From: Deinococcales bacterium | GTDB lineage: Bacteria > Deinococcota > Deinococci > Deinococcales > JAAFIG01 | Assembly (NCBI GenBank): GCA_013298595.1 | Contig: JAAFIG010000004.1 | Span: 1-64,000, forward strand | Length of the DNA stretch: 64,000 nt | Direction of reading: 5' to 3' | In this document: positions 1-64,000 of the stretch, one piece after another | Numbering within the stretch: position 1 is the stretch's first letter | How the letters are laid out: each line of letters opens with the position of its first letter | Notes under the pieces: generated by a model | Databases searched by the model: none | Seen by the model: the letters and a program-made list of their open reading frames with translations, nothing else | What the model was told of the DNA's origin: nothing | Position numbers and translations under genes: made by a program

Positions 1-1
1 A

Positions 2-91
2 GCTTTTCTCAAGGTTTTTGGTTGTGGCGATCCTGCTACAGGACGAACTCATTGGGTTCTAGCGGCGAACGATCTGCCACATCATTTCTAA
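2..91 (+). pseudogene. possible C-terminal tail of a transposase, cut by the window edge
   Basis: One frame is open from the left edge to a TAA at 89-91 and reads as about 29 residues, with the stretch THWVLAANDLPHHF just before the stop. A 'W..A(T/A)NDL' pattern close to the C-terminus is seen in several DDE transposases, where it precedes a final helix, but here the protein ends immediately after it. The fragment is too short to assign a family and no inverted repeat can be recognised beside it. It could equally be the end of an unrelated gene or a chance open frame. Confidence 0.25.
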
Positions 92-104
92 CCTCTTTTA
101 ATAT

Positions 105-126
105 ACAAGGGGCGAGGCATGCCTCG
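105..126. repeat. REP-like palindrome, copy 1
   Basis: The bases ggggcgaggcatgcctcg contain a perfect 14-bp palindrome (113-126) preceded by a G run. Two related elements occur at 48232-48258 and 53638-53664, all in intergenic DNA. The layout (G run, dyad, C run) resembles short extragenic palindromes common in many bacterial genomes. Here the right-hand C run is missing, so the copy looks decayed. Confidence 0.45.
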
Positions 127-163
127 AAAACGGCATGAGATGACTTTCGCTCGAGGGCGAGTG

Positions 164-1189
164 TCAGTTCCTCTGCTCGAGAGCGAGTTCAACCAATCTC
201 GAGACAAGTTCAGCGTAACTCAGTCCACCAGCTTCCCAGAGTTTTGGGTACATACTGGTTTTGGTAAATCCTGGAATGGTGTTGAGTTCGTTTAAGTACA
301 GTTCACCACTCTCTGGAACATAAAAAAAGTCTATGCGTGCCAGTCCAGCGCAATCAAGAATCTTGTACGACTCGAGCGCCATGGCTTGCACTTGTGCACT
401 AATCTCAGCTGGAACATTGGCAGGAATGTGCATTTCGGCTCGACCAGCTGTGTATTTGGTTTCGTAATCGTAGAATTCGGAATCGAAGGTCAGTTCGCCA
501 ACAGGACTGGCTTTAGGGTTGTCATTGCCAAGGATTGCTACTTCAAGCTCTCGAGGTTTGCCTTTGGTGCTGGCTTCAACAATCACACGGCGGTCAAATT
601 GAAAAGCAAAGCGCAGTGCCGCACGCAATTCCTCGGGGTTTTTAGCTTTAGAAATCCCTACACTCGAGCCTAAATTAGCTGGTTTAACAAAAACTGGATA
701 GCCTAAGTGCTCGAGCCGATCAATGATTTTTTCTGGATGACTCGAGAATTCATGGTGCGTCACAGCTTGATAAGCAACTTGTGGAATATTGTAGGTTGCC
801 AGCACGCTTTTCATCATGATTTTATCCATGCAGACACTGCTTGCCAGCACACTCGAGCCAACAAAAGGAATACCTGCTAAGCGCAGTAAGCCTTGGACAG
901 TACCATCTTCACCCATTGGACCATGAAGCAATGGAAAAACCACATCAAAACCAGCCGCGCTCGAGGCTTGAGATAAGACCAGCTCTCCTCCACTGGGAGC
1001 GCTGCCGCGTTCTAGGGCGTGTGGTGTTTCTGAAGGTGGTAACCATTTGCCTTCTCGGGTAATAACCACTGGGGTAACTTCAAATCGGTCTTTTGGTAGT
1101 GCCTCGAGCACACTTTTTGCACTTGAAAGGCTGACTTCATGTTCTTCGGATTGACCGCCGCATAAAACAAGTAAACGAATCTTTGACAT
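164..1189 (-). CDS. ddl: D-alanine--D-alanine ligase
   Basis: This cytoplasmic ATP-grasp enzyme joins two D-alanines for the peptidoglycan stem peptide. The 341-residue protein has the usual family length. The N-terminal [11 protein letters not shown] (10-20) is the D-Ala-binding loop. HGPMGEDG (89-96) is the family signature, MDK (121-123) supplies an ATP-binding lysine, [10 protein letters not shown] (169-178) is the glycine-rich ATP loop, and LNTIPGFT near residue 305 carries the Mg2+ and substrate residues. No key residue is missing. It is followed on the same strand, after about 40 bp, by nothing related: the upstream neighbour (1233-3086) is a histidine kinase. It belongs functionally with murE, anmK and the amidase elsewhere in the window. 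CTCGAG occurs about ten times in the first kilobase, most of it this gene. Confidence 0.96.
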
Positions 1190-1232
1190 CTACGGTTAGT
1201 CTCGAGTGACACGATGAGGCAATGGTTAGAGT

Positions 1233-3086
1233 TTAAGGAATCACGGCTGTCACTCGAGTGCCCATCGTTGGTTTACTGGAAAATTCAAAACGTCCACCTC
1301 TGGCTTCAACCCGTTCACGCATTTGCGTTAAACCCAAACCGCCAGCTGTGGTCACTTTGCCCGTCAGGGATTGTGGGTCAAAACCAATGCCATCATCCTG
1401 AACTGTTAATTGCGCCCCGCTGACATGGCTTTGCAAAGTCACAATGGCACTTTTTGCACGGCTGTGTTTTGCCACATTATTCAAAGCTTCTTGCAAAATC
1501 CGAAACATCACTGCTTCATTGGTTGGGCTAAGGCTCGGTTCACCATGCAACTCGAGGGTGGTTTTTAAGTTGTTCTGCTCACCAAAATCTTTGGTATATA
1601 AACGCACTGTCTCGAGAAAACCAAGGCGTTCAAGATCCAGTGGTCGCAGTGCAAAAATACTGCGCCGCACTTCTTTAATTTGTTCACGTAAAGTGGTTTT
1701 AGCAGTCTCGAGTTCAGAACGAACCCGTTCTGGGTCTCGCTCGAGTAGTTTACCCGCTAAATCGAGTTTCATAGCTGTAAAAGCTAAACTTTGGGCAATA
1801 CCATCATGGATTTCTCGGGCAATACGGCTGCGCTCATCAAAAATCGCAATTTCTTCGCTATACAGATAGGCTCGAGCATTTCGTACTGCTAAGGTCACTT
1901 GACTGGCAAGTAAATTCAGCAACGGTAATTCTTTAGTATCAAAAGCGTTTTCCTGGCTATGCCCCAATACAATCACACCAACTAATTCGGATTCAATCAG
2001 CATTGGTAAAGCAATTGCTGCTCGAGCACCACCAAGAATCGGGTCGTCTGGTTGATTGAGCAACACTAAACCATGTTTGGTCTCGAATGCAGATTGTTTG
2101 GCTAAATCGGCAATAGATAAAGGTAAGCGCTGTTCTGCTGCCTCGAGTGCAAAATTACCAACACTCCAGCCATGTTCATTGCCTGCACGTACCACATTGC
2201 CATGCAAATCCTGCCCCCAAGCCAGACTGAGTCGTCCGTCTTCATCTGTCAAATAAACAGCACTGGCTTCGGCTCGAACTCGTTCGCAAATACGTGTTAA
2301 CACATTCTCGAGTAAACGCTCTAAGTTACTTTCAGCTCGGATACTGCGATCCACTTCAAAGAGCGTTAATAAATCTCGGGTACGAATACTGGCTGCATCT
2401 ATGGCAACAGCTAATTCGCCAATCAGAATCCCCAGCAGTTCACGACTTTCGGCTCGAGGCATACCAACAAAATACAGATGCAACGCGCCTAAGAAATGTT
2501 CACCAAAGCGCAATGCATAACTCAAACGATTCTTTGCATTTGGCACACTTGAAGGGCGTTCAAGCATGGTTGTACTGGTTCGTAAAGGCTCAAGGTCAGT
2601 CACTTCTCGAGGTAAATCATCTAAATTATAGACTCGGACAACACCACTCTCGAGAATAATTGCGCCTGCAACAGCACCAACAGCTTGTGAGACACTGGCG
2701 ATCGCTGTCTCTAAAACACTTTCTAAATCTGAAGCCTCGGAAACATCTCGAGTCACTTGTTGCACTGCGGCTAAACGAGCATGCGATTCAGAAAGTTGGC
2801 TGTAAAATTCGCGCAATTCGTTTTCGGCGCGTTCACGTTCTTGTACTTCAGCAGCAATCCAAGTTAGTACAAAATAGGTCACAAACGGACCAAGAATGCC
2901 GTAAAAGCCCAGTTCAGCCCAAAAAGCTGTTCGACCTGGCTCGAGCCGCACAGCTAATAATTGGTATGCCAACACCACCAATACAATCAGTGGTGGTAGA
3001 ACTGCTTGGGCAACGCGTACTCGGCGATACAACACACCTGGCGCACGAGACACACCAAAAAAACCTGTTCGCCGCGATTGAGTCAC
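1233..3086 (-). CDS. GAF-domain sensor histidine kinase, NarL/HisKA_3 type
   Basis: This membrane-anchored kinase of 617 residues should phosphorylate a LuxR-type response regulator. Two hydrophobic segments (about 27-46 and 58-80) are followed by a short coiled coil, two GAF-like regions (about 115-240 and 250-400), a dimerisation/phosphoacceptor helix with IHDGIAQS (His near 427), and a HATPase domain with EALNNVAKH (near 534) and DDGIGFD. GLGLTQMRERV is the usual G-box. The GTG start overlaps the TGA stop of the upstream trmJ-like gene in the sequence GTGA, so translation is probably coupled. No response regulator is adjacent. The NarL-type regulator at 53669-54328 is far away and has its own kinase, so the partner is unknown. 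The signal sensed cannot be read from the sequence. Confidence 0.9.
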   Translation of the reverse strand: MTQSRRTGFFGVSRAPGVLYRRVRVAQAVLPPLIVLVVLAYQLLAVRLEPGRTAFWAELGFYGILGPFVTYFVLTWIAAEVQERERAENELREFYSQLSESHARLAAVQQVTRDVSEASDLESVLETAIASVSQAVGAVAGAIILESGVVRVYNLDDLPREVTDLEPLRTSTTMLERPSSVPNAKNRLSYALRFGEHFLGALHLYFVGMPRAESRELLGILIGELAVAIDAASIRTRDLLTLFEVDRSIRAESNLERLLENVLTRICERVRAEASAVYLTDEDGRLSLAWGQDLHGNVVRAGNEHGWSVGNFALEAAEQRLPLSIADLAKQSAFETKHGLVLLNQPDDPILGGARAAIALPMLIESELVGVIVLGHSQENAFDTKELPLLNLLASQVTLAVRNARAYLYSEEIAIFDERSRIAREIHDGIAQSLAFTAMKLDLAGKLLERDPERVRSELETAKTTLREQIKEVRRSIFALRPLDLERLGFLETVRLYTKDFGEQNNLKTTLELHGEPSLSPTNEAVMFRILQEALNNVAKHSRAKSAIVTLQSHVSGAQLTVQDDGIGFDPQSLTGKVTTAGGLGLTQMRERVEARGGRFEFSSKPTMGTRVTAVIP

Positions 3087-3850
3087 GATTCCTCCGTTTC
3101 AGGTCTAGGATACGGCACACTACCAGGAATCCCTAAACCTCGAGCTTTACGCGAAGCCCACAAACCCTGAGATAACAAACCGCGAATAAAAGCCACATCA
3201 TGGTTGTTTAATTGACTGCGGTTAAAAATGCTGCGAAAACGCCGCATCGCATGATCTTGACGATCATTGTTGGTATAACCCACTTCCAACATAAATTCGA
3301 GCAAATGGGCATACATCCCTTCAAGTGAACCTCGAGGCGCAAGTTTTTCACGCTCATGCAGCACTTCGGGTTGATGGTTTTCTCGAGCCAGCAATAACTC
3401 ATAAACAATCACTTGCACCGCTTGTGCTAAATTTAGCACTGGGTACTCACCTTCAGTTGGAATAGAAATCAAAGCATGGCATAAATCGAGCTCATCATTA
3501 AATAAACCATGTTCTTCACGCCCAAAAACCACTGCACTGGTATGAGGCATTAAAAACCGAGGAGCAACTTCTCGAGGGCTAACAATTTGAGTGTAATCCT
3601 TGCGGTCTCGAGCTGTTGTACCCACCACAAACTCTAAATCTGTGACAGCCTCCAAGAGCGTGGCAAAGATACTGGCATTCTCAATCAGTTCAAAAGCATG
3701 CACTGCCATTTTCTGAGCATCCTCGAGTTTGCAACGTGGTGCAACAATCCGTAAATCAGATAAACCAAAGTTTTTCATGGCCCGAGCCACGCTACCAATG
3801 TTATCTGGACCTTTAGGCGAAACTAAAACAATTGCGGGTTTCCCATTCAC
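3083..3850 (-). CDS. trmJ: TrmJ-like tRNA/rRNA 2'-O-methyltransferase (SPOUT)
   Basis: This SPOUT-fold, SAM-dependent methylase most resembles TrmJ, which methylates the ribose of tRNA position 32. In 255 residues it shows the N-terminal VSPKGPDNIGSVARAMKNFG motif, the FGREEHGL motif near 130 and the C-terminal knot region with IPT and LNLAQAVQV. These are the three conserved SPOUT motifs. The GTG start at 3850 has TAGACT 6 nt upstream and no Shine-Dalgarno, consistent with a leaderless message. The stop overlaps the start of the histidine kinase. The exact nucleotide target is inferred from family membership; a TrmH-type rRNA target cannot be excluded. Confidence 0.88.
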   Translation of the reverse strand: MNGKPAIVLVSPKGPDNIGSVARAMKNFGLSDLRIVAPRCKLEDAQKMAVHAFELIENASIFATLLEAVTDLEFVVGTTARDRKDYTQIVSPREVAPRFLMPHTSAVVFGREEHGLFNDELDLCHALISIPTEGEYPVLNLAQAVQVIVYELLLARENHQPEVLHEREKLAPRGSLEGMYAHLLEFMLEVGYTNNDRQDHAMRRFRSIFNRSQLNNHDVAFIRGLLSQGLWASRKARGLGIPGSVPYPRPETEES

Positions 3851-3871
3851 TCGAGTAGTCTACAAAAGTTG

Positions 3872-4360
3872 ATGCTCCAAAACCTACAAAAACTCTTAAT
3901 TGAACAAAAACAAGTGCTTCGGGCTGAACAACCTGCTCGAGGTTTATCCATTGCTAGAGGTTTACACGAAGCCCAAATAGCGATTTTTCTGGTGCAACTT
4001 ATCCTCATGATTGGACTAAGCACGATCCTGTTTATTGGTGGTACAACCCCCAAAGCTTACCCATTTTCGGGATGGTTTATGGCAATTGGTATACCGATTG
4101 CTATTTTTGTGGCAGTGTTTGCCGAATTATCCTTACGCCAAGAACCAACTTTTCCAAATGTATTGCAATACAGCATCCTCACTGGTGTGACTGCCGCTAT
4201 ACCCTTTAATTTAGGCGCATTGGTTTTATTACTCGAGGGGGTAACAATTGGTGCTGGTATTCTTGTTGGCTCGAGTTTAGTCACAATTGTCATTGTGCAT
4301 TCTAGGTTAGATCTATTAGCATTTCTGATTCCCCAAGATCAAAATACCCAAGAAAATTAA
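3872..4360 (+). CDS. small polytopic membrane protein, unknown function
   Basis: I do not recognise this 162-residue protein. A soluble, amphipathic N-terminus of about 35 residues is followed by four hydrophobic segments, roughly 36-55, 68-85, 100-120 and 123-145. The N-terminus is rich in Gln, Arg and Lys and could be a short coiled helix. It is divergent from the trmJ-like gene with only about 20 bp between the starts. ATG at 3872 is taken as the start; a TTG directly before it (3869) is possible. It lies 26 bp before comEA but no functional link can be read. Confidence 0.7.
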   Translation: MLQNLQKLLIEQKQVLRAEQPARGLSIARGLHEAQIAIFLVQLILMIGLSTILFIGGTTPKAYPFSGWFMAIGIPIAIFVAVFAELSLRQEPTFPNVLQYSILTGVTAAIPFNLGALVLLLEGVTIGAGILVGSSLVTIVIVHSRLDLLAFLIPQDQNTQEN

Positions 4361-4386
4361 GCTCGAGATGCTACGATGTTCTAGTT

Positions 4387-4920
4387 ATGGTAGCTAAACG
4401 GGAGCTTGTAATCACAACGGGTCTACTTGCGATTCTTGGGGGGGCAAGTTACTTTGCCCTTAAACCAACTGAAATTCCTGCTCCTCAAAATGCTTTACAA
4501 CGCCAAGCCATTCGGGTGGCAGTGGCTGGTGAAATCAAAAAACCAGGTGTATACACACTGCCTTGGGGTGCTCGTACCGAAGCAGCCATTACAGCAGCAG
4601 GCGGAACCACCGCCAACGCCGAACTGAGCTTAATCAATCCTGCCCAAATACTCACCGATGGCGACCAAGTTCGTATTCCCAGTAAAACCATCGAAAACAA
4701 CTCAGCTCCATCCTTGAGCCAAAATACCCTAGGAAACGGCGAACGTATCAACCTAAACACCGCCAGCCAATCACAAATCGAAAACTTACCTGGCGTTGGA
4801 CCAAAACTGGCTAAGCGCATCCTCGATGCCCGCCCGTACTCGAGTCTTAAAGATTTAGATGCAGTCAAAGGCATCGGACCATCCATGTTAAAAAAACTAG
4901 CACCCTTGGTACGATTCTAA
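4387..4920 (+). CDS. comEA: ComEA-like competence DNA-binding protein
   Basis: ComEA is the membrane-anchored receptor that binds incoming double-stranded DNA during transformation. The 177-residue protein has an N-terminal membrane anchor (about 8-24), a SLBB domain (about 42-102, with VAVAGEIKKPGVY) and a C-terminal helix-hairpin-helix pair (about 118-177) with INLNTASQSQIENLPGVG and GIGPSMLKKL. This is the full ComEA architecture. ComEC and the other uptake proteins are not adjacent, so this gene stands alone between a membrane protein and a Wzz-like gene. Early codons use a TTA/CCA-rich style like the rest of the window. Confidence 0.93.
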   Translation: MVAKRELVITTGLLAILGGASYFALKPTEIPAPQNALQRQAIRVAVAGEIKKPGVYTLPWGARTEAAITAAGGTTANAELSLINPAQILTDGDQVRIPSKTIENNSAPSLSQNTLGNGERINLNTASQSQIENLPGVGPKLAKRILDARPYSSLKDLDAVKGIGPSMLKKLAPLVRF

Positions 4921-4982
4921 ATTCATTGTTTTCATGATTTCAGAGTAGAATCATTCGTTGTACAATATTCAAACGGAGCAAT

Positions 4983-6911
4983 ATGAACGAAACCACCACC
5001 AACCCCGAACAAGAAATCTCCCTACGTGATGTCTATTTAATCCTGAAAAAGAATGTACTCATCATTCTGGCTGTACCCATTATTTTTGCCCTATTAGCCA
5101 CTGTTTATGCCGTTTTTATCGCCGATCCAGTCTACAAATCCGAAGCCAATCTAACCATTCAAACCACTGCTGTACAATCAAAAATTGAAGATAAAATCGA
5201 AACCAGTTCGATAGCGACATTCACCAGCGACCAAATCGAAACACTCGCTACTTCCAGACCAATTCTTGATAAATTGGTTGAACAAATCCGTGTTTCCAGC
5301 AATGCCCCAACAGCTTGGCGTATCGAACGCTTTGACGCCGATGCACTCGAGAAAAACCTGAAAGTTAAATTCCCTAAGCCAACTGCTCGCGGCACAGTCG
5401 ATGCGTCACTGGTAACACTCGAGGTCAGTGCACCTGATGCTAAACTCGCTGCTGAAATTGCCAATTTCTGGGCAACTGAAACTAATGTGGCATTAAATCG
5501 TTTACCCCAAGCTCGAGTGGCGGATTCAATTAAAACCCTAGAAGGCGAAATTATTCGTGCTCAAGATGGTTTAAGTGGTGCAGAGAAAAGTTTTCAGGAA
5601 TTCAATAACCGCAGTAATTTAAATTTAAATCAAGCTGAACTAAGTAGCGCCACCACAGAACGGGCTGGTTTAGACCCACTTATTTCTCAAACCCAACAAG
5701 CCCTAATTCAAACCCGAGCCGAATTAACCCGCCGTAACAGCGACTTAGGTATTGCCTCGAGCACCGTTGGGGTGAGCGCTGACAATACCCAAGCATTAGG
5801 CGTTGTGGCAAATGGGCAAACCCTAGCCCAAGTTAAACGCACCCTCAATCAGCAAGTAGCCTCCGCTCAGCAAAAAATGGCTGCTGCCAACGAAGCTTTA
5901 CGGCAGTTTAATGCAAGAAATGACGCACCTTTACTACGTAGCCGTATTGCACAAAATGAAGCTCGAATGGTGGATATCAACGCTCGTTTACAATCCTTTT
6001 CATCTTCATTACAAACCCTTAATGCTCGTTTGCAACAAGCTCGTAGCGAAATTAAGTTACAACCAGAATTGGTCACACTCGAGAAAGAACTACTCAACGA
6101 TCCTGTGATTGGCGCAGCCATTCAAACCCAAGATCCAAACCTCAACAGTCTGGTTGGTTTGAAGTTGCAAAATCAAGAAGTCAACCCTGTTCATCGTGAA
6201 CTAGTACAATCAATTATTGGTTTACAAAATGATATTCGTGCTTTAACAGCTGACCGTGATGGTATTAAAATCGAGCAACAAAACCGCAATACCCAACTTA
6301 GTATTGATCGTCAGCGTCTAGCTGCTTTGAACAAACTGGCTGAACCTTTAGCCCTTGAAGTGCGAGCTGCTCAGTCCACCTATGAAAATGCTCGAGCACA
6401 AGAAAGCCGCCTCGATGGGATTGCTGAATCCCAACTTAGTACTATCTCAGTAGAAAATACCAACCCCGAGTATCAGCGTTTACGCACTCTGGTCAATGAC
6501 CTTTCCTCAAGTGAATCGCGCTTAAAAGTGACATTAACTGGCTATCAGACTCGAGCCAAGCAATTAGATAATAGAATTTTTGAGTTAAAGCGTGTGGTTG
6601 CTTTAGATGGCATCAGTTCAGCCCGTATTGGTCAACGTCTTGAATTAGCTCGAGAACAATTTAAGACACTCAGTCAGAAATTAGTGGATTTAAAAATTGA
6701 ACAAGCCTCAAGTAAAACCTTGGCACAGATTCTGGTACCTGCTTTTGCACCTACCCGCACTGCTCAAAGTCGGTTCATTGTGGTTTTACTGGCTATTGTG
6801 GCAGGTTTTCTGATTGGTTTGATTGTACCATTTGTTCTCGAAGCATTGCGTGACCCTAACAAGGCTGTATTGCCGCGTCGTTCGATGCCTGTTTTAGCTG
6901 CTGAAGATTAA
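4983..6911 (+). CDS. Wzz/GumC-type polysaccharide chain-length determinant
   Basis: This inner-membrane protein of 642 residues probably controls polysaccharide export or chain length. It has a short cytoplasmic N-terminus, a first membrane helix (about 24-48), a long extracytoplasmic region dominated by coiled coil (about 170-590) and a second helix (about 595-620) close to the C-terminus. No Walker motif or tyrosine-rich tail follows, so the tyrosine-kinase domain of BY-kinases is absent. A Shine-Dalgarno GGAG sits 5 nt before the ATG, and TACAAT (4961-4966) is a plausible -10 box. The terminator at 6928-6961 closes the gene as a single unit. No polymerase or flippase is adjacent. Confidence 0.85.
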   Translation: MNETTTNPEQEISLRDVYLILKKNVLIILAVPIIFALLATVYAVFIADPVYKSEANLTIQTTAVQSKIEDKIETSSIATFTSDQIETLATSRPILDKLVEQIRVSSNAPTAWRIERFDADALEKNLKVKFPKPTARGTVDASLVTLEVSAPDAKLAAEIANFWATETNVALNRLPQARVADSIKTLEGEIIRAQDGLSGAEKSFQEFNNRSNLNLNQAELSSATTERAGLDPLISQTQQALIQTRAELTRRNSDLGIASSTVGVSADNTQALGVVANGQTLAQVKRTLNQQVASAQQKMAAANEALRQFNARNDAPLLRSRIAQNEARMVDINARLQSFSSSLQTLNARLQQARSEIKLQPELVTLEKELLNDPVIGAAIQTQDPNLNSLVGLKLQNQEVNPVHRELVQSIIGLQNDIRALTADRDGIKIEQQNRNTQLSIDRQRLAALNKLAEPLALEVRAAQSTYENARAQESRLDGIAESQLSTISVENTNPEYQRLRTLVNDLSSSESRLKVTLTGYQTRAKQLDNRIFELKRVVALDGISSARIGQRLELAREQFKTLSQKLVDLKIEQASSKTLAQILVPAFAPTRTAQSRFIVVLLAIVAGFLIGLIVPFVLEALRDPNKAVLPRRSMPVLAAED

Positions 6912-6927
6912 TTGGTCTTTCGGCTAC

Positions 6928-6961
6928 ATGTCCTTGTGAAATCTGCACAAGGACATTTTTT
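6928..6961 (+). terminator. Rho-independent terminator after the Wzz-like gene
   Basis: A perfect 11-bp stem (6928-6938 with 6946-6956) and a 7-nt loop are followed by a run of six T. It lies 17 nt after the stop codon. Confidence 0.9.
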
Positions 6962-7014
6962 ATTTCAAGTATCCTATAACTATTATTGAGCAATAATGAT
7001 GTTTAAGGAGCAAT

Positions 7015-7707
7015 GTGGCGGTATTTGGCAACTTAACAGAATTTCCGTTGGTCGAAGTGATTGGTATGCTTGAGCGACGTTGCGGTATTTTGCGTTTTTC
7101 AAATCTTGGATCTTATCGCAGCCTCGAGTTTCATATGAACAATGCACAATTACAAGGCTTGCTAGTCAATGGCAATGTGATTCGGGATGGTATGCAGGCA
7201 AAAAATTTATTGTTAGAATTAGCTAATATCAGAGATGGTCAGTTTGAATTTCAACGTGCTCCTGTCAATGCTTTAATCAATGATTTGGCAATTGGTATGA
7301 CCCAAACACTGTTACAAAGAGCCACACTTGATGATGAATGGCATAATTTTCGAGAAAGTCTACCCGACCCTGAAACACGGTTTACGTTAGCCACCCAAGA
7401 ATTGGTATGGCTTGATGATGATTTGCAAAGTTTCTGGTTTCAGGCCGAACCTTTGCTTGAGTATGGTATCAACTGCAACGATTTAGCCCAACGATTACAG
7501 CTCGAGCCTCGTATGGTGTTGGTAAGTTTATATAAATTACGTGCAGCTGGAATTATTCGTCCTGTGCGTCGTATGCAAGAAGTCAGTAATCCGCGTCTAG
7601 ATATTGCCGCTAAACCTGCGATTGTACAACCTGTGCCCACACAACATAAACCAACCCTAGTATCACGTCTCCTTGGTGCCTTGCGCTTGATTGGTAAAAC
7701 ATCATGA
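7015..7707 (+). CDS. DUF4388 (PatA-N-like) domain protein
   Basis: The first gene of a four-gene G-protein operon. The N-terminal 110 residues match DUF4388: FGNLTEFPLVEVIGMLER, then a segment with GILRF, LEF and an L.G.V.NG turn, ending in GQFEFQRAP. This domain is found in PatA-type signalling proteins and in gliding or pili regulators. The C-terminal half (about 120-230) appears helical, with a winged-helix-like stretch around 155-185. The GTG start at 7015 follows AAGGAG by 4 nt; an ATG at 7013 is in another frame. The end overlaps the next gene in ATGA, indicating coupling. A second DUF4388 protein is encoded at 16852-17619. Confidence 0.85.
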   Translation: MAVFGNLTEFPLVEVIGMLERRCGILRFSNLGSYRSLEFHMNNAQLQGLLVNGNVIRDGMQAKNLLLELANIRDGQFEFQRAPVNALINDLAIGMTQTLLQRATLDDEWHNFRESLPDPETRFTLATQELVWLDDDLQSFWFQAEPLLEYGINCNDLAQRLQLEPRMVLVSLYKLRAAGIIRPVRRMQEVSNPRLDIAAKPAIVQPVPTQHKPTLVSRLLGALRLIGKTS

Positions 7708-8297
7708 ATGAATCAAAACCCTTAAAAGTTGTTATTTCAGGTCCTGTTGGTGCTGGTAAAACCACATTTGTCCAATCCTTATCTGAAATTCCCGTGGTCA
7801 ATACTGACGAAACTGCCAGTGAAGATATTGGTAAAGCCACCACCACAGTTGCTTTAGATTTTGGCATGCTGACCTTAGATGGCATTCCGATTCATTTATT
7901 TGGCACACCAGGACAAGACCGTTTTGATTTTATGTGGGAAATTCTTTGCGAAGGTGCACTTGGTTTAATGCTACTGGTTGCTGGTGACCGTCCACAAGAT
8001 TTTCCTCATGCCAGACGAATTCTTGAATTTATTACCAGCCGTATCGCCGTACCTTTTTTATTGGGCGTGACTCGGCAAGATTTACCTCGAGTTTGGGAAC
8101 CTGAAGATGTGGCTGAGTATTTTGATCTTGCACCTGAACAAGTGATTGGTATCAATGCAACCAGTTCTACCTCGAGTTTGCTGGCAACTGTGCGTTTACT
8201 TGAATTAGTTGAAGCATACGATCCATTCTATGCTGAAAACTTACAAGGGCATTACGATTTTGGTGGTACGGTTATTAAGTCCGTCAAGAAAACATAA
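7704..8297 (+). CDS. CvnD/MglA-like small GTPase (COG2229 type)
   Basis: This 197-residue Ras-like GTPase is of the bacterial COG2229 type, like CvnD of actinobacterial conservons. The P-loop is GPVGAGKTT (residues 13-21). The switch-II motif reads LFGTPGQDRF, with Gly where Ras has Asp, which is usual for the CvnD group. The base-specificity motif is TRQD instead of NKxD. A 48-nt gap separates it from the roadblock gene, whose product is expected to act as its partner or GAP. By analogy with MglA/MglB and conservons the pair may set cell polarity or membrane signalling; that role here is inference. Confidence 0.88.
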   Translation: MNESKPLKVVISGPVGAGKTTFVQSLSEIPVVNTDETASEDIGKATTTVALDFGMLTLDGIPIHLFGTPGQDRFDFMWEILCEGALGLMLLVAGDRPQDFPHARRILEFITSRIAVPFLLGVTRQDLPRVWEPEDVAEYFDLAPEQVIGINATSSTSSLLATVRLLELVEAYDPFYAENLQGHYDFGGTVIKSVKKT

Positions 8298-8345
8298 TTC
8301 TAAAAGTGAAAGAAATTGTTAGGCAATTCCTGAGGAGGAAAAATC

Positions 8346-8717
8346 ATGAGTGTTGGAAAACAAGAAGCTTTACAAAATGCCTTGAAGTCGTTACGTATTG
8401 CCATTCCTGAAGTACGTGGTGCCTTGGTTGCCAGTACCGATGGTTTACCAATGGCACAAAACCTTAGTGGTAACGAAGACCCAAACCGAGTTGCAGCCAT
8501 GGCAGCTACTGCATTGGGTTTAGGTAAACGCATTTCGGATACCTTAAATGGTGGGACACTCACCGAAACAAGTGTATCTGGTACCGAAGGACAGATTTTC
8601 TTATATGCCGCTGGTAATAAAGGTGTGTTGGTTGTGGTGACACCTGCCAATGTCAACATTGGTTTAGTTCATCTTGAAGCTCGAGATGCAGCTCGTAGCA
8701 TCGCAAATATTCTCTAA
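8346..8717 (+). CDS. roadblock/LC7 domain protein, partner of the GTPase
   Basis: A single roadblock/LC7 domain fills the 123-residue protein: an N-terminal helix, VRGALVASTDGLPMA, a helix rich in Ala, then ETSVSGTEGQIFLYAAG and a final helix. This is the fold of MglB and CvnB, which bind and stimulate small GTPases. GAGGAGG lies 8 nt upstream of the ATG, one of the strongest ribosome sites in the window. Only one CTCGAG site is present, fewer than in neighbours, perhaps because the gene is strongly expressed. Confidence 0.9.
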   Translation: MSVGKQEALQNALKSLRIAIPEVRGALVASTDGLPMAQNLSGNEDPNRVAAMAATALGLGKRISDTLNGGTLTETSVSGTEGQIFLYAAGNKGVLVVVTPANVNIGLVHLEARDAARSIANIL

Positions 8718-8772
8718 ACGGCTCGAGGAGACACGTAAATGTGTTGTATTTAAGGATAAAGGAGAGTGTTAT

Positions 8773-9234
8773 ATGTCTTTAAGACCTGAACTTGGCGAAA
8801 TGATGAGTGCTGTTTGCTTTAAAGCAGTGATTGTTGGTATCGAAGATACCCTTGGTGATGATGGTGCTGCTGTGGTTTTTATTCGCGCTGGCAAAGTGCG
8901 AGGGGCTTATGTGGCACAACAAACGGGGTTAGCTGATTCAAATCCTTCACTCGAGGAAATGGTCAAAACCTTAGATGGTGTCTTTGGTAAGAATGGAACG
9001 CGTTTATGCAGTATTGTTGCAGCTCGAACTGAAGGCGATAAAATTATTATTGATACCCAAGAAACTGTTTGTAGTGCAGGTGAACCAATGGGTTCGTCAC
9101 GCAAATGCACCTACACGCTTGGTGCCATTTGGGGAGCACTCGAACGCGTTATGGGTCGGATGTATTTTGGTGCTCATACCGATAGTGTGCTGCGTGGTGG
9201 CACTTGTGATCGTTTTGAGTTTACACCTGTATAA
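8773..9234 (+). CDS. V4R-like small-molecule-binding protein of the GTPase operon
   Basis: The last gene of the operon encodes 153 residues. I assign it weakly to the V4R/hydrocarbon-binding superfamily: a central strand region with VVFIRAGKVRG, then a C-terminal part in which Cys residues and CTYTLGAIWGALERVMG resemble the V4R core, ending in GGTCDRFEF. Three or four Cys residues are spaced so that a metal or ligand site is possible. The ATG at 8773 has AAAGGAG 8 nt upstream; longer open frames upstream overlap the roadblock gene and lack a site. The gene has strong context with the GTPase and roadblock genes but no known role there. Confidence 0.7.
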   Translation: MSLRPELGEMMSAVCFKAVIVGIEDTLGDDGAAVVFIRAGKVRGAYVAQQTGLADSNPSLEEMVKTLDGVFGKNGTRLCSIVAARTEGDKIIIDTQETVCSAGEPMGSSRKCTYTLGAIWGALERVMGRMYFGAHTDSVLRGGTCDRFEFTPV

Positions 9235-9240
9235 ATTTTT

Positions 9241-9702
9241 TTAAAAACGCTTAACCATCGCGTTTTTATGGTATTCCTTATAGACTTTTGGTGGTAATTC
9301 CTCGAGTGAGATTTCGTTGTACCCACAACGCATAAAAAAGTTTGGCTCGAGTGTCCAAGCAAATAATCGTAAAATACCAAGGTCTCGAGCTTCTGGTTCA
9401 ACGCCATAAACCAGTTGTTTGCCTAAGCCTTTGCCTTGAAAATTGGGGTGGATAGCCAATGAGCGAATTTCGGCAAGATCACTCCATAGAATATGTAAAC
9501 CCACAACACCTGCAATGCCATTATCCATTGTCTCGAGTAAATAGAAATCACGAATCTGGGTAAATAAGACTTCTCGGGATTTTGGTAGCATTGCCCCACG
9601 CCGTGCCCAAAAAGCAATCAGTTGTAACATTGCTTCTACGTCTCGCATCGAGGCTTTTCGTAAATGCAAATTCGAGCTTGGGTCTAAGTCGGGAAGAGAC
9701 AT
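9241..9702 (-). CDS. GNAT N-acetyltransferase, ArgA/NAGS-like
   Basis: This acetyl-CoA-dependent enzyme of about 154 residues resembles the catalytic domain of N-acetylglutamate synthases. Visible features are the N-terminal LRKAS..D, the MLPKSRE segment, LAEIRSLAIHP followed by the acetyl-CoA loop QGKGLGKQL, and the late FFMRCGY and LPPKVYKEY. NAGS enzymes use the same LP.KV motif before a Cys-rich end, which is lacking here. No arginine genes are adjacent, so the substrate is open. Starts at 9702, 9723 and 9771 compete; none has a clear ribosome site. The gene converges with the V4R-like gene. Confidence 0.8.
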   Translation of the reverse strand: MSLPDLDPSSNLHLRKASMRDVEAMLQLIAFWARRGAMLPKSREVLFTQIRDFYLLETMDNGIAGVVGLHILWSDLAEIRSLAIHPNFQGKGLGKQLVYGVEPEARDLGILRLFAWTLEPNFFMRCGYNEISLEELPPKVYKEYHKNAMVKRF

Positions 9703-9835
9703 AGGCTTATTTTGACATGCCATTTGCTTATCATGACGAGCACGGACACCTCGCAATGACAAAACAATCACACATCAAACACCAAACAATTGATAGACTC
9801 TACTTCAAGATGATTGCATGGACTCGAGGGGTGAT

Positions 9836-10426
9836 ATGAAACTACGCGGTACAGCAGGCGGTTTGAATTTATTAATCGAACCTCTGGACACACCTGATGG
9901 TGTGACAGCCATGCTCGAATCTCGAGCTGCATTATTAACCGAAAATGTCGAAATTGAATTAGGTGGCGTGATTTCAGGCATTGTTTTAGAAACCACACTG
10001 ACACATATTGCTCGGGCAGGTGGTAAAGTCTCGAGTGTGCGACCTCCTCGAGAAGCAAATACGGATTTAACCTCGAGTACAACTGAGGTCGTGCCACGCA
10101 CCATGCGGGCAGGTATGCGGATTGAAAAACCAGGTAATGTGATTGTGCTGGGCGATGTGAATCCTGGCGCTGAGTTAATTGCAGGTGGTGACATTATTGT
10201 TTCTGGAACACTACGTGGTATTGCCCATGCAGGCGTGTCTGGGCGCGAATCAGCCATTATTTACGCTCAACATATTGCTGCTCCACAAGTGCGAATTGCT
10301 CATGCAATGGCTCGAGCACCAGAAGGCAGTGGTTTGGAGAGTTTACGAGTGGCTGCTCCTTCAGATGTGGCTGAGATTGCACGCTTAGAAGCGGGTCAGA
10401 TTGTGATTGAGCCGTATAAACCATGA
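9836..10426 (+). CDS. minC: MinC-like septum-site inhibitor (C-terminal domain conserved)
   Basis: MinC blocks FtsZ assembly away from mid-cell. The 196-residue protein has a less conserved N-terminal domain starting KLRGTAGGL and a C-terminal beta-helical domain (about 95-195) with AGMRIEKPGNVIVLGDVNPG, GGDIIVSGTLRG and APQVRIA, the MinD-binding face. The ATG at 9836 has GAGGGG 4-9 nt upstream; ATG 9818 adds six residues without a site. Neither minD nor minE is next to it, which is unusual since minCD commonly pair. Confidence 0.9.
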   Translation: MKLRGTAGGLNLLIEPLDTPDGVTAMLESRAALLTENVEIELGGVISGIVLETTLTHIARAGGKVSSVRPPREANTDLTSSTTEVVPRTMRAGMRIEKPGNVIVLGDVNPGAELIAGGDIIVSGTLRGIAHAGVSGRESAIIYAQHIAAPQVRIAHAMARAPEGSGLESLRVAAPSDVAEIARLEAGQIVIEPYKP

Positions 10427-10664
10427 TTTTGCCAAGAAAACTCGAGTTTTGATTTTCGATTTGTATCTGCATCCATGAATTTTCTCATGAATTTTTAGTG
10501 AGTATTTTTATAGCTTTTAGCAAGTATTTTGCATGCCATTCAAACAAATATGAGAGTGTTTTTATCACGTTTATCATTGAAAATCAGGGTTTCCTCTAAC
10601 AACTCAATCGTTTGAGTACTCCACCTACCAATTCTCCAGCTTAGGCTGGTTTCCCGAGGTTAAA

Positions 10665-12725
10665 ATGAAAACATTGCGTGCCACCATATTTGGCTTGCTA
10701 CTCGCTGGGAGTCTGGCACTTGCTGACTCCTTCGTTACTGTGCAACAAGGTGACACCCTTGGCGGCATTGCTGCCCGTTATGGTGTTAGTGTTGCTGCTT
10801 TACAAAAACTCAATGGGTTAAGCAACCAGAATATTCGTGTTGGACAAAGCTTAAAACTGCCAAGTACAGCTGGAATTACAGTCCAAGCAGGCGATTCCTT
10901 AGCTGGTATTGCCGCTCGTCACGGAGTCAGTGTCGAAGCGCTACGGACCGCAAACGGCATCAGTGGAGACCGAATCCGCGTTGGACAAAGCCTAAAATTA
11001 CCAAATGGCAATACACCTCGAGCCAGTGCATCACAAGCCAACAAACCTACCAACACATCAACTCGAGCCAGTACCCGCACCATTACAATTGAACCAGGTG
11101 ATAGTTTGGCAAAAATTGCTCAGCGCAATGGGGTAACTGTTGAAGCTTTACGAGCCGCCAATAATTTAACCGATGATCGAATTCGGGCTGGACAAACGTT
11201 GCAATTGCCAAGCAACAAACCCAACAACACCAAAACCACAAGCACCCAAGCTGCCAAACCAAACTCGAGCAAACCAACAGCCAATGCTGCTAAACCAAGC
11301 AACACACCACAAACCGTTGAAGTGCAAAAAGGTGACACTTTACAAAAGATTGCTCAGCGCAACGGTGTAAGCATTGCAGATTTACGGGCTGCAAATAAAC
11401 TCACCTCGGATACCATTCGAGTTGGTGAGACACTACGTTTACGACCAGTGGTTGTGGCACAAAAACCAAACTCGAGTAAACCAACTGCTAGTGCTACTAA
11501 ACCAAAACCAAATGCGGCTAAGCCAACAGCAAGTAAACCAAAACCAAGTACAGCCAATACAGCAAAACCAAAACCCACAGCTAAACCAACAACTGCCAGT
11601 ACTAAGCCAACAGCGAAACCCTCGAATGCAACCAAACCAACTGCTTCCAGCAAACCAAGTACAAATACCAGTAAACCTACAACCTCGAGCAAACCAGCAC
11701 CAAACACCTCAGCCTCGAGCAAACCAAATCCCGCTTCAAACCAACGGGTCATTGCACCACCGCCCAATTTACCCACTGCAACAGGTGCAGTGGTAACAGT
11801 GAAACCTGTTGCTAAACCAACAGTGAAGCCAACAACAGCTCGAGTACCGTCAAAACCAACAACCCCAACCGCAAGTGCTAAACCAAAACCTGATCCAGTT
11901 ACCTCGGTTAAACCAACCCCAACTGTTTCAACACCTCAAACTGCACCAACAACAGCTAAACCTCAACCCTCAACAACTGCTGCGCCCACAACTGCAAAAC
12001 CAACAACGCCACGGAGTACCTCAACTCCAACAACAGCAGCTGTGAAACCAACAACAGCAACTGCTATTCCAAACACGATCACACCAACAATCCCACCAAT
12101 TAACGAACCACTTGAAGCGCCCGTAAGCAGCGAACCTGCCCTCATAGACCCTGCGCTTGAGTCGCCATTTTTTGACGCGACCGCCCCAGATGCTAAACCA
12201 ACCACACCAAGTGATTTACTACCTGAAGGCACGGTTCTTGAGATTCCCGAAGAACAACCCACAGATCCAATCACATTTATTCCTGATTCAACCCCACCTG
12301 TTTACAGCCGTAGTGAACGCGTACTTTGGCCCATCTCAGGTATCATGACCAGTCGTTTTGGATGGCGACGTTTAGGTCGGACTCGTTTTCATACAGGCAT
12401 TGATTTAGCTGCTCCACGCGGCACTCGAGTTTATGCTGCTTTATCTGGACGCGTTGAATTTGCAGGTTGGAATCGTCAGGGTTATGGGTATTTAGTGATT
12501 ATTCGTGGTTGGGATAACCGCCAGTATTACTATGGGCATAACTCGAGGTTACTGGTACGACGTGGTCAATGGGTTCGCCAAGGACAAAACATTTCTCGGG
12601 TTGGGAGCACTGGTTTTAGTACTGGTCCGCATTTGCATTTCGAGATTCGTGTGGCAAAACGCGCCCGTAATCCGCTGGCATACTTACCAAGTAGCCGTTT
12701 AGCCTTGGCTTCTTCGCGGCGTTAG
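10665..12725 (+). CDS. secreted LysM and M23 endopeptidase, peptidoglycan hydrolase
   Basis: A 686-residue exported murein hydrolase, or divisome activator of the EnvC/NlpD kind. Residues 1-20 are a signal peptide. Four LysM repeats follow (about 24-67, 72-112, 139-180, 218-259), each with GD(T/S)L..IA and (I/V)R.G..L.L. A Lys/Pro/Thr/Ala-rich linker of about 290 residues (265-555) probably spans the periplasm or wall. The C-terminal M23 domain (about 575-675) has the zinc ligands in HTGID and HLHFE. The linker is built of degenerate KPT and KPS repeats, which also create long antisense open frames. Its TAG stop overlaps the TAA of the convergent anmK gene. Confidence 0.93.
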   Translation: MKTLRATIFGLLLAGSLALADSFVTVQQGDTLGGIAARYGVSVAALQKLNGLSNQNIRVGQSLKLPSTAGITVQAGDSLAGIAARHGVSVEALRTANGISGDRIRVGQSLKLPNGNTPRASASQANKPTNTSTRASTRTITIEPGDSLAKIAQRNGVTVEALRAANNLTDDRIRAGQTLQLPSNKPNNTKTTSTQAAKPNSSKPTANAAKPSNTPQTVEVQKGDTLQKIAQRNGVSIADLRAANKLTSDTIRVGETLRLRPVVVAQKPNSSKPTASATKPKPNAAKPTASKPKPSTANTAKPKPTAKPTTASTKPTAKPSNATKPTASSKPSTNTSKPTTSSKPAPNTSASSKPNPASNQRVIAPPPNLPTATGAVVTVKPVAKPTVKPTTARVPSKPTTPTASAKPKPDPVTSVKPTPTVSTPQTAPTTAKPQPSTTAAPTTAKPTTPRSTSTPTTAAVKPTTATAIPNTITPTIPPINEPLEAPVSSEPALIDPALESPFFDATAPDAKPTTPSDLLPEGTVLEIPEEQPTDPITFIPDSTPPVYSRSERVLWPISGIMTSRFGWRRLGRTRFHTGIDLAAPRGTRVYAALSGRVEFAGWNRQGYGYLVIIRGWDNRQYYYGHNSRLLVRRGQWVRQGQNISRVGSTGFSTGPHLHFEIRVAKRARNPLAYLPSSRLALASSRR

Positions 12726-13894
12726 ACTCGAGTTAAACGCCCTGCAATAACAGCTTTGCTGGCACCTGTGGTGTGTGGCAATGTGTTCTGCCATCCTTGG
12801 AAAGCATAATAACCAAGCACTGCAAAAGCAGCAGCTTCTCGAGTAGCGCTGGTAAAACCATAAGCTGCAAATTTGGAATCCTCGAGCGCAAGTACTGGTA
12901 TACCTAAGCTATCTCGTAGTTGCTGCATCAGCACTGGGTTACTTGTGCCACCACCTGCAATGAGCATTTCGTCTAAGCCAAGCGGTAGCACAAAACGCTG
13001 GTATTGATCGGCAATAGTAAAAGCTGTTAAGGCTGTAACACTAGCAACAATGTCTTTAGGCTCGAGTTCAAAGACACCAGGTAAACGTTCTAAAGTCCAA
13101 TATTCGCGCCCTGTACTTTTCGGCGGGGCTAATTCAAGGTATGGGTCGTGTTGCCAAACTTTGAGTAACTGTGGCTCGATGCTACCTGATGCCGCGATTC
13201 TGCCACCATCATCAAAGCGCTTACCTAGGCGCTGCATGGCTTCATCCATTAAGCAGTTAGCAGGTCCTGTATCAAAGGCAAGCACCCCTGCCGCATCGGT
13301 GCCAGGCAAATAGGTTAGATTTGAAATACCGCCTAGATTATGCACTGCTCGGCGAATATTGTTTTCAGCAAACAACACCCAATCCGCAAATGGAACAAGC
13401 GGTGCACCCTGACCACCTGCAACCAAATCAGCAGACCGAAAATCTGAAACAACGGGTTTACCCGTATGCAATGCCAACGCCGCAGGGTCACCAATTTGCA
13501 AGGTACTGCGTACTTGCCAACCTCGAGCTTCGTCCAAACGCGGAATGTGATAGACCGTCTGCCCATGACTGGCTATTAAATCGGCATCCACAGCCAAAGA
13601 CTGAACTGCCACTGCGTAAAATTCGCCAAGGGCAAACGATAATTGCCCGATACTCGAGACGGTTAATTCATCACGCATCGCTGCTAAGACCCATTGCCTG
13701 AGTTCATCTGGGTATGGCACATAAACATGTTCAACAACTTTGCCTCGAGGTACAACTTCTGACAAACTTGGTGCAGTTACACTCGAGCCTAAAGCAGGAA
13801 AGTCTGGGCTTAGCTCGAGTAAAACAGCATCTACACCATCGGCGCTGGTGCCACTCATTAAGCCAAGGATACGTGGGGGTTTTTGGGAATTCAC
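12722..13894 (-). CDS. anmK: anhydro-N-acetylmuramic acid kinase
   Basis: AnmK hydrolyses the 1,6-anhydro ring of cell-wall-derived anhydro-MurNAc and phosphorylates it, feeding muropeptide recycling. The 390-residue protein has GLMSGTSADGVDAV at the N-terminus, ASHGQTVYH, GGQGAPLVPFAD, NLGGISNLT, FDTGPANCLMD and the late IAGGGTSNP, covering both ATPase-fold lobes. The start is GTG at 13894; a TAAAAT box (reverse of 13904-13909) lies 9 nt upstream. Only 34 bp separates it from the divergent vanW-like gene, so the two promoters must overlap. It is next to the M23 hydrolase whose products it could recycle. Confidence 0.93.
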   Translation of the reverse strand: MNSQKPPRILGLMSGTSADGVDAVLLELSPDFPALGSSVTAPSLSEVVPRGKVVEHVYVPYPDELRQWVLAAMRDELTVSSIGQLSFALGEFYAVAVQSLAVDADLIASHGQTVYHIPRLDEARGWQVRSTLQIGDPAALALHTGKPVVSDFRSADLVAGGQGAPLVPFADWVLFAENNIRRAVHNLGGISNLTYLPGTDAAGVLAFDTGPANCLMDEAMQRLGKRFDDGGRIAASGSIEPQLLKVWQHDPYLELAPPKSTGREYWTLERLPGVFELEPKDIVASVTALTAFTIADQYQRFVLPLGLDEMLIAGGGTSNPVLMQQLRDSLGIPVLALEDSKFAAYGFTSATREAAAFAVLGYYAFQGWQNTLPHTTGASKAVIAGRLTRV

Positions 13895-13903
13895 AGTTCT
13901 GCC

Positions 13904-13920
13904 ATTTTATCGGGTAAACT
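13904..13920. promoter_or_regulatory. overlapping divergent -10 boxes for anmK and the vanW-like gene
   Basis: TAAAAT on the minus strand (13904-13909) faces anmK and TAAACT on the plus strand (13915-13920) faces the vanW-like gene. Only five bases separate them. No good -35 box is visible for either, and each would fall inside the opposite gene. The spacing to the starts (9 and 8 nt) leaves almost no leader. Confidence 0.4.
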
Positions 13921-13928
13921 GTTCAGTT

Positions 13929-15566
13929 ATGAAAGCCTTGATTGCCATGTTCTTGGTAGCGATTTTAGCGGTTGCCGCTGCTCAGCAAACCACACCTGTT
14001 GACCCAACAGTGCCTGCACCAACTGTTCCAACAACCCCACCAAACCCTACTGATCCGCCACCAGTCAACCCTACTGACCCTGTAAATCCAAGTGACCCTG
14101 TACCACCAGCCGATCCAGTTCCAACACCAGTACCGCCAACTGACCCAGTTCCAACGCCTGTGCAACCAACGCCACCAGCTCCAAAACCAGTCACACCGCC
14201 AGCCCCAAAACCAGTCACACCAGCCCCTAAACCAGTTGCACCGCCCCCAAGACCAACTGACCCAGTTCCAACTCCCAAACCAGTTGCGCCACCTGCTCAA
14301 AAACCAGTCGTTGGACAACCACTCGAATTAAAACTCGAGACCACAGAACCCGAAATCCGTAATGGTGCCATCCGTGACGTTTTGATTGTGCGAACCTTCA
14401 AAATGCCAAGTAAAAGCGTCACCCTGAGCCGTAAAAACGGTAAACCCTCCGTCGGACTCGAGAATGCAATGCAAGCTGCATGGCGTTCATTGCGTCGCAA
14501 TTCAGAAAATGCAACTTGGATTTACGAAAAAAGCAGTAAATCATGGGTTGCTGTACAACAAAGTGCTTGGCGTATCAACGAACAACAAAGCCGTGCTTTT
14601 GTACTCGAGGCAATAAAGTACAATAAAACCTCAGCCCGAATTGTAGTGCAACGCAGCGCCCCAAGCCGCAATGTGCAAGATTGGTATAACAAGGGCATTC
14701 GTTATCATTTTGGTGGTGGCGAAAGTTTCTTCCGTGGTAGTTCCGATTTCCGAGTCACCAATATTATCGCTGGAGCACGCCAAATAGATAATACGTACAT
14801 CGCTGCTGGTGCAACTTTTGATTTCAACCGCGATGTCAAAATTTCCAAAGAACTTGGCTTTGTGGATGGTTACATTATCAAAGGTGGCATTCTCGAGAAA
14901 GACATTGGTGGCGGTATTTGCCAAGTCTCAACAACTGTCTGGCGAGCTGCTTATAACGCAGGCTTACCAATTACACAACGCAATTATCATTCGTACCGAG
15001 TTGTTTATTACGACCCACCAGGGTTTGAAGCAACAGTTTTCTCACCCTATAAAAACATGAAATTCCGCAATGACACAGAGGCACCCTTGTTTATTCAAGT
15101 GACTTGGTATTTGCGTTCACAAAAACTCGAGATGCAATTCTTTGGAGCAAAACCAGACCGCAGAGTAAGCATTTCTCGAGGCTACATCAGCAATGTCAGA
15201 CCACCACCTGCAACACGGTTCATTGCTGATCCAACCATTCGCTTAGGTCGGGCAAAACGTTTATCTGGCGCTGAGCGAGGCATGAATGTCAGTATTTACC
15301 GCACAGTGCGTTACAACTCTGGACGCGTTGCCAAAGACACCACCTTTAGTTCTTATGTGCCTTGGGGTGAACTCTGGGCAGTCAATCCAAACGACTCGAG
15401 AATTCGTGCTAATGTCCGCGTACCAAATGCTTCTGTATTACCAAGCACCACCATCGCTACCTCGAGTCCGGTGCTAAACCCAGCCTTAATTGTCACCTCG
15501 AGCTTACCTGCATTTGTACCACCCGTGACTCGGACAACTGCTGCAAAACCAAACGAACAGCGTTAA
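13929..15566 (+). CDS. secreted VanW-family protein with proline-rich linker
   Basis: A 545-residue exported protein. The ATG at 13929 opens a clean signal peptide (about 1-18, ending AVAAAQ); the longer frame from 13740 overlaps anmK and is not credible. Residues 20-130 are a Pro/Thr/Val linker of TDPVP and APKPV repeats. Residues 270-470 carry the VanW domain, with GATFDFN, GGGICQVSTTVWRAAYNAGL and RNYHSYRV. VanW proteins occur near vancomycin-resistance and wall genes but their activity is not established. The neighbours (M23, AnmK) support a wall role. TAAACT at 13915-13920 lies 8 nt before the ATG. Confidence 0.88.
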   Translation: MKALIAMFLVAILAVAAAQQTTPVDPTVPAPTVPTTPPNPTDPPPVNPTDPVNPSDPVPPADPVPTPVPPTDPVPTPVQPTPPAPKPVTPPAPKPVTPAPKPVAPPPRPTDPVPTPKPVAPPAQKPVVGQPLELKLETTEPEIRNGAIRDVLIVRTFKMPSKSVTLSRKNGKPSVGLENAMQAAWRSLRRNSENATWIYEKSSKSWVAVQQSAWRINEQQSRAFVLEAIKYNKTSARIVVQRSAPSRNVQDWYNKGIRYHFGGGESFFRGSSDFRVTNIIAGARQIDNTYIAAGATFDFNRDVKISKELGFVDGYIIKGGILEKDIGGGICQVSTTVWRAAYNAGLPITQRNYHSYRVVYYDPPGFEATVFSPYKNMKFRNDTEAPLFIQVTWYLRSQKLEMQFFGAKPDRRVSISRGYISNVRPPPATRFIADPTIRLGRAKRLSGAERGMNVSIYRTVRYNSGRVAKDTTFSSYVPWGELWAVNPNDSRIRANVRVPNASVLPSTTIATSSPVLNPALIVTSSLPAFVPPVTRTTAAKPNEQR

Positions 15567-15593
15567 AAACTGCAAACTGTTACTGCTAGAAGC

Positions 15594-15625
15594 AACAAGT
15601 GTTCACAAATCGTTGAACACTTGTT
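15594..15625. promoter_or_regulatory. perfect 12-bp inverted repeat upstream of the BMP gene
   Basis: AACAAGTGTTCA (15594-15605) pairs with TGAACACTTGTT (15614-15625) across an 8-nt loop. It starts 28 nt after the vanW-like stop and ends 32 nt before the next ATG. No T run follows, so it is a poor intrinsic terminator; an operator for the transporter gene is the alternative reading. Confidence 0.45.
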
Positions 15626-15657
15626 AAACTTGTAGTGTTAGGTTCCAAGGAGGATGT

Positions 15658-16800
15658 ATGAAAAAATTAGCAGGTATGGCAGTTTTAGCACTTCTCGGTA
15701 CTGGTTTAGTTACCAGCAGCGCTCAGATGAGTAAAATCAAAGCCGCTTATATTTATGTTGGACCAGTTGGTGATTACGGTTGGAGCAAAGCCCACGACGA
15801 AGCACGTTTAGATGCCGAAAAAGCCATTCCAGGTTTAACTACCACTTTTGTTGAAAGTGTTCCAGAAGGTCAAGCCATTGGTACGATTGACCAAGTGATT
15901 AAAGATGGTGCCAATGTGGTTTTCACCACCAGCTTTGGTTTTATGGATCAGACATTGGAAGCCGCTAAAAAATACCCAAATGTGCTCTTTGCCCATGCCA
16001 GCGGCTTTAAGCGCAGCGCTAACATGGCAACCTATATGGCAGATTTTTATCAAATATATTACCTGAACGGTTTAATGGCAGGCGCTTTAAGCAAATCCAA
16101 TAAAATCGGTTATGTTGGAGCCTTTCCAATTTCTGAAGTCAAACGCCACATCAATGCTTTTGCTATGGGCGCAAGGGCTGTCAATCCAAAAGCCACTGTC
16201 AATGTTCGCTGGCTCAACGCTTGGTTTAACCCAGCCGCCGCTAAAGAAGCCACCGAAGCTCTGATTTCCGAAGGCAACGATGTCTTTGCTTTCACCGAAG
16301 ATACCCCAACCGTAGTACAAACCGCCGATAAAAAAGGGGCTTTATCCTTTAGTCATTACAACCCAATGCAACGCTTTGCTCCAAAAACTGTGATTTCAGG
16401 GCAATTGGTTGATTGGAGTATCATTTACATTGACTTCCTGAAAAAAGTTGCCAGTGGTGCCTACAATAAAACAAACCTCGAGAATGTTGATTACTGGTCT
16501 TTGTTGAACACTAAAGCCGTGAGTTTAGGCGGCGAAGTTGGACAAACCATCAACCCAGTCTTTGTTACAGCCTTAAAAGCTAAAATGGTTGGTAAACTCA
16601 GTGTTTACGATTTAATCAATACCCGTTTAAAACAAATGAGTGCTGCTAAACCAAGCTTTGATCCATTTACAGGTCCTATCAAAGATCGTAAAGGCAGAAT
16701 TGTCGTACCAGCAGGCAAAACCCTCAGCATTGCTGAATTAAACGGTCTTGAATGGGCAGCACAAGGTGTTGTTGGACAATGGGAAAAAGAACCAAAATAA
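15658..16800 (+). CDS. BMP-family ABC transporter substrate-binding protein
   Basis: An exported binding protein of 380 residues in the BmpA/Med/PnrA group, whose known members bind nucleosides. The signal peptide (1-22) ends in SSAQ and has no lipobox Cys. AAYIYVGPVGDYGWSKAHDE is the family N-terminus with the ligand-contacting Trp and Asp, followed by FTTSFGFMD, FAHASG, GALSKSNKIGYVG and the hinge region with WLNAWFNPA. AAGGAGG lies 6 nt upstream of ATG. The permease and ATPase genes are not adjacent. Only one CTCGAG site occurs in 1.1 kb, well below the local density, a likely mark of high expression. The terminator at 16811-16845 follows. Confidence 0.92.
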   Translation: MKKLAGMAVLALLGTGLVTSSAQMSKIKAAYIYVGPVGDYGWSKAHDEARLDAEKAIPGLTTTFVESVPEGQAIGTIDQVIKDGANVVFTTSFGFMDQTLEAAKKYPNVLFAHASGFKRSANMATYMADFYQIYYLNGLMAGALSKSNKIGYVGAFPISEVKRHINAFAMGARAVNPKATVNVRWLNAWFNPAAAKEATEALISEGNDVFAFTEDTPTVVQTADKKGALSFSHYNPMQRFAPKTVISGQLVDWSIIYIDFLKKVASGAYNKTNLENVDYWSLLNTKAVSLGGEVGQTINPVFVTALKAKMVGKLSVYDLINTRLKQMSAAKPSFDPFTGPIKDRKGRIVVPAGKTLSIAELNGLEWAAQGVVGQWEKEPK

Positions 16801-16810
16801 TGTTGTAATA

Positions 16811-16845
16811 AAAGCGCCTCGAGTTTGCTCGAGGCGCTTTTTATT
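16811..16845. terminator. bidirectional terminator built on two CTCGAG sites
   Basis: A perfect 13-bp stem (16811-16823 with 16828-16840) and a 4-nt loop TTTG. Each arm contains one CTCGAG. T-rich tracts flank both sides, so it can end the BMP gene and the convergent DUF4388 gene. Confidence 0.93.
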
Positions 16846-16851
16846 GTCATA

Positions 16852-17619
16852 CTAAATCAATGTGGCATTACTGGCATTAAGTAAAATATCTTGTTCCCAA
16901 ATTAAGTCTCGCAATAACCAACCCGCACCACTTAGTTCAATTTCACCACCACGCACAGCCTCAATTAAGTAGGCTCGGACTGTTGAAATCGAAAAACCAA
17001 TCTCGAGTAAATCCACTAAACGCCGCTTACCATCTAAGTAGCTTGGAGTAGCTTCAATAGCAAATCCCTCGAGTAAACCTTGTCGTGAAGCAGGATGCTG
17101 AATTCGCATACCCATCCAAGAAAATTTCTCGAGCCGCCGAAGCACACCCGTTGGCATTAACGGAATGGCTCGGGTTGCAACTTCAAAAGCTGTGGTTTCT
17201 AAGGCTCGAGCCACGGAACGAATACTTTTACCACCCTGAAAAGGATGGGGTGTATCTTGAACCGTGCCAAAAAACTCGAGCATTCGGCTTGGACTGCCGA
17301 TTAACGGTAACATACGTGCCCATTCATCATTAATACGTGCCCAATCTGTCATCAGACTCGAGAATGGTATTTGAAATTGGGTTGGCACTGGTTGAGCTGA
17401 TGGTGTGAATTTAAAGTTACCTTCAGCAGCGTGTAACGCAAAACTTTGCACTGCTTCTAAGCCACCCCAATCGAGAATACTGCCAGCGATCACTTCGCCT
17501 TGGGTAATTGTTAAGGATAATGGTAAGTCTGCCGCTACTTGTAAGCGACCCGATTGTTTAGTTAAATTAATCAGCTCCAGCACACTGGAAAGCGGGGTAT
17601 CCCGCAAATTACCTTCCAT
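16852..17619 (-). CDS. second DUF4388 (PatA-N-like) domain protein
   Basis: The 255-residue protein starts with the DUF4388 pattern MEGNLRDTPLSSVLELI, then SGRLQV, a TITQGEVIAG turn and GNFKFTP (about 1-90). The rest is helical and unassigned, with an acidic C-terminus. Domain order matches the 7015-7707 protein, so the two are probably paralogues. It overlaps the upstream thrB gene by 11 bp and is probably co-transcribed with it, an odd pairing of signalling and threonine synthesis. Confidence 0.8.
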   Translation of the reverse strand: MEGNLRDTPLSSVLELINLTKQSGRLQVAADLPLSLTITQGEVIAGSILDWGGLEAVQSFALHAAEGNFKFTPSAQPVPTQFQIPFSSLMTDWARINDEWARMLPLIGSPSRMLEFFGTVQDTPHPFQGGKSIRSVARALETTAFEVATRAIPLMPTGVLRRLEKFSWMGMRIQHPASRQGLLEGFAIEATPSYLDGKRRLVDLLEIGFSISTVRAYLIEAVRGGEIELSGAGWLLRDLIWEQDILLNASNATLI

Positions 17620-18496
17620 TCAAAACCTCATATTCGTACCCGCTGGCAAACGATAACACTTCAACCCGATTTGCAAAACCACTCAGCACTCGTTTGACCG
17701 ACTCGAGCGCTGCTGGTTCGACAATAGCGGCAATACTTGGACCTGCCCCTGATAAAAACGCTGCCACTGCCCCAGCTTCGAGTGCAGCATTGATGGTCTC
17801 GAGTAAACCAGGTACAAAAGCAGCCCGTTGTGGTTGATGCAGCACATCACGGCAAGCATGTTGCAATAAATCAAAACGTTGACTAGCTAAGGCTGCGACC
17901 CATAAGGCTGTGCGTGAAGCTGTAAAAATCACATCGGCTTTGGCATACGCATCTGGTAGCGCAGCTCTGGCTTGTTTGGTTTTTAATTCAAAATCAGGAA
18001 TTGCCACTAACACTTGCCATGCTGCTGGCAACGGCAAACTCACCGATACTGGCAGTGTGTCTTGCATGGCACTGGCTGTAAACCCACCCAGTACCGCAGG
18101 AGCCACATTATCAGGATGTCCCTCGAGGGCTGCACAAACTTTAAGTACCCCTTCGCGCCCCAGTTTTTGCCCAGCAACAAAATCGGCTAAAGCAGCTCCA
18201 GCCACCAAAGCCGCACTTGAACTGCCTAAACCTCGAGCCAAAGGAATTGGATTTTGACAAGTAATTCGCACCATTGGCACAGGCAAGGCTAATTCCTGCC
18301 AAATAGCTGCCCAACCCGTGTGCATCAGATTATTTTCTGCTGCCACAAAGCCATTTCCTTGATAAATAAATTCGTTCTGCACAGCCGATTCTGCCCGTGC
18401 CTCAAGCCATAATCCAAGTGCCACTCCAAGGCAATCAAAGCCAGGTCCAAGGTTAGCAATGGTAGCAGGGACGCGAACCGCAACAGAAAACACCAT
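17609..18496 (-). CDS. thrB: homoserine kinase
   Basis: ThrB phosphorylates homoserine in threonine biosynthesis. The protein of 295 residues is a GHMP kinase: VRVPATIANLGPGFDCLGVAL at the N-terminus, the ATP-binding PLARGLGSSSAALVAG (near 90) and the C-terminal FLSGAGPSIAAI. The ATG at 18496 has GAAGGTG 3-9 nt upstream and begins just before the conserved strand; a 26-residue extension from 18574 has no family support. No other threonine gene is adjacent. Confidence 0.93.
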   Translation of the reverse strand: MVFSVAVRVPATIANLGPGFDCLGVALGLWLEARAESAVQNEFIYQGNGFVAAENNLMHTGWAAIWQELALPVPMVRITCQNPIPLARGLGSSSAALVAGAALADFVAGQKLGREGVLKVCAALEGHPDNVAPAVLGGFTASAMQDTLPVSVSLPLPAAWQVLVAIPDFELKTKQARAALPDAYAKADVIFTASRTALWVAALASQRFDLLQHACRDVLHQPQRAAFVPGLLETINAALEAGAVAAFLSGAGPSIAAIVEPAALESVKRVLSGFANRVEVLSFASGYEYEVLNGR

Positions 18497-18564
18497 AACA
18501 CCTTCATTTGTACCATCCCAAGGATAACCACGTATAGTTATTTTCCTATCAGCACAAAGTACGG

Positions 18565-18570
18565 TACACT
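18565..18570 (+). promoter_or_regulatory. -10 box TACACT, 6 nt before the start codon
   Basis: TACACT ends exactly 6 nt before the ATG at 18577, which would place transcription start on the A of the start codon. No Shine-Dalgarno is present, so the message is probably leaderless. Confidence 0.5.
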
Positions 18571-18576
18571 CCAATA

Positions 18577-19806
18577 ATGCGTTCGTTTTTGATTGGTGTT
18601 GGCAGTATTTTACTTTTCATTCTTGGTTTTAACTTTGGATTACCATTGCTCAGTCCAGATCAACCCAGTCCACCGCGACCTCAACTCGAGCCAGTTTTAA
18701 CCAGTCTGGCACCAGAAAAAAATGCCTTAACTGTTTTTTCTCAAGCAAGCCAAAAATTGGCATTACGCAGCATAGAACCACGAATTTTTTTACAATCAGG
18801 CAATTGGATTCAGTCCGAAGCCGCCAGATTAACCAGCAGCAATACAGAAGCTTTAACTCTACTCGAGCAAGGCGTAGCATTAGGGGGTGCTCTCAGCAAC
18901 GCTCGAGACCCTCAATACAATACCTTTGATGCAATCAACCTTGAAGCTTTACCTCGAGATGCTCAAAATTGGCATCAGCTTTGCGAATTGATGTTGGTGC
19001 GAGCAAAATTAAATTTGCTCAGCAACAAAACCGAAAATGCTTGGCAAGACATGCTAACGGTGTTACGTGCTGCTAAACTAATCCGAGAAGCCAAAGGCAC
19101 CTTACTCGAGTTAGACGTTGGCGATAGTTTAACGCAACTGGCATTAGCCCAAATCCGCGCATCTTTACGGCAAAGTCAATTAACTGACACTATTTGGAAA
19201 CAACATTTACGAGATATTCAAAATCTTGCTCCAGCACAGGATGCTTTACTTGAAAGCCTCAAATCTGAACACCGATTTTTTCTTTTTGCATTAGATGCCG
19301 CCGCAGGCAAAACCGTTGCCAAAACACTGAACATCACTATCAGCTCTCCGTTTGTTCGGTTTTTCCCACGAGCTTACACTTTGCAGCACGGCAAAACCCT
19401 CGAGCAGTACAACCTCTGGGTTGAAAATATTATCAAACGCAGCAACAACTGCCCAGAAGCCAAAGATGCCGAACCAGCCCAACTTCCAGGCTTTGTGACT
19501 GCCAATGCCCTTGCTGCCAACGCTGTTGGTAATGCCTTATTAACATCGTGGGTACCAACTTTTGGACTTGCTACACGAGCTTGTAAAATATTTCAAGCCC
19601 ACAATGCCACGCAAATCAGTATCGCCATACATGCAGCTGTCAGTGCAACCAAAGGTGTTGTGCCAACCAATCTCGAGAATTTAAATCGGTACTTTAGCAA
19701 AATTCCCACCGACCCTTTTGCAATCAATAACCAAGGCTTCCAATGGGATGTCAATGGAAAACTTCTTCGCAGCGCCGATGGTACAGGATTTAGCATTGAG
19801 TTTTGA
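18577..19806 (+). CDS. membrane-anchored protein of unknown function
   Basis: I do not recognise this 409-residue protein. One N-terminal membrane helix (about 4-24) is followed by a Pro-rich segment and a long extracytoplasmic, largely helical region with many Leu, Ala and Gln. The C-terminus contains PTDPFAINNQGFQWDVNGKLL and ends GTGFSIEF, a DPF...G.LLRS.DG pattern like that closing many secreted pseudopilin-related proteins. It is divergent from thrB and followed after 31 bp by murE, possibly one transcript. Confidence 0.7.
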   Translation: MRSFLIGVGSILLFILGFNFGLPLLSPDQPSPPRPQLEPVLTSLAPEKNALTVFSQASQKLALRSIEPRIFLQSGNWIQSEAARLTSSNTEALTLLEQGVALGGALSNARDPQYNTFDAINLEALPRDAQNWHQLCELMLVRAKLNLLSNKTENAWQDMLTVLRAAKLIREAKGTLLELDVGDSLTQLALAQIRASLRQSQLTDTIWKQHLRDIQNLAPAQDALLESLKSEHRFFLFALDAAAGKTVAKTLNITISSPFVRFFPRAYTLQHGKTLEQYNLWVENIIKRSNNCPEAKDAEPAQLPGFVTANALAANAVGNALLTSWVPTFGLATRACKIFQAHNATQISIAIHAAVSATKGVVPTNLENLNRYFSKIPTDPFAINNQGFQWDVNGKLLRSADGTGFSIEF

Positions 19807-19837
19807 GCACAGGATCGAAATAGCACAATGGAGAACA

Positions 19838-21328
19838 ATGAAATTATCTCAATTACTTCTCAACATAGGCATTGACAACATTGTCTCGAGTGATCCCAAT
19901 ATACTTGGGGTAGCACTGGACTCAAGATTGGTTAAACCAGGTTTTATTTTTGTCGCCACATCTGGGATTGCACTAGCAGGACGTGCTCCGCTTGATGGTC
20001 ATGATTTTATAGAAAAAGCAATTGAAAACGGAGCCGTTGCAGTGGTTGGTAGGCAAAACCTCGAGTTAAGTGTGCCATACATACAAGTAGAAAATCCTCG
20101 AGAAACTTGTGCATTGCTTTCAAAAGAAATTTGGCATCGTCCTGATGAAAAAATGCAAATTATTGGTGTCACAGGCAGCAAAGGAAAAAGCACTACTGTG
20201 GCTTTGATTTATCATTTGCTCGAGTCGGCTGGTATAGAAGCCGCGCAGATGAGTACTGTTGCTGTGCGTTTCGCTGGACGGGAGGAGGTTCTGCCTGGGC
20301 ACTTCACGACACCTGAATCGCCTCAGGTTTACGAATTACTGCACTGCTTTCTTGAAGCTGGTTGCACCCATGCGGTCATGGAAATTTCATCCCATGCCCT
20401 TGACCTCGAGCGGGTGACGGGGATTGAGTTTGCAGTTGGGGCATTTATCAATTTCTTTCCAGATGACCATATTGACTTTCATGGTTCAGAAAGTGCGTAT
20501 TTTGCCGCGAAATCTAAGTTACTAGCAAAAAGTCGGTTAGCAGTGATTGAGCATGGTTTAATGCCACGTTTCTGGACTCAATTTGCAGTTTTTCGAGAAA
20601 CCCAGCAACTTGAATATCCCGAACTGATTGCTTTTGGCGCAGATTTCCATTGGCAGCCAATCAATTTAAACGAAACACCACTAGGCATAAACTTCACCCT
20701 CAAAAATGGTTTTGAAGAATACCCGCTTTTCTTACCAATGATTGGTGCTTTTAACACAACCAATGCCGCTGCTGCTTACGCGATTGGGCAGCATTTGGGA
20801 TTAACTGAAATGCAACTTGAGCAAGGCTTGCGGAGCTTTGCAGGTGTACCCGGACGAATGCAAATAGTCCAAGCCGAACCATTTCGCGTCATCAACGATT
20901 TTGCTCATACAGGAGCAAGTCTCGAGGTAGCTACTGCTACGTTACGGCAAACCACTCAAGGCAAACTGATCCTTGTCATTGGAGCCGCAGGACAACGTGA
21001 CCCAAATCGACGTACAGGTATTGGTACAGTGGCTGCTAAAACCGTAGATCATGCGATCTTTACTGAAGAAGACAGCCGCACTGAAGACACCAACGATATC
21101 CTCGAGACCATGAAAACTGCGTTTCTTGCAGCAGGTGGAAGCAGCTACCAACTGATACCAGACCGCCGTGAAGCCATTCAAACAGCTATCAACATGGCAA
21201 AAACTGGCGATACTGTTCTACTGGCAGGCAAAGGACACGAACGCACCCTCGAGCGAGGCACCAACTTCTTGCCTTGGGACGAAAACACCGAAGCTCAAGC
21301 TGCAATCCAACAAAAAATCGGAAATTGA
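19838..21328 (+). CDS. murE: MurE-family UDP-MurNAc-tripeptide synthetase
   Basis: This cytoplasmic Mur ligase adds the third amino acid to the peptidoglycan stem. The 496-residue protein has three Mur domains: the N-terminal LGVALDSRLVKPGFIFVA, the ATP loop VTGSKGKSTT (usually VTGTNGKTT), TTPESPQVYELL, MEISSHALDLERV and DDHIDFHG, then the C-terminal DFAHTGASLE and GAAGQRDPNRR (usually GCGGDRD). The DNPR motif that marks diaminopimelate enzymes reads EDSRTED here, so a residue other than DAP, for example ornithine, is likely; this is inference. ATG 19838 has GGAG 5-8 nt upstream; earlier in-frame ATGs overlap the preceding gene. Confidence 0.87.
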   Translation: MKLSQLLLNIGIDNIVSSDPNILGVALDSRLVKPGFIFVATSGIALAGRAPLDGHDFIEKAIENGAVAVVGRQNLELSVPYIQVENPRETCALLSKEIWHRPDEKMQIIGVTGSKGKSTTVALIYHLLESAGIEAAQMSTVAVRFAGREEVLPGHFTTPESPQVYELLHCFLEAGCTHAVMEISSHALDLERVTGIEFAVGAFINFFPDDHIDFHGSESAYFAAKSKLLAKSRLAVIEHGLMPRFWTQFAVFRETQQLEYPELIAFGADFHWQPINLNETPLGINFTLKNGFEEYPLFLPMIGAFNTTNAAAAYAIGQHLGLTEMQLEQGLRSFAGVPGRMQIVQAEPFRVINDFAHTGASLEVATATLRQTTQGKLILVIGAAGQRDPNRRTGIGTVAAKTVDHAIFTEEDSRTEDTNDILETMKTAFLAAGGSSYQLIPDRREAIQTAINMAKTGDTVLLAGKGHERTLERGTNFLPWDENTEAQAAIQQKIGN

Positions 21329-21337
21329 ACCTTTGGC

Positions 21338-21973
21338 TTAAAGCATTGTGCTAATTCGCGCCCCTAACATTTCAAGTGCAGGTTGATTCATGCCACCATG
21401 CGGAATAATCACATCGGCATAACGCTTGGTTGGTTCAATAAACTGCAAATGACTCGGACGTACCAGCTCGAGGTACTGATGAATTACCGATTCAGGCGTT
21501 CGACCACGTTCACGCACATCACGCTCGAGACGACGAATAAAACGCACATCGGGGTCAGCATCCACAAAAATTTTTAAATCAAACAAACCACGTAACTGCG
21601 GGTCGTACAAAGCCAAAATTCCTTCAACCACAATAATAGGCGCAGGCAAAATGGCTAAAGTCGAACTGGCTCGAGTATCGTGCGTAAAATCGTAAATCGG
21701 ACTATAAATTGGTTCACCATCACGCAATTTTTGTAAATGCTCGAGCATCAAATCCCAATCGAACGCATCAGGATGATCGTAATTAATTTTACGCCGTTCC
21801 TCGGCAGGCAATTCGGCTTGGTCACGATAATAACTATCCTGCGGCAAAATTGCCACACTACCAACCCCTGCCACCTCGAGAACGCGTTCTGTAACAGTGG
21901 TTTTGCCACTACCAGTGCCACCTGCGACACCGATGATAAAAGCTGGTTTGATAGCTGTTGCTGTCATGGTCAT
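21338..21973 (-). CDS. udk: uridine kinase
   Basis: Uridine/cytidine kinase of the pyrimidine salvage pathway. The 211-residue protein has the P-loop GVAGGTGSGKTT near residue 16, YYRD after the second strand, the YDHPDAFDWDLM substrate segment and the RRLERDVRERGR lid. Family length is about 205-215. It converges with murE, leaving 9 bp between the stops. A TACCTT box lies 7 nt before the ATG; a second ATG two codons in is possible. Confidence 0.93.
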   Translation of the reverse strand: MTMTATAIKPAFIIGVAGGTGSGKTTVTERVLEVAGVGSVAILPQDSYYRDQAELPAEERRKINYDHPDAFDWDLMLEHLQKLRDGEPIYSPIYDFTHDTRASSTLAILPAPIIVVEGILALYDPQLRGLFDLKIFVDADPDVRFIRRLERDVRERGRTPESVIHQYLELVRPSHLQFIEPTKRYADVIIPHGGMNQPALEMLGARISTML

Positions 21974-22063
21974 GGTGCAAAAGGTATCACGAGTAAAGTA
22001 AAAACGGTAGCCTATTAAAAAATAATCCGAACACAGTCTAAACGAGTTTGCTAAGCTATAAGC

Positions 22064-23305
22064 ATGTCCTTAAATCCTAAACGAACCGTTGCCGAACTCA
22101 AAGAACTCCGCGCCTTGACGGGTAATGCCGATGGCGCTCAGCGCGTAGCGTTCACACCAATTTGGGTAGCTGCAAGGGATTTCCTAAAATCCAAGCTCGA
22201 GGGATTACCTGTGGAAACCAGTCAGGATGAAGCTGGAAACCTTTGGGTGACACTGCGTGGCGATTCATCTCGAGAACTCTGGATTGGTGGGCATCTCGAT
22301 AGTGTGCCAAATGGTGGTTGGCTCGATGGTTGCCTTAATGTACTGGCTGGTCTCGAGGTGCTGCGCCGAATTTCAGTAGAGTTCAATGGCAAACCACCAT
22401 TAACGGTGCGGCTGGTGGATTGGGCGGATGAAGAAGGTGCTCGTTTTGGGCGGAGTTTATTTGGCTCGAGTGCTGTATCAGGTTTTTTTGACCCTGAAGA
22501 CTTAAAAAACCGCATGGATAAAGAAGGTTTACGGCTCGAGGATGTGGTCAAAGCACACGGCATAGATTTAGCCAAGGCACTCGAGGCTGGCAAAGCAAAA
22601 GCTAAAGCGGCTGCTTATTTAGAATTGCATATTGAACAAGGTCCAGTGCTCGAGGGGCTTGGCTTGCCTTTGGGTGTGGTTTTGGGGACAAAGGGTGTAG
22701 AACGTCATGGCATCACGTTTTTTGGACAAGAAGCGCACAGTGGTAGTACGCCTATGGCAGTTCGGCGCGATGCTCTTGGCGCAGCGGCAAAACTCTCGCT
22801 CGAGATTCGAGACATTGCTAAGCAGCATTCGGATGCTGTTTGTACTGTTGGTAGTGTCAAAACCTTCCCTGGGATTGTGACAGCAGTGGTTGGACGTTGC
22901 GAAATGACCCTCGATCAACGCGATTTGGATGCAAAAGTACTGGCTGGTATGTATGCCTCGGCAGTCAAAGCTTCGGAGCGCTTTGCACTCGAGGAAGGTT
23001 GTACAGTGCAGTGGAATAAAATTTGGAGCATTGAACCCATCCCATTTCATAACAAATTAATTGAGCTTTGCAATCAAGCCATTCTCGAGACGTGCGGTGT
23101 AAGCCATCAATTACCAAGCGGACCACTTCATGATGCTGCCGAAGTTGCTCGGGTAGGTATTCCGACAGTCATGATGTTTGTACAAAGTTTACGGGGTATC
23201 TCGCATAATAAAATAGAAGATACCCTCGAAGAACACCTTGAATTATCTATAATCGCTTTTGACAAGTTAGCCGGTAAAACCTTAGCTTGGTTACAAAACA
23301 CGTAG
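22064..23305 (+). CDS. M20-family amidohydrolase (N-carbamoyl-amino-acid hydrolase/allantoate amidohydrolase type)
   Basis: A zinc-dependent hydrolase of 413 residues that probably cleaves N-carbamoyl amino acids, ureidoglycine or allantoate. The metal ligands sit in GGHLDSVPNGGWLDG, ADEEGARFGRS and ELHIEQGP; GQEAHSGSTPM begins the lid domain and LHDAAEVARVG provides the late histidine. The usual SGAGHDA motif is altered to SGPLHDA. TAAGCT lies 6 nt before the ATG and no Shine-Dalgarno is seen. No hydantoinase or purine-catabolism gene is adjacent, so the substrate cannot be fixed. CTCGAG density is high. Confidence 0.88.
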   Translation: MSLNPKRTVAELKELRALTGNADGAQRVAFTPIWVAARDFLKSKLEGLPVETSQDEAGNLWVTLRGDSSRELWIGGHLDSVPNGGWLDGCLNVLAGLEVLRRISVEFNGKPPLTVRLVDWADEEGARFGRSLFGSSAVSGFFDPEDLKNRMDKEGLRLEDVVKAHGIDLAKALEAGKAKAKAAAYLELHIEQGPVLEGLGLPLGVVLGTKGVERHGITFFGQEAHSGSTPMAVRRDALGAAAKLSLEIRDIAKQHSDAVCTVGSVKTFPGIVTAVVGRCEMTLDQRDLDAKVLAGMYASAVKASERFALEEGCTVQWNKIWSIEPIPFHNKLIELCNQAILETCGVSHQLPSGPLHDAAEVARVGIPTVMMFVQSLRGISHNKIEDTLEEHLELSIIAFDKLAGKTLAWLQNT

Positions 23306-23484
23306 GCTCGAGGTACAAATGCAGTTATTTTGTAGCCTGATACCCTAACGCACAGTGATTGCAGTCCAATCCGTTACACAGCAACGCCGAAGATGATATT
23401 CTGCTGACAAGGAGCAATCCCTAAAGTTATGCAAAGTATCCCTTTCAGCCGATTGGCTGTGAACAATTCTCACAAGGAGTCATT

Positions 23485-25203
23485 ATGGATCAATTACTTA
23501 TTGGTCTGCTTATTGGCGTTCTTGTCGGGGCTGGAGTCATTTACGCCGTTCTCAATGCGAATTTTAAGCGCACCCTCGAGACTCGGAGCAATGCTGATAC
23601 GGAAATCCGTGAAGCCGCGCAACGTGAAGCCGAAACCATCCGACGTGAAGCCGAAGCAGTTAAATTACAAGCCACTACTCTTAAAGCGCAAGCTGAATCT
23701 GATGCTGCCCGAATTAAACAAGATGTTGAGTTACGTGCTCGAGACGAAGCACTGGCATTTCAAAACAAGTTAGAATCTGAACTTAGAACTAAATTTGAAC
23801 TCGAGTCAAATCGAGAGCGCGAAGTTATCAAAGCCGACCGCGAAACCATCAAAGCCGACCGTGATGGACTGAAATCAGAACGCGATGGGTTACGCTCCGA
23901 ACGCGAAGAACTCCGCCTCGAGTCCGAACGTTTATCTCGGCGTGGCGAGCAAATGGACACCCGAGCCAGCAAACTTGATCAACTCGAAGAAACCCTCGAA
24001 ACAGATAAAAAACGAACTGCCGAGTTACAAATCAGTTTGGAACAAAAAATCCATGAATCTGAACTGAAACTCTACGAAGTTGCCCAACTGACCCGCGAAG
24101 ATGCCGCCAAACAAATTCTCGAGAAACTAGATGATGAACTCGAGGAGGAAAAAGTGGTACGAATTCGTACCATGATGAACCGCGTTAACCTCGATGTTAA
24201 ACGCCAATCACAAAGTATCATTGCTCAAGCCATTCAACGCAGTGCCTCGGAAACCACCGCTCAAATCAGTGTTTCGGTTGTGCCAATCCCATCTGATGCC
24301 ATGAAAGGCAGAATTATTGGACGTGAAGGTCGGAACATTCGCGCCTTTGAAGCCTTAACAGGTGTTGACCTGATTATCGATGACACCCCAGAAGCTGTGA
24401 TTCTCAGTAGTTTCAACCCAATACGCCGCGAAGTAGCCGTCAAAGCCCTCGAGCAATTGGTTGGCGATGGACGCATTCACCCAACCCGTATCGAAGAAGT
24501 TGTCCAAAAAGCCCAAGACGAAATGAAAACCTACATCCTCGAGCGTGGCGAAGAAGCCGCTATTGAAGCCAATGTTGTTGGTTTAAAACCAGGTTTATTA
24601 CAACTCATGGGTCGGATGCACTTTCGCACCAGTTATGCCCAAAATGTACTCAAACACAGCATCCAAGTCGCACATTTAACTGGCATTATGGCAGCTGAGC
24701 TTGGATTAGATGCAGTCATGGCAAGACGCGCAGGGTTACTACACGATATTGGAAAAAGTATTGACCGTGAAATCGAAGGTACCCACGTAGATATTGGTAT
24801 TACCCTAGCAAAACGCTTTGGTGAACCATTTGAGGTTATAGATGCCATTGCACATCACCATGACCCAGAAAACGGTGAAAGTGTCTACAGCGTTCTGGCA
24901 GCCGCAGCTGACGCAATCAGTGCTGCTCGTCCAGGTGCTCGCCGTGAAGACCTCGAGACCTATGTTAAACGCTTACAACAACTCGAGACCATCGCTGTCT
25001 CATTTCCTGGTGTGGAAAATGCTTTTGCCATTCAAGCCGGACGCGAAGTGCGCGTGATTGTGCAACCTGAGAAAGTCTCGGATAGCAAAGCCACCATGTT
25101 AGCCAGGGAAATCGCCACCCGCATTGAGCAAGATATGGAATACCCAGGGCAAGTGCAAGTCACTGTGGTACGTGAAATGCGTTCAGTTGAATACGCCAGA
25201 TAA
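23485..25203 (+). CDS. rny: ribonuclease Y
   Basis: RNase Y is a membrane-tethered endoribonuclease that initiates mRNA decay. The 572-residue protein has an N-terminal anchor (about 4-24), a charged coiled coil (about 30-215) rich in Arg, Glu and Ala, a KH domain with [19 protein letters not shown] (near 275) and an HD domain with [10 protein letters not shown] (near 415) and [16 protein letters not shown] lies 6 nt upstream. A hairpin (25226-25257) that starts 23 nt after the stop may be its terminator although it lies inside the next gene. Confidence 0.96.
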
Positions 25204-25208
25204 GCAAT

Positions 25209-25979
25209 ATGATTCCAAGGATTCTCAAACCCCTCGAAGCTCAACTCGAGGGGTTTGTATTGCATAAAATCACTATTGGCAAATCAGGAGCTGGTGTTTG
25301 GCATGCCACTCGAGGCAGAACAAATTGGTTTATCAAAGCCCAAAAGAACACTGTTGAACTCGAGCAAGAAGCCAAAAAAATGCGTTGGTTTGCCGCTCAG
25401 GGAATCCAAGTCCCAGCCGTGATTAACTATCTTGAAACAAACAACACTGCTTTTTTGATCACTGAAGCACTGCAAGGCACAGATGCCAGCCGAGCCAATA
25501 ACCCTCGAGCCACCACCATCGCATTAGCCCATTTCCTGCGTCATTTACATAACCTCAAGATTACAGATTGCCCATTTGATCGCACCCTCAACACAAGCCT
25601 CGAGATTGCGAAGCACAACTTGCACAACGGTTTTGTAGATGAAACCGATTTTGACCTAGCTAGACTCGGCATACCTGTACCTCTCCTCTATCAGCGATTA
25701 CTTGCCGAGCGTCCAAACTTTGAAGATTTAGTGCTAACCCACGGAGATTTTTGCTTACCAAACATCATTCTCGAGCAAAACAGTGTTTCGGGCATAATTG
25801 ACCTTGGACGTGCAGGCATCGCCGACCGCTACCAAGATATTGCTTTAATCCTTCGCAGCATGGAAAGCGAAATGAATCCACGCTTTCATGGTTGTACAGA
25901 TATTTTTGCCCACGAATACGGCATGAACTTCGAGTCAGACAAACTCGAGTACTACCAATTACTCGACGAGTTCTTTTAA
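25209..25979 (+). CDS. aminoglycoside 3'-phosphotransferase-like kinase
   Basis: A 256-residue kinase of the APH(3') group. GKSGAGVW (29-36) aligns with the nucleotide loop, THGDFCLPNII (near 180) is the Brenner motif with catalytic Asp, IIDLGRAGIADRYQDIALI carries the metal-binding Asp, and the C-terminal YYQLLDEFF matches the APH(3') end. Length is close to the family's 264-271 residues. The real substrate could be an aminoglycoside or another hydroxylated compound; resistance is not shown by sequence alone. The ATG at 25209 lies 6 nt after rny. Codons 6-17 contain a perfect 12-bp hairpin. Confidence 0.85.
   Translation: MIPRILKPLEAQLEGFVLHKITIGKSGAGVWHATRGRTNWFIKAQKNTVELEQEAKKMRWFAAQGIQVPAVINYLETNNTAFLITEALQGTDASRANNPRATTIALAHFLRHLHNLKITDCPFDRTLNTSLEIAKHNLHNGFVDETDFDLARLGIPVPLLYQRLLAERPNFEDLVLTHGDFCLPNIILEQNSVSGIIDLGRAGIADRYQDIALILRSMESEMNPRFHGCTDIFAHEYGMNFESDKLEYYQLLDEFF
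25226..25257 (+). terminator. 12-bp hairpin inside the first codons of the APH-like gene
   Basis: CAAACCCCTCGA (25226-25237) pairs perfectly with 25246-25257 across an 8-nt loop. The stem is GC-rich at its base, but only a broken T run follows. It sits 23 nt after the rny stop and 17 nt into the kinase frame, so it could end rny transcripts or limit kinase expression. Confidence 0.5.
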
Positions 25980-26422
25980 CTCGAGGTTTTGGCTGTGGCT
26001 TGTAGTTTGATTTTATACAATGCTGCATTTGCTGTTTCACCAACTGCCTCGTACAAAGCAATCAATTCCTCAAATACATACGGGTCTGGTTCGCCATCTG
26101 CGGCAAACTCTTGCTCGAGTTGCAGTTGCATAGCAATGGCTTCTTGATACCGCTGCAAACTGCGAAAAGTCCAAGCAGTCATCCAACGCGAAATGCGTGC
26201 ACCTCGCGTATCACCGCGTAATTCACAAGCTTTTCTGGATAAATCAAAATGCTCGAGTGCCTCTGCAAACCGACCCACTTGATGCAAGCTATAACCAACG
26301 TTTTGCTGCACTGAACCTTCCCATTTTTTAGCTTCAGGATCGCTCGAGGCTTGCAGGAAAGTTAAAGTCTGCAAATTCCAGTGTAGTAAATCCTCGGGGC
26401 TAGTGTCAACAAATGCCATCAT
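25976..26422 (-). CDS. C-terminal part of a TPR protein separated by a frameshift
   Basis: The 148-residue reading frame contains TPR-like helices: WEGSVQQNVGYSLHQVGRFAEALEHFD and a second unit with RSLQRYQEAIAMQL, ending in EPDPYVFEELIALYEAVG. It starts at ATGATG overlapping the stop of the upstream fragment (26419-26799) in ATGA. The upstream ending DALHM continues naturally into MAFVDTSPEDLLHWN, as in intact TPR homologues I recall, so this is probably the second half of one gene. Restart at the overlapping ATG could still produce it. It converges with the APH-like gene with overlapping stops. Confidence 0.75.
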   Translation of the reverse strand: MMAFVDTSPEDLLHWNLQTLTFLQASSDPEAKKWEGSVQQNVGYSLHQVGRFAEALEHFDLSRKACELRGDTRGARISRWMTAWTFRSLQRYQEAIAMQLQLEQEFAADGEPDPYVFEELIALYEAVGETANAALYKIKLQATAKTSS

Positions 26423-26799
26423 GTCATGTGCAACGCATCAATTGCCAAGCCATCCAATTGGGCATCTCGAGCCAAAGCAAAAGCTTTGAGAAACGCATCT
26501 CGAGCTGTGCTTCTGGCAGCGTCGGTTTGCGAATCTTTATTATGAGTAGCAGAGCAAAATGTCCGACCCCATTCAATCCAAAAACGCACATTGGCTTGGG
26601 CACTAGCTCTACCAAGATCAGGCTCGAGCAATCCTGCGAATGCTCGAGCCTGATCGAACTGCTCGCGAATGCCATATGTTCTAGCAATTTGCGTTTGTAG
26701 AATCAGAGCTTCATCGCTTGATGCAGTCTCGAGGGCAGCCCTGAACCGAGTTTCTGTACCAGCAGGGTCTTGATGATTCCACATTTCCGAAATGTCCAT
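26419..26799 (-). CDS. N-terminal part of the same frameshifted TPR protein
   Basis: The 126-residue frame contains short helical repeats, for example DPAGTETRFRAALETA and DQARAFAGLLEPDLGRA, and ends LDGLAIDALHMT before a stop. A 5-bp tandem repeat CATGT (26420-26424 and 26425-26429) lies at the break. Deleting one unit restores a single frame of about 275 residues. The ATG at 26799 has TACAGT 7 nt upstream; a GTG at 26802 is also possible. The protein's function is unknown beyond probable protein-protein contacts. Confidence 0.7.
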   Translation of the reverse strand: MDISEMWNHQDPAGTETRFRAALETASSDEALILQTQIARTYGIREQFDQARAFAGLLEPDLGRASAQANVRFWIEWGRTFCSATHNKDSQTDAARSTARDAFLKAFALARDAQLDGLAIDALHMT

Positions 26800-26840
26800 C
26801 ACGTAAACTGTATCAGAAAAATGTTTTTAAATAACAGTCC

Positions 26841-27635
26841 TCAGGCTCGAGCAAAAGGTATTTGCAACTCGATACGAAAAACATTTTCGCTCACAGCTTG
26901 ATACACCTGCCGTGTCACCCCTCTCGAGGTAAAACCAAGTTCCTCAAGCCAAGTGTGTAGAAACGTAATTGCCTGTGTCATGGTTTCATCTGTGTAATGA
27001 CCAACATACTCGAGACACGCTGCTTCAGGCACAGGTTCGAGAGTTGTGAGCGTTGCGCGTTTGAAATCTTTGGCTTCCTTCAATGGGTGAATCAACTCTG
27101 GAATTGGATATTCGTTTGTTTCATGCCAGAAAATGCTGTGTGGTACAACCTGACCAGACTCGAGAAATGGCTTTAAGTCCGTTGCAAATACTTCAATGAG
27201 TTGAGAAATATCTTGCCCACCTTCAGGCAGTTGCAGCACTAAACGAGCATCTTGGAACGAAGCCACCAATTGACTTGGCAAGGCTTTAATTTCTACTTGA
27301 AACATGATTTTCTCCTTAGAACAACAAAGTAAGTAAGCCTCGAGGCGATCTAACCGCGTTTGTTCAGTCAGAATTCGTTGCTCGAGAACAATTTTTTGTC
27401 GCTGCAATACAGGCTCGAGATTCGGTTTGTCTACTAAAGATTTAATTTCCTCGAGTGAAAAACCAAGGTCTTTGAAAAGTAAAATCTTTTGCAGCACAGG
27501 AATTTGCTTAACACTGTATTCTCGGTACGCGGTTTGAGAATCCACTTTGGATGGTTTGAGTAAACCAATGGCATCGTAATGCCGCAGCATTCGAGGACTG
27601 ATATGGCAGATACGGGCAAGTTCGGATATTTTCAT
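26841..27635 (-). CDS. MerR-family activator with GyrI-like effector domain
   Basis: A one-component regulator of 264 residues. The N-terminal winged helix MKISELARICHISPRMLRHYDAIGLL is typical of MerR/BmrR/TipA proteins; a dimerisation helix (about 75-110) follows with a Cys pair (CC) at its end. Residues 115-264 form a GyrI-like/SOUL ligand domain with a small hydrophobic pocket, as in multidrug sensors. The ATG at 27635 is chosen; a GTG at 27659 adds eight residues. A dyad at 27656-27685 just upstream is a candidate operator for autoregulation. Confidence 0.88.
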   Translation of the reverse strand: MKISELARICHISPRMLRHYDAIGLLKPSKVDSQTAYREYSVKQIPVLQKILLFKDLGFSLEEIKSLVDKPNLEPVLQRQKIVLEQRILTEQTRLDRLEAYLLCCSKEKIMFQVEIKALPSQLVASFQDARLVLQLPEGGQDISQLIEVFATDLKPFLESGQVVPHSIFWHETNEYPIPELIHPLKEAKDFKRATLTTLEPVPEAACLEYVGHYTDETMTQAITFLHTWLEELGFTSRGVTRQVYQAVSENVFRIELQIPFARA

Positions 27636-27655
27636 GAGCGCTCGAGAATCAGTTT

Positions 27656-27685
27656 GCACTTTGACATATTGATAAAGTCAAGTGC
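27656..27685 (-). promoter_or_regulatory. candidate MerR operator and promoter
   Basis: GCACTTTGAC (27656-27665) mirrors GTCAAGTGC (27677-27685) with one unpaired base. On the minus strand it reads CACTTGAC, an AT-rich centre, then GTCAAAGTG, so TTGAC can serve as a -35. It begins 20 bp upstream of the merR ATG and overlaps the 3' end of the neighbouring phosphoesterase gene. MerR proteins commonly bind such dyads between -35 and -10. Confidence 0.45.
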
Positions 27686-28472
27686 TTTGCAAAAAAACTT
27701 GAACTGCGTTCTCGAGACTGATTTGGTTGGCATCAACAGCTTGTAAGTATTGCTGTAAAAACCTGTTCAGATAGCCTTTGCCAGTTAGAAGCTCAAGCCT
27801 GAGCAAATGCCCTAATACACCTATTTCTGAAATATAAGTGTCGCTAAAATCTGCCAAGGCAGCTTCTAAATTGTAAGGCACAAACCTTGGCTCGAGACTC
27901 CAAACACTGCGTTTGGTCAGAATCGCATACTGGGCTTCTAATCGTCCACCAAGTGGTACTCCTGCTGACTCGAGTGTATACACTGTGCGGTTATCCCAGT
28001 TTCTTGTCAACCATTTGTGATTGTGTCCACGTACAATAAAAGGCTCAGTTGTGTCAGCAAACATAGCACGGAGGTCATCGGCACTCGAGTCTAAAGTAAT
28101 GCTTTCGCTAAGGCTTCTAGCAGTCGCGTGCGTGATGAGTAAATCTGGATACCTGTAAACTCGAGGCAAAGCCTGCATCGTTTCTAGTTGTGTCTGAGAG
28201 AACTGGGCATGAGTCCAACGAATTGGTTGAAAACGGGCTTGGTCAAATAGCTGATTTATCCCTACTGAATACATATATTCTTCGTGATTGCCCTGTAATA
28301 CAGGACAATTCAGTGCCATGACCATTTCAAAACATTGTCTTGAGTGAGGGTATTGGTTGACAACATCACCAGCGATTACAATTTCATCCACGGCTTGATT
28401 TTGAATATCCTCGAGAATTGCCTCGAGTGCATGGAGATTACCGTGGATGTCTGAAACAATCGCTATTCGCAT
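27678..28472 (-). CDS. calcineurin-like metallophosphoesterase
   Basis: A 264-residue phosphoesterase with the standard motifs in order: MRIAIVSDIHGN (1-12), IAGDVVNQYP, LQGNHEEYM, THA near 115 and RGHNHKW (about 155). All metal ligands are present. The family acts on phosphodiesters of nucleotides or other substrates, and the target is not readable here. TAGAGT lies 7 nt before the ATG at 28472; a GTG three codons upstream is possible. It may be transcribed with the merR gene that follows. Confidence 0.85.
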   Translation of the reverse strand: MRIAIVSDIHGNLHALEAILEDIQNQAVDEIVIAGDVVNQYPHSRQCFEMVMALNCPVLQGNHEEYMYSVGINQLFDQARFQPIRWTHAQFSQTQLETMQALPRVYRYPDLLITHATARSLSESITLDSSADDLRAMFADTTEPFIVRGHNHKWLTRNWDNRTVYTLESAGVPLGGRLEAQYAILTKRSVWSLEPRFVPYNLEAALADFSDTYISEIGVLGHLLRLELLTGKGYLNRFLQQYLQAVDANQISLENAVQVFLQST

Positions 28473-28489
28473 AGAATACACTCTAGTTG

Positions 28490-29359
28490 TTACTTAAATT
28501 TCACCTCTCCGCGTCCAGACAATGGAAACGGAGTCTCGAGATATGATGCCCTCAGCATATAGGATTCGAGTTTGTGCCAAACCATCTGGTATTCCGTGCG
28601 TTTTTCAAAAGTTTGCATTAGCCAAGCTTCCAATTGAAAGAATCTACGGGTAGCTTGGGCAATCCAATAAGGAAAGTGCTTATCTACTACATACATGCCG
28701 CCACGTCGCCCCTCGAGCAGAATTTCTGGGCTATCGGTAGTGCTTGAACCGCCAAAATGAATAGCTGTTTCGGGAAGAATCTCGAGCTGGTACCCTGCTT
28801 TTAAGGCTCGCCAGCACCAATCGTATTCTTCGTTGTAGAAGAAAAAGTTTTCATCAAAGCCCCCAATTTTTTGAAGAACGTCGCGCCGTGTAGCAATTAA
28901 GTAACCATGAAGCATATTGACTCGAGTTGGTTTCGTAATTGTGATGTAATTAGGTAAATACCAAGCGAGTGGTCCAAATGATTGTTGTTTTTTCCCATTG
29001 GCTTGTAATGGTACTGGAGCAACAGCCGCGACATTAGGTACTGCCAATAATTGTTTTTTCATGGCAAGTATTGCAACTCGAGTCAGCAGCACATCTGAAT
29101 TCATCCAAATCAGAATATTATGTTTAGCTATTTCACTAGCACGATTCAGTGCGTGTCCATAACCATGATTGGCAATCTCGAGCAGTCGCACATTGGGGTA
29201 ATGACGAATTAATTCAATCGAACCATCGGTACTCCCACCATCCGCTACAATAATTTCAGCTTCTGCAACTTGGGTGCAGAGTGTATCTAAGGTTTGTTGT
29301 AATGCTTGTGCCCCATTAAATGAAGGGATACAAATACTCACATCATATAATTGATCCAT
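28490..29359 (-). CDS. family 2 glycosyltransferase, rhamnosyltransferase-like
   Basis: An inverting GT-A enzyme of 289 residues for surface glycan synthesis. SICIPSFNGA opens the nucleotide-sugar fold, ADGGSTDGS binds the base, WMNSDVLL carries the metal-binding aspartate, and FFFYNEEYDWCWRALKAGY with an HFGG tail is the acceptor motif of the WbbL/RfbF rhamnosyltransferase group. ATG 29359 lies 1 nt after the stop of the upstream WbsX gene (TAGGATG). Last of a three-gene glycan operon. Confidence 0.88.
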   Translation of the reverse strand: MDQLYDVSICIPSFNGAQALQQTLDTLCTQVAEAEIIVADGGSTDGSIELIRHYPNVRLLEIANHGYGHALNRASEIAKHNILIWMNSDVLLTRVAILAMKKQLLAVPNVAAVAPVPLQANGKKQQSFGPLAWYLPNYITITKPTRVNMLHGYLIATRRDVLQKIGGFDENFFFYNEEYDWCWRALKAGYQLEILPETAIHFGGSSTTDSPEILLEGRRGGMYVVDKHFPYWIAQATRRFFQLEAWLMQTFEKRTEYQMVWHKLESYMLRASYLETPFPLSGRGEVKFK

Positions 29360-29360
29360 C

Positions 29361-30503
29361 CTAAAGCCCTTTTCGTCGCTCGAGCACTGATTTAATGGTT
29401 TGCAGGAAAACATCTTGGTTTAATTCGTCTGGCTCGAGGTAGCAACCTTCAGCCCATTCATTCCAAGCATTAATAAAAACAATTCGTTCAGACGTTGGGC
29501 GGTGCTGAACTTTTTCAATACTGCGCTCTAACCAAGCTGCGAATAAGTTAGCATTTTGATTCTGAATAATCACTGCCCCTGCACGGCGGCGACTCGAGTT
29601 ATCCCAACTAGGAAAGACACAAGGGATGTGTTTATCTTTTAATACTGTATTCATTTGCTGTTGAGACACTTGTGCATAATCAAAAACCAAATCAAATTCG
29701 AGTTTTGGAGTCCATTGCGTAATATTTGGTTTAACGTATCCACTCAGTAATTTCCCTGTAACTGTCAGTAAATGTGCTAAATTCACACCATTTGGTGGAA
29801 TATCTTCAGATGGTTGAAAATCAATTAGTTGGTCAATCCCAGCCCTTAGCAGTTCTTGATCTATCGGCTCACCTCGAGCCATGGCAAAAACCAGAATTTC
29901 GGGTACACCAAGGGTTGTTAGGGCAGCTTTTAATTGCTTTAATCTAGTGGCTAAGGTTGGAATCAAGTTGGCTCGGTAAATCACAAACACTGGTTTATCA
30001 TCCACTCGAACATAACGCGTATCAAGAAAAGTTTGAGCTAAATAAGTTGCATGAGCTAAAGCATCATAGGTCGCATCATCTTGGGCAATTAAAACTTCAC
30101 GGTTCTGACCATCCCAACGCCTCGTCCAATTCTCATTCGCCCAACAAAGACAAAAAGCATGAGGCACCTGTGGATTTGCCAGCAGTAATTCCAATGGTTT
30201 CTCGAGCAATAACTTGCCATTAAACCAGTAATGGTAATAACAAAATGCTTCGATGCCGTGTTCTCGAGCCATTTTTGCCTGAGTAGCTTGGATTGCGAGG
30301 TTTTGTAAATCATAATAACCAAGTGTTGTGGGTACTCGAGGTTGCTGGTGATTTGGGAAACGTGGTTTAGCTTTTTTAACATTAACCCATTCTGTAAAAC
30401 CTGTCCCCCACCATAAATCATTCTCTGGAATAGTATGAAATTGCGGTAAGTATAGAGCGATTAAACGCGCTACTGACTGATAGGGAAAGGAAGAGTTAGT
30501 CAT
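29361..30503 (-). CDS. WbsX-like glycan enzyme (GH99-like domain)
   Basis: The 380-residue protein has the WbsX signature: ALYLPQFHTIPENDLWWG, GFTEWVNVKKA, GIEAFCYYHYWFNGK, CLCWANENWTRRWDG and FINAWNEWAEG. This domain is found in O-antigen and capsule loci, and although called a glycosyltransferase it resembles GH99 endo-enzymes. The catalytic role is not settled. It sits between two GT2 genes on the same strand, with 13 bp to the next gene upstream and a 1-nt gap downstream. Confidence 0.88.
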   Translation of the reverse strand: MTNSSFPYQSVARLIALYLPQFHTIPENDLWWGTGFTEWVNVKKAKPRFPNHQQPRVPTTLGYYDLQNLAIQATQAKMAREHGIEAFCYYHYWFNGKLLLEKPLELLLANPQVPHAFCLCWANENWTRRWDGQNREVLIAQDDATYDALAHATYLAQTFLDTRYVRVDDKPVFVIYRANLIPTLATRLKQLKAALTTLGVPEILVFAMARGEPIDQELLRAGIDQLIDFQPSEDIPPNGVNLAHLLTVTGKLLSGYVKPNITQWTPKLEFDLVFDYAQVSQQQMNTVLKDKHIPCVFPSWDNSSRRRAGAVIIQNQNANLFAAWLERSIEKVQHRPTSERIVFINAWNEWAEGCYLEPDELNQDVFLQTIKSVLERRKGL

Positions 30504-30516
30504 GATTTTTAGGATT

Positions 30517-31512
30517 CTACGGTAATTTGGCTGATTGACTCGAGGGTTTTTTAAATATCGTCAGGGTTTTTTGAAATGTGTTCTGCAAAGATCGCAAAAA
30601 AGGATCAGGGATTTGTAATACAAGCACGACAGTACTGGCAAGCCAATGATTTGGATAGGCTGCTTGGATTCGATGGATTGCGTCTTTGGAATCCAAAGTA
30701 AAAGTGCCGTAATTTTGTGATTTCAAAATAATAGAGAACTTATATAGGTACCACAAATGCTTTGTTTTAACAGCAGCGATGGTTGATTGGGCAAAACCCA
30801 AACTCAGACAATATGTCATAAGATCATTAAATTGTGTTACAAACACCTGAAAAAAGTTATACCCACCAGAGTTATTCTCTCGAACAAAAATACTGGCTCC
30901 AGACAACCAAGCGACTTGTCCTTGTCGTAGCTGATCGGCAAAAAGATAACACTGCGGTAAATGTGAACTATGCTCAATTGCTCGAGTTATTTGCAAATTT
31001 GTATTCTCAAAAACAAGAATAGATAAAAACGTGATATTTGTAGACAGTACCGATAAAGCTTCGTCTGCGCTGAGCAGTTGATCTTTTGCAATGAGAAGCG
31101 GTATTTTCATGGCTGTTTGAGTTTCACTAAAGGTCGAATACTCAAGTATCAGACTTTTTGCTTCTGATTTTTTAGACAATACTTGCACAATTTGGTTAAC
31201 CGATTCTGGATGAATGATATCATCATCGGAGATAATCCAAATGAATTTCCCAGTTGCGTACTTGGCGGCAACAACCACGTTAATAGAACCAATATTCGAT
31301 GCTTGTTGCACGACATTCCAGATTAATTGAGGGAAATTTTGTTGAAATGAATTTATGACTTCGACTGTATTATCTGTAGAACAATTATTAGAAATGACAA
31401 TTTCAACCTGCGCTTGCAAAGCTGTTGGTATAGCATGAACAATTGCTGTTAAGGACTGTTCGAGAAAGGCTGATCGATTATACGTGGGAATACAAATAGA
31501 TACTAATTTCAT
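30517..31512 (-). CDS. family 2 glycosyltransferase, first of the glycan operon
   Basis: A 331-residue GT2 enzyme. KLVSICIPTYNRSAFLEQSL opens the fold, ISNNCSTDNT is the nucleotide-binding loop and ISDDDII the DxD-like metal site. The C-terminal half is hydrophobic with aromatic residues and lacks the acceptor motif of the neighbouring GT2. ATG 31512 is preferred over a GTG at 31540-31542 because it begins at the conserved strand. CTCGAG is rare in this gene, only two copies in 1 kb, and codons are more AT-rich, which could mark acquired DNA. Confidence 0.85.
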   Translation of the reverse strand: MKLVSICIPTYNRSAFLEQSLTAIVHAIPTALQAQVEIVISNNCSTDNTVEVINSFQQNFPQLIWNVVQQASNIGSINVVVAAKYATGKFIWIISDDDIIHPESVNQIVQVLSKKSEAKSLILEYSTFSETQTAMKIPLLIAKDQLLSADEALSVLSTNITFLSILVFENTNLQITRAIEHSSHLPQCYLFADQLRQGQVAWLSGASIFVRENNSGGYNFFQVFVTQFNDLMTYCLSLGFAQSTIAAVKTKHLWYLYKFSIILKSQNYGTFTLDSKDAIHRIQAAYPNHWLASTVVLVLQIPDPFLRSLQNTFQKTLTIFKKPSSQSAKLP

Positions 31513-31631
31513 TGGCTCATCTCGAGTCACCTTTATTGGCACGTGTTTGCCGTAGAAAGTATAACAAAGTTATTTGGCACAATCCTCATCATTTTCAGCG
31601 CAATAATTTAAAATTTGTGAAGGTGTAATTG

Positions 31632-33863
31632 ATGTTTTGGCAAACATTTGCAATTTGGGTTTCTCGACATCCGCTTCGGGTATTGTTACTTTGGGTTGCT
31701 CTTTTTGCAGTAGCTGCACCATTAGCGAGTACTGCTGCAAGCCGATTTAAAGTCACCAGCAGTGCTGATGAATCCAATGAGTCGTTTCAAGTTGCTATCA
31801 AACTCATCTCTGAATTTAAACAAATTCCTCAAGATTCTTTAATTGTTGTCAGTAACTCTGACCAAGCAAGCACTGCACGACCATTCAAGGATATGTATCA
31901 ACAACTTATTCAGCGTTTAAATACAATTTCTGGCATTAATAGTATCACCCGTTACGATCAACCTTCTTTACTTAAATTAAATGGCAAAATCAAAAATAAA
32001 TTTGTCACTGCCACACTAGTCAGTGTGCCTTCTGGCGAAACCAGTATGATTAGTAGCATTCGACAAGAATTACAAAGAATGAATTCAACAACAACGCAAT
32101 GGTATTTAACTGGTGCCAGTGCGATTACTCGAGATTTTGCTGAATCTTCCGAGCGTGATGTAAAAAATGGCGAACTGACTGCTTTACCTTTAACAGCTTT
32201 GATTTTAATTATAACCTTTGGTTCGTTGATTGCAGCTGGTTTACCAATCGTGGTGGGTTTATTTTCTATTACCACAGCTTTAGCAGCTTTAGCATTACTA
32301 GCCAATATCACCCCAATCTCGAGTTTTGCTCAGAGTGTTGTGACACTCTTTGGTTTAGGTGCCGGTATTGACTATGCTTTGCTGATTGTCAATCGTTTCC
32401 GTGAAGAATTAAAAACAGGCTCGAGTGTTGCCATTGCTACTCAACAAACCATCCTAACAGCTGGTAGAGCCGTACTGCTTAGTGGTTTAACTGTGGCAAT
32501 TGCCTTAGGTGCTTTGTTGATTCCAAACTACCCATTTACCAGATCTTTAGGTATTGCAGGGCTTTTAGTGGTTAGTATTACTGTGCTGACTGCCATAACT
32601 GCTTTGCCTGCCCTACTCAGAATGCTTGGTGAGAATGTTAATTTCCCACGGCGTTTATATCGTTTTACTCGAGCTTCACGCCAACAACAATTCTGGGGCA
32701 AACTTGCCGAGACTGTGATGCAAAAACCATTGCTGTATGGTGGTATTGTCATGGTGTTTTTGATTGTCCTTGCATTACCAGCCTTGAGTCTTAAATTTGG
32801 GTATACAGGCGCATTTGGCTTGGCTCCAAGTATTGAATCTCGCAAAGGACTCGAGTTAATTCGACCACTCGAATTAGGTGGGGCATTAGATGCCTTTGAA
32901 ATTATTGTTGATCTTGGTCAGAAAAATGCGTATACAGCTGAAACTCGAGCCAAGTATCGCAAATTAGATAAGAATTTAAGTGCCCAAAAAGAAGTTCGTT
33001 TGGTTATTTCACCGTTTCTAACAAGTCGAATACCAAATTCAGGTAGCAATACTTTAACACAACCATCCTTGGTTGATTTAGTGCGCTTAACCAGACAATT
33101 TATTACTGATGATCGGCGATATTTGCGGGTTGCTGTTATTCCAAAACAACCATTAGCCCCCGCTGAAATAGATGCTTGGATTGCGATGCTGAGACTCGAG
33201 ACAAGCAGAGCAGGTTTTACGGCTTTTCAATTAGGTGGTCAACCTGTGACGACCAGTGAAATCAATCGCTCTTTATTGGGTTCAATGATTCCGGCTGTAC
33301 TTGCAGTATTTGTCGTAACTTTTTTCATGATGGTTTTTGCTTTTCGTTCTTTGTTAATTCCCTTGAAATCCATTTTCCTGAATACTCTGACTATTGCAGC
33401 TACGTTTGGTATTCTCACCTTGGTTTTTCAGTATGGCTGGTTTGCACAACTTATTGGTGCGCCAACCGATGTTGGTGTCATAGATGTTACATTACCTTTA
33501 GTATTATTTGCTATTAGTTTTGGACTTTCAATGGATTACGAAATTTTTCTATTGGCCCGAGTACAAGAAGCCCATAATAGTGGTTTAAGCACAAATGAAA
33601 GCGTCAAACAAGCTGTTGAAAAAACAGCTGGCGTAATTACCAGTGCTGCTCTCATCATGGTCATCGTCTTTGCTGCTTTCATTCCAGGTGTGGTCATTGC
33701 CAATAAAACCATAGGGCTTGGTTTAGTAATTGCTGTTTTTCTGGATGCAACAGTAGTACGTCTGATACTGGTACCAGCCGCTATGGTATTGGCAGGAAAA
33801 TGGAATTGGTGGTTGCCAACCTTTTTTGAAAAATACTTACCAAAAATCAAACTCGAGCATTAA
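31632..33863 (+). CDS. MMPL/RND-family transporter
   Basis: An integral inner-membrane exporter of 743 residues with the MMPL layout: one N-terminal helix, a soluble loop (about 35-170), five to six helices (180-370), a second loop (395-540) and five to six helices. GLGAGIDYALLIVNRFREEL and SFGLSMDYEIFLLARVQEA are the two duplicated membrane motifs with proton-relay Asp-Tyr. Mycobacterial MmpL proteins move lipids. GAAGGTG lies 7 nt before ATG 31632. The ABC exporter begins 16 bp after the stop, so the pair is probably one operon. Confidence 0.92.
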   Translation: MFWQTFAIWVSRHPLRVLLLWVALFAVAAPLASTAASRFKVTSSADESNESFQVAIKLISEFKQIPQDSLIVVSNSDQASTARPFKDMYQQLIQRLNTISGINSITRYDQPSLLKLNGKIKNKFVTATLVSVPSGETSMISSIRQELQRMNSTTTQWYLTGASAITRDFAESSERDVKNGELTALPLTALILIITFGSLIAAGLPIVVGLFSITTALAALALLANITPISSFAQSVVTLFGLGAGIDYALLIVNRFREELKTGSSVAIATQQTILTAGRAVLLSGLTVAIALGALLIPNYPFTRSLGIAGLLVVSITVLTAITALPALLRMLGENVNFPRRLYRFTRASRQQQFWGKLAETVMQKPLLYGGIVMVFLIVLALPALSLKFGYTGAFGLAPSIESRKGLELIRPLELGGALDAFEIIVDLGQKNAYTAETRAKYRKLDKNLSAQKEVRLVISPFLTSRIPNSGSNTLTQPSLVDLVRLTRQFITDDRRYLRVAVIPKQPLAPAEIDAWIAMLRLETSRAGFTAFQLGGQPVTTSEINRSLLGSMIPAVLAVFVVTFFMMVFAFRSLLIPLKSIFLNTLTIAATFGILTLVFQYGWFAQLIGAPTDVGVIDVTLPLVLFAISFGLSMDYEIFLLARVQEAHNSGLSTNESVKQAVEKTAGVITSAALIMVIVFAAFIPGVVIANKTIGLGLVIAVFLDATVVRLILVPAAMVLAGKWNWWLPTFFEKYLPKIKLEH

Positions 33864-33879
33864 AGGTATAGTGGTGAAA

Positions 33880-35598
33880 ATGACGTTTGCACGATTAATT
33901 TTACCAGAGTGGAAAATAATGCTGGTCGGTGTTTTAGCAGCACTGATGGTTGCTGGTGCAGCCACATTATTACCAATTGTAGCAATTCGACCTTTACTCG
34001 AAGAAATAACCGCGCAGAAATTTGAGAAAATCAGTTATTTCCTTGGACTAGGCGGGGTTCTATTGGTATGCTCTGCTTTAGCGCAATTTGTTCAGGAAAG
34101 TTTGTTTGGTTGGGCAGGGGCACGTTTTGGGTCTCGAGCCAGACAATTGTTGTACCAAAAACTATTAGGACTTAGCCTTAAAGAAGCACGTCTTGAAAGT
34201 CAAGCATCCAGTGCGACTCGTTCAACTCGAGCAACCTTGGATGTCCGAGAAATCGAATTATTTATCAGCTGGGAATTGGTGGTTATTTTATCCCAAGGTT
34301 TCACAATTGTTGCCGCGATTATTGCAATGTTAATTTTCAATCTATTCTTGAGTGGTGTGTTAGTTGCCATTCTTGTCCCGTTAGCATTATTACTCAGTTG
34401 GATTGGTAAACGCATTGAACGCCTCAGTCAACGCGTTCAAGAAAGTGCCGCTGTAGCAGGAGGAGCAATCAGCGAAGGACTCGAGCGATTTGAAGTAATC
34501 AAAGCTTTTCAACTTGAACAACGCGTATATGATCGTTTTTTGCCAAGTAATCAAAAACAAACCCAAGCCATGATTAAACGCAGTGTGCTCAATGCCGTTA
34601 ATTTTCCTGTGGCTCAGTTATTAATGAGCGGTGCTATTGGTATCATTATGTTATTGGGCATTCAGCAAGTGCAAACAAAACAAATCACTTTTGGTGCACT
34701 TGCAGGGTACTTGGGCTTACTGATTATTGTGATTAATCCAATTCAGGTTTTCTCGAGATTACTGGGTAGGGTCGCTACGATACGTGAACCTATTCGTTCC
34801 TTAGAAGCAACCCTAGCATTGCCCTCTGAGCCAGATCTAGGAACTCGAGTGTTGCCCAGTAGTGGTTCATGGCAAGGGGCTATTTCCTTCGAGAACATCA
34901 GTGTTAGGTACCCTAATGCCGAAAATACAGCCTTGAAAAACATTAGTATGCGTATCGAACATGGTCAACGTGTGGCTTTGGTTGGTGCTTCTGGTTCTGG
35001 TAAAACAACAATCACTCGGCTACTCCTGCGTTTACTCGAACCTGAGTCTGGCACCATTTTCTTAGATGGGCATAATATTCAAGAGTATACCTTAGCCGCT
35101 TGTCGTGGTCAGGTAGCCCTTGTTCCACAACAAGCCAATTTATTTCAAGGTAGTATCGCAGAGAATCTGCGTTTGGTTGCACCTCATGCAACCAACGAAG
35201 ACCTTTGGAAGGTGCTTAAAGAAGCCAATCTGAGCCAAGAAGTTCAAGCGATGCCACAACAATTAGAAACCATGATTGGTGAACAAAATAGTGGTTTATC
35301 TGGTGGTCAAGCCCAACGTTTAGCTGTAGCTCGAGCCTTATTAAACAATGTTTCGGTCATGGTTCTGGATGAACCAACCAGTGCACTTGATTCCCATAGT
35401 GAACGTTTCATTAAAGATACCTTAGCAGCGTTACATGGTCAAACCACCGTTTTAATCATTGCACATCGCTTATCCACTGTTGAAGGTGCAGACCAAATTC
35501 TTGTTTTCAACGATGGACAACTTGTTGAACAAGGTACGCCCCAGCAATTAGCTATTACAAAAAGCCATTATGCAGCGCTACTGGCTGCTCAAACCTAA
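33880..35598 (+). CDS. MsbA-type ABC exporter (fused permease and ATPase)
   Basis: The 572-residue half-transporter has six membrane helices (about 15-310) and a C-terminal ATPase. VGASGSGKTTITRLLLRLL is the Walker A region, QQANLFQGSIAENL the Q loop, GLSGGQAQRLAVARALL the signature, VMVLDEPTSALD the Walker B and IAHRLSTV the H loop. It works as a dimer. ATG 33880 is assumed; GTGs at 33871 and 33874 are nearer a weak AAAGGT. Substrates of such exporters include lipids and glycans; with MMPL and glycosyltransferase neighbours, envelope lipid export is plausible but inferred. Confidence 0.92.
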   Translation: MTFARLILPEWKIMLVGVLAALMVAGAATLLPIVAIRPLLEEITAQKFEKISYFLGLGGVLLVCSALAQFVQESLFGWAGARFGSRARQLLYQKLLGLSLKEARLESQASSATRSTRATLDVREIELFISWELVVILSQGFTIVAAIIAMLIFNLFLSGVLVAILVPLALLLSWIGKRIERLSQRVQESAAVAGGAISEGLERFEVIKAFQLEQRVYDRFLPSNQKQTQAMIKRSVLNAVNFPVAQLLMSGAIGIIMLLGIQQVQTKQITFGALAGYLGLLIIVINPIQVFSRLLGRVATIREPIRSLEATLALPSEPDLGTRVLPSSGSWQGAISFENISVRYPNAENTALKNISMRIEHGQRVALVGASGSGKTTITRLLLRLLEPESGTIFLDGHNIQEYTLAACRGQVALVPQQANLFQGSIAENLRLVAPHATNEDLWKVLKEANLSQEVQAMPQQLETMIGEQNSGLSGGQAQRLAVARALLNNVSVMVLDEPTSALDSHSERFIKDTLAALHGQTTVLIIAHRLSTVEGADQILVFNDGQLVEQGTPQQLAITKSHYAALLAAQT

Positions 35599-35672
35599 AT
35601 CTAGGGGTAAGCAACTCATAAGCACCATATTCTGTATCGTGCCACTCGACAGAATGCTATTTTCTTGGAATA

Positions 35673-36863
35673 ATGCTGTTCGTGCGAACTCGTATTTCTT
35701 TCGGAGCTATCCTGATGGCTTCTTTGCTATTACTTTTTAGTGTTGGTGTTGCCCAATTAAATGGTGTTGGTACACCTCGAATTGCAGCGCATCCAGAAAA
35801 TAAGTTTACTCGAGTGGTGATTGATGCACCAACTAAACCAAAATTTTCGGTACAAGTGCGTGGTAAGATACTTGAAATGCGAATTTCTCCTGCTCGAGTG
35901 GTAGCAGGTAGTGGTGGTGGGGATACTGCTGAATTGGTGTCTTGGCAACTCGAGAATACAGGTTCTGATGCCTTACTGACTTTAAGAACAACTTTTGATT
36001 TAGCCAGTAATCGAGGCTGGAAAGCTTTTATTATTGACCCAACTGGTGATCAGCCAAACCGAATTGTGGTTGATCTTGGCTCGAGTTTGGGTGTGGTTAC
36101 AACAGGTTCAAAACCAAGTGTGGTTAAACCTGCTGCCAGTAAACCAAAAGCCCCAAATAAACCCAAATTGACTGTGGTACTTGATCCTGGTCATGGTGGT
36201 ATTGACCCTGGGATGAGTAGTGCTTTTGTGGTCGAAAAAAGTGTGACGCTCAGTATTGCCTTGAAAGTTCGTGCCATTTTACAAAGTAATAATGTCCAAG
36301 TTGTCATGACTCGTAGTGGTGATTATGCTTGGCAAGGCAAAAATTGTGCTAAGCGTTGTGATTTAGATGCCAGAGCCAATATGGGTAGCAGCGACCGTAA
36401 TGCCTTTGTCAGTATCCATGTCAATGCTGTACCGCCTGCCAGTGCAGCTCGAGCACAGGGTATTGCAACGTATGTCTTTGGGCAATCGCCTGATGCTGAA
36501 ACTTTGGCTCAAGCAGAACGTGAAAACGGTGGTGGTAGCACAGGTAAAGCTTTAACTCGTCAGGCTCGCAACTTAGCTCAAGATCTAATCAACGATCAAT
36601 TGGCTCAACTGAATGTTAAATTTTCCAGGCGCTTAGCTGGTTTGATACAAACTGCCACAATCAATACAACAGGGGCATACAACCGTAGTGTCAAACAAGC
36701 CGAGTTCTGGGTGATTATGAAACCCCGCATCCCTTCGATTCTAATCGAAGTTGGTTTTGGCAGTCATCCTAGCGAAGGTAAAAACTTGGCTTCTGATTGG
36801 TATCGGCAAAAATTAGCCCTAGGAATTGCTCGAGGTATTCTGGGTTTTCTCAACGCCAATTAA
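35673..36863 (+). CDS. N-acetylmuramoyl-L-alanine amidase with AMIN domain
   Basis: An exported zinc amidase that cuts septal peptidoglycan. A signal peptide (about 1-27) is followed by an AMIN-like beta domain (35-130), a short KP-rich linker and the Amidase_3 domain (about 165-396): LDPGHGGIDPG, VEKSVTLSIA, MTRSGDY, FVSIHVNA and ILIEVGFGSHP. All zinc ligands and the catalytic Glu are present. An unusual Cys pair (NCAKRC) lies in the catalytic domain and may form a disulfide. recX follows after 7 bp. Confidence 0.93.
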   Translation: MLFVRTRISFGAILMASLLLLFSVGVAQLNGVGTPRIAAHPENKFTRVVIDAPTKPKFSVQVRGKILEMRISPARVVAGSGGGDTAELVSWQLENTGSDALLTLRTTFDLASNRGWKAFIIDPTGDQPNRIVVDLGSSLGVVTTGSKPSVVKPAASKPKAPNKPKLTVVLDPGHGGIDPGMSSAFVVEKSVTLSIALKVRAILQSNNVQVVMTRSGDYAWQGKNCAKRCDLDARANMGSSDRNAFVSIHVNAVPPASAARAQGIATYVFGQSPDAETLAQAERENGGGSTGKALTRQARNLAQDLINDQLAQLNVKFSRRLAGLIQTATINTTGAYNRSVKQAEFWVIMKPRIPSILIEVGFGSHPSEGKNLASDWYRQKLALGIARGILGFLNAN

Positions 36864-36870
36864 GGCTGAT

Positions 36871-37356
36871 ATGCGTTCAAAAAAATTTGTTCCCACCAAA
36901 CCCATTTCTGCCGAAGATGCTTTTCAATACGCGTTACGGGCGTTATCCGCTCGTGCTTTAACTGAACGTGAACTCGAGAAAAAATTGCGGTTACGGTTAG
37001 CCACACCAACCATTATTGCTGATATTTTGACCCGATTACGTGAACTCGAGTTTGTGAATGACACAGCCATCGCCACTCGAGCGACTGAAGCTATAAACTT
37101 AGGGAAATTTGGTATCCAACGTAAACTTCTTTCTCGGGGTATCAGCAAACATGTGGTGGAAGATGCCTTACTAACTCGAGATGAAGATCAAGATTTAGCG
37201 GCTATTACCCAATTGCTGGGGAAGTACGCAAAACGTTTTGTTGGTGAACGCGCTCAACATAAAGCAATCACATTTTTTATGCGCCGAGGGTTCTCGAATT
37301 CTGTCATTCGCAAAGCCCTAGAGCATCATGAGTTTCAGCTTACAGAGGATCTTTAG
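36871..37356 (+). CDS. recX: RecX, regulator of RecA
   Basis: RecX binds and limits RecA filaments. The 161-residue protein has the three helical tandem units: AFQYALRALSARALTERELEKKL, the second with ILTRLRELEFVNDTAIATRATEA and the third after VVEDALL, ending in FFMRRGFSNSVIRKAL. Length is typical. ATG 36871 is chosen since the longer frame overlaps the amidase. recA is not in the window. Convergent with the receiver gene by 4 bp. Confidence 0.9.
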   Translation: MRSKKFVPTKPISAEDAFQYALRALSARALTERELEKKLRLRLATPTIIADILTRLRELEFVNDTAIATRATEAINLGKFGIQRKLLSRGISKHVVEDALLTRDEDQDLAAITQLLGKYAKRFVGERAQHKAITFFMRRGFSNSVIRKALEHHEFQLTEDL

Positions 37357-37976
37357 GCTTGTGGTTGCAAAGCCCGAGACAATTGCTCGTATAACAATTG
37401 ATCGAGCGCTTCGAGTTCTTCATCGAGAACAGCTTCAGCACTTTCTAAGGTTTTCTCGAGTTCAGAAACAGCATCAGAAAAACTGGTTTCTAAGATACGT
37501 TCCCGAAAATGCTGCACCATGGGTAGCAAAGCTTGGCGCACCGAGTAGCGAAAATCCTCGAGACTATCGGCTGGATTGAGTACCCGTTTAACTGGCTCGA
37601 GATCGAGTGGTTTGGCTGCGATTCTGGCTAAGGCATCTCGAGCAATTTCGGGTAACTTACCAAGGTAATGGCTATCTTTAACAATGTAATTGGCTGCTCC
37701 TGCCTGCAAAGCCTTCACAGCCAATTGTGCTTCGCTGCGCCCCGTTACCAAAACCACTGGAATACCCAGCGGCATTAATTGCTCGAGTGTGAACAAACCA
37801 TCGCTATCAGGTAAACCATAATCAAGCATAATCAGATCAAACCCACCTGCTCGAGCGCTTTCTAAACCTGTTGCAGCTGTAGCTTGGTGTGCCACAAGAA
37901 AACCTGCTCGTTCAAGGAAACGACTCGCCACAAATGCTTGATCGGCATTATCCTCGATAAGCAGAATTCGCGCCAT
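37353..37976 (-). CDS. stand-alone receiver-domain response regulator
   Basis: The N-terminal 120 residues form a receiver domain: LLIEDNADQ, phosphoacceptor Asp in LIMLDYGLPDSDG, VLVTG and a KD motif in YIVKDSHYLG. Residues 125-207 are helical and acidic, with repeated Glu-Leu heptads, and contain no DNA-binding or enzymatic domain I recognise. It is probably a phosphorylation-dependent adaptor. No kinase is adjacent. Confidence 0.85.
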   Translation of the reverse strand: MARILLIEDNADQAFVASRFLERAGFLVAHQATAATGLESARAGGFDLIMLDYGLPDSDGLFTLEQLMPLGIPVVLVTGRSEAQLAVKALQAGAANYIVKDSHYLGKLPEIARDALARIAAKPLDLEPVKRVLNPADSLEDFRYSVRQALLPMVQHFRERILETSFSDAVSELEKTLESAEAVLDEELEALDQLLYEQLSRALQPQA

Positions 37977-38130
37977 ATGCCATTAGTTTACCTCGAGTCT
38001 GTGAAAACCTGTGCAGATTCAAGCGTTACACAGTGCGTGACAGCATACTGAGCACGTCAAATGGCTTATCTTGGTCATCGAGTCGCGTGCCACACAGTCA
38101 AGCAGCCCAACAAACTGATAGGCTAAGCAA

Positions 38131-39558
38131 GTGAAAGCACTTACTCTAAAAGACTTAAAAGCCAGCGGCTACCGTCCTCGCAGTGTGCAACAAGAGGTAC
38201 GCGAGAACTTAATCAAGAAACTTCGAGCCAAAGAAACCATTTTTCATGGTGTCATGGGTTATGAGGATACCGTTGTACCACAAGTGGTTAATGCCTTACT
38301 TGCCCAGCAAAACTTTATTTTATTGGGTTTACGAGGACAAGCCAAAAGCCGTATTCTTCGTGCCATCACAAATTTGCTCGACCCAGAGATTCCATACATT
38401 CTTGGCACAGAACTTCACGACGACCCGATGAATCCAATCTCGAGCGAAGCCCATAAAATTCTGGCTGAACTTGGCGATAATGCCCCAATTGCCTGGATGC
38501 CAAGGGAACAACGTTATGTCGAAAAACTTGCCACCCCAGATGTGACTGTTGCTGATATGATTGGTGATGTAGACCCAATCAAAGCCGCTCGGCTAGGTAA
38601 GACTATGGGTGACGAGTTAACAGTGCATTATGGGTTACTTCCTCGAGCCAACCGAGGTATTTTTGCGGTTAACGAATTGGCTGACCTAAGTCCAAAAGTA
38701 CAAGTGGGCTTATTTAACATCATGCAAGAAGGCGATGTACAAATTAAAGGCTACCCAATTCGCTTAGAACTTGATGTCATGCTGGTCTTCAGTGCCAACC
38801 CCGAAGATTACACCGCTCGAGGCAAAATTGTCACACCGCTCAAAGATCGTATTGGCTCGGAAATCCGAACCCATTACCCAAATCATGTGCGGCTTGGTAT
38901 GGAAATTACCCAACAAGAAGCTTGGCTCGAGGATGGCGGCACTATGCGAGCCGCGATTCCAAGTTACATGGCAGAACTGGCAGAAGAAATTGCTTTCCAA
39001 GCAAGAGATGATAACCGTGTAGACAAACAAAGTGGGGTCTCGCAGCGCTTACCGATTAGTTTGCTCGAGTTAGTCGCTAGTAACGCTGAACGCCGCGCTA
39101 TTACCAGTAACGAAGAAGCCGTAGCTCGACCAGCCGATATTTACGCTGGCTTACCCGCTATAACTGGCAAACTCGAACTTGAGTATGAAGGCGAAATGAA
39201 AGGCGCAGATAACATTGCCAAAGATATTATCCGCAAAGCTACAGGAGCCGTTTATGGTCGCCGAGCCGCCCGTAACGACACCAGCGCTTTAGAAAAATGG
39301 TTTGAAGAAGGCAACACCTTAAACATCCCACAAATTGGTAGTTCAAGCAATGCTCTTAAAGAACTCGAGAAAGTACCAAACTTAATTAAATTTGCTCGAG
39401 AACTCGCCGAAGGTGCGTCCGATGCTCACACCGTTGCTGCAGCTGAATTTGTTTTAGAAGGCTTATACGGCAAGAAAAAAGTCTCGAGAAGCGAAGAAAT
39501 GGGTTATGCCGCTCCAGAACAAGAACAAGTCCGTGGAAGAGGCAAAGGCTGGAATTGA
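38131..39558 (+). CDS. ChlI/MoxR-like AAA+ ATPase
   Basis: A 475-residue AAA+ protein related to magnesium-chelatase subunit I. Walker A is GLRGQAKSR (near 72), Walker B lies in [16 protein letters not shown] with sensor I in [15 protein letters not shown], and [11 protein letters not shown] follows. The C-terminal 150 residues are a helical lid and tail. Chelatase itself is unlikely, since no other chlorophyll or cobalamin gene is near. Such ATPases act with VWA partners; the VWA gene at 40519 is the obvious partner. The GTG at 38131 has no clear ribosome site. Confidence 0.88.
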
Positions 39559-39580
39559 GCCTCGCTTGAAGGTAAAAATC

Positions 39581-39853
39581 ATGTCAGAAACTCAATTAAA
39601 ATGCGCCAAATGTGGCTCGAGTAAAATCATTCCTCAGGCTGAAATCGAAATTCTCAACAAACTGTACAGCTCAGGTGAAATAACTGTTTATACCGCTAAA
39701 CGCCCAGACGCAGCCGTATTCCAGCAACGTGAACACAGTGGATTAGCCGCTCGAGTCTGCGGTGAATGTGGTTACACCGAACTATATACATTTCGATTTA
39801 CCGAACTTTACAACACCTATCTCGAGGGCGAACAGCATCGGCTACCATTATAA
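39581..39853 (+). CDS. small zinc-ribbon protein
   Basis: The 90-residue protein carries two Cys pairs, CAKCGS (near 7-12) and CGECGY (near 63-68), which should bind one zinc. The residues between are mixed strand and end in a Leu-rich tail. GAAGGT lies 7-12 nt before the ATG. It starts 22 bp after the AAA+ gene and is probably co-expressed. I do not recognise a named family beyond zinc-ribbon. Confidence 0.75.
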   Translation: MSETQLKCAKCGSSKIIPQAEIEILNKLYSSGEITVYTAKRPDAAVFQQREHSGLAARVCGECGYTELYTFRFTELYNTYLEGEQHRLPL

Positions 39854-39875
39854 ATAATCTGGAGTACAATAAATC

Positions 39876-40418
39876 ATGAACGCCACCCAATCCCAACTCA
39901 GCCTCGAGCAATACCTCGAGCTAGAAAAACATGCTGAAATCAAGCATGAATTCGTGGATGGGCAAGTATATGCAATGGCAGGAGCAAGTAAAACGCATAT
40001 TCGGTTAATGCTCAACATTGCGCGTTACCTCGAGACCAAAGAAAGTTGCGAGGTTTATACCAGTGACCTCAAAATAATCATTACTGAACCACCAAAAGTC
40101 ACGTATTACCCAGATGTTGTTGCAGTTTGCGAAGATGAACCCGAAACGCACAGCACCAGCCATCCGTGTTTTGTGGTCGAAGTATTATCCGAAAGCACCA
40201 AACGAATTGACTTAACCGAGAAAAAAACTAATTATCAACGCATTGAAAGCCTCAAAGCCTACATGATCGTGCATCAGGATCAAAAACTGGTGGAAATGCA
40301 CCGTCGACTCGAGGATGGAACTTGGCAGCACGAACAATACATCGGTGGTGATATAGAAATACCATGCTCTAACACGAAATTGACACTCGAGCAGATATAC
40401 AAAGGAGTAAGAGAATAG
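39876..40418 (+). CDS. Uma2-family putative restriction-like endonuclease
   Basis: A 180-residue Uma2/DUF820 protein with a PD-(D/E)xK nuclease fold. LSLEQYLELEKHAEIKHEFVDG is the family N-terminus, YYPDVVAV the PD motif and FVVEVLSEST the ExK-like strand. Uma2 proteins are found in many copies in cyanobacteria, Chloroflexi and Deinococcota; their biological role is unknown. It interrupts the AAA+/zinc-ribbon/VWA gene order. A paralogue lies at 43053-43631. Confidence 0.9.
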   Translation: MNATQSQLSLEQYLELEKHAEIKHEFVDGQVYAMAGASKTHIRLMLNIARYLETKESCEVYTSDLKIIITEPPKVTYYPDVVAVCEDEPETHSTSHPCFVVEVLSESTKRIDLTEKKTNYQRIESLKAYMIVHQDQKLVEMHRRLEDGTWQHEQYIGGDIEIPCSNTKLTLEQIYKGVRE

Positions 40419-40518
40419 TACGAGTTGTGGCATGAGTTCTTGAGTAGTTAGAAACTCAATATGACAAACCTCCAAGGCAAGTAAGCAACAACCTCAAATC
40501 AAGTTTTCTCGAGGAGCA

Positions 40519-41763
40519 ATGATTATGTTAACTGCCACATCCCGTTCGACCCGTTACTCCAAATACGAATCTACCCTCGATGACATTGACACTGGCAATC
40601 TGATGGATATGATTCGTGACAGTATCATTGGCAGTGCTTTTAATAATCCTTACGACCCAGACCCAAATGCTGGCTCGAGTATGGATGAGTTGCGCGAAGC
40701 AATTCTGCAAGCCCTGATGGAACGCGATTTGATTCCTGAGGATATGCTGAAAGAGGCACAATCAAGTAAGGATTTTCAGAATACGCGTTTAAACCAAGAA
40801 CTCAACAAAATGATTCAGCGCTTGCAGGACGAAGGCATGATTCGGGTAGACGATCCAACCAGAGAAAGTGCTGTGCCTCAAGGTGAAGGTGGGGTTGGCA
40901 ACAGCGGCGATGCCCGTTTTGAGTTAACGCAAAAAAGCATTGACTTTATGGGCTACAAAACCCTGCGTGACATTCTTGGTGGGCTTGGCAAATCCAGTGC
41001 TGGTCGGCATGATACCCGCGAATACTCGAGTGGCGTGGAAATGACTGGCGACCTCAAAGATTACGAGTTCGGCGATACCCTCAACCTTGATGTCACCAGC
41101 ACCATGAAAAACCTTGTTTCTAAAGGACTCGAGAATATCACCGAGTCAGATTTGGTAATTCGCCAATCCGAGTACCAAAGTAGTGCCGCCACCGTGGTGA
41201 TGCTGGATTGCTCGCACAGCATGATTTTGTATGGCGAGGATCGGTTCACACCCGCTAAGCAAGTGGCTTTGGCACTTGCCCATATGATTCGGCATCAGTA
41301 TGCAGGCGACACGATTAAATTCGTGCTTTTCCATGATAGTGCCGAAGAAGTGCCGCTCGAGAAATTAGCCCAAGTGCAAGTTGGTCCGTACCACACCAAT
41401 ACTGCTGGTGGTTTGCGTTTAGCACAGCAATTGCTTAAACGCGAGAACAAAGATATGAAACAAATTGTCATGATAACCGATGGTAAGCCCTCAGCGCTGA
41501 CCTTACCAGACGGGCGGATTTACAAAAACGCGTGGGGTTTAGACCCATTTGTCATGTCAGAAACATTGCGAGAAGTGGCAATGTGCCGACGAGCAGGGAT
41601 TCAAATCAATACCTTTATGTTGGCTCGAGACCCAGATTTAATTGGTTTTGTCAAAAAAGTTTCGGAAATGACGCATGGCAAAGCGTACTTCACGACTCCA
41701 CATAACATTGGGCAGTATGTGCTGATGGATTTTGTCAATAAACGCGTCAAAACAGTGAATTGA
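40519..41763 (+). CDS. VWA (von Willebrand factor A) domain protein, partner of the AAA+ ATPase
   Basis: The 414-residue protein has an acidic N-terminal region (1-190), with helices rich in Asp, Glu and Met, and a C-terminal VWA domain. The MIDAS motif reads [10 protein letters not shown], followed by TNTAGGL (MIDAS Thr) and MITDGKP. This architecture matches the VWA half of MoxR- and chelatase-like systems. GAGGAGC lies 2-8 nt before ATG 40519; ATG 40525 is an alternative. The proposed ATPase partner is separated by the zinc-ribbon and Uma2 genes. Confidence 0.88.
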
Positions 41764-41809
41764 ACTCTGGTGAGCAACTTGGTTATTGCTGTACACTATT
41801 GATGATGAG

Positions 41810-41833
41810 TTGGGGAGCAATTTTGCTCCCCTT
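41810..41833 (+). terminator. hairpin after the VWA gene, without a T tract
   Basis: GGGGAGCA (41812-41819) pairs with TGCTCCCC (41824-41831) over a 4-nt loop. No T run follows. It lies 49 nt after the stop and 40 nt before nspC, so it may be a weak terminator or an mRNA end. Confidence 0.4.
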
Positions 41834-41869
41834 CAACTTGCATAGAATGCTGTTTTTCTCGAGGATTTC

Positions 41870-43039
41870 ATGACTAAACCAATTGCCAAACCTAAGCCCA
41901 TTTCTGATATTGATTTTACACAATTCCCTAGTCCTTGTTATGTGCTAGATGAATCACGTTTGCGTCGCAACATGGAAATTCTTGATCGAGTGCAGCTCGA
42001 GTCTGGGGCTAAAATTATTTGTGCCTTAAAAGGGTATTCGCTCTGGGCAAGTTTTGGCATTGTCAAACAATATTTGCATGGCACAACCGCTTCTGGTTTG
42101 TACGAGGCTAAACTTGGGCATGAGGAGTTTGGTGGCGAAGTACATGTGTACTCGCCAGCTTTTACCGAAGACGATATGTCTGAAATCCTCGAGATTGCCG
42201 ACCATATTTCGTTTAATTCTTTTTCGCAATGGACTCGTTTTCGTCAGATGGTCAAAGATGCGCAACATAAAGTGTCGGCTGGCATTCGGGTCAATCCAGA
42301 ATTCTCCGAGGTGGAAACGCCTTTGTACGACCCATGTGTACCATTCTCGAGGCTAGGTGTGACCAAAGCGGAGTTTAAGCCTGATTTACTCGAGGGTTTA
42401 GATGGACTACATTTTCATAGTTTGTGTGGCAAAGGCGCAGATACTCTCGAGCGCACCATTGCTGTGATTGAAGCGAATTTTGCTGAGTTCTTACCGCAAG
42501 TGAAATGGGTCAATTTTGGTGGTGGGCATCATATTACCAAAGCCAGTTACGATGTGGATGGCTTAATTCGCGTTATTAAAGCCTTCAAAGCAAAATGGGG
42601 TGTCGAAGTTATTCTCGAGCCAGGCGAAGCGGTAGGTTGGCAAACGGGGTGGCTTGTCTCGAGCGTGGTTGATCTTATGCACAACGGCATGGGCATTGGC
42701 ATTCTGGACATTAGTGTTTCAGCACATATGCCCGATTGCCTCGAGATGCCGTACCGCCCAGAGATTCTCGGTGCAGCTGAAGCTCTCGAGAAACCACACA
42801 CATACAGGTTAGGTGGTACAACTTGTTTAGCTGGCGATATCGTCGGAGATTATAGTTTTGATCAGCCGCTCGAGATTGGCTCGAGACTTGTTTTTGATGA
42901 CATGATTCATTACACGATTGTTAAAACCACGATGTTTAATGGTGTCAAACACCCAAGCATTGGCATTTTGCGCGAGAATGGAAGTTTTGATGTGGTGCGC
43001 GAATTTACGTATCACGACTTCAAAGCACGCAATTCTTGA
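41870..43039 (+). CDS. nspC: carboxynorspermidine decarboxylase
   Basis: This PLP enzyme of fold-type III releases norspermidine or spermidine in the carboxy-route of polyamine synthesis. The 389-residue protein has FPSPCYVLDESRLRRNMEIL at the start, the PLP lysine in CALKGYS, GGHH for phosphate binding, EPGEAVG and the active-site Cys region TTCLAGDIVGDY. GAGG lies 6 nt upstream. The partner carboxynorspermidine synthase is not in the window. Uma2 follows after 13 bp. Confidence 0.93.
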   Translation: MTKPIAKPKPISDIDFTQFPSPCYVLDESRLRRNMEILDRVQLESGAKIICALKGYSLWASFGIVKQYLHGTTASGLYEAKLGHEEFGGEVHVYSPAFTEDDMSEILEIADHISFNSFSQWTRFRQMVKDAQHKVSAGIRVNPEFSEVETPLYDPCVPFSRLGVTKAEFKPDLLEGLDGLHFHSLCGKGADTLERTIAVIEANFAEFLPQVKWVNFGGGHHITKASYDVDGLIRVIKAFKAKWGVEVILEPGEAVGWQTGWLVSSVVDLMHNGMGIGILDISVSAHMPDCLEMPYRPEILGAAEALEKPHTYRLGGTTCLAGDIVGDYSFDQPLEIGSRLVFDDMIHYTIVKTTMFNGVKHPSIGILRENGSFDVVREFTYHDFKARNS

Positions 43040-43052
43040 GTATACTGCTGTC

Positions 43053-43631
43053 ATGTCTCGAGTCTCGCCTGTTAAAACAGAACTGACTTTTGAAGATTAT
43101 GTGCGCTTTGAAACGACCTCGAGTGTGCGTCATGAATTCGTGGATGGTAATCTGTTTGTTTTAGCTGGTAGCACGAAACGACATAATTTACTGGCAGGTT
43201 TACTGTGTGCAAAACTTTTGCCCGTAACCTTGGCTCGAGGTTGTTTTGTTTATATTGCCGATGTGATTGCCCGAATGCCAAGTGGCAAGGGTTATTATCC
43301 CGATTTGATGATAACTTGCGATTCCAGTTTAGATTCTCAACGCACTGTATTAAGACCCAGTATCATTGTCGAAGTCTTGTCCAGCAGCACAGAAGCCATT
43401 GACCGAGGTGAGAGGTGGGAACAGTACCAAACGATTCCTTCTCTCGAGCAGTATGTTTTGTTGTCTCAAAATGAGGCGGTTGCTGAAGTTTTTACTCGAC
43501 AGCAGAACAAATGGATGTATGAACGAATGACAGGTGATGCCGAGTTGTCATTCTCGAGTTTAGCGTTCAATGTTGTGCTATCCGAGTTGTACCAAAACTT
43601 ACCACCTATTGAGTCTGATGCTGAATCATAA
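43053..43631 (+). CDS. second Uma2-family protein
   Basis: A 193-residue Uma2 protein: LTFEDYVRFETTSSVRHEFVDG, YYPDLMIT for the PD motif and IIVEVLSSSTEAID for the ExK-like strand. The ATG at 43053 lies 13 bp after the nspC stop and starts where homologues start; a longer frame runs back into nspC. Sequence similarity to the 39876 copy is moderate, so this is not a recent duplicate. No Shine-Dalgarno is seen. Confidence 0.88.
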   Translation: MSRVSPVKTELTFEDYVRFETTSSVRHEFVDGNLFVLAGSTKRHNLLAGLLCAKLLPVTLARGCFVYIADVIARMPSGKGYYPDLMITCDSSLDSQRTVLRPSIIVEVLSSSTEAIDRGERWEQYQTIPSLEQYVLLSQNEAVAEVFTRQQNKWMYERMTGDAELSFSSLAFNVVLSELYQNLPPIESDAES

Positions 43632-43687
43632 TTCGATTTTGTTTGGACAATCAGCCAGTGCTTTTGCTGGGCTGAAAAAGGAAAATC

Positions 43688-44047
43688 ATGAAACTCAACC
43701 ACCTTAATCTGATCGTTACCGATGTACCTGCGACCAGCGCGTTTCTCGAGAAATACTTTGGTTTTACTGCCCTTGGTCAGGGAAACTCGAGTATGGCGTT
43801 TCTATCCGATGGGCATGGCATGGTTTTGATTATGTTCAAAGGTGAAAATGTGGAGTACCCCGAGGGTTTCCATATTGGTTTTTTACAAGAATCCGAAGTG
43901 GCAGTCAATGAAATGTATGATCGCCTGACAGCCGATGGAATGAGTATCGCTGCTCCAAAACGTTTACAAGGTGGGCGTTGGAGTTTCTATTTTCAAGCTC
44001 CTGGTGGATTTACCATTGAAGTTGAGTACGTTACATTTAGTGGTTAA
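43688..44047 (+). CDS. glyoxalase/VOC-fold protein
   Basis: The 119-residue protein is a VOC (glyoxalase/bleomycin-resistance) domain: MKLNHLNLIVTDVPATSAFLEKYFGF starts the first beta-alpha-beta module, and FYFQAPGGFTIEVEYV ends it with a candidate metal-binding Glu. Substrates range from methylglyoxal to antibiotics. GGAAAA precedes the ATG weakly. It stands alone. Confidence 0.85.
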   Translation: MKLNHLNLIVTDVPATSAFLEKYFGFTALGQGNSSMAFLSDGHGMVLIMFKGENVEYPEGFHIGFLQESEVAVNEMYDRLTADGMSIAAPKRLQGGRWSFYFQAPGGFTIEVEYVTFSG

Positions 44048-44137
44048 ACTCGAGCCATGGTTCAGTTCACTAATTTTGCTCGAGGGTATCAAGCTTGCTG
44101 TGCTTGAAAGGTTTTTTGACGGTTGGCTTACTTCACA

Positions 44138-44167
44138 TTGCATATAACTGACATTTTAAGTTACACT
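44138..44167 (+). promoter_or_regulatory. candidate promoter of the MalK-type gene
   Basis: TTGCAT (44138-44143) and TACACT (44162-44167) are separated by 18 bp. A transcript from about 44174 would have a leader of roughly 115 nt before the ATG. The leader holds two CTCGAG sites but no obvious riboswitch. Confidence 0.4.
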
Positions 44168-44288
44168 AACCACGTCCAATCGGACAATTGAATATGGCGT
44201 AGTAGCGGCTTAGCAATTCTTGGCTCACCCAAATCTCGAGTAAGTTGGTTTTCGGCTCGAGAGAGCGCGGGTTAAAAAGGATACGATT

Positions 44289-45380
44289 ATGGCAAATGTT
44301 GCTCTTGAACACGTGTACAAGCGGTACGGTAAGGTTACAGCAGTTACCGATTTTAACTTAGATATTAAAGATGGCGAGTTTATTGTGTTCGTCGGACCCT
44401 CAGGTTGTGGTAAGTCCACAACTTTGCGTATGATCGCGGGTCTCGAAGAAATTTCTGATGGTTTACTAAAAATAGATGAACGCGTGGTCAATGATGTGCC
44501 TCCAAAAGACCGCGATATCGCTATGGTTTTCCAGAATTATGCGTTGTACCCACACATGAATGTCTATGAGAACATGGCATTCGGTTTACGCCTTCGTAAA
44601 TTCCCTAAGGATCAAATCGAGGCTCGAGTTCGTGACGCTGCTAAAATTTTGCAAATCGAGCATTTGTTGTTGCGTAAGCCAAAAGAACTTTCGGGTGGTC
44701 AGCGTCAACGTGTGGCTTTGGGTCGGGCGATTGTGCGTGAACCAAAAGTTTTCCTCATGGACGAGCCGCTTTCTAACTTGGATGCCAAACTTCGTGTGGA
44801 AATGCGTTCACAAATTTCCAAATTGCATTTGCGCTTAAAAGCCACCACCATTTACGTAACCCACGATCAGATCGAAGCGATGACCATGGGCACACGAATT
44901 GTTGTTATGAAAGACGGTTTTATCCAACAAGTGGATACACCACTGGCTTTGTACGATTACCCAAAGAACAAGTTTGTGGCTGGTTTCATTGGCAGCCCCA
45001 GCATGAATTTTTTAACCGCCACTGTGCGCGGCGATACTGTTTCAGGCGAGGGATTCTCGGTGCAAGCCAATGGCGTACTTGCCGAAAGCTTAAAAGCCCA
45101 TAACGGCAAACAAGTCTGGTTTGGTATCCGCCCAGAGCACATTGGTCTCGAGGGTTCAACCAATATTGCCATTGGCAATAACAAACTGATTGGTAAAGTC
45201 GAAGTTGTTGAACCGCTCGGTGCTGAAACCGATTTGCTAGTGGATATCAATGGTCAAAGTGTTGTGGCTAAAGTAGACGGTCATGCTCAAGTTAAAGTTG
45301 GCGATACTGTTACTTTGTATGCCGATGTCAACCGCATGCACGCTTTTGATTTGCAAAGCGAAAACGCTATCGGACGCTAA
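44289..45380 (+). CDS. MalK/UgpC-type sugar ABC transporter ATPase
   Basis: A 363-residue ATPase that energises carbohydrate import. GPSGCGKSTT is Walker A, LSGGQRQRVALGRAIV the signature, FLMDEPLSNLDAKLR Walker B and YVTHDQIEAMTM the H loop. The last 120 residues form the TOBE/MalK regulatory domain, with WFGIRPEHIGLEG. Permeases are not adjacent, and such ATPases often serve several importers. AAGGA lies 7 nt before ATG. The terminator 45395-45428 follows. Confidence 0.92.
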   Translation: MANVALEHVYKRYGKVTAVTDFNLDIKDGEFIVFVGPSGCGKSTTLRMIAGLEEISDGLLKIDERVVNDVPPKDRDIAMVFQNYALYPHMNVYENMAFGLRLRKFPKDQIEARVRDAAKILQIEHLLLRKPKELSGGQRQRVALGRAIVREPKVFLMDEPLSNLDAKLRVEMRSQISKLHLRLKATTIYVTHDQIEAMTMGTRIVVMKDGFIQQVDTPLALYDYPKNKFVAGFIGSPSMNFLTATVRGDTVSGEGFSVQANGVLAESLKAHNGKQVWFGIRPEHIGLEGSTNIAIGNNKLIGKVEVVEPLGAETDLLVDINGQSVVAKVDGHAQVKVGDTVTLYADVNRMHAFDLQSENAIGR

Positions 45381-45394
45381 AATCTACTGCTTAC

Positions 45395-45428
45395 TCGAGG
45401 GCAACCAAATGAGTTGCCCTCGAATTTT
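45395..45428 (+). terminator. terminator of the MalK-type gene
   Basis: An 11-bp stem (45395-45405 with 45413-45423), a 7-nt loop and ATTTTTGTTT. One arm carries a full CTCGAG, the other the near form CTCGAA. It lies 15 nt after the stop. Confidence 0.88.
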
Positions 45429-45431
45429 TGT

Positions 45432-47096
45432 TTAAATCAATTTGTAATCTTTGAATTGTTCTCGCAAAGCGCGTTTAAGGAATTTACCGACACTGGTTTT
45501 AGGAATTTCTGCGACCACTTCGTAAGCATCTGGTAGCATCCATTTAGCAAAACCATGCTCGAGCAAATACGCATCTAGTACGGTTTTATCCACACTCGAG
45601 CCTTCACGCATTACAATCACGCCAAGCGGGCGCTCATCCCATTTGGGGTGGGGAACTGCAACCACAGCCGCTTCTCGGATGCTTGGATGCCCCATCAGGG
45701 TATTCTCGAGGTCTACGCTGCTAATCCATTCGCCACCAGATTTAATTAAGTCTTTGGCACGGTCTTGAATCAGCATGTACCCTTCGCTGTTAATGGTGGC
45801 AATATCGCCTGTGTCAAACCAACCATTTTGTTGGGTCGCAGCTGTACCCGCTTCGTCTTTGTAATAGCTGGCTGTCACCCAAGGTCCACGCACCAGTAAG
45901 CGCCCAATGGTTTTGCCATCGTTGGGCAACAGATGATCGTGCTCATCCACTAGTTTAATTTGCACCAGTGCCGTCGGACGACCTGTCAGTGCCATCTGAT
46001 CGTATTTTGCGGCTTTCTCGAGATGATGATGGGCTGGTTTTAAGGTGTTCATCGTACCTAGTGGTGTGGTTTCGGTCATACCCCAAGCGTGAATCACATG
46101 AATATTATGGCGTTCACCAAAGGCTTCGATCATGCCGCGTGGCGCAGCACTGCCACCAACTACCAACGAATTGATACTCGAGGTATTGTGGGGCGCTCCT
46201 GCTTGTTTAGCACGGTCTAATTCGTCGAGTAAACCAAGCCAAATGGTCGGTACGCCAGCAGTATGGGTGACTTTTTCATCGGCAAAGACTTTGGCTAAGA
46301 ATTTTGGGTCTGTAAACATGCTGGTAAAAACAAGATTAGAACCAACTGTCGGACACATGTACGGATAACCCCACGCATTGACATGGAACATTGGCACAAT
46401 TGGCAACACCGTATCAGCTTCGGATAAGCCCATTAACTCGCCCATCGCAGCTGTGATGCAATGCAAAACAATGGCTCGATGCGAGTACAACACACCTTTT
46501 GGATTACCTGTGGTGCCACTGGTGTAACACATGCCACTGGCTTGGCGTTCATCGATCTCTGGGTAGGTGTACTCCGTGGCTTTGTGGGCAATAAAAGCTT
46601 CGTAATCCACAGCTCCGGGTGGCAAAGCTGGCACAGCTCCCATAATCACCACAAGTTTAATGGTTGGACATTTTGGCAAAATCGCAGGTAAACGCGGCGC
46701 GAGGAAATTATCGACAAATAACACCTTATCCTCGGCATGGTTAATGATATACACCACCTGATCGTCTGGCAGTCGAATGTTAATCATATGGCACACCGCA
46801 CCCATACTTGGCGCGGCAAAATACAACTCGAGATGGCGAAAAGTATTGGTGGCAAATGTGCCAACGCGGTCGCCTGGTTGAATCCCAGCTTCGGCAAGTG
46901 CGTGCATCAACTGATGGCAACGGTCGTACATCTGCCCATATGTTTCCTCGAGTCGCCCTGGAATTGGAGCTTTGGTTTCAGGGTCTATTCCGACAGGAAT
47001 GTAGGAAATTACTTTTTTATCAGCGAACAATGATTTAGCTCGCTCGAGCAGAAAAGGAATTGATAGTGGAACATCCATCATTGTGGATTGCAACAT
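45432..47096 (-). CDS. fatty acid--CoA ligase, Thermus FACS-like
   Basis: An adenylate-forming ligase of 554 residues that activates long-chain fatty acids. MCYTSGTTGNPKGVLYSH is the AMP-binding loop, WGMTETTPLG the second motif, GWFDTGDIA the third and KDLIKSGGEWISS the linker motif, with the catalytic Lys late in VGKFLKR. The N-terminal STMMD and the overall layout are very close to the Thermus thermophilus enzyme (recalled). ATG 47096 has AAGGAGG 6 nt upstream, a decisive site; a longer frame to 47171 is rejected. No beta-oxidation gene is adjacent. Confidence 0.95.
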   Translation of the reverse strand: MLQSTMMDVPLSIPFLLERAKSLFADKKVISYIPVGIDPETKAPIPGRLEETYGQMYDRCHQLMHALAEAGIQPGDRVGTFATNTFRHLELYFAAPSMGAVCHMINIRLPDDQVVYIINHAEDKVLFVDNFLAPRLPAILPKCPTIKLVVIMGAVPALPPGAVDYEAFIAHKATEYTYPEIDERQASGMCYTSGTTGNPKGVLYSHRAIVLHCITAAMGELMGLSEADTVLPIVPMFHVNAWGYPYMCPTVGSNLVFTSMFTDPKFLAKVFADEKVTHTAGVPTIWLGLLDELDRAKQAGAPHNTSSINSLVVGGSAAPRGMIEAFGERHNIHVIHAWGMTETTPLGTMNTLKPAHHHLEKAAKYDQMALTGRPTALVQIKLVDEHDHLLPNDGKTIGRLLVRGPWVTASYYKDEAGTAATQQNGWFDTGDIATINSEGYMLIQDRAKDLIKSGGEWISSVDLENTLMGHPSIREAAVVAVPHPKWDERPLGVIVMREGSSVDKTVLDAYLLEHGFAKWMLPDAYEVVAEIPKTSVGKFLKRALREQFKDYKLI

Positions 47097-47416
47097 AGTT
47101 AGCCTCCTTGGGTGTGTTACATAGTCTAACTTAAAAATAGCCGAACCGCGAAAACTCGAATGAATAGACAAAATTGTGCACTCGAGTCATGAAGGATCTT
47201 ATGGTTCAAACATTATGGAGTGAAGAACCCCAACCTCGGGTTGCGAAAACCATTCGTAGCCATGTACTGTTGAAATAGAAAAAGATCGTCTGACTCGAGC
47301 AAATGAACACACTATCAAAACAATCTCGTATGCTAAGGTCATGAGAAAACCTAAACAACACAAACTAAGCTAGTGTTAAGGCAATTGTTGTCCGCTCATT
47401 CGAGTAATCTCGAGCT
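47097..47416. other. 320-bp intergenic region without a clear gene
   Basis: Between the ligase and mqnD starts. It holds the ligase Shine-Dalgarno, two CTCGAG sites and a TAATCT box (47405-47410) ending 6 nt before the mqnD start. A 29-codon frame at 47189-47278 has no ribosome site. I see no tRNA, terminator or repeat in it. Confidence 0.7.
47405..47410 (+). promoter_or_regulatory. -10-like box TAATCT, 6 nt before mqnD
   Basis: TAATCT overlaps a CTCGAG site and ends 6 nt before the ATG. No matching -35 is clear, so the assignment rests on spacing alone. Confidence 0.35.
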
Positions 47417-48226
47417 ATGAATCTTGGTTACTCGTTTTGTCCGAATGACACATTTATTTTTTATGCCTTAACGCATGGGAAAATCCCGCTTGAGCAACCA
47501 ATTCATGAGATTCTCGAGGATGTCGAAACACTGAATATCTGGGCGCAAACAGCCAAACTCGAGTTGACAAAAATTTCGTATCATGCGTATGCCCATGTGA
47601 TGGATCAGTACGTGGCTTTGCGGGCGGGTGGGGCGCTTGGGCGTGGTGTGGGTCCGTTGTTGGTTGCCAAATCTAAGCTCGAGGATTTGCGTGGTAAAAC
47701 TGTGGCAAGTCCGGGGAAGCTAACCACCGCACAGTTGTTATTGCAGATCGCACATCCTGAAGTGAAAACAGTTTTTATGCGTTACGACCAGATTATGCCA
47801 GCCGTTGAACGTGGCGAAGTGGATGCTGGTTTGATTATCCATGAATCTCGGTTTACGTATCAGCAACATGGGTTGGTGAAATTGCTTGATTTGGGTGAAT
47901 GGTGGGAAGCTGATACTGGTTTGCCGATTCCACTTGGGGCAATTTTGGCACGACGTGATTTGCCTAGCAAAACTTTGCAAACCCTGAACAATGCTGTGCG
48001 CTCGAGTCTTGAGTACGCCTATGCCCATCCGCTCGAGCCAAAAGCGTATATCAAACAACATGCCTTAGAAATGGAGGAGTCTGTGATGCAAGCGCACATA
48101 GATTTATACGTCAACGATTTTAGTCTGGATGTTGGCGATGCAGGACAACGTGCTGTCGAAACCTTGTTTGCTCGAGCAGCCGATCTTGGCTTTATTCAAC
48201 ACTCGAGTTTGCCACTGTTTGTTTAG
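47417..48226 (+). CDS. mqnD: 1,4-dihydroxy-6-naphthoate synthase (futalosine pathway)
   Basis: MqnD converts cyclic dehypoxanthinylfutalosine to 1,4-dihydroxy-6-naphthoate on the alternative menaquinone route. The 269-residue protein has the family N-terminus LGYSFCPNDTFIFYAL, ISYHAYAHV, GPLLVAK, and LLDLGEWWEADTGLPIPLGAI. Family members usually span 270-290 residues. The fold is a periplasmic-binding-protein type but no signal peptide is present. Other mqn genes are not in the window. The route is common in the Deinococcus-Thermus lineage, which fits. Confidence 0.92.
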   Translation: MNLGYSFCPNDTFIFYALTHGKIPLEQPIHEILEDVETLNIWAQTAKLELTKISYHAYAHVMDQYVALRAGGALGRGVGPLLVAKSKLEDLRGKTVASPGKLTTAQLLLQIAHPEVKTVFMRYDQIMPAVERGEVDAGLIIHESRFTYQQHGLVKLLDLGEWWEADTGLPIPLGAILARRDLPSKTLQTLNNAVRSSLEYAYAHPLEPKAYIKQHALEMEESVMQAHIDLYVNDFSLDVGDAGQRAVETLFARAADLGFIQHSSLPLFV

Positions 48227-48231
48227 CATTT

Positions 48232-48258
48232 GTGGGGCTAGGCAAGCCCAGCCCCTAC
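48232..48258. repeat. REP-like palindrome, copy 2
   Basis: GTGGGGCT at the left mirrors AGCCCCTAC at the right around an AGGCAAGCCC centre. It lies 6 bp after the mqnD stop. The framework GTGGGGC...GCCCCTAC matches the other copies but the centre differs. Confidence 0.45.
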
Positions 48259-48399
48259 TGTTTAGCACAATTTTTTCGTAGCGGTGGGGCTTCTTGATTC
48301 TAAACACGCACCTGTCGGGCAGAATCGCTTGCCTCCTCCCACTGACTCGTGACGTGCTATTTTCCTTTACGAATCACTTCCTAGGGTAAACTCGAGACA

Positions 48400-49203
48400 A
48401 TGATTCGTTTAATTTTGACTGATGTTGATGGCACACTGATTGGTTCGGGTAGCCAAGTCCATCCTCGGGTTCTGGCTGCACTGGAGATAGCTCGAGTGGC
48501 TGGTATTCATTTAGGGATTTGTACTGGCAGACCTTTGTATAGTTTAGCAAAGGATTTTGCTCGGCTGGTTTCGCCTGATGGGGTGCATATTTTCCAAAAT
48601 GGCGCTCATGCTGGCATGGTGGATGGGCGTACCATTCATCAGAGTTTGCTACCTCGAGCGGCTTATGCGGAGTTGGTGGCGATTTCACGGCGCGAACGGG
48701 TGGCGCTCGAGGTTTATACTGCTAGTGGGTGTTTTGTTGAGATTGAAACGAAAATCGGTCTCGAGCATCAGGAATTGATTAATTTGGCAGTGACTCATAC
48801 CGATTTGCTGGCGTTGTCCGAACCGATTATTCGGGTGCAATGGGTGACAACACCATCTGGTTTCCCAAAACTTGCTGAGGTAATGAAATCAATTTCTGGT
48901 ATTGCTTATTCCAATGCGGGTACACCTGATTTGCCCGAGCATGTCTATACCAGCGTTACTCGAGTGGGGACATCAAAACTCGAGGGGGCAGCAGCCGTGG
49001 CAGCGTATTACGGACTTGCACTTGACCAAACCATGATGGTTGGTGACGGTGAAAACGATCTCGAAGTGCTGGCTGGCGTGGGGTTTGGGGTAGCGATGGG
49101 CAATGCTCCTGCTATGGTTAAAAAAGTAGCAAAAGCTGTGGTTGGACACGTCAATGACGGTGGACTTGCCGATGCAATTGCTTTAGCATTAGCCAGTCAG
49201 TGA
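48400..49203 (+). CDS. Cof-type HAD phosphatase (HAD-IIB)
   Basis: A 267-residue haloacid-dehalogenase phosphatase. LILTDVDGTLIGSG holds the catalytic Asp pair, ICTGRPLY is motif II, KLEGAAAVAAYYGL near 197 supplies the conserved Lys, and MVGDGENDLEVLAG is motif IV. The cap domain (about 85-190) is of the C2B type. Substrates are usually sugar or nucleotide phosphates. TAAACT lies 7 nt before the ATG. Confidence 0.9.
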   Translation: MIRLILTDVDGTLIGSGSQVHPRVLAALEIARVAGIHLGICTGRPLYSLAKDFARLVSPDGVHIFQNGAHAGMVDGRTIHQSLLPRAAYAELVAISRRERVALEVYTASGCFVEIETKIGLEHQELINLAVTHTDLLALSEPIIRVQWVTTPSGFPKLAEVMKSISGIAYSNAGTPDLPEHVYTSVTRVGTSKLEGAAAVAAYYGLALDQTMMVGDGENDLEVLAGVGFGVAMGNAPAMVKKVAKAVVGHVNDGGLADAIALALASQ

Positions 49204-49228
49204 TCTCCTATAAGGTTAGACAAGAGGC

Positions 49229-49257
49229 TTGGCAGTTTTGATTTTTTCTGCTACACT
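49229..49257 (+). promoter_or_regulatory. candidate carD promoter
   Basis: TTGGCA (49229-49234) and TACACT (49252-49257) with a 17-bp spacer form the best promoter match in this gap. A transcript from about 49264 would cross the hairpin at 49312-49347. Confidence 0.5.
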
Positions 49258-49311
49258 TCGCGGTCGTGATGACTCGAGTAAATTTTTCCAAAACATAAAC
49301 TCGAGACGCTG

Positions 49312-49347
49312 CGCCCCGTTTCAGATCGGTTCGGGGTGTTTATTTTT
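49312..49347 (+). terminator. terminator-like hairpin in the carD leader
   Basis: CGCCCCG (49312-49318) pairs with CGGGGTG (49332-49338), allowing one G-U, and TTTATTTTT follows. It may end the HAD gene message or act as an attenuator of carD. No alternative fold or leader peptide was recognised. Confidence 0.45.
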
Positions 49348-49392
49348 GACCGCTAACAATTGGAAACTGTTCCAAAGATTGGAGTATCGTCC

Positions 49393-49899
49393 GTGAAAAA
49401 AGAGAATTTTACCCCTGGTGATCGTGTTGTGCTTCCTCCGTATGGTGTTGGTGTTGTCTCGGATATTCAAAATAAAAAAGTTGCTGGTAGCGACCACCCT
49501 TATTACCAAGTGGATTTTCCAAATGGCTCGAGTCGGGCTTTTGTGCCTGTGGCTGCCCCTGCGAGTGTGGGTTTGCGCCCAGCTTTATCAGAGACCGAGC
49601 TTCCTGAAATCATGAGCCGTTTAAAGACTGGTAAGGTTTCTTTGCCGCGTCAATGGGCTGCTCGTCATCGTAAGGTCACAGAAATTCTTGCCAGTGGCGA
49701 CCCGTACCGTATTGCCAATTTAGCTGCTGAGCTGCGTCGTTGGGATGATGAACGCGGACTTCCAGATTTGGATCGTCAGGCGTATGCTCGTTCGATTAAG
49801 CTGTTGTCCGAAGAAATTTCTGAAGTCATGTCCTCGGATCCAAAAGAAATTAAATCCATGCTCGAGAGTGCTTGGGATGGCAGCAAAGCTGTTAATTAA
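49393..49899 (+). CDS. carD: CarD-family RNA polymerase-binding regulator
   Basis: CarD binds the RNA polymerase beta subunit and stabilises open complexes. The 168-residue protein has the N-terminal Tudor-like domain with FTPGDRVVLPPYGVGVV and YYQVDFPNGSSRAFVPV, and a helical DNA-binding C-terminal domain with LPRQWAARHRK and GDPYRIANLAAELRRW. Agreement with the Thermus thermophilus protein (recalled) is very high, including its 164-residue length. GTG 49393 has GGAG 8 nt upstream; an ATG 11 codons earlier lacks support. The terminator at 49915-49943 follows. Confidence 0.95.
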   Translation: MKKENFTPGDRVVLPPYGVGVVSDIQNKKVAGSDHPYYQVDFPNGSSRAFVPVAAPASVGLRPALSETELPEIMSRLKTGKVSLPRQWAARHRKVTEILASGDPYRIANLAAELRRWDDERGLPDLDRQAYARSIKLLSEEISEVMSSDPKEIKSMLESAWDGSKAVN

Positions 49900-49914
49900 A
49901 ATTAAAGCTATTGT

Positions 49915-49943
49915 AAAAAGGTGCCCGTTCGGGCACCTTTTTA
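49915..49943 (+). terminator. terminator of carD
   Basis: AAAAAGGTGCCC (49915-49926) pairs with GGGCACCTTTTT (49931-49942) around GTTC. This one lacks CTCGAG, unlike four others in the window. Confidence 0.93.
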
Positions 49944-50021
49944 TTGTGATTTGTAGACTTATTTTATTGTGAGCCACAGACCAAGCAGCTTACTCTCTCG
50001 CAAGGTACACTCTGAATACCC

Positions 50022-50960
50022 GTGGCTCAATCTTTGATTACAAAGTGTATAGAAGTACATCAACGTGTCTCATTAGCAACAGAATCACCTCATGTTTCGA
50101 TATTGGTGGTACTCGAGAACACCATGCACTGTATTCACGCAACTGGTTTATTTGCACATCTTAGTTCGCGCCCTATTGAATATGGGACTGGTTTAACGTG
50201 GGCAGCAATTCAGCATGGAAAACCGTTGCTCACCTTAAACGCGCATCTTTCTGGTGTTGCTATTGATGGCGACCAAAAACCCATACCACATCATCAAATC
50301 AGCATTCCTCTGATTGCTACTGGTATTCCATTGGGTGTTATTCATGTTGCCAAAGCCAGCACAGAATCCTTTAGTGTTGCCAGTATCGCAGAACTCGAGA
50401 TAATTGCCACAAATTTTTTAGCTTCTCTTGAGGATTCGTTATCTATAACAGCTTCTTTTGCAGTAGCACTCGAGAATTTAGGGGCAGAATTAAACACCCA
50501 TGCTAAATTACCGCAAGGGTTTACCAAACGCGTGGCAAATCGCTCCGAGGATTTGGCTTTGCATCTAGGTTTATCACCATTAAAAGCCAATTGGGTGCGT
50601 TGGGGTGCATTATTACTCAACATTGCAGATGCTCCAGAGTATCATCATGGTGTGTCTGTTAGTACAAAAAGTCGATTTGAACGCAGTAAAATTTTGTTAG
50701 ATGCAATCAGCCATTTACCTTTAGAAACTCGAGATGCCGTGTTATTTCAATGGGCACATTGGGATGGCTCGAGCCAGATTCATTCGCAACGACAAGCCAC
50801 TATTCCTCTCAGTGCCCGAATCACCAGTGCTTCACAACGACTCGAGGAACTATTGAATCTGCAACAAAACTTTGACCAAGCCCTTGGTTCTTTGCGGCAA
50901 GAAGCTGGGACACGGTTTGATCCTGTGATTGTCAGAGAACTTGGACATCTCGGATTTTAG
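50022..50960 (+). CDS. GAF domain protein with a degenerate HD-GYP-like half
   Basis: The 312-residue protein has an N-terminal GAF-like domain (about 5-140). The second half (150-312) follows the HD-GYP layout in order: FTKRVANRSEDLALHLGLSP, then LLNIADAP where active enzymes have LHDIGK, FQWAHWDGSS where they have HHERWDG, and GTRFDPVIVREL for GTxFDP. The catalytic His-Asp and the GYP residues are missing, so cyclic-di-GMP hydrolysis is unlikely. A binding role is possible. The GTG start at 50022 is uncertain. Confidence 0.7.
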   Translation: MAQSLITKCIEVHQRVSLATESPHVSILVVLENTMHCIHATGLFAHLSSRPIEYGTGLTWAAIQHGKPLLTLNAHLSGVAIDGDQKPIPHHQISIPLIATGIPLGVIHVAKASTESFSVASIAELEIIATNFLASLEDSLSITASFAVALENLGAELNTHAKLPQGFTKRVANRSEDLALHLGLSPLKANWVRWGALLLNIADAPEYHHGVSVSTKSRFERSKILLDAISHLPLETRDAVLFQWAHWDGSSQIHSQRQATIPLSARITSASQRLEELLNLQQNFDQALGSLRQEAGTRFDPVIVRELGHLGF

Positions 50961-50998
50961 CTTACAGACACAAGCGCAAAAAAGTTCTACAGTGAGTT

Positions 50999-51532
50999 AT
51001 GAAAAAGATTTTGTTTGTGCTGTGTTTTTTGCTGTCCGCTTCGGTGCTTGCCTTAGAATTAGGTTCTAGCCCAAATTTACCAGCTCAACTGACCGATAGT
51101 TACCAGAAAACCCATGTGCTTGAGCGTGGCAAATGGTGGGTATTTTTCTTTTATCCAAGAGTTGGTACCAGTGGTTGCACTGCCCAAAATATCGAGTACA
51201 CCAAACTCTACGAGCAGTTCTTAAAAGCCGACAGCCTTATTTTTGGTGTTTCAACCGATAGTGCCCGTAGCCAATGTGCTTTTATTGCCAATAACAAATT
51301 AAAAGTTCCACAAATTCCCAATGCCGAAAATACACTTGGTAAAACACTCGAGGTGAGTAATACACTTGGGTTTTTCTCGAGGGACACCATTATTATTGCT
51401 CCAAGTGGCAAAGTGGCTGCAATTCGCCAAGGGGTTAATCCTGTTTCGGATGCCCAGGAAGTGCTGGCTTTTATCATGGGTAATGGCAATTGTAAAGCCT
51501 TGACCAGTGGCACAAATAAATGCGGAAAATAA
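50999..51532 (+). CDS. exported peroxiredoxin (AhpC/TSA, Bcp-like)
   Basis: A 177-residue thiol peroxidase with an N-terminal signal peptide (about 1-18). FYPRVGTSGCTAQ is the peroxiredoxin active-site loop with peroxidatic Cys near 60; a second Cys (SQCAF) near 83 and a C-terminal Cys pair (GNCKALTSGTNKC) could resolve it. Most BCP-type enzymes are cytoplasmic, so the signal peptide is notable. TACAGT lies 5 nt before the ATG. sixA follows after 12 bp. Confidence 0.87.
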   Translation: MKKILFVLCFLLSASVLALELGSSPNLPAQLTDSYQKTHVLERGKWWVFFFYPRVGTSGCTAQNIEYTKLYEQFLKADSLIFGVSTDSARSQCAFIANNKLKVPQIPNAENTLGKTLEVSNTLGFFSRDTIIIAPSGKVAAIRQGVNPVSDAQEVLAFIMGNGNCKALTSGTNKCGK

Positions 51533-51538
51533 TATAAT
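51533..51538 (+). promoter_or_regulatory. consensus -10 box TATAAT, 6 nt before sixA
   Basis: A perfect TATAAT begins directly after the peroxiredoxin stop and ends 6 nt before the sixA ATG. This implies a leaderless sixA message even though the gene could also be read from upstream. No clear -35 is seen. Confidence 0.5.
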
Positions 51539-51544
51539 CCGACT

Positions 51545-52024
51545 ATGGAGTTATTTCTTTTACGCCATGCACATGCCGAAGATCTCGAGCTAGGGCACGC
51601 CGATGCAGATCGAAAATTAACCCTCAAAGGTCAGGAACAAGCTAAGTTGTTACGCAAAAGCTTGCAACAACTTGATGTTCACTTCTCCACTGTCATTTCG
51701 AGTCCGTGGCGACGCGCTCGGCAAACAGCGAGTGCTTTAGAAGCCGTAGCCGATCATCTCGAGATTTCTGATTTGCTGGCAGCTCCTCCCGATCAGGCTT
51801 TGCTCAGATTCATTGCCGACCATGACAATAAAAATGCTTCGCTGGCATTGGTTGGGCATCAACCTTGGATGAGCCAATTAACCAGTTTGTTGTTGCTTGG
51901 TGATACCAACCAAGCCCACGCTTTTGAGTACAAAAAATGTAGTTTGTACGCCCTCGAGTACAGTGCTAATCAATGTTTTTTACGTTTTGTTTTACCACCT
52001 GCGTTAGTGCGGCGTTTTTCTTGA
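51545..52024 (+). CDS. sixA: phosphohistidine phosphatase SixA
   Basis: SixA removes phosphate from histidine in phosphorelay proteins. The 159-residue protein has the RHG-family ELFLLRHAHAED at the N-terminus, SSPWRRARQTASALE and VGHQPWMSQL with the second catalytic His. The last 18 codons overlap the 3' end of the ppx-like gene by 55 bp on the other strand. Confidence 0.9.
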   Translation: MELFLLRHAHAEDLELGHADADRKLTLKGQEQAKLLRKSLQQLDVHFSTVISSPWRRARQTASALEAVADHLEISDLLAAPPDQALLRFIADHDNKNASLALVGHQPWMSQLTSLLLLGDTNQAHAFEYKKCSLYALEYSANQCFLRFVLPPALVRRFS

Positions 52025-53544
52025 GTACCACCGCGTTGCAATTCGTGCGACTCGAGCATCAGCGTGCGTCCAAAAGCTTTACGAAATAAATCCGATTGCT
52101 TAGCGGCTTCCCAGAGTTCAACTCGAGGTGTTTCAGAAGCCAATAATTGCACAGTTACAGTGTCTTTAGATATTTTGATTTCAAGATTTTCAACTCGCCC
52201 TGATCGTGAACGCTCGAGAAATTCGGCTAAACGTAAACAAGCCGCTAAACGCAACAACCGCGTTTCATCATCGGATTCGAGAATACGTTTATACGCCCCA
52301 AGTTTTGGTTCGCCTTTGCGGTGATACTGTACCAATAATGCCAGTAAAATCTGTTCTCTATGGCTTAATCCAGGCATTTGTGTATTCAAAACCAAATATG
52401 CCCCATGCTTATGATGATCGTGATACGAAACCGCCATACCAATATCGTGCAAATAGGCAGCGGCATCTAATAACAAAGCATCCACAGCTCCATACCCATG
52501 AATTGGCTCGAGTGCCATAAATAATTGCTTAGAAAGTTTACGCACATGGGCTGTGTGCTTGGCTTCTTGGGCGTAATGATTAAATAAATTCTGCACACTA
52601 AAAATCCGTACCTCGGGCAACAAATGCGGAACTCGAGGTAAGAATTCTTTGTAAAACGCCCCTTCGCGCACACCTTGCCCAGAAATCAACAAGCTTTTTG
52701 TAGCTGTTTCACGCAGCACAGTGCGGTACACCAAAGCCCCAGCCAAAATCGCATCTGCCCGATCAGGATGCAAACCAGCAATGCTACCACGCTCGGACAC
52801 AGGCAGAGCCAGCAAACGCTCGGTTAAATCCTCGAGTTGTTGTTGTTTTAATTCAAATCCATGCAGCACATCCAAAGGGTAATTCTCGAGTTTTTGGACA
52901 GCTCGAGCCAAATTGCGAATCGTGCCCCCCATCGCTATCAGTGGCGCAGTATCCCGACGCATACTGGTGATGGTGCGTTCCAGTTGCCCTTGCACAAATT
53001 TCTCTAAACGCCGCACTTCGGCATCCGAAGTTTTTTGTCCTTCCAGAAACTGCTCGGTCAAACGCACATACCCCAACGGAAACGCCTGACCACCCATAAA
53101 TAACCGATTCTCGAGCCGCGAAATCTGAGCACTCCCACCACCCAAATCCATCACCCAAGCACTCGAGACTTGAAAACTATTCGCAACTGCTAAAACACCA
53201 TAGCGAGCTTCATCCTCACCCGAAAGCACTTGAAACTCGAGATCAAAACCACCCAATTTACGTAAAAAATCTTTGCTATTAGCGGCTTCACGCACTGCGC
53301 TGGTGGCAATCACTGTTAGTTTGCCAAGCTTAGTAGCTTTGGCATAATCCGAATACAATTTAATAGCATCAAGTGCTCGAGCCGCCGCTGCATCTGACAA
53401 CTTACCTGTTGCAGCAAATCCCTCACCAAGCCGAACACTTTCACGAATTTCATCGGTTAATTTAAACCATTGCCCTGCCACAAAATCGTACACCACCAAC
53501 CGAGCCGTACCACTACCCATATCCACAATGCCGATACGCTTCAT
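51970..53544 (-). CDS. ppx: Ppx/GppA phosphatase with HD domain
   Basis: Exopolyphosphatase or guanosine-pentaphosphatase of 524 residues. IVDMGSGTARLVVYDF and VMDLGGGSAQIS are the ASKHA phosphate loops, DRADAILAGALV closes the domain, and an HD-like domain with YLHDIGMAV and HDHHKHG follows (about 320-490). A basic tail, ending KTKRKKH, lies over the sixA overlap. TAGACT lies 7 nt before the ATG. Polyphosphate versus pppGpp preference cannot be read. Confidence 0.92.
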   Translation of the reverse strand: MKRIGIVDMGSGTARLVVYDFVAGQWFKLTDEIRESVRLGEGFAATGKLSDAAAARALDAIKLYSDYAKATKLGKLTVIATSAVREAANSKDFLRKLGGFDLEFQVLSGEDEARYGVLAVANSFQVSSAWVMDLGGGSAQISRLENRLFMGGQAFPLGYVRLTEQFLEGQKTSDAEVRRLEKFVQGQLERTITSMRRDTAPLIAMGGTIRNLARAVQKLENYPLDVLHGFELKQQQLEDLTERLLALPVSERGSIAGLHPDRADAILAGALVYRTVLRETATKSLLISGQGVREGAFYKEFLPRVPHLLPEVRIFSVQNLFNHYAQEAKHTAHVRKLSKQLFMALEPIHGYGAVDALLLDAAAYLHDIGMAVSYHDHHKHGAYLVLNTQMPGLSHREQILLALLVQYHRKGEPKLGAYKRILESDDETRLLRLAACLRLAEFLERSRSGRVENLEIKISKDTVTVQLLASETPRVELWEAAKQSDLFRKAFGRTLMLESHELQRGGTQEKRRTNAGGKTKRKKH

Positions 53545-53637
53545 GCAGCAGAGTCTAACAGCTTTGAAGCTCTTGAACTTGAAACCTCAGACCATGCTGG
53601 GAGGTACGTGTTTATGGTCAAGAGATCGTTTTCCTAG

Positions 53638-53664
53638 TTGGGCGAGGCGTACCTCGCGCCCTAC
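53638..53664. repeat. REP-like palindrome, copy 3
   Basis: TTGGGCGAGGCGTACCTCGC and the following GCCCTAC form an imperfect palindrome in the gap between the ppx and response-regulator genes. GGGCGAGGC is shared with copy 1 and the GCCC(C)TAC end with copy 2. Confidence 0.5.
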
Positions 53665-53668
53665 GGTT

Positions 53669-54328
53669 TTACCCTTCAGCTTGTAGCAAGGTATCAAGGT
53701 CTACTAATCCAATTTTAAGCGCGTACAGCGCAGCTTGGGTTCTCGAGCGCAAGCCAAGTTTAGAAAGCAAATTTGAAACATGGGTTTTGACAGTGCGCTC
53801 TTCGATGTTAAACGCTCGAGCAATCAGTTTATTGGCATAGCCTTTAGCGATCAGGCGCAGGGTTTCGGTTTCTCGAGGGGTCAGGCTTTCGCTTTTGTCT
53901 GGGGTCTGAACTTCGCGCATCAGGCGTTTAGCCGCTTCGGGCGATAAACGCACCTCTCCTCTGCCCGCTGCGTGAATCGCTTCAACCAGTTCGTCGGCTT
54001 TGGTATCTTTAAGTAAGTAACCCATCGCTCCTGCCTGCATAGCACTCATCACTTTGGCATCTTCGAGCACGCTGGTAACAGCTATCACTTCGATTTCTGG
54101 GAATCGGGTTTTGATTTCGCGAATGGCGGTAATACCATCCATAATAGGCATCACCAAATCCATTAGAACCACATCTGGCATCAGTTCCGCGATTTTCTCG
54201 AGTCCTTCTACGCCATTGCTGGCTTCACCAACAACTTCAAGTGAATTGTCTAAGGCTAAAAACATTTTTAAACCCTGACGTACCACAGCGTGATCGTCGC
54301 AAAGAAATAACCGAGTCTTCTCATTCAT
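53669..54328 (-). CDS. NarL/FixJ-family response regulator
   Basis: A 219-residue two-component regulator. The receiver has LFLCDDHAVVRQG, the phosphoacceptor in VVLMDLVMPIMDG and LLKDTKADEL; the LuxR-type HTH is SLTPRETETLRLIAKGYANKLIA. Its DNA targets are unknown. The kinase at 54601-56322 is divergent and is the likely partner. ATG 54328 is chosen; seven further residues from 54349 are unlikely. Confidence 0.92.
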   Translation of the reverse strand: MNEKTRLFLCDDHAVVRQGLKMFLALDNSLEVVGEASNGVEGLEKIAELMPDVVLMDLVMPIMDGITAIREIKTRFPEIEVIAVTSVLEDAKVMSAMQAGAMGYLLKDTKADELVEAIHAAGRGEVRLSPEAAKRLMREVQTPDKSESLTPRETETLRLIAKGYANKLIARAFNIEERTVKTHVSNLLSKLGLRSRTQAALYALKIGLVDLDTLLQAEG

Positions 54329-54382
54329 GGCTCGAGTATGGCATACCAATCTGGCTTAAACATTGGACTTTAGGCTGATTAA

Positions 54383-54484
54383 GTATCTACCGCTTTTCTT
54401 AACCCTAAGACACACCTCACGGGCAGGGTCGCTCATTTTAGAATTTTCAAAAAGCGGCAATTCTGCCATTACAGCGGTAGATAC
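54383..54484. repeat. 102-bp element bounded by 12-bp inverted repeats
   Basis: GTATCTACCGCT (54383-54394) is the exact inverse of AGCGGTAGATAC (54473-54484). The interior holds further pairing, such as CCGCTTTT against AAAAGCGG, and CACGGGCAGGGTCGCT, which resembles GTCGGGCAGAATCGCT near 48313. It could be a miniature transposon or a folded RNA. No target duplication is obvious. Confidence 0.4.
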
Positions 54485-54507
54485 GTTGTCCTTACTCCCG
54501 TTAGTCG

Positions 54508-54540
54508 GAAATGTTTTAGCAAAAAACGCTAAAACATTTC
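54508..54540. promoter_or_regulatory. 13-bp perfect hairpin before an AAGGAGG
   Basis: GAAATGTTTTAGC (54508-54520) pairs with GCTAAAACATTTC (54528-54540) across AAAAAAC. AAGGAGGT follows at once (54541-54548) but no start codon stands at the right distance in the kinase frame. It could be a regulated ribosome site of a lost or very small gene, or an operator. Confidence 0.4.
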
Positions 54541-54600
54541 AAGGAGGTACTTAGTCCTTTAGGGCGATTCTCGAGGCTGCTGAACGCGGTAAGCTTACTT

Positions 54601-56322
54601 GTGCTGCGATCCCGTCCAAAACGCTTTCCCGAGGTACTGTGGTGGCGTACCTATACCAACTTAGCGTATTTGCTTTTGGGTTTGCCTTTGGGCATACTTT
54701 ATTTTGTTTCGATTGTGGTTGGTTTTGCTTTTGGCACAGTTCTGGCAGTGGTTGCCATTGGTGTACCACTGCTTTTACTGACTATTTTCTTAGTCTGGAA
54801 TTATGCCAGTCTCGAGCGCAGTTTGGCTTTGGTTTTAACAGGGGTTGAAATTCCTGAACAAAGCTTGGAGTTGCCTAGTTCTTTGGTAGCTCGAGCACGA
54901 ATACTAGTAGCTCGATCTGTGTTTTGGAAAGCTTTGGCTTTTTTACTTGGCAAGTTAGTGCTTGGTGTGCTTGGCTTTGTAGTGGCAATTGTTTTATGGG
55001 CACCCAGTCTGGTGTTGCTATCAGCACCTTGGACAATGAATGGTCTGAATATTTTCATTGGTTCGGATCCTTGGGTCATCAATGGTCTGAATGTTGCCAT
55101 TGGTTCTTACCAAGGTGTTCTGACCAAACCGCAAACTTGGGCATTGGCTTTAATTGGTTTAGGAATGACCATGATAGCCACTCGTTTCACCAATATCATT
55201 GCGCCATTGTTCGCCCAATTAGCAGCTTTTGCCCTCACCGATACACAACTCGAGAATGAAAGCCAAAAAAGCCGTTTAACTTCGATCAGTTTAGCTTCAC
55301 AAACAGCCAATCTTGCTTCGAGTTTTGTGCTCAGCGGCAAACTTCAAACGCATCTCGAGATTGTACTCAGAAGCTCCATCGAGGCTGTCAATGGAAGCGC
55401 TGGCGCAATCCTAGTTGAACCCAATCGTATCAACGTCAATTTTGCGCCCCATGCCATTAACGCATTACTCGAGGTTGGCGCTATTGAAGGAACAGGTAAG
55501 AAATGGAAACGCATCGAATTTATGCGTGGTTACACCATCCGACCAAAAAATAAAAACGATGCCATCTGGCAATCCTTAGCCATCATGCCAATGAACAAAG
55601 GCATGTTGATTGTTCGTTTTGAACAAAGCACACCCAAAAAAGCCGAACTCGAGTTTCTGGCAACCATTGCCGATCAAATTAGTATTTCCCTTGAAAATGC
55701 ACGTTTAATTGCTGTAGCACAAAGTCAAGCTGCTCTCGAGGAACGGCATCGGCTTGCTCGGGAATTACACGATAGCGTTTCGCAAGCCTTATTTGGCATT
55801 GCCCTTGGTGCCCGCACTGCCAAAGCCCAACTCGAGCGAGACCCTGCTAAAGCCCATGAGCCACTCGATTATGTATTGCAACTAGCCGAGGCAGGCGTGA
55901 CCGAAATGCGTGCCCTGATTTTTGAATTACGCCCAGAAATCCTCGAGCAAGAAGGCTTAGTAGCTGCACTGAACAAACAAGCCGAAATGATGCGGTTACG
56001 CTACAACCTCGAAATGGAAACCCACCTTGGTACTGAACCGAATGTACCACTCGAGACTAAACAAACCCTGCTCAGAATTGCTCAGGAGGCTTTACATAAC
56101 ACTGTTAAACATGCCAAAGCTAGCAAAGCCTGTCTCGAGTTAGAAAATAATACTTTGGTTATTTCTGATAATGGCATTGGTTTTGATACCACCCAGAATT
56201 TCTCGAGTAGCCTCGGGCAACGCACCATGCGCGAACGTGCAGTTGCCATTGGTGCTGAGTACACCCTCGAAAGCAGTTTTGATAGTGGTACACGAATTCG
56301 TGTTAGCCTCTCGAGCAATTGA
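54601..56322 (+). CDS. sensor histidine kinase with membrane sensor and GAF domain
   Basis: The 573-residue kinase is the probable partner of the divergent NarL-type regulator. Residues 10-210 form a Sensor-type membrane domain with four to five helices, beginning WWRTYTNLAYLLLGLPLG. A GAF-like region (about 230-375) follows, then RELHDSVSQALFG with His390, EALHNTVKH as N-box and DNGIGFD as G1. The GTG start is tentative; TAAGCT lies 5 nt upstream and the frame remains open further back. Its TGA lies inside the TTGACA of the next promoter. Confidence 0.9.
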   Translation: MLRSRPKRFPEVLWWRTYTNLAYLLLGLPLGILYFVSIVVGFAFGTVLAVVAIGVPLLLLTIFLVWNYASLERSLALVLTGVEIPEQSLELPSSLVARARILVARSVFWKALAFLLGKLVLGVLGFVVAIVLWAPSLVLLSAPWTMNGLNIFIGSDPWVINGLNVAIGSYQGVLTKPQTWALALIGLGMTMIATRFTNIIAPLFAQLAAFALTDTQLENESQKSRLTSISLASQTANLASSFVLSGKLQTHLEIVLRSSIEAVNGSAGAILVEPNRINVNFAPHAINALLEVGAIEGTGKKWKRIEFMRGYTIRPKNKNDAIWQSLAIMPMNKGMLIVRFEQSTPKKAELEFLATIADQISISLENARLIAVAQSQAALEERHRLARELHDSVSQALFGIALGARTAKAQLERDPAKAHEPLDYVLQLAEAGVTEMRALIFELRPEILEQEGLVAALNKQAEMMRLRYNLEMETHLGTEPNVPLETKQTLLRIAQEALHNTVKHAKASKACLELENNTLVISDNGIGFDTTQNFSSSLGQRTMRERAVAIGAEYTLESSFDSGTRIRVSLSSN

Positions 56323-56349
56323 CAAGTGTACGCAATTTGCGTACACTTG
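56319..56349 (+). promoter_or_regulatory. higBA promoter with a 27-bp palindromic operator
   Basis: TTGACA (56319-56324), 17-bp spacer and TACACT (56342-56347) form a near-consensus promoter. CAAGTGTACGCAA (56323-56335) and TTGCGTACACTTG (56337-56349) are perfect inverses around one T, covering the spacer and -10. The toxin GTG begins 5 nt after -10. This is the classic arrangement for antitoxin autorepression. Confidence 0.75.
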
Positions 56350-56352
56350 GTC

Positions 56353-56667
56353 GTGGAGTTCTATGAGACAGCCGTCTTCGTAAGAATCATTAATGATTAC
56401 CTCTCTGACGAAGAGTTACGACTACTGCAATCTTATTTAATGCTGCAACCAGAATCAGGTAAGGTAATTCAAAAATCCAAAGGTGCTCGTAAACTCAGAT
56501 GGGGAAATAGCACATCAGGCAAGCGTGGTGGTCTAAGAGTTATTTACTATTATCGCATTAAACAACATAGAATCTACTTACTTTTAGTGTACAGCAAAAC
56601 CGAGAAAACTGATTTAACATTACGAGAAATTCAGCTCTTAGCAAAATTCATTGAGCAATTGCCCTAA
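56353..56667 (+). CDS. higB: RelE/HigB-family toxin
   Basis: A 104-residue mRNA interferase that likely cuts ribosome-bound messages. FVRIINDYLSDEELRLLQSYL, GARKLRW, GKRGGLRVIYYYR and LLLVYSKTEKTDLT match the HigB/RelE-like family in order, with the catalytic Arg/Tyr residues late. GTG 56353 begins directly after the -10 box, suggesting a leaderless message. It comes before the antitoxin, the order typical of hig systems. CTCGAG is absent, consistent with acquisition. Confidence 0.88.
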   Translation: MEFYETAVFVRIINDYLSDEELRLLQSYLMLQPESGKVIQKSKGARKLRWGNSTSGKRGGLRVIYYYRIKQHRIYLLLVYSKTEKTDLTLREIQLLAKFIEQLP

Positions 56668-56682
56668 AATGAAGGAATGCCC

Positions 56683-56988
56683 ATGAAAAACAAAAAAGAT
56701 TTTACTGCATTACTCGAAGAAAGCCTCATTGAAATGTTAGCTATTGAGCGCGGAGAAATGCAACCAACACGGCGAACACTTCTCGAGGAGACAACCAATG
56801 CCATCACCACTCGAAATCAGCTAGGCGTTAGCCGTCCGAAATTTGCAAAAATGATAGGAGTTAGTGTTCGCACCTTAGAAAATTGGGAGCAAGGTCGTAG
56901 TCAACCAAATGGCGCAGCTCGAGCTTTGCTACGTGTGGCTGCTTATGCGCCTGATGTTGTCTTAAAGGCTTTGCAAAATTCATCCTAA
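56683..56988 (+). CDS. higA: HigA-family antitoxin with XRE helix-turn-helix
   Basis: A 101-residue antitoxin. The C-terminal HTH, with LGVSRPKFAKMIGVSVRTLENWEQG, is the HigA/NadS type and should bind the 56323-56349 palindrome. The acidic N-terminus (1-40) would contact the toxin. ATG 56683 has GAAGGA 6 nt upstream; ATG 56677 has no room for a ribosome site. The gap to the toxin is 15 bp. Confidence 0.9.
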   Translation: MKNKKDFTALLEESLIEMLAIERGEMQPTRRTLLEETTNAITTRNQLGVSRPKFAKMIGVSVRTLENWEQGRSQPNGAARALLRVAAYAPDVVLKALQNSS

Positions 56989-56994
56989 AGTCCA

Positions 56995-58200
56995 ATGACA
57001 ATTCACAGCCATCTCGAGCAGAATAAACCCATGAGAATAGGAATTGTTTTAATCATCGCAGGAGCATTATTTTTTGTGGCAAATACACCAAGTTTATTTC
57101 GTGATTTGCGTGGCACGAAAATCAATTTGCAAAGTGTAGCAGAGCAATTACAGCCTAAAGACAATCGCCAAGAGAGCATAACTCCTCGAGAAAACACAGC
57201 CTCCACAGAAACATTGAATCTGGATACTATTAAAACCCTGATTCTTGAGACCAGCGACGGCATAATTAACGTTGATACCAAAAGCTCAAATGTTCGTAAT
57301 CAATTACAAATTGTGAAACGTGGCGCGGTCAGTACTAACGTCACCCGCGATGGCAATACATTACGAGTCGAACTGAAAAGCCAATTGCTTAACTGCCAAA
57401 AATGCGGCGCAGATTACACCGTGGCATTGCGCGAAGGCATCAACCTCGAGTTGCACAATAGTTCTGGCAATATTTTTGTTCAGGGCAACGCCCTTGATAT
57501 TAAAGCCAGTGCCGCTGACGGCAACATCAATTTAACAAACACAGGTAATACCAGCCAAATTAAACTCGAGGTAGCCAGTGGCAACATCAATTTGCAAAAT
57601 GCCCAAGGCAAAATTGATATTAGTAATGCCGATGGCAACACCGAGTTACGCAACCTCGAGAACGCCCAATTAAACCTTGAAGCCTCGAGTGGCACAGTAT
57701 TTCTGGATGGCATTGGGTTTAGTAACAACGAACAAAGTTTAACCCTTGCCGATACAAAACTCGAGCTTCGTAACGCCCGCAATGCTAACCTAAAAATCTC
57801 GAGCAGTAGCCAAAAAATTCTGCTCGAGAACATCGAATTTAGTGGTTTAAGCAACATCGAAAGCGCGAACAGCGAAGTACGTTTACTCAACACCAAAAAC
57901 ACCCATATTAACATCAGCAACTCGAGCCAAAATATCATCCTCGAGAACACTACTTTTATGGCTGGCTCGAGCAATAAAATAAGCATTGCTGATGGCAATG
58001 TCAGCATCGTTAACCTCAACACCCAAGATGGTTTTAAACTCGAGGGAACAGGTGCAGATACATCTTTTCAGAATGCGTTAACCAATTTTCAAACCGAGTT
58101 AAACCCAAATGAGGAACTGCTATACCGTTCCGTGAGGAACGGCGAAAATCCTGCAAAACTCGAGATAGACAGTAGTAGTGCTCGAGTGACAATTCAATAG
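56995..58200 (+). CDS. membrane-anchored repeat protein, DUF4097-like beta-solenoid
   Basis: A 401-residue protein with one N-terminal helix (about 14-32), a spacer and a series of short beta-strand repeats from about 80 to 390. Units such as GNINLTNTGN, GNINLQNAQG and GNTELRNLEN recall DUF4097/putative adhesin solenoids. A Cys pair CQKC lies near 130. Asn is very frequent. The start at 56995 is 6 bp after higA; ATG 57031 would begin directly at the membrane helix and is an alternative. I do not assign a role. CTCGAG occurs twelve times in 57001-58000. Confidence 0.7.
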   Translation: MTIHSHLEQNKPMRIGIVLIIAGALFFVANTPSLFRDLRGTKINLQSVAEQLQPKDNRQESITPRENTASTETLNLDTIKTLILETSDGIINVDTKSSNVRNQLQIVKRGAVSTNVTRDGNTLRVELKSQLLNCQKCGADYTVALREGINLELHNSSGNIFVQGNALDIKASAADGNINLTNTGNTSQIKLEVASGNINLQNAQGKIDISNADGNTELRNLENAQLNLEASSGTVFLDGIGFSNNEQSLTLADTKLELRNARNANLKISSSSQKILLENIEFSGLSNIESANSEVRLLNTKNTHINISNSSQNIILENTTFMAGSSNKISIADGNVSIVNLNTQDGFKLEGTGADTSFQNALTNFQTELNPNEELLYRSVRNGENPAKLEIDSSSARVTIQ

Positions 58201-58367
58201 TTTTCTCGAGCCAAAATTGGCTTTATGTGATTTTTGAACATAAGAAAATCTCTAACAGAACACTCAAAACCAACTCATTACAAACACATCGTAACCAGTA
58301 GACTTGGCATTGATGTCGTAAGGCACGAGAGCAAAATACAACACATGGTAATTTTCGCAAAGGTGTG

Positions 58368-58373
58368 TATACT
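58368..58373 (+). promoter_or_regulatory. -10 box TATACT of the large lipoprotein
   Basis: TATACT lies 73 nt before the ATG. No strong -35 is visible. The leader to AGGAGG has no recognised structure. Confidence 0.35.
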
Positions 58374-58446
58374 ATTCTCGAGGCATCAAACGCGTGTCTT
58401 GCGTTGTAAGTATTTTGTAAGGTTTCAGAACTCATAGGAGGCGTTC

Positions 58447-60252
58447 ATGAAAAGTAAGATTTTCGGTTTATTAGCAACAGGTTTGGTAGCTGTTCTCACA
58501 GCTTGCCCACCACCACCGCCAGTAGTCACAACAGTTGCAGTTACGGGTAATAATACACTCACCAATGGATCGGCTGCGGCAACATACACGGCGACATTCA
58601 CACCTACTGCCACAACAGGTACAGTCGAGTGGACACTCAACCCACCAGCACCAAATGGTGGATCGCTTTCTGCTGTTTCAAGTACCATTGCTAACGGTAT
58701 TGCCACCGTTCAGTACACCCCACCAGTTACTGTCTCTGCAGCAATTCAAGTAACATTGACTGCCGTCAAGCAAGGCTCGAGTCCAGCCATCACAGACGTA
58801 AAAACCATTACTGTTAACCCAACAGTAACAACGGGTGTTACTGTCAATGGTAAGGTTTTCCAATGGAATAACCGTGCATTCGATGATGTCAACATTTTCA
58901 TCACCGATGCCACAGGTACAAACTTGCCAGACACACAATCAGCGGTGGATGGTACATTCAGCGTTGCTAATGTGGTTCCGCCGTACACCATCTCAGCAGT
59001 GCCAGCCCCAGGAACTGCTGTTGCACCAATCTCGTATGATGCAGTTTCAACAACAACACCGAACCTTGTGTTGACAAAATCACAATACTTGTTCGGCAAC
59101 CCTCCTGGCTTTAACCCAGACCAAGTTTCTGGTGTCAACGAAAACTGCCTTCCAAAACGCCAAGACGGCATCATGTCAGTTCGTTTAGCAAGCCCAGTGC
59201 CTGCAACTTCATCAGCACGAGCTATTTTCTTTGGCGAAGGTATTTCTTTCCGACCAACAGAATCAACCGCTTCAGATATTATTCCAGGCGGTAGTACCAA
59301 CGTTTCTTTCGCAGTTCCTTTCGACCAAGAATTCTGTAAGAACGTGATTGATGGAAAATTACTTGTTATCGAATTCGATGCAGGTGGAGTTATTCAGAAA
59401 AAAGGCTTCCGTGATGTTTCTGTCATCACAGGTAATAAGACTTGTGTTGGTCAATGTGTTGGTGCTGGTGGTACAGACACACCAAACCTGAACTTGAACC
59501 AAAGCACAGGTTTGAGCTTCACAGGTAATGTGGAATTCCCACAAGGTGCAGACGAAACAACTTCTGCTGTTACCGCATTTATTCGCTTCCAAAAACTGCC
59601 AACCGATGTTCCTTCCTACTTCCCATTAAAAGTTGATAATGTCACTCGTGCAGATCCAAATTACAACACTGGTGTGATTGACTTAGCAACCGAAGGCTTG
59701 TCCTACCGTCTCCAAGCTAGAGTCAATAACGTCGCGGGTGATGCAGTTTCATGGGCAAACTCGGCTATTTTCACATCACCACAATCAGGTGTTGTTCTTA
59801 ACTACCCAAGCTTTGGTGGTACAACCACACCAAATGGTAATACCCCAGATAGCGACGTAACTCCAACATTTAGACAAGGTACAGTTAGCCAAATGAACAC
59901 ATACTTCCGTTTCTTCCAAAGCGCAGTTCTCTCTGAGTTATGGTTAGGTGGTTCACCAATCACTTCCATGACCTTACCTGTCTTACCAGACCCTGCACGT
60001 TTAGCAGTGCAAAGACCATACAATTGGTTTGCACTTAATGCCTTGAAACTTGCCGATGTCACCGCAACCAATAACGGCAGCAATGTTGCTCTTGGTAATG
60101 TGGCAGCAGGTGGACTTGCTCGCCCGTACAATGCACTTCGTAACTTGTACGGCTTCAATGCAGCATCAGAGTTAGACCTCATTAACGCTGGTTCAGTAAA
60201 CCTTAAGCCAACACCTGCTTGTGTTATCACCCCTGGTCAAAACTGCCCATAA
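58447..60252 (+). CDS. large surface lipoprotein with Ig/CarboxypepD_reg-like region
   Basis: A 601-residue lipoprotein. The signal peptide ends in the lipobox LTAC, Cys20, followed by five prolines. Residues 30-130 form an Ig-like strand module with many Thr; about 130-200 resembles the CarboxypepD_reg fold (VNGKVFQWNNRAFDDVNIFI, with TFSVANV). The C-terminal 400 residues are unassigned beta-rich sequence with one Cys pair (KTCVGQCVG) and a terminal Cys pair. AGGAGG precedes the start. Only one CTCGAG occurs in 1.8 kb. The terminator at 60271 follows. Confidence 0.8.
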   Translation: MKSKIFGLLATGLVAVLTACPPPPPVVTTVAVTGNNTLTNGSAAATYTATFTPTATTGTVEWTLNPPAPNGGSLSAVSSTIANGIATVQYTPPVTVSAAIQVTLTAVKQGSSPAITDVKTITVNPTVTTGVTVNGKVFQWNNRAFDDVNIFITDATGTNLPDTQSAVDGTFSVANVVPPYTISAVPAPGTAVAPISYDAVSTTTPNLVLTKSQYLFGNPPGFNPDQVSGVNENCLPKRQDGIMSVRLASPVPATSSARAIFFGEGISFRPTESTASDIIPGGSTNVSFAVPFDQEFCKNVIDGKLLVIEFDAGGVIQKKGFRDVSVITGNKTCVGQCVGAGGTDTPNLNLNQSTGLSFTGNVEFPQGADETTSAVTAFIRFQKLPTDVPSYFPLKVDNVTRADPNYNTGVIDLATEGLSYRLQARVNNVAGDAVSWANSAIFTSPQSGVVLNYPSFGGTTTPNGNTPDSDVTPTFRQGTVSQMNTYFRFFQSAVLSELWLGGSPITSMTLPVLPDPARLAVQRPYNWFALNALKLADVTATNNGSNVALGNVAAGGLARPYNALRNLYGFNAASELDLINAGSVNLKPTPACVITPGQNCP

Positions 60253-60270
60253 TCTTCAAATAGCTTTGTT

Positions 60271-60305
60271 ACTCGAGCCTCCCAAAAGGAGGCTCGAGTT
60301 TTTTA
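60271..60305 (+). terminator. terminator, first of two near-identical copies
   Basis: A 12-bp stem (60271-60282 with 60288-60299), loop CAAAA and six T. Both arms carry CTCGAG. The same 29 bases and the following TTATTGCC recur at 61018. Confidence 0.93.
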
Positions 60306-60340
60306 TTGCCTTTGCTTTTGCTGTGGCTTTAGCCTGAATC

Positions 60341-60369
60341 TTTGCAAAAAGTCCGTTTTGTGGCACAAT
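60341..60369 (+). promoter_or_regulatory. candidate promoter of the antitoxin gene
   Basis: TTTGCA (60341-60346), a 17-bp spacer and CACAAT (60364-60369) end 6 nt before the ATG. The message would be leaderless. Confidence 0.45.
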
Positions 60370-60375
60370 AACACC

Positions 60376-60618
60376 ATGAGCTTACTCGAGTTACAAAACC
60401 AAGCTGCACAATTACCATTGGATCAACGAACTGCTTTGATTCTTCATTTACAACAAACATTGACCGCTGAACAATTACAAACTTTACTACTCGAGAAAAC
60501 AAAAAATGAAACTCAGTATCAATCTTGGGTTGGTATTGGCGCATCAGGAATTGGGAATTTATCTGAACGAATAGACGAATTGCTTTTTGCCGATTCACCC
60601 CTCGAGCGCCAAAAGTGA
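60376..60618 (+). CDS. VapB-type antitoxin candidate
   Basis: An 80-residue protein directly before a PIN toxin, its stop overlapping the toxin GTG in GTGA. The first 45 residues are helical, rich in Gln and Leu (LQNQAAQLPLDQRTALILHL), and the C-terminus is acidic, ending DELLFADSPLERQK. No DNA-binding motif is recognised, so the antitoxin role rests on context, size and coupling. Confidence 0.7.
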   Translation: MSLLELQNQAAQLPLDQRTALILHLQQTLTAEQLQTLLLEKTKNETQYQSWVGIGASGIGNLSERIDELLFADSPLERQK

Positions 60619-61013
60619 TTCTATGTGATACTGGAGCTTTGGTTGCTCTGATAGATACTTCAGATAAACATCATGTAGCCGTTAAAGCATTTAGTACCGA
60701 GAAGCTACTTGTTCCGACAACTGTATTATGCGAAGTTGATTATTTTTTAACCAAATACCTTGGCGACAATGTTGCCAAAACTTTTTTGGAACGTGTGGCA
60801 AAAAATAATGAATTACTCGTTTTTGACGAAACAGATTTGGTTCGTGTCAACCAAATTCGTCGGCATTACAACGATTTACCGCTTGGTTTTGTGGATGCTA
60901 GTTTGGTTGCCTTAGCAGAACGTTATCGAATTCGTCAGATTTTAACCATAGATCGTAAGCATTTCTTAGCGGTTCAACCACTTCATTTAGGACATTTTGA
61001 ATTATTGCCATGA
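60615..61013 (+). CDS. VapC-like PIN-domain ribonuclease toxin
   Basis: The 132-residue protein has the PIN acidic triad: ILCDTGAL (Asp5), TVLCEVDYFL (Glu near 40) and GFVDASLVALAER (Asp near 93), and a final ILTIDRKHF strand. Such toxins cleave tRNA or rRNA with Mg2+. The GTG start overlaps the antitoxin stop. The second terminator copy begins 5 bp after the stop. Confidence 0.88.
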   Translation: MILCDTGALVALIDTSDKHHVAVKAFSTEKLLVPTTVLCEVDYFLTKYLGDNVAKTFLERVAKNNELLVFDETDLVRVNQIRRHYNDLPLGFVDASLVALAERYRIRQILTIDRKHFLAVQPLHLGHFELLP

Positions 61014-61017
61014 GCCA

Positions 61018-61053
61018 ACTCGAGCCTCCCAAAAGGAGGCTCGAGTTTATTAT
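61018..61053 (+). terminator. terminator, second copy
   Basis: The stem (61018-61029 with 61035-61046) and loop are identical to 60271-60299, and TTATTATTGCC follows. It also faces the convergent fic gene. Confidence 0.9.
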
Positions 61054-61075
61054 TGCCTTGCCGTAGCTCGAGGTT

Positions 61076-62101
61076 TTATCGTTTGCGTTTGTATTTCGTA
61101 GCTCGTCCAGCACCGTGTTTCTCGAGCAACCCTAATTGAACTAAGTACGTCAAATCTCGAGCGGCAGTCATATGCGAAGCACTTGTTAGGCGTTGTATAT
61201 CTGCGTTTGAAATTAGGGCATTCGTTGGTTCTAGTAATGCCAATATCCGCCATTGACGTTCGTTGAGTAACGGTATTTCGGGTAAGGTTTGATGCTCTTT
61301 GGTTTGTAAACGTTGTTTTAGATTTTGTAATTGCTCGAGTAAGCCTGTCACAACAAAGTATATCCATGCTGCCCAGTCTTGGTGCTTTAAACTCGTTTGA
61401 ATTTTTTCATAGTATTGAAATAGGTGATTTTTGTAATAGGGTTCAAGTGCAATCAGTCCTCGAGCATCCCATGCGTGTTGTGCCAACACCAGTGTCTCGA
61501 GTAAACGTGCTGTGCGTCCGTTCCCATCCATGAATGGATGAATTCGTACAAATTCGAGGTGGATGATGGCTGCTCGAATTGCGGGGTGGAGTGATGATTG
61601 CTGATTCCATTGGCACATCGCTGCGATGCGCTGTGCTATATCTTTGGCTGGGTCGCCTTCGTGGACTGGTTCTTGTGTTCGGGTATCAAAAACAAATACA
61701 GGGTCTGTTCGCCATTTTCCAAGACGGGCTGGTAGATCAAGGTCACGCATAATCATATGGTGTAGTTCTATAATTGTTTGACTATCTAGTGGCTTGTTAT
61801 GTCCTGACCATTCATGGCGAATCCAATCTAAGGCATGTTTATAATTGCGAACTTCAATTTCACGGTTACGTGGTTTAAGTATTGGTTGATTACTCAGTAA
61901 TTTGCGTACTTCCTCGAGCGTTAATGGGTTTCCTTCGATAGCAGTGCTGTAATGTGTTGCTTCGATGCTGCTTTGGAAGCGCCACTCGAGTTCTATTTGT
62001 GGGTTTATTGGTGTCAGTAACACTGTTTGCCTGAGAAGACTGGCTTGCCACAGCAATGCTTCAAGATTGGCTGAAATCAGAATTTGCGGTTGGAAAATCA
62101 T
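61076..62101 (-). CDS. Fic-domain protein with self-inhibitory motif
   Basis: A 341-residue AMP-transferase-like enzyme. HPFMDGNGRTARLLE (near 170) is the full Fic motif with catalytic His. TAIEGNPLT near residue 48 matches the (S/T)xxxE(G/N) inhibitory helix of class II Fic proteins, so the enzyme should be autoinhibited. The C-terminal 80 residues look like a winged helix (RQWRILALLEP). ATG 62101 follows TATGAT by 6 nt; the longer frame to 62197 is AT-rich and unlikely. Confidence 0.9.
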   Translation of the reverse strand: MIFQPQILISANLEALLWQASLLRQTVLLTPINPQIELEWRFQSSIEATHYSTAIEGNPLTLEEVRKLLSNQPILKPRNREIEVRNYKHALDWIRHEWSGHNKPLDSQTIIELHHMIMRDLDLPARLGKWRTDPVFVFDTRTQEPVHEGDPAKDIAQRIAAMCQWNQQSSLHPAIRAAIIHLEFVRIHPFMDGNGRTARLLETLVLAQHAWDARGLIALEPYYKNHLFQYYEKIQTSLKHQDWAAWIYFVVTGLLEQLQNLKQRLQTKEHQTLPEIPLLNERQWRILALLEPTNALISNADIQRLTSASHMTAARDLTYLVQLGLLEKHGAGRATKYKRKR

Positions 62102-62107
62102 CACATA

Positions 62108-62113
62108 ATCATA
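62108..62113 (-). promoter_or_regulatory. -10 box TATGAT, 6 nt before fic
   Basis: On the minus strand TATGAT ends 6 nt before the ATG at 62101. The surrounding DNA is T-rich and no single -35 stands out. Confidence 0.45.
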
Positions 62114-62324
62114 ACAAAATCGTAACAAAATAAAAAACGCTATTGCGAAGCTCGAGCTTTGGCTGCTCAAAAGCTCATCAAACCCAAACTGCACCAAAAT
62201 CTCATATATAAGACTTATTAAAGTTTTGTGTGATTTACAGCGTACTCATGATAAATTCTTTGCACCAATACCTCATTCTCGAGGCTTAGCGTTCTCGAGT
62301 ACCGAAGTATTTTTGGAGGTTTTC

Positions 62325-63188
62325 ATGAAAAAATTAGGATTAGTTGTAGCTGCGTTCTTACCGTTCGTCCTCAATTCGTGTTTGAATCAAACACCACCAA
62401 TTAATACGGTCAGTCCCGCTGGTGTTTATCAGGATTCCAATGTCTTAACTGTTGGTATTTGCGGTGCAGTTAACGGCTCGAGTTTAAAATTGCGTTTTGT
62501 GATTCCCGAACCAACCGCTACTGGAGCAATTAATTTTCAAGTTGTCTCGGATTCATTTACGCCACCTGGTGGGTTAAGTAGTGGTAATGGTGTGGTCACA
62601 CAAACGGTGATTGGTTCGTATGCCAATACCTCGAGTGCTTTGACTGGTTCGTTTAAAGTAGATTCCAATACCACCACAATATCTGGGGCATTTAATGAAG
62701 CTCGAACTCAGTTTTCTGGAACGTTAACAGCTTCGTGTACTAATTCGCCAAGCAGTTCTCCTGTTAATTACACTTTTGTGGCTGTTAAACAAACAGGTTC
62801 GGTCAGTCCTGTTGGATTGTACAAAGATAACAATGTCAGTAACACAAGTTTTTGTGCGACTGCGGCTGGTATAACCACCAAAATTTCGCTTTCTTTGCCC
62901 GAACCTTCCACTTCTGGCGCACTGAGCATTCCTGTCACAGTGCAAAACATTACTGATACAACGAACAGCACCTCGAGTGGCACACTGACAGGTTCGTACA
63001 ACGCTGGCACGGGTAACTTCACGGGTTTTGGTACGATTACACTCGAGGGTGGCACAACCAGCAATACAGCCACTGTTAATGGCAACCTCAATTTACTAGC
63101 AAATCAAATCTTTGGTTCGCTCACCCTGACTTGTGGCTCGAGTCCAACGCCATCTGGAACACTCAAATTCTTAGCTGTCAAACAATAA
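62325..63188 (+). CDS. lipoprotein with two related beta domains
   Basis: A 287-residue lipoprotein. The signal peptide ends LNSC with Cys19. The mature part contains two units of about 125 residues, each starting VSP.G.Y.D.NV, with PEP..(T/S)GA in the middle and F.AVKQ at the end, and each with two Cys. This is an internal duplication. No family is recognised. GGAGG lies 6 nt before the ATG. It converges with glgA with 6 bp between the stops. Confidence 0.78.
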   Translation: MKKLGLVVAAFLPFVLNSCLNQTPPINTVSPAGVYQDSNVLTVGICGAVNGSSLKLRFVIPEPTATGAINFQVVSDSFTPPGGLSSGNGVVTQTVIGSYANTSSALTGSFKVDSNTTTISGAFNEARTQFSGTLTASCTNSPSSSPVNYTFVAVKQTGSVSPVGLYKDNNVSNTSFCATAAGITTKISLSLPEPSTSGALSIPVTVQNITDTTNSTSSGTLTGSYNAGTGNFTGFGTITLEGGTTSNTATVNGNLNLLANQIFGSLTLTCGSSPTPSGTLKFLAVKQ

Positions 63189-63194
63189 GCTTTT

Positions 63195-64000
63195 TTACGC
63201 GCCGTACAACTGCAAGTATTGTTGTGCGGCGTTATCCCATGAAAAATTGGTCTGCATTGCCTCGAGCACCTTAGCTTCCCAAGCTGGTGTACGCCATTGA
63301 GACCTTGCATAACTGGCTGTATTTGCTAATGCACGGCTCGAGTATTCCCAGAACGGGTATCCCCTACTTTCAGGCACGGTATCCAGCAACCCACCAACTG
63401 CTCTGGCGATTGGTAATGTGCCATAACGCATACTAATCATTTGTGATAAACCACAAGGCTCGAACAAACTTGGCATCAGAAACGCATCTGCTCCAGCGTA
63501 AATCCGATGAGCAAAAGGTTCGTTAAAACCACTCGAGAAGTGAATATTAGGTCTGGTTTCCATAAACCAACGCAAACCTTGTTCTGCACCTGTATCACCA
63601 CTACCAAGCACCACGATATTCCAATCGCGTGCCATTTCCTCGAGTGCTCCAAACATAATACTCAGACCTTTTTGCTCGGATAAACGGCTCACCATTGCCA
63701 GTGTTGGGCGGTTTGGATCAAGATTTAATTCTTGGCACAAAGCAACTCGGGCTTTTTCCTTCCCTTTAAAATCCGAGAATTGCTGCGAGATGTGTTTATC
63801 CGAACTCGGATTCCAATAATTGGTATCTATGCCATTCAAAATACCTGTGACCCCTCGAGATCGCAGAACGCCGTCTAAGCCAAAGCCACCCTCGGCTGTG
63901 GTAATTTCCCAAGCGTATCTTGGTGAGACAGTGCTGATTACATCTGAGTAAGCAATACCTGCTTTTAAGCAATTGGCATCGCCGTTATACTCAAGACCAT
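63195..64000 (-). CDS. glgA: glycogen synthase, C-terminal part (runs off the window)
   Basis: The 3' part of an ADP-glucose-dependent starch/glycogen synthase of the GT5 family. Reading continues without a stop to the right edge; the 63839 ATG is internal. Visible in order are KAGIAYSDVISTVSPRYAWE, GVLRSRGVTGILNGID, MVSRLSEQKGL, VVLGSGD, and the donor site SLFEPCGLSQMISMRYG. All are family signatures. About 268 residues are present; the N-terminal domain lies beyond 64000. Confidence 0.93.
   Translation of the reverse strand, partial: GLEYNGDANCLKAGIAYSDVISTVSPRYAWEITTAEGGFGLDGVLRSRGVTGILNGIDTNYWNPSSDKHISQQFSDFKGKEKARVALCQELNLDPNRPTLAMVSRLSEQKGLSIMFGALEEMARDWNIVVLGSGDTGAEQGLRWFMETRPNIHFSSGFNEPFAHRIYAGADAFLMPSLFEPCGLSQMISMRYGTLPIARAVGGLLDTVPESRGYPFWEYSSRALANTASYARSQWRTPAWEAKVLEAMQTNFSWDNAAQQYLQLYGA

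Follow-up and report, generated by a model that had tools for sequence, protein, structure and literature searches.

CTCGAG is a highly iterated palindrome in an uncultured family of Deinococcota, and its copies exclude one another over about 20 bp

The window analysed here, a stretch of 64,000 nucleotides from a MAG labelled Deinococcales bacterium, contains 391 copies of the palindrome CTCGAG (6.1 per kb) where base composition predicts 12.4, with at least one copy in 63 of its 64 kilobases. A sequence-only reading had proposed that the word is iterated throughout the window, and the two local counts on which it drew, ten and twelve copies in single kilobases, proved exact (table 1). The over-representation is real and genome-wide: the genome to which the window belongs (G000) has 27,159 copies in 4.58 Mb, that is 5.93 per kb or one per 169 bp, about 30 times expectation, and the excess extends to relatives, which rules out an effect limited to the window. 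The letter-reversed control GAGCTC occurs only 15 times in the whole of G000. The longest CTCGAG-free stretch of the window lies in the gene for a T/P/V-rich secreted lipoprotein-like product, which appears poor in Leu-Glu and in other places that would permit the word. All genomes considered are MAGs; 0.35−0.92 Mb of sequence was read per genome of the window's family, whole genomes were covered by counts only, and gene calling relied on taking the longest ORF, a simple rule.

Shuffling of synonymous codons in the window genes gave 29.4 ± 4.8 copies against 346 observed, and codon usage measured outside the motif predicts 14.5 copies, a 24-fold excess. Split by frame, there are 185, 91 and 70 copies against codon-corrected expectations of 5.8, 6.8 and 1.9. 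The order-4 Markov expectation, named beforehand by the sequence-only reading as a refuting check, is 339 and so lies near the observed 391. This value is a self-reference artefact, because the pentamers CTCGA and TCGAG lie mostly within CTCGAG, and the check would therefore have misfired; with both strands counted, models of order 1 and 2 predict 9.1 and 12.6 once CTCGAG is masked, equivalent to 4.6 and 6.3 copies.

What is under pressure is the DNA word itself, almost everywhere on the chromosome, within genes and between them. Two-thirds (66%) of Leu-Glu dipeptides in G000 are spelled CTCGAG against 2% expected, and 62% and 36% of protein-permitted places are occupied in the other two frames, where 4% and 1% are expected. 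Coding and intergenic densities are equivalent (5.7 and 5.9 per kb), and no enrichment was found at promoters, gene starts or gene ends. Word pressure overrides codon choice and also raises Leu-Glu in proteins: this dipeptide ranks first in over-representation among some 390 in all four genomes of the family (observed/expected 2.2−2.4), and the pressure has therefore reached protein sequence. The corresponding controls are about 1.0 for Glu-Leu and 0.98 for Leu-Glu in Thermus. Enrichment in three frames and between genes, together with the shuffling result, bears out the earlier claim that protein needs are not the cause.

Table 1. Coordinates of features in the window.
Feature	Position	Strand	Remark
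CTCGAG spread, 391 copies	1..64000	.	word count
Dense stretch, 10 CTCGAG	1..1000	.	word count
CTCGAG pair, 16818-16823 and 16828-16833	16818..16833	.	intrinsic-terminator-like hairpin stem, AAAAGCGCCTCGAGTTTGCTCGAGGCGCTTTTT
RNase Y gene	23485..25203	+	used for placing the genome among Deinococcota relatives
CTCGAG pair, centres 12 bp apart	28410..28427	.	spacing class rarer than expected
CTCGAG pair, centres 12 bp apart	39903..39920	.	close spacing
Densest kilobase, 12 CTCGAG	57001..58000	.	word count
Longest CTCGAG-free stretch of the window	58776..60271	+	within lipoprotein-like gene 58447-60252

The RNase Y loci closest to that of the window come from MAGs labelled Deinococcales bacterium, at 91% (L005, G001), 80% (L006, G002) and 76% identity (L007, G003; loci assigned to genomes by coordinate match), followed by Meiothermus, Calidithermus and Thermus, in agreement with the phylum that had been guessed. 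All four genomes of the window's family (G000−G003) carry 5.9−6.5 copies per kb, and two genomes of genus g11 in the neighbouring family f2 carry 6.2 and 7.7, giving a range of 6.0−7.7 for the dense genomes outside G000 (three of the family and two of g11). Other members of f2 have 3.6 (G008) and only 0.3 copies per kb (G004), and densities are lower in the remaining genera among the 111 genomes of the phylum surveyed. After codon correction the excess is 9−23-fold in loci of the family's relatives, 17-fold in G012, 3.2-fold in Meiothermus, 2.8-fold in Calidithermus, 2.0-fold in relatives of Truepera and 0.7-fold in Thermus. Five well-sampled genomes from two families, with GC contents of 45−59%, have similar densities, which suggests a maintained level.

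Copies arise anew nearly everywhere and are not kept at particular sites. Orthologues of G000 and G001 share 71% DNA identity; where Leu-Glu is conserved in both, G001 has CTCGAG at 82% of the places occupied in G000 and at 61% of those that lack the word there, so the force acts everywhere and not at fixed sites. Density falls to 0.5−2.4 per kb where GC is below 39%, against 6.4 per kb at 45−48% GC. Low-GC (31−37%) islands of G000, in loci L148 (12247−16528), L144 (4656−7010) and L146, contain almost no CTCGAG; they are probably recent acquisitions, judging foreignness by composition, and scarcity of the word could serve to detect acquired islands.

Copies seldom lie within about 20 bp of each other. 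At protein-permitted positions, Leu-Glu occupancy is about 75−80% far from other copies and 15−45% within 6−16 bp. Odds ratios for pairs, calculated for G000, G001, G002, G003 and G012 (two families), are 0.17−0.55 at 6−14 bp, 0.30−0.73 at 14−22 bp and about 1 beyond 22 bp. Such 2 × 2 odds ratios were preferred to an autocorrelation based on genome-wide rates, which makes the exclusion look too weak, since local occupancy is lower at candidate sites that lie close together. Leu-Glu close to another copy is spelled with the usual codons again: CTCGAG accounts for 34% of cases at distances up to 20 bp and for 74% at more than 80 bp. Intergenic pairs outside terminator-like stems are likewise scarce, with 26 at 6−11 bp and 49 at 12−19 bp where about 72 and 90 are expected. 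Control GC-rich 6-bp inverted repeats are depleted only at 6−11 bp, with no depletion beyond 9−12 bp, and control direct repeats are depleted at no spacing; on these grounds mRNA hairpins and repeat slippage were rejected as causes. No helical periodicity was found in the spacing of copies, and G008, in which the word is the octamer CCTCGAGG, showed no exclusion. In scale the exclusion matches a protein footprint or damage from paired nicks, but neither the 1-kb range of mismatch repair nor kilobase uptake fragments.

Some intergenic pairs in loci L133−L174 form intrinsic-terminator-like hairpins with a paired CTCGAG stem, as does one pair in the window. Separately, L173 and L174 (40−80 kb of contig C12 of G000) hold several copies of a dispersed intergenic unit, CCCTCGAG-8 nt-CTCGAGGG, possibly a small repeat family.

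The flanks of the word differ between lineages. In G008, CCTCGAGG makes up 46% of CTCGAG copies (6,195 of 13,552 genome-wide) and is 9.5-fold over codon-corrected expectation. The same octamer is shunned in the window's family (47 of 27,118 copies in G002 and 338 of 27,159 in G000), and 97% of the few copies in named Thermus loci (L020−L056) carry its inward flank. TCGA is avoided outside CCTCGAGG in those Thermus loci. The first 100 kb of G008 (L216−L220) contain the 8-mers GATTTGAA and ATTTGAAC 50 times, more than 200 times expectation, probably stemming from a repeat array. Words one base away from CTCGAG are not depleted: observed/expected ratios for TTCGAG and CTTGAG are 1.17 and 1.13 in G000 and 0.95 and 0.80 in G003. 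Nearly all other hexameric palindromes are avoided in the window and in G000−G003 (in total 0.33−0.49 of expectation): the observed/expected ratio is 0.01 for GGCC in G000, G001 and G003 and 0.08−0.35 for CCGG in the family, and GAGCTC is almost missing. This suggests heavy past restriction pressure.

Methyltransferases of four families (C5, PF00145; Eco57I-type, PF07669; N4/N6, PF01555; D12, PF02086) were sought in 12 MAGs, some with contigs missing, and candidate sequences were compared between genomes. The sequence-only reading had proposed to look for a CTCGAG-specific methylase: methyltransferases are present, several of them in G000, but none could be assigned to the word and, within the sensitivity of these searches, none was found common to all dense genomes in this set, and the cyanobacterial rule of an iterated palindrome with its cognate methyltransferase is therefore not confirmed here. 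All of the most complete dense genomes carry C5 methyltransferases, and one such enzyme is common to G000, G001 and G012 only (59−74% identity). The densest genome, G016 (a MAG 58% complete), yielded no member of the four families. An MT-A70 search gave no match, its positive control being absent. Vsr endonuclease (PF03852) was detected in only one of the 12 genomes, G008, and is absent from the window's family, while five control genomes match; XhoI endonuclease (PF04555) matched none of the 12, and none of its control genomes either. The window's contig, beyond the window, carries an N4/N6 DNA methyltransferase gene (G000:C34:88751−89662; 343 aa, SPPYWGHREY).

Our tentative preference is that CTCGAG is favoured because a conserved dimeric DNA-binding protein docks there. 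Such a reader would be sequence-specific and twofold-symmetric, with a footprint of about 18−22 bp, and might act in the nucleoid, in repair or in marking replication. Every further site would bring a small benefit, a 25−30-fold excess being equivalent to about 3.3 in scaled selection or bias, and the benefit would lapse where a neighbouring copy already fills the same footprint. The exact location of each copy would be irrelevant, and flanks would be expected to shift between lineages if the reading protein evolves. Near-saturation, turnover, the Leu-Glu excess, exclusion, the scarcity of close intergenic pairs and the shift in dialect all argue for docking. Against it, exclusion was not seen in G008 and could elsewhere stem from breaks at paired nicks, functionless biased repair or conversion could give the same equilibrium frequencies, and no reading protein was identified. 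A broader proposal, which we regard as somewhat doubtful, is a docking code across the Deinococcota, in which CTCGAG and its dialects would be recognized by an undescribed conserved reader and would organize the chromosome in one uncultured family. If this were true, one site per 170 bp and a 20-bp exclusion would organize the chromosome, with thousands of codons and the dipeptides of the proteome rewritten.

The main rival to docking is methylation-linked repair as conceived by Elhai, in which a CTCGAG methyltransferase marks the word, mismatch or patch repair keeps the mutations that create it, and the excess is partly or wholly a by-product. Cyanobacterial HIPs are almost always accompanied by a cognate methyltransferase (PMC4390886), methylation of CTCGAG has precedents in Nocardia (PMC4752239) and Halorubrum (PMC8112702), and the distribution of C5 methyltransferases described above is consistent with this scheme. 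It is nonetheless rather unlikely, as no member of the four families was found in all dense genomes and Vsr is absent from the family. Elhai's ratchet should moreover come to a halt at roughly one site per 1,000 bases, where six to eight are seen here, and exclusion spans about 20 bp rather than 1,000; patch repair that restores C would also deplete TTCGAG and CTTGAG, neither of which is depleted. A functionless mutation or conversion bias, whereby a sequence-specific enzyme (a nickase, a recombinase or a homing-like enzyme) makes the word or repairs towards it, fits location-independent saturation, rapid turnover, the change in protein composition and short-range exclusion, as close pairs would be purged by breakage of the DNA at double nicks no more than about 20 bp apart. 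No enzyme of this kind is known or was identified, and the similar density of the five genomes of 45−59% GC points to a maintained level, so we consider such a bias distinctly unlikely.

Very unlikely, in our judgement, is a DNA uptake signal, by which competent cells would favour fragments bearing CTCGAG, transformation would be biased accordingly and dialects would act as species barriers. Location independence, the scarcity in low-GC islands and the paired terminator-like stems are compatible with it, and the lineage dialects resemble those of the Neisseriaceae DUS (PMC3630211). However, six to eight copies per kb exceed the densest DUS genome (5,918 in 2.4 Mb; PMC3630211), uptake in kilobase-sized pieces reaches saturation at a much lower density and leaves a 20-bp exclusion unexplained, and DUS and uptake signal sequences are longer and non-palindromic. 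Nor does the spacing look like one signal per fragment, with a mean of one copy per 169 bp and exclusion confined to distances under about 22 bp. An origin in ordinary codon usage, in protein composition or in an order-4 artefact is extremely improbable and, for codon usage and amino acid need, refuted in the window's family by the three frames, intergenic DNA, masked models (4.6−6.3 copies), synonymous shuffling (29 against 346) and the 15 copies of GAGCTC, even though the order-4 expectation is 339 and Leu-Glu codon use alone yields many CTCGAG in Thermus and other GC-rich genomes.

HIP1 has long been unexplained, largely since it was studied only in cyanobacteria and with one core word. A second, independent case of higher density in a different phylum, showing dialects and an exclusion distance that can be measured, provides a natural comparative design: the feature is absent in G004, moderate in the cultured Meiothermus and Calidithermus and extreme at the far end of the gradient, and the cultured genera put tests of binding, methylation and transformation within reach. 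A general explanation of HIPs must now accommodate densities of six to eight per kb together with a 20-bp exclusion and, if that negative result holds, must work without a shared methyltransferase. A further lesson is that protein composition can change through pressure on a DNA word alone. Our incomplete literature search found no paper uniting CTCGAG with highly iterated palindromes, and priority is not fully excluded.

Whatever the mechanism, CTCGAG is almost certainly a HIP-type element, as the sequence-only reading had held in calling it HIP-like with another word: a 6-bp palindrome in excess genome-wide, in all frames and at equal density between genes, and scarce in low-GC, presumably acquired DNA. 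HIP1 proper is GCGATCGC, with GATC and CGATCG methyltransferases; the word here differs, and CGATCG has a single copy in the window where 12.4 are expected. The cyanobacterial HIPs comprise HIP1 (GCGATCGC) and the alternates GGCGCC (Calothrix PCC 7103), GGGATCCC and TCGATCGA (Elhai 2015, PMC4390886). Like CTCGAG, they are short palindromes iterated genome-wide in extreme excess, one word having varying flanks (extended HIPs). The present element differs in phylum and core word, in its six bases with no favoured extension in the window's family, in having no common methyltransferase that we could find, and in the 20-bp exclusion and altered dipeptide composition measured here. It is also denser, at 5,930 per Mb and about 30-fold excess; most cyanobacterial HIPs reach some 500−2,500 per Mb, and 15.5 times expectation is reported for GGCGCC in Calothrix D253 (PMC4390886).

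With the Neisseriaceae DUS, whose dialects are documented (PMC3630211), and the Pasteurellaceae uptake signal sequences, CTCGAG shares thousands of copies, location independence and lineage dialects; unlike them it is palindromic, shorter, at least twice as dense as in the densest DUS genome and excludes its neighbours at 20 bp. The same word is a non-restriction methylation target in Nocardia, where an orphan CTCGAG methyltransferase occurs and sites are reported to cluster near dnaA (PMC4752239), whereas copies here are uniform genome-wide and no methyltransferase is assigned to them; m5C methylation at CTCGAG is also described in Halorubrum (PMC8112702). XhoI and PaeR7I restriction-modification systems recognize this word too, but restriction would predict its avoidance and an excess is seen. 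CTCGAG is thus an independent and more extreme counterpart of cyanobacterial HIP1.

Follow-up and report, generated by a model that had tools for sequence, protein, structure and literature searches.

The stretch of DNA analysed here, referred to below as the window, covers 64,000 nucleotides of contig JAAFIG010000004.1 from a Deinococcales bacterium, the draft genome of which comprises 4.58 Mb in 68 contigs and has the Deinococcales MAGs JAAFJQ01 (G001) and JANYHH01 (G003) as its nearest named relatives. In this window, a gene pair of predicted toxin-antitoxin type lies between two copies of a terminator-like hairpin, in the following arrangement:

58447–60252, + strand: predicted lipoprotein gene (601 aa), the likely target gene whose terminator is present in duplicate, with 36% identical orthologues in two relatives (G002:C68 and G003:C50)
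60271–60312, + strand: repeat copy 1, interpreted as the native terminator of the lipoprotein gene, with an unbroken T6 run
60313–60375, + strand: left end of the proposed insert, upstream of vapB, with putative promoter-like elements (TTGCAA / CACAAT) recognised by eye
60376–60618, + strand: vapB-like antitoxin gene (80 aa), named VapB-like by position only
60615–61013, + strand: vapC toxin gene with a PIN domain (132 aa; PF01850, E = 4.1e-15), whose GTG start overlaps the vapB stop codon
61018–61059, + strand: repeat copy 2, interpreted as the duplicated terminator, 4 bp past the vapC stop codon, with an interrupted T run (TTTATTATT)
61076–62101, − strand: Fic-domain gene (PF02661, E = 1.4e-20; SoFic model), convergent with vapC and the right-hand neighbour of the proposed insertion

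The PF01850 match covers residues 2–115 of the toxin, with a TIGR00028 match falling below the cut-off, and the same gene order, with a small antitoxin ORF directly upstream of the toxin, is also present in G001 and G003. Family models often miss antitoxins that are small and evolve fast, and the 80-aa VapB-like protein gave no significant match in Pfam or NCBIfam. Judged by domain content and gene order, the pair is predicted to be a VapBC-type type II toxin-antitoxin (TA) module. A plasmid origin of this VapC received no support, the best plasmid match reaching just 41% identity, and an Rfam search of positions 58000–63000 returned no RNA family.

The two flanking copies constitute a direct repeat of 42 bp, identical at 41 of 42 positions and spaced 747 bp from start to start, and both are predicted to fold into a hairpin of 12–13 bp (−23.4 and −24.4 kcal/mol; z about −6.5) followed by a T-rich tail. 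The original prediction had described a duplicated hairpin of 29 bp flanking VapBC; the duplication is real, and its length has to be corrected to 42 bp. It had also described the antitoxin-toxin pair as the sole content between the copies, and the ORFs at 60376–60618 and 60615–61013 are indeed all that was found there. Past the 42 bp, no significant similarity was detected on either side, the alignment being no better than that of shuffled sequences. The local-alignment score of the repeat was 39; when the geometry was kept and the position drawn at random 6000 times within a 453-kb sample of the genome, the maximum was 34. When the genome was searched for further copies of the terminator, a 27-base hairpin pattern with up to three mismatches allowed had exactly two matches in the 4.58 Mb, both at the VapBC locus, and the same terminator was not found behind many unrelated genes. 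The pattern likewise had no match in the remaining 110 genomes of the order, in named GTDB contigs, or in IMG/VR.

The arrangement is not confined to the window. All PIN-domain loci of the four genomes of the family were listed, and at 73 of them the flanks were tested for direct repeats in which one copy precedes the antitoxin gene and the second follows closely on the stop codon of the toxin gene. Thirteen of the 73 reached a flank-repeat score of at least 14, compared with 1.08% (equivalent to 0.8 loci) when positions at these loci were shifted as a control, and seven reached a score of at least 20 (0.83% in controls); no flanking repeat was detectable at the remaining 60. A stricter count leaves approximately nine loci once the cases open to other readings are set aside, namely the tandem TA array L105/L117, the dispersed repeat at L036, and L114, where a long repeat extends into vapB. 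The array (G001:C15, 2991–4071) contains two tandem VapBC-like pairs, the second of which is followed by a further, third copy of their leader segment, and the dispersed repeat, 40–70 bp long and resembling GGTGCGGTGATTCCAGCGCGGCGCGGTTG, occurs between TA genes of G003 at L036:250, 1430, 2290, and 3090. Unit lengths cluster around 750 bp (747 bp at three loci, and also 749, 755, 758, 727, 702, and 776 bp); at many other TA loci, the repeat edge lies 0–40 bp past the toxin stop codon and the unit spans 640–870 bp. The duplication is 14–86 bp long at most loci, extending up to 261 bp, and its sequence differs at each independent locus, where it can correspond to part of a neighbouring protein gene:

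L039: last 15 codons and stop codon of a UbiD-like gene
G002:C35, position 171370: last 17 codons of a Uma2-like gene
L121: 3′ end of an arylamine N-acetyltransferase-like (NAT) gene
L038: start of a YhcG/DUF1016 nuclease gene
L158: 3′ end of a DUF2071-like gene

Of these names, YhcG is based on a Pfam match, and UbiD, Uma2, NAT, and DUF2071 were given by sequence appearance.

Empty sites were identified in sister genera for three loci, including that of the window. The lipoprotein orthologues of G002 and G003 are each followed, approximately 20 bp past the stop codon, by one terminator (ACTCGAGCCTCAGAATTTTCTGAGGCTCGAGTTTTTT in G002 and GCTCGAGCCAGCTAATCACTGGCTCGAGTTCTTTTTT in G003), with VapBC absent downstream; a one-terminator site of this kind had been proposed as a check among strains and is present here in relatives belonging to other genera. 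The comparison is made at 36% identity, and the orthology of the terminators rests on position as well as on sequence, because terminators with paired CTCGAG are common in these genomes. The G002 terminator aligns better with copy 1 of the window than with copy 2, and this better match, together with the unbroken T run of copy 1, indicates that copy 1 is native and that copy 2 was inserted along with VapBC. At the two other loci, the UbiD-like orthologue in G000 (75% identity) has a single native end (KPKSPTGHKRKPKGEL) with the next gene directly after it and no TA pair, and the Uma2-like orthologue in G003 has a single end (SPVQLVLECGCEITV), again with the TA pair absent.

An unbiased scan of 1.64 Mb from G000, G002, and G003, in which direct repeats 350–2000 bp apart were collected outside long ORFs and tandem duplications, again recovered TA modules, among them a RelE/HigB-like toxin plus HTH antitoxin, a PIN_3 toxin plus antitoxin, a Gp49-type toxin plus HTH protein, PemK/MazF, and several VapBC pairs. 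Among them, a HigBA-like pair flanked on both sides by the terminator of an S41 peptidase gene (G002:C35, 95576/96288; L166:15576–16335) is a second example of the exact arrangement seen in the window. Two further repeat-flanked pairs (L035:4617–5438 and L237:71–825) combine a small protein with a retropepsin-like aspartic protease and match the PADLOC candidate defence systems PDC-M08A/B and PDC-M52B; going by their insertion scar, these pairs may be TA-like. The same scar also surrounds non-TA genes, namely an Imm5-like gene and a cupin gene, the latter (L197:694–1374) being flanked by the duplicated 3′ end of a PhoU-like gene. Overall, insertions of this type are strongly biased towards TA modules, as the flank test was positive at 13 of 73 PIN loci versus about 4 of 240 other ORFs of 105–165 aa, the latter denominator being approximate (p = 2.6e-6). 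No comparable cassettes were seen within 400 kb of two outgroup genomes. A restriction of the pattern to this family (13/73 versus 0/25 in a Fisher test) is nevertheless not claimed, because the outgroup locus L078 (G083) carries a remnant of the C-terminus of the upstream gene after VapC.

We consider it probable, at roughly 80%, that a segment of ~705 bp with a promoter and both genes of the vapBC pair entered at the terminator behind the lipoprotein gene and duplicated a 42-bp target, as one case of a process that recurs in this Deinococcales family. In such an event, the native terminator would stay behind the lipoprotein gene and its copy would land behind vapC; the original prediction likewise held that insertion left a terminator behind each transcription unit, and this part of it is supported. 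More generally, small and mostly two-gene TA or defence modules would enter gene ends with long target duplications of variable length, and a long duplication at a gene end leaves the target gene intact. The joining step would most likely be the capture of a foreign fragment by end joining at chromosome ends that overlap or are staggered, a reaction that would duplicate a short target; such ends might arise from filled-in staggered breaks or from two genome copies being broken at different points. Members of the Deinococcota have multi-copy genomes that are broken by desiccation or radiation, a natural setting for fragment capture. The bias towards TA modules may in turn reflect retention, in that flanking repeats of tens of bp would delete ordinary inserts by recombination, while cells losing a TA module would be poisoned by the stable toxin.

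Several other explanations of the repeat were weighed. Chance, or a terminator family common in the window genome, could appeal to the fact that 16 of 37 terminator-like hairpins in the 453-kb sample contain CTCGAG, but no hairpins other than these two have sequence in common, the pattern stays unique even at three mismatches, and a score of 39 was never reached in the random placements, which leaves this explanation a negligible probability. It is also quite improbable that the two terminators were made identical by gene conversion or ectopic copying, unrelated to the insertion of VapBC. Closely spaced repeats are known to undergo conversion and both terminators serve neighbouring genes, yet this explanation would leave open why the same geometry recurs at many TA loci and why the repeats there consist of truncated gene ends. 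Slightly less improbable, though still unlikely, is homologous recombination through a single crossover with a circle or fragment in which VapBC was already accompanied by the same terminator. This would yield an identical final structure, with copies as similar as those observed (98% identity); however, the terminator occurs nowhere else in the genome, the order, or the GTDB contigs, this terminator is missing at the 80%-identical VapBC of G001, and shared homology cannot account for the other loci, where the sequence present twice is the end of the host gene itself and differs from case to case. The latter point also speaks against the cause put forward in the original prediction, namely recombination at a terminator that was already duplicated. 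The terminator duplication is better regarded as a result of the insertion, that is, as a target duplication, than as the agent of movement; the two copies could recombine and thereby excise the insert, which was not observed.

Among these alternatives, insertion by a site-specific recombinase or transposase acting in trans, possibly guided by CTCGAG (HIP-directed), retains the largest share of probability, although a minor one. The repeats contain 34 CTCGAG in 1308 bp, compared with about 8 expected at the genome average, many of them begin or finish at this hexamer, and HIP1 has been linked to excision and recombination in cyanobacteria (PMC4390886). On the other hand, the density of CTCGAG is in any case raised in the vicinity of stop codons (up to 1 per 87 bp), the repeat search itself favours shared CTCGAG, the duplication length varies from 14 to ~260 bp, and the cassette ends have no evident sequence in common. 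Neither a common terminal sequence nor an inverted repeat was evident on inspection of the cassette ends, and at the window cassette no inverted repeat pairs the two ends except for the palindromic terminators themselves. The cassettes that were inspected contained no recognisable recombinase gene, in line with the earlier suggestion of cassette behaviour without a recombinase. The variable duplication length, the differing targets, and the lack of shared ends and of a recombinase gene argue against a transposon, an integron, or an integrase-bearing element, and favour target-duplicating insertion as set out above. A broader version, in which TA and small defence modules are recombinase-free mobile cassettes of Deinococcales that enter gene ends at or near CTCGAG and are kept by addiction, is put forward tentatively, as a possibility that we regard as rather doubtful in its entirety.

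For restriction-modification genes, work on Helicobacter pylori led to the proposal of insertion with long target duplication (Nobusato et al. 2000, Gene 259:99, described in PMC1643837 and PMC3874152; Furuta et al. 2010, NAR; both cited in PMC1643837, PMC3874152, and PMC3031569). The two processes share addiction-type genes, the lack of a recognised recombinase, long direct repeats of variable length (of the order of 100 bp), and an empty site in a related genome. The Deinococcales cargo, by contrast, comprises type II TA modules and small candidate defence pairs rather than restriction-modification genes, and the duplications, mostly of 14–86 bp, involve the ends of protein genes or terminators at many loci of one family. 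The window locus has the structure of an insertion with long target duplication, as a variant with TA cargo, and no paper describing such duplication for TA modules was found in the literature searched.

Other mobile elements offer partial parallels. Integron cassettes, which include TA modules in superintegrons, are also small, can carry a promoter, and have their site right after the last stop codon, with hairpin flanks as a further likeness in the window case; the Deinococcales cassettes differ in having no shared attC-type site, in having locus-specific repeats derived from the neighbouring gene, and in lying at scattered loci rather than in a single array. Integration of prophages, ICEs, and casposons also duplicates a gene 3′ end and leaves the gene intact, but relies on an integrase and on one target per element, whereas the cassettes described here are ~700 bp long, have no integrase, and occupy differing targets. 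The terminal inverted repeats and the fixed-length target duplication typical of transposons and MITEs are both lacking.

The movement of chromosomal TA modules from site to site in the absence of a transposon has long raised questions; according to a 2009 review (PMC2654758), these modules are highly mobile, while the fixation of acquired ones is not understood. The scars reported here hint at spread without a transposase and broaden a process put forward for restriction-modification genes so that it takes in TA modules. Read together with empty sites, they reveal precisely where the mobile unit starts and stops, which targets it prefers, and the relative age of each insertion. A flanking scar may additionally flag unknown TA-like or defence pairs, such as those with an aspartic protease, and the idea that addiction guards repeat-flanked DNA from deletion becomes testable.

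The hexamer CTCGAG is a highly iterated palindrome in these genomes. It occurs 391 times in the window, compared with 7 expected, and approximately once per 160–170 bp in G000, G002, and G003, with far fewer occurrences at outgroup loci. About 40% of terminator-like hairpins contain it, often paired in both stem arms, as in the window at 16810, 60271, and 61018. HIP1 (GCGATCGC) of cyanobacteria is similarly a very frequent palindrome present at the edges of rearrangements (PMC4390886), although it differs in sequence and belongs to a different phylum; by analogy with HIP1, the abundance of CTCGAG is possibly tied to an orphan methyltransferase. For the insertions themselves, a role of CTCGAG is treated as a lead only, the enrichment being partly due to its density near stop codons and to search bias.

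The right-hand neighbour adds a complication. In G003 (L036), a Fic orthologue (62% identity) is also convergent with a VapBC pair, which belongs to another VapC lineage (53% toxin identity), and the closest VapC (80%), at G001:C24, lies elsewhere and without Fic. As a point against the proposed insertion, the VapBC–Fic neighbourhood could predate the repeat. Alternatively, the Fic gene could be a hot spot or one pair could have replaced another, neither of which affects the target-duplication reading. The antitoxins accompanying the two 80%-identical toxins (60376–60618 in the window and L004:1232–1504 in G001) share their C-terminal halves and have unrelated N-terminal halves, a pattern of domain swap.
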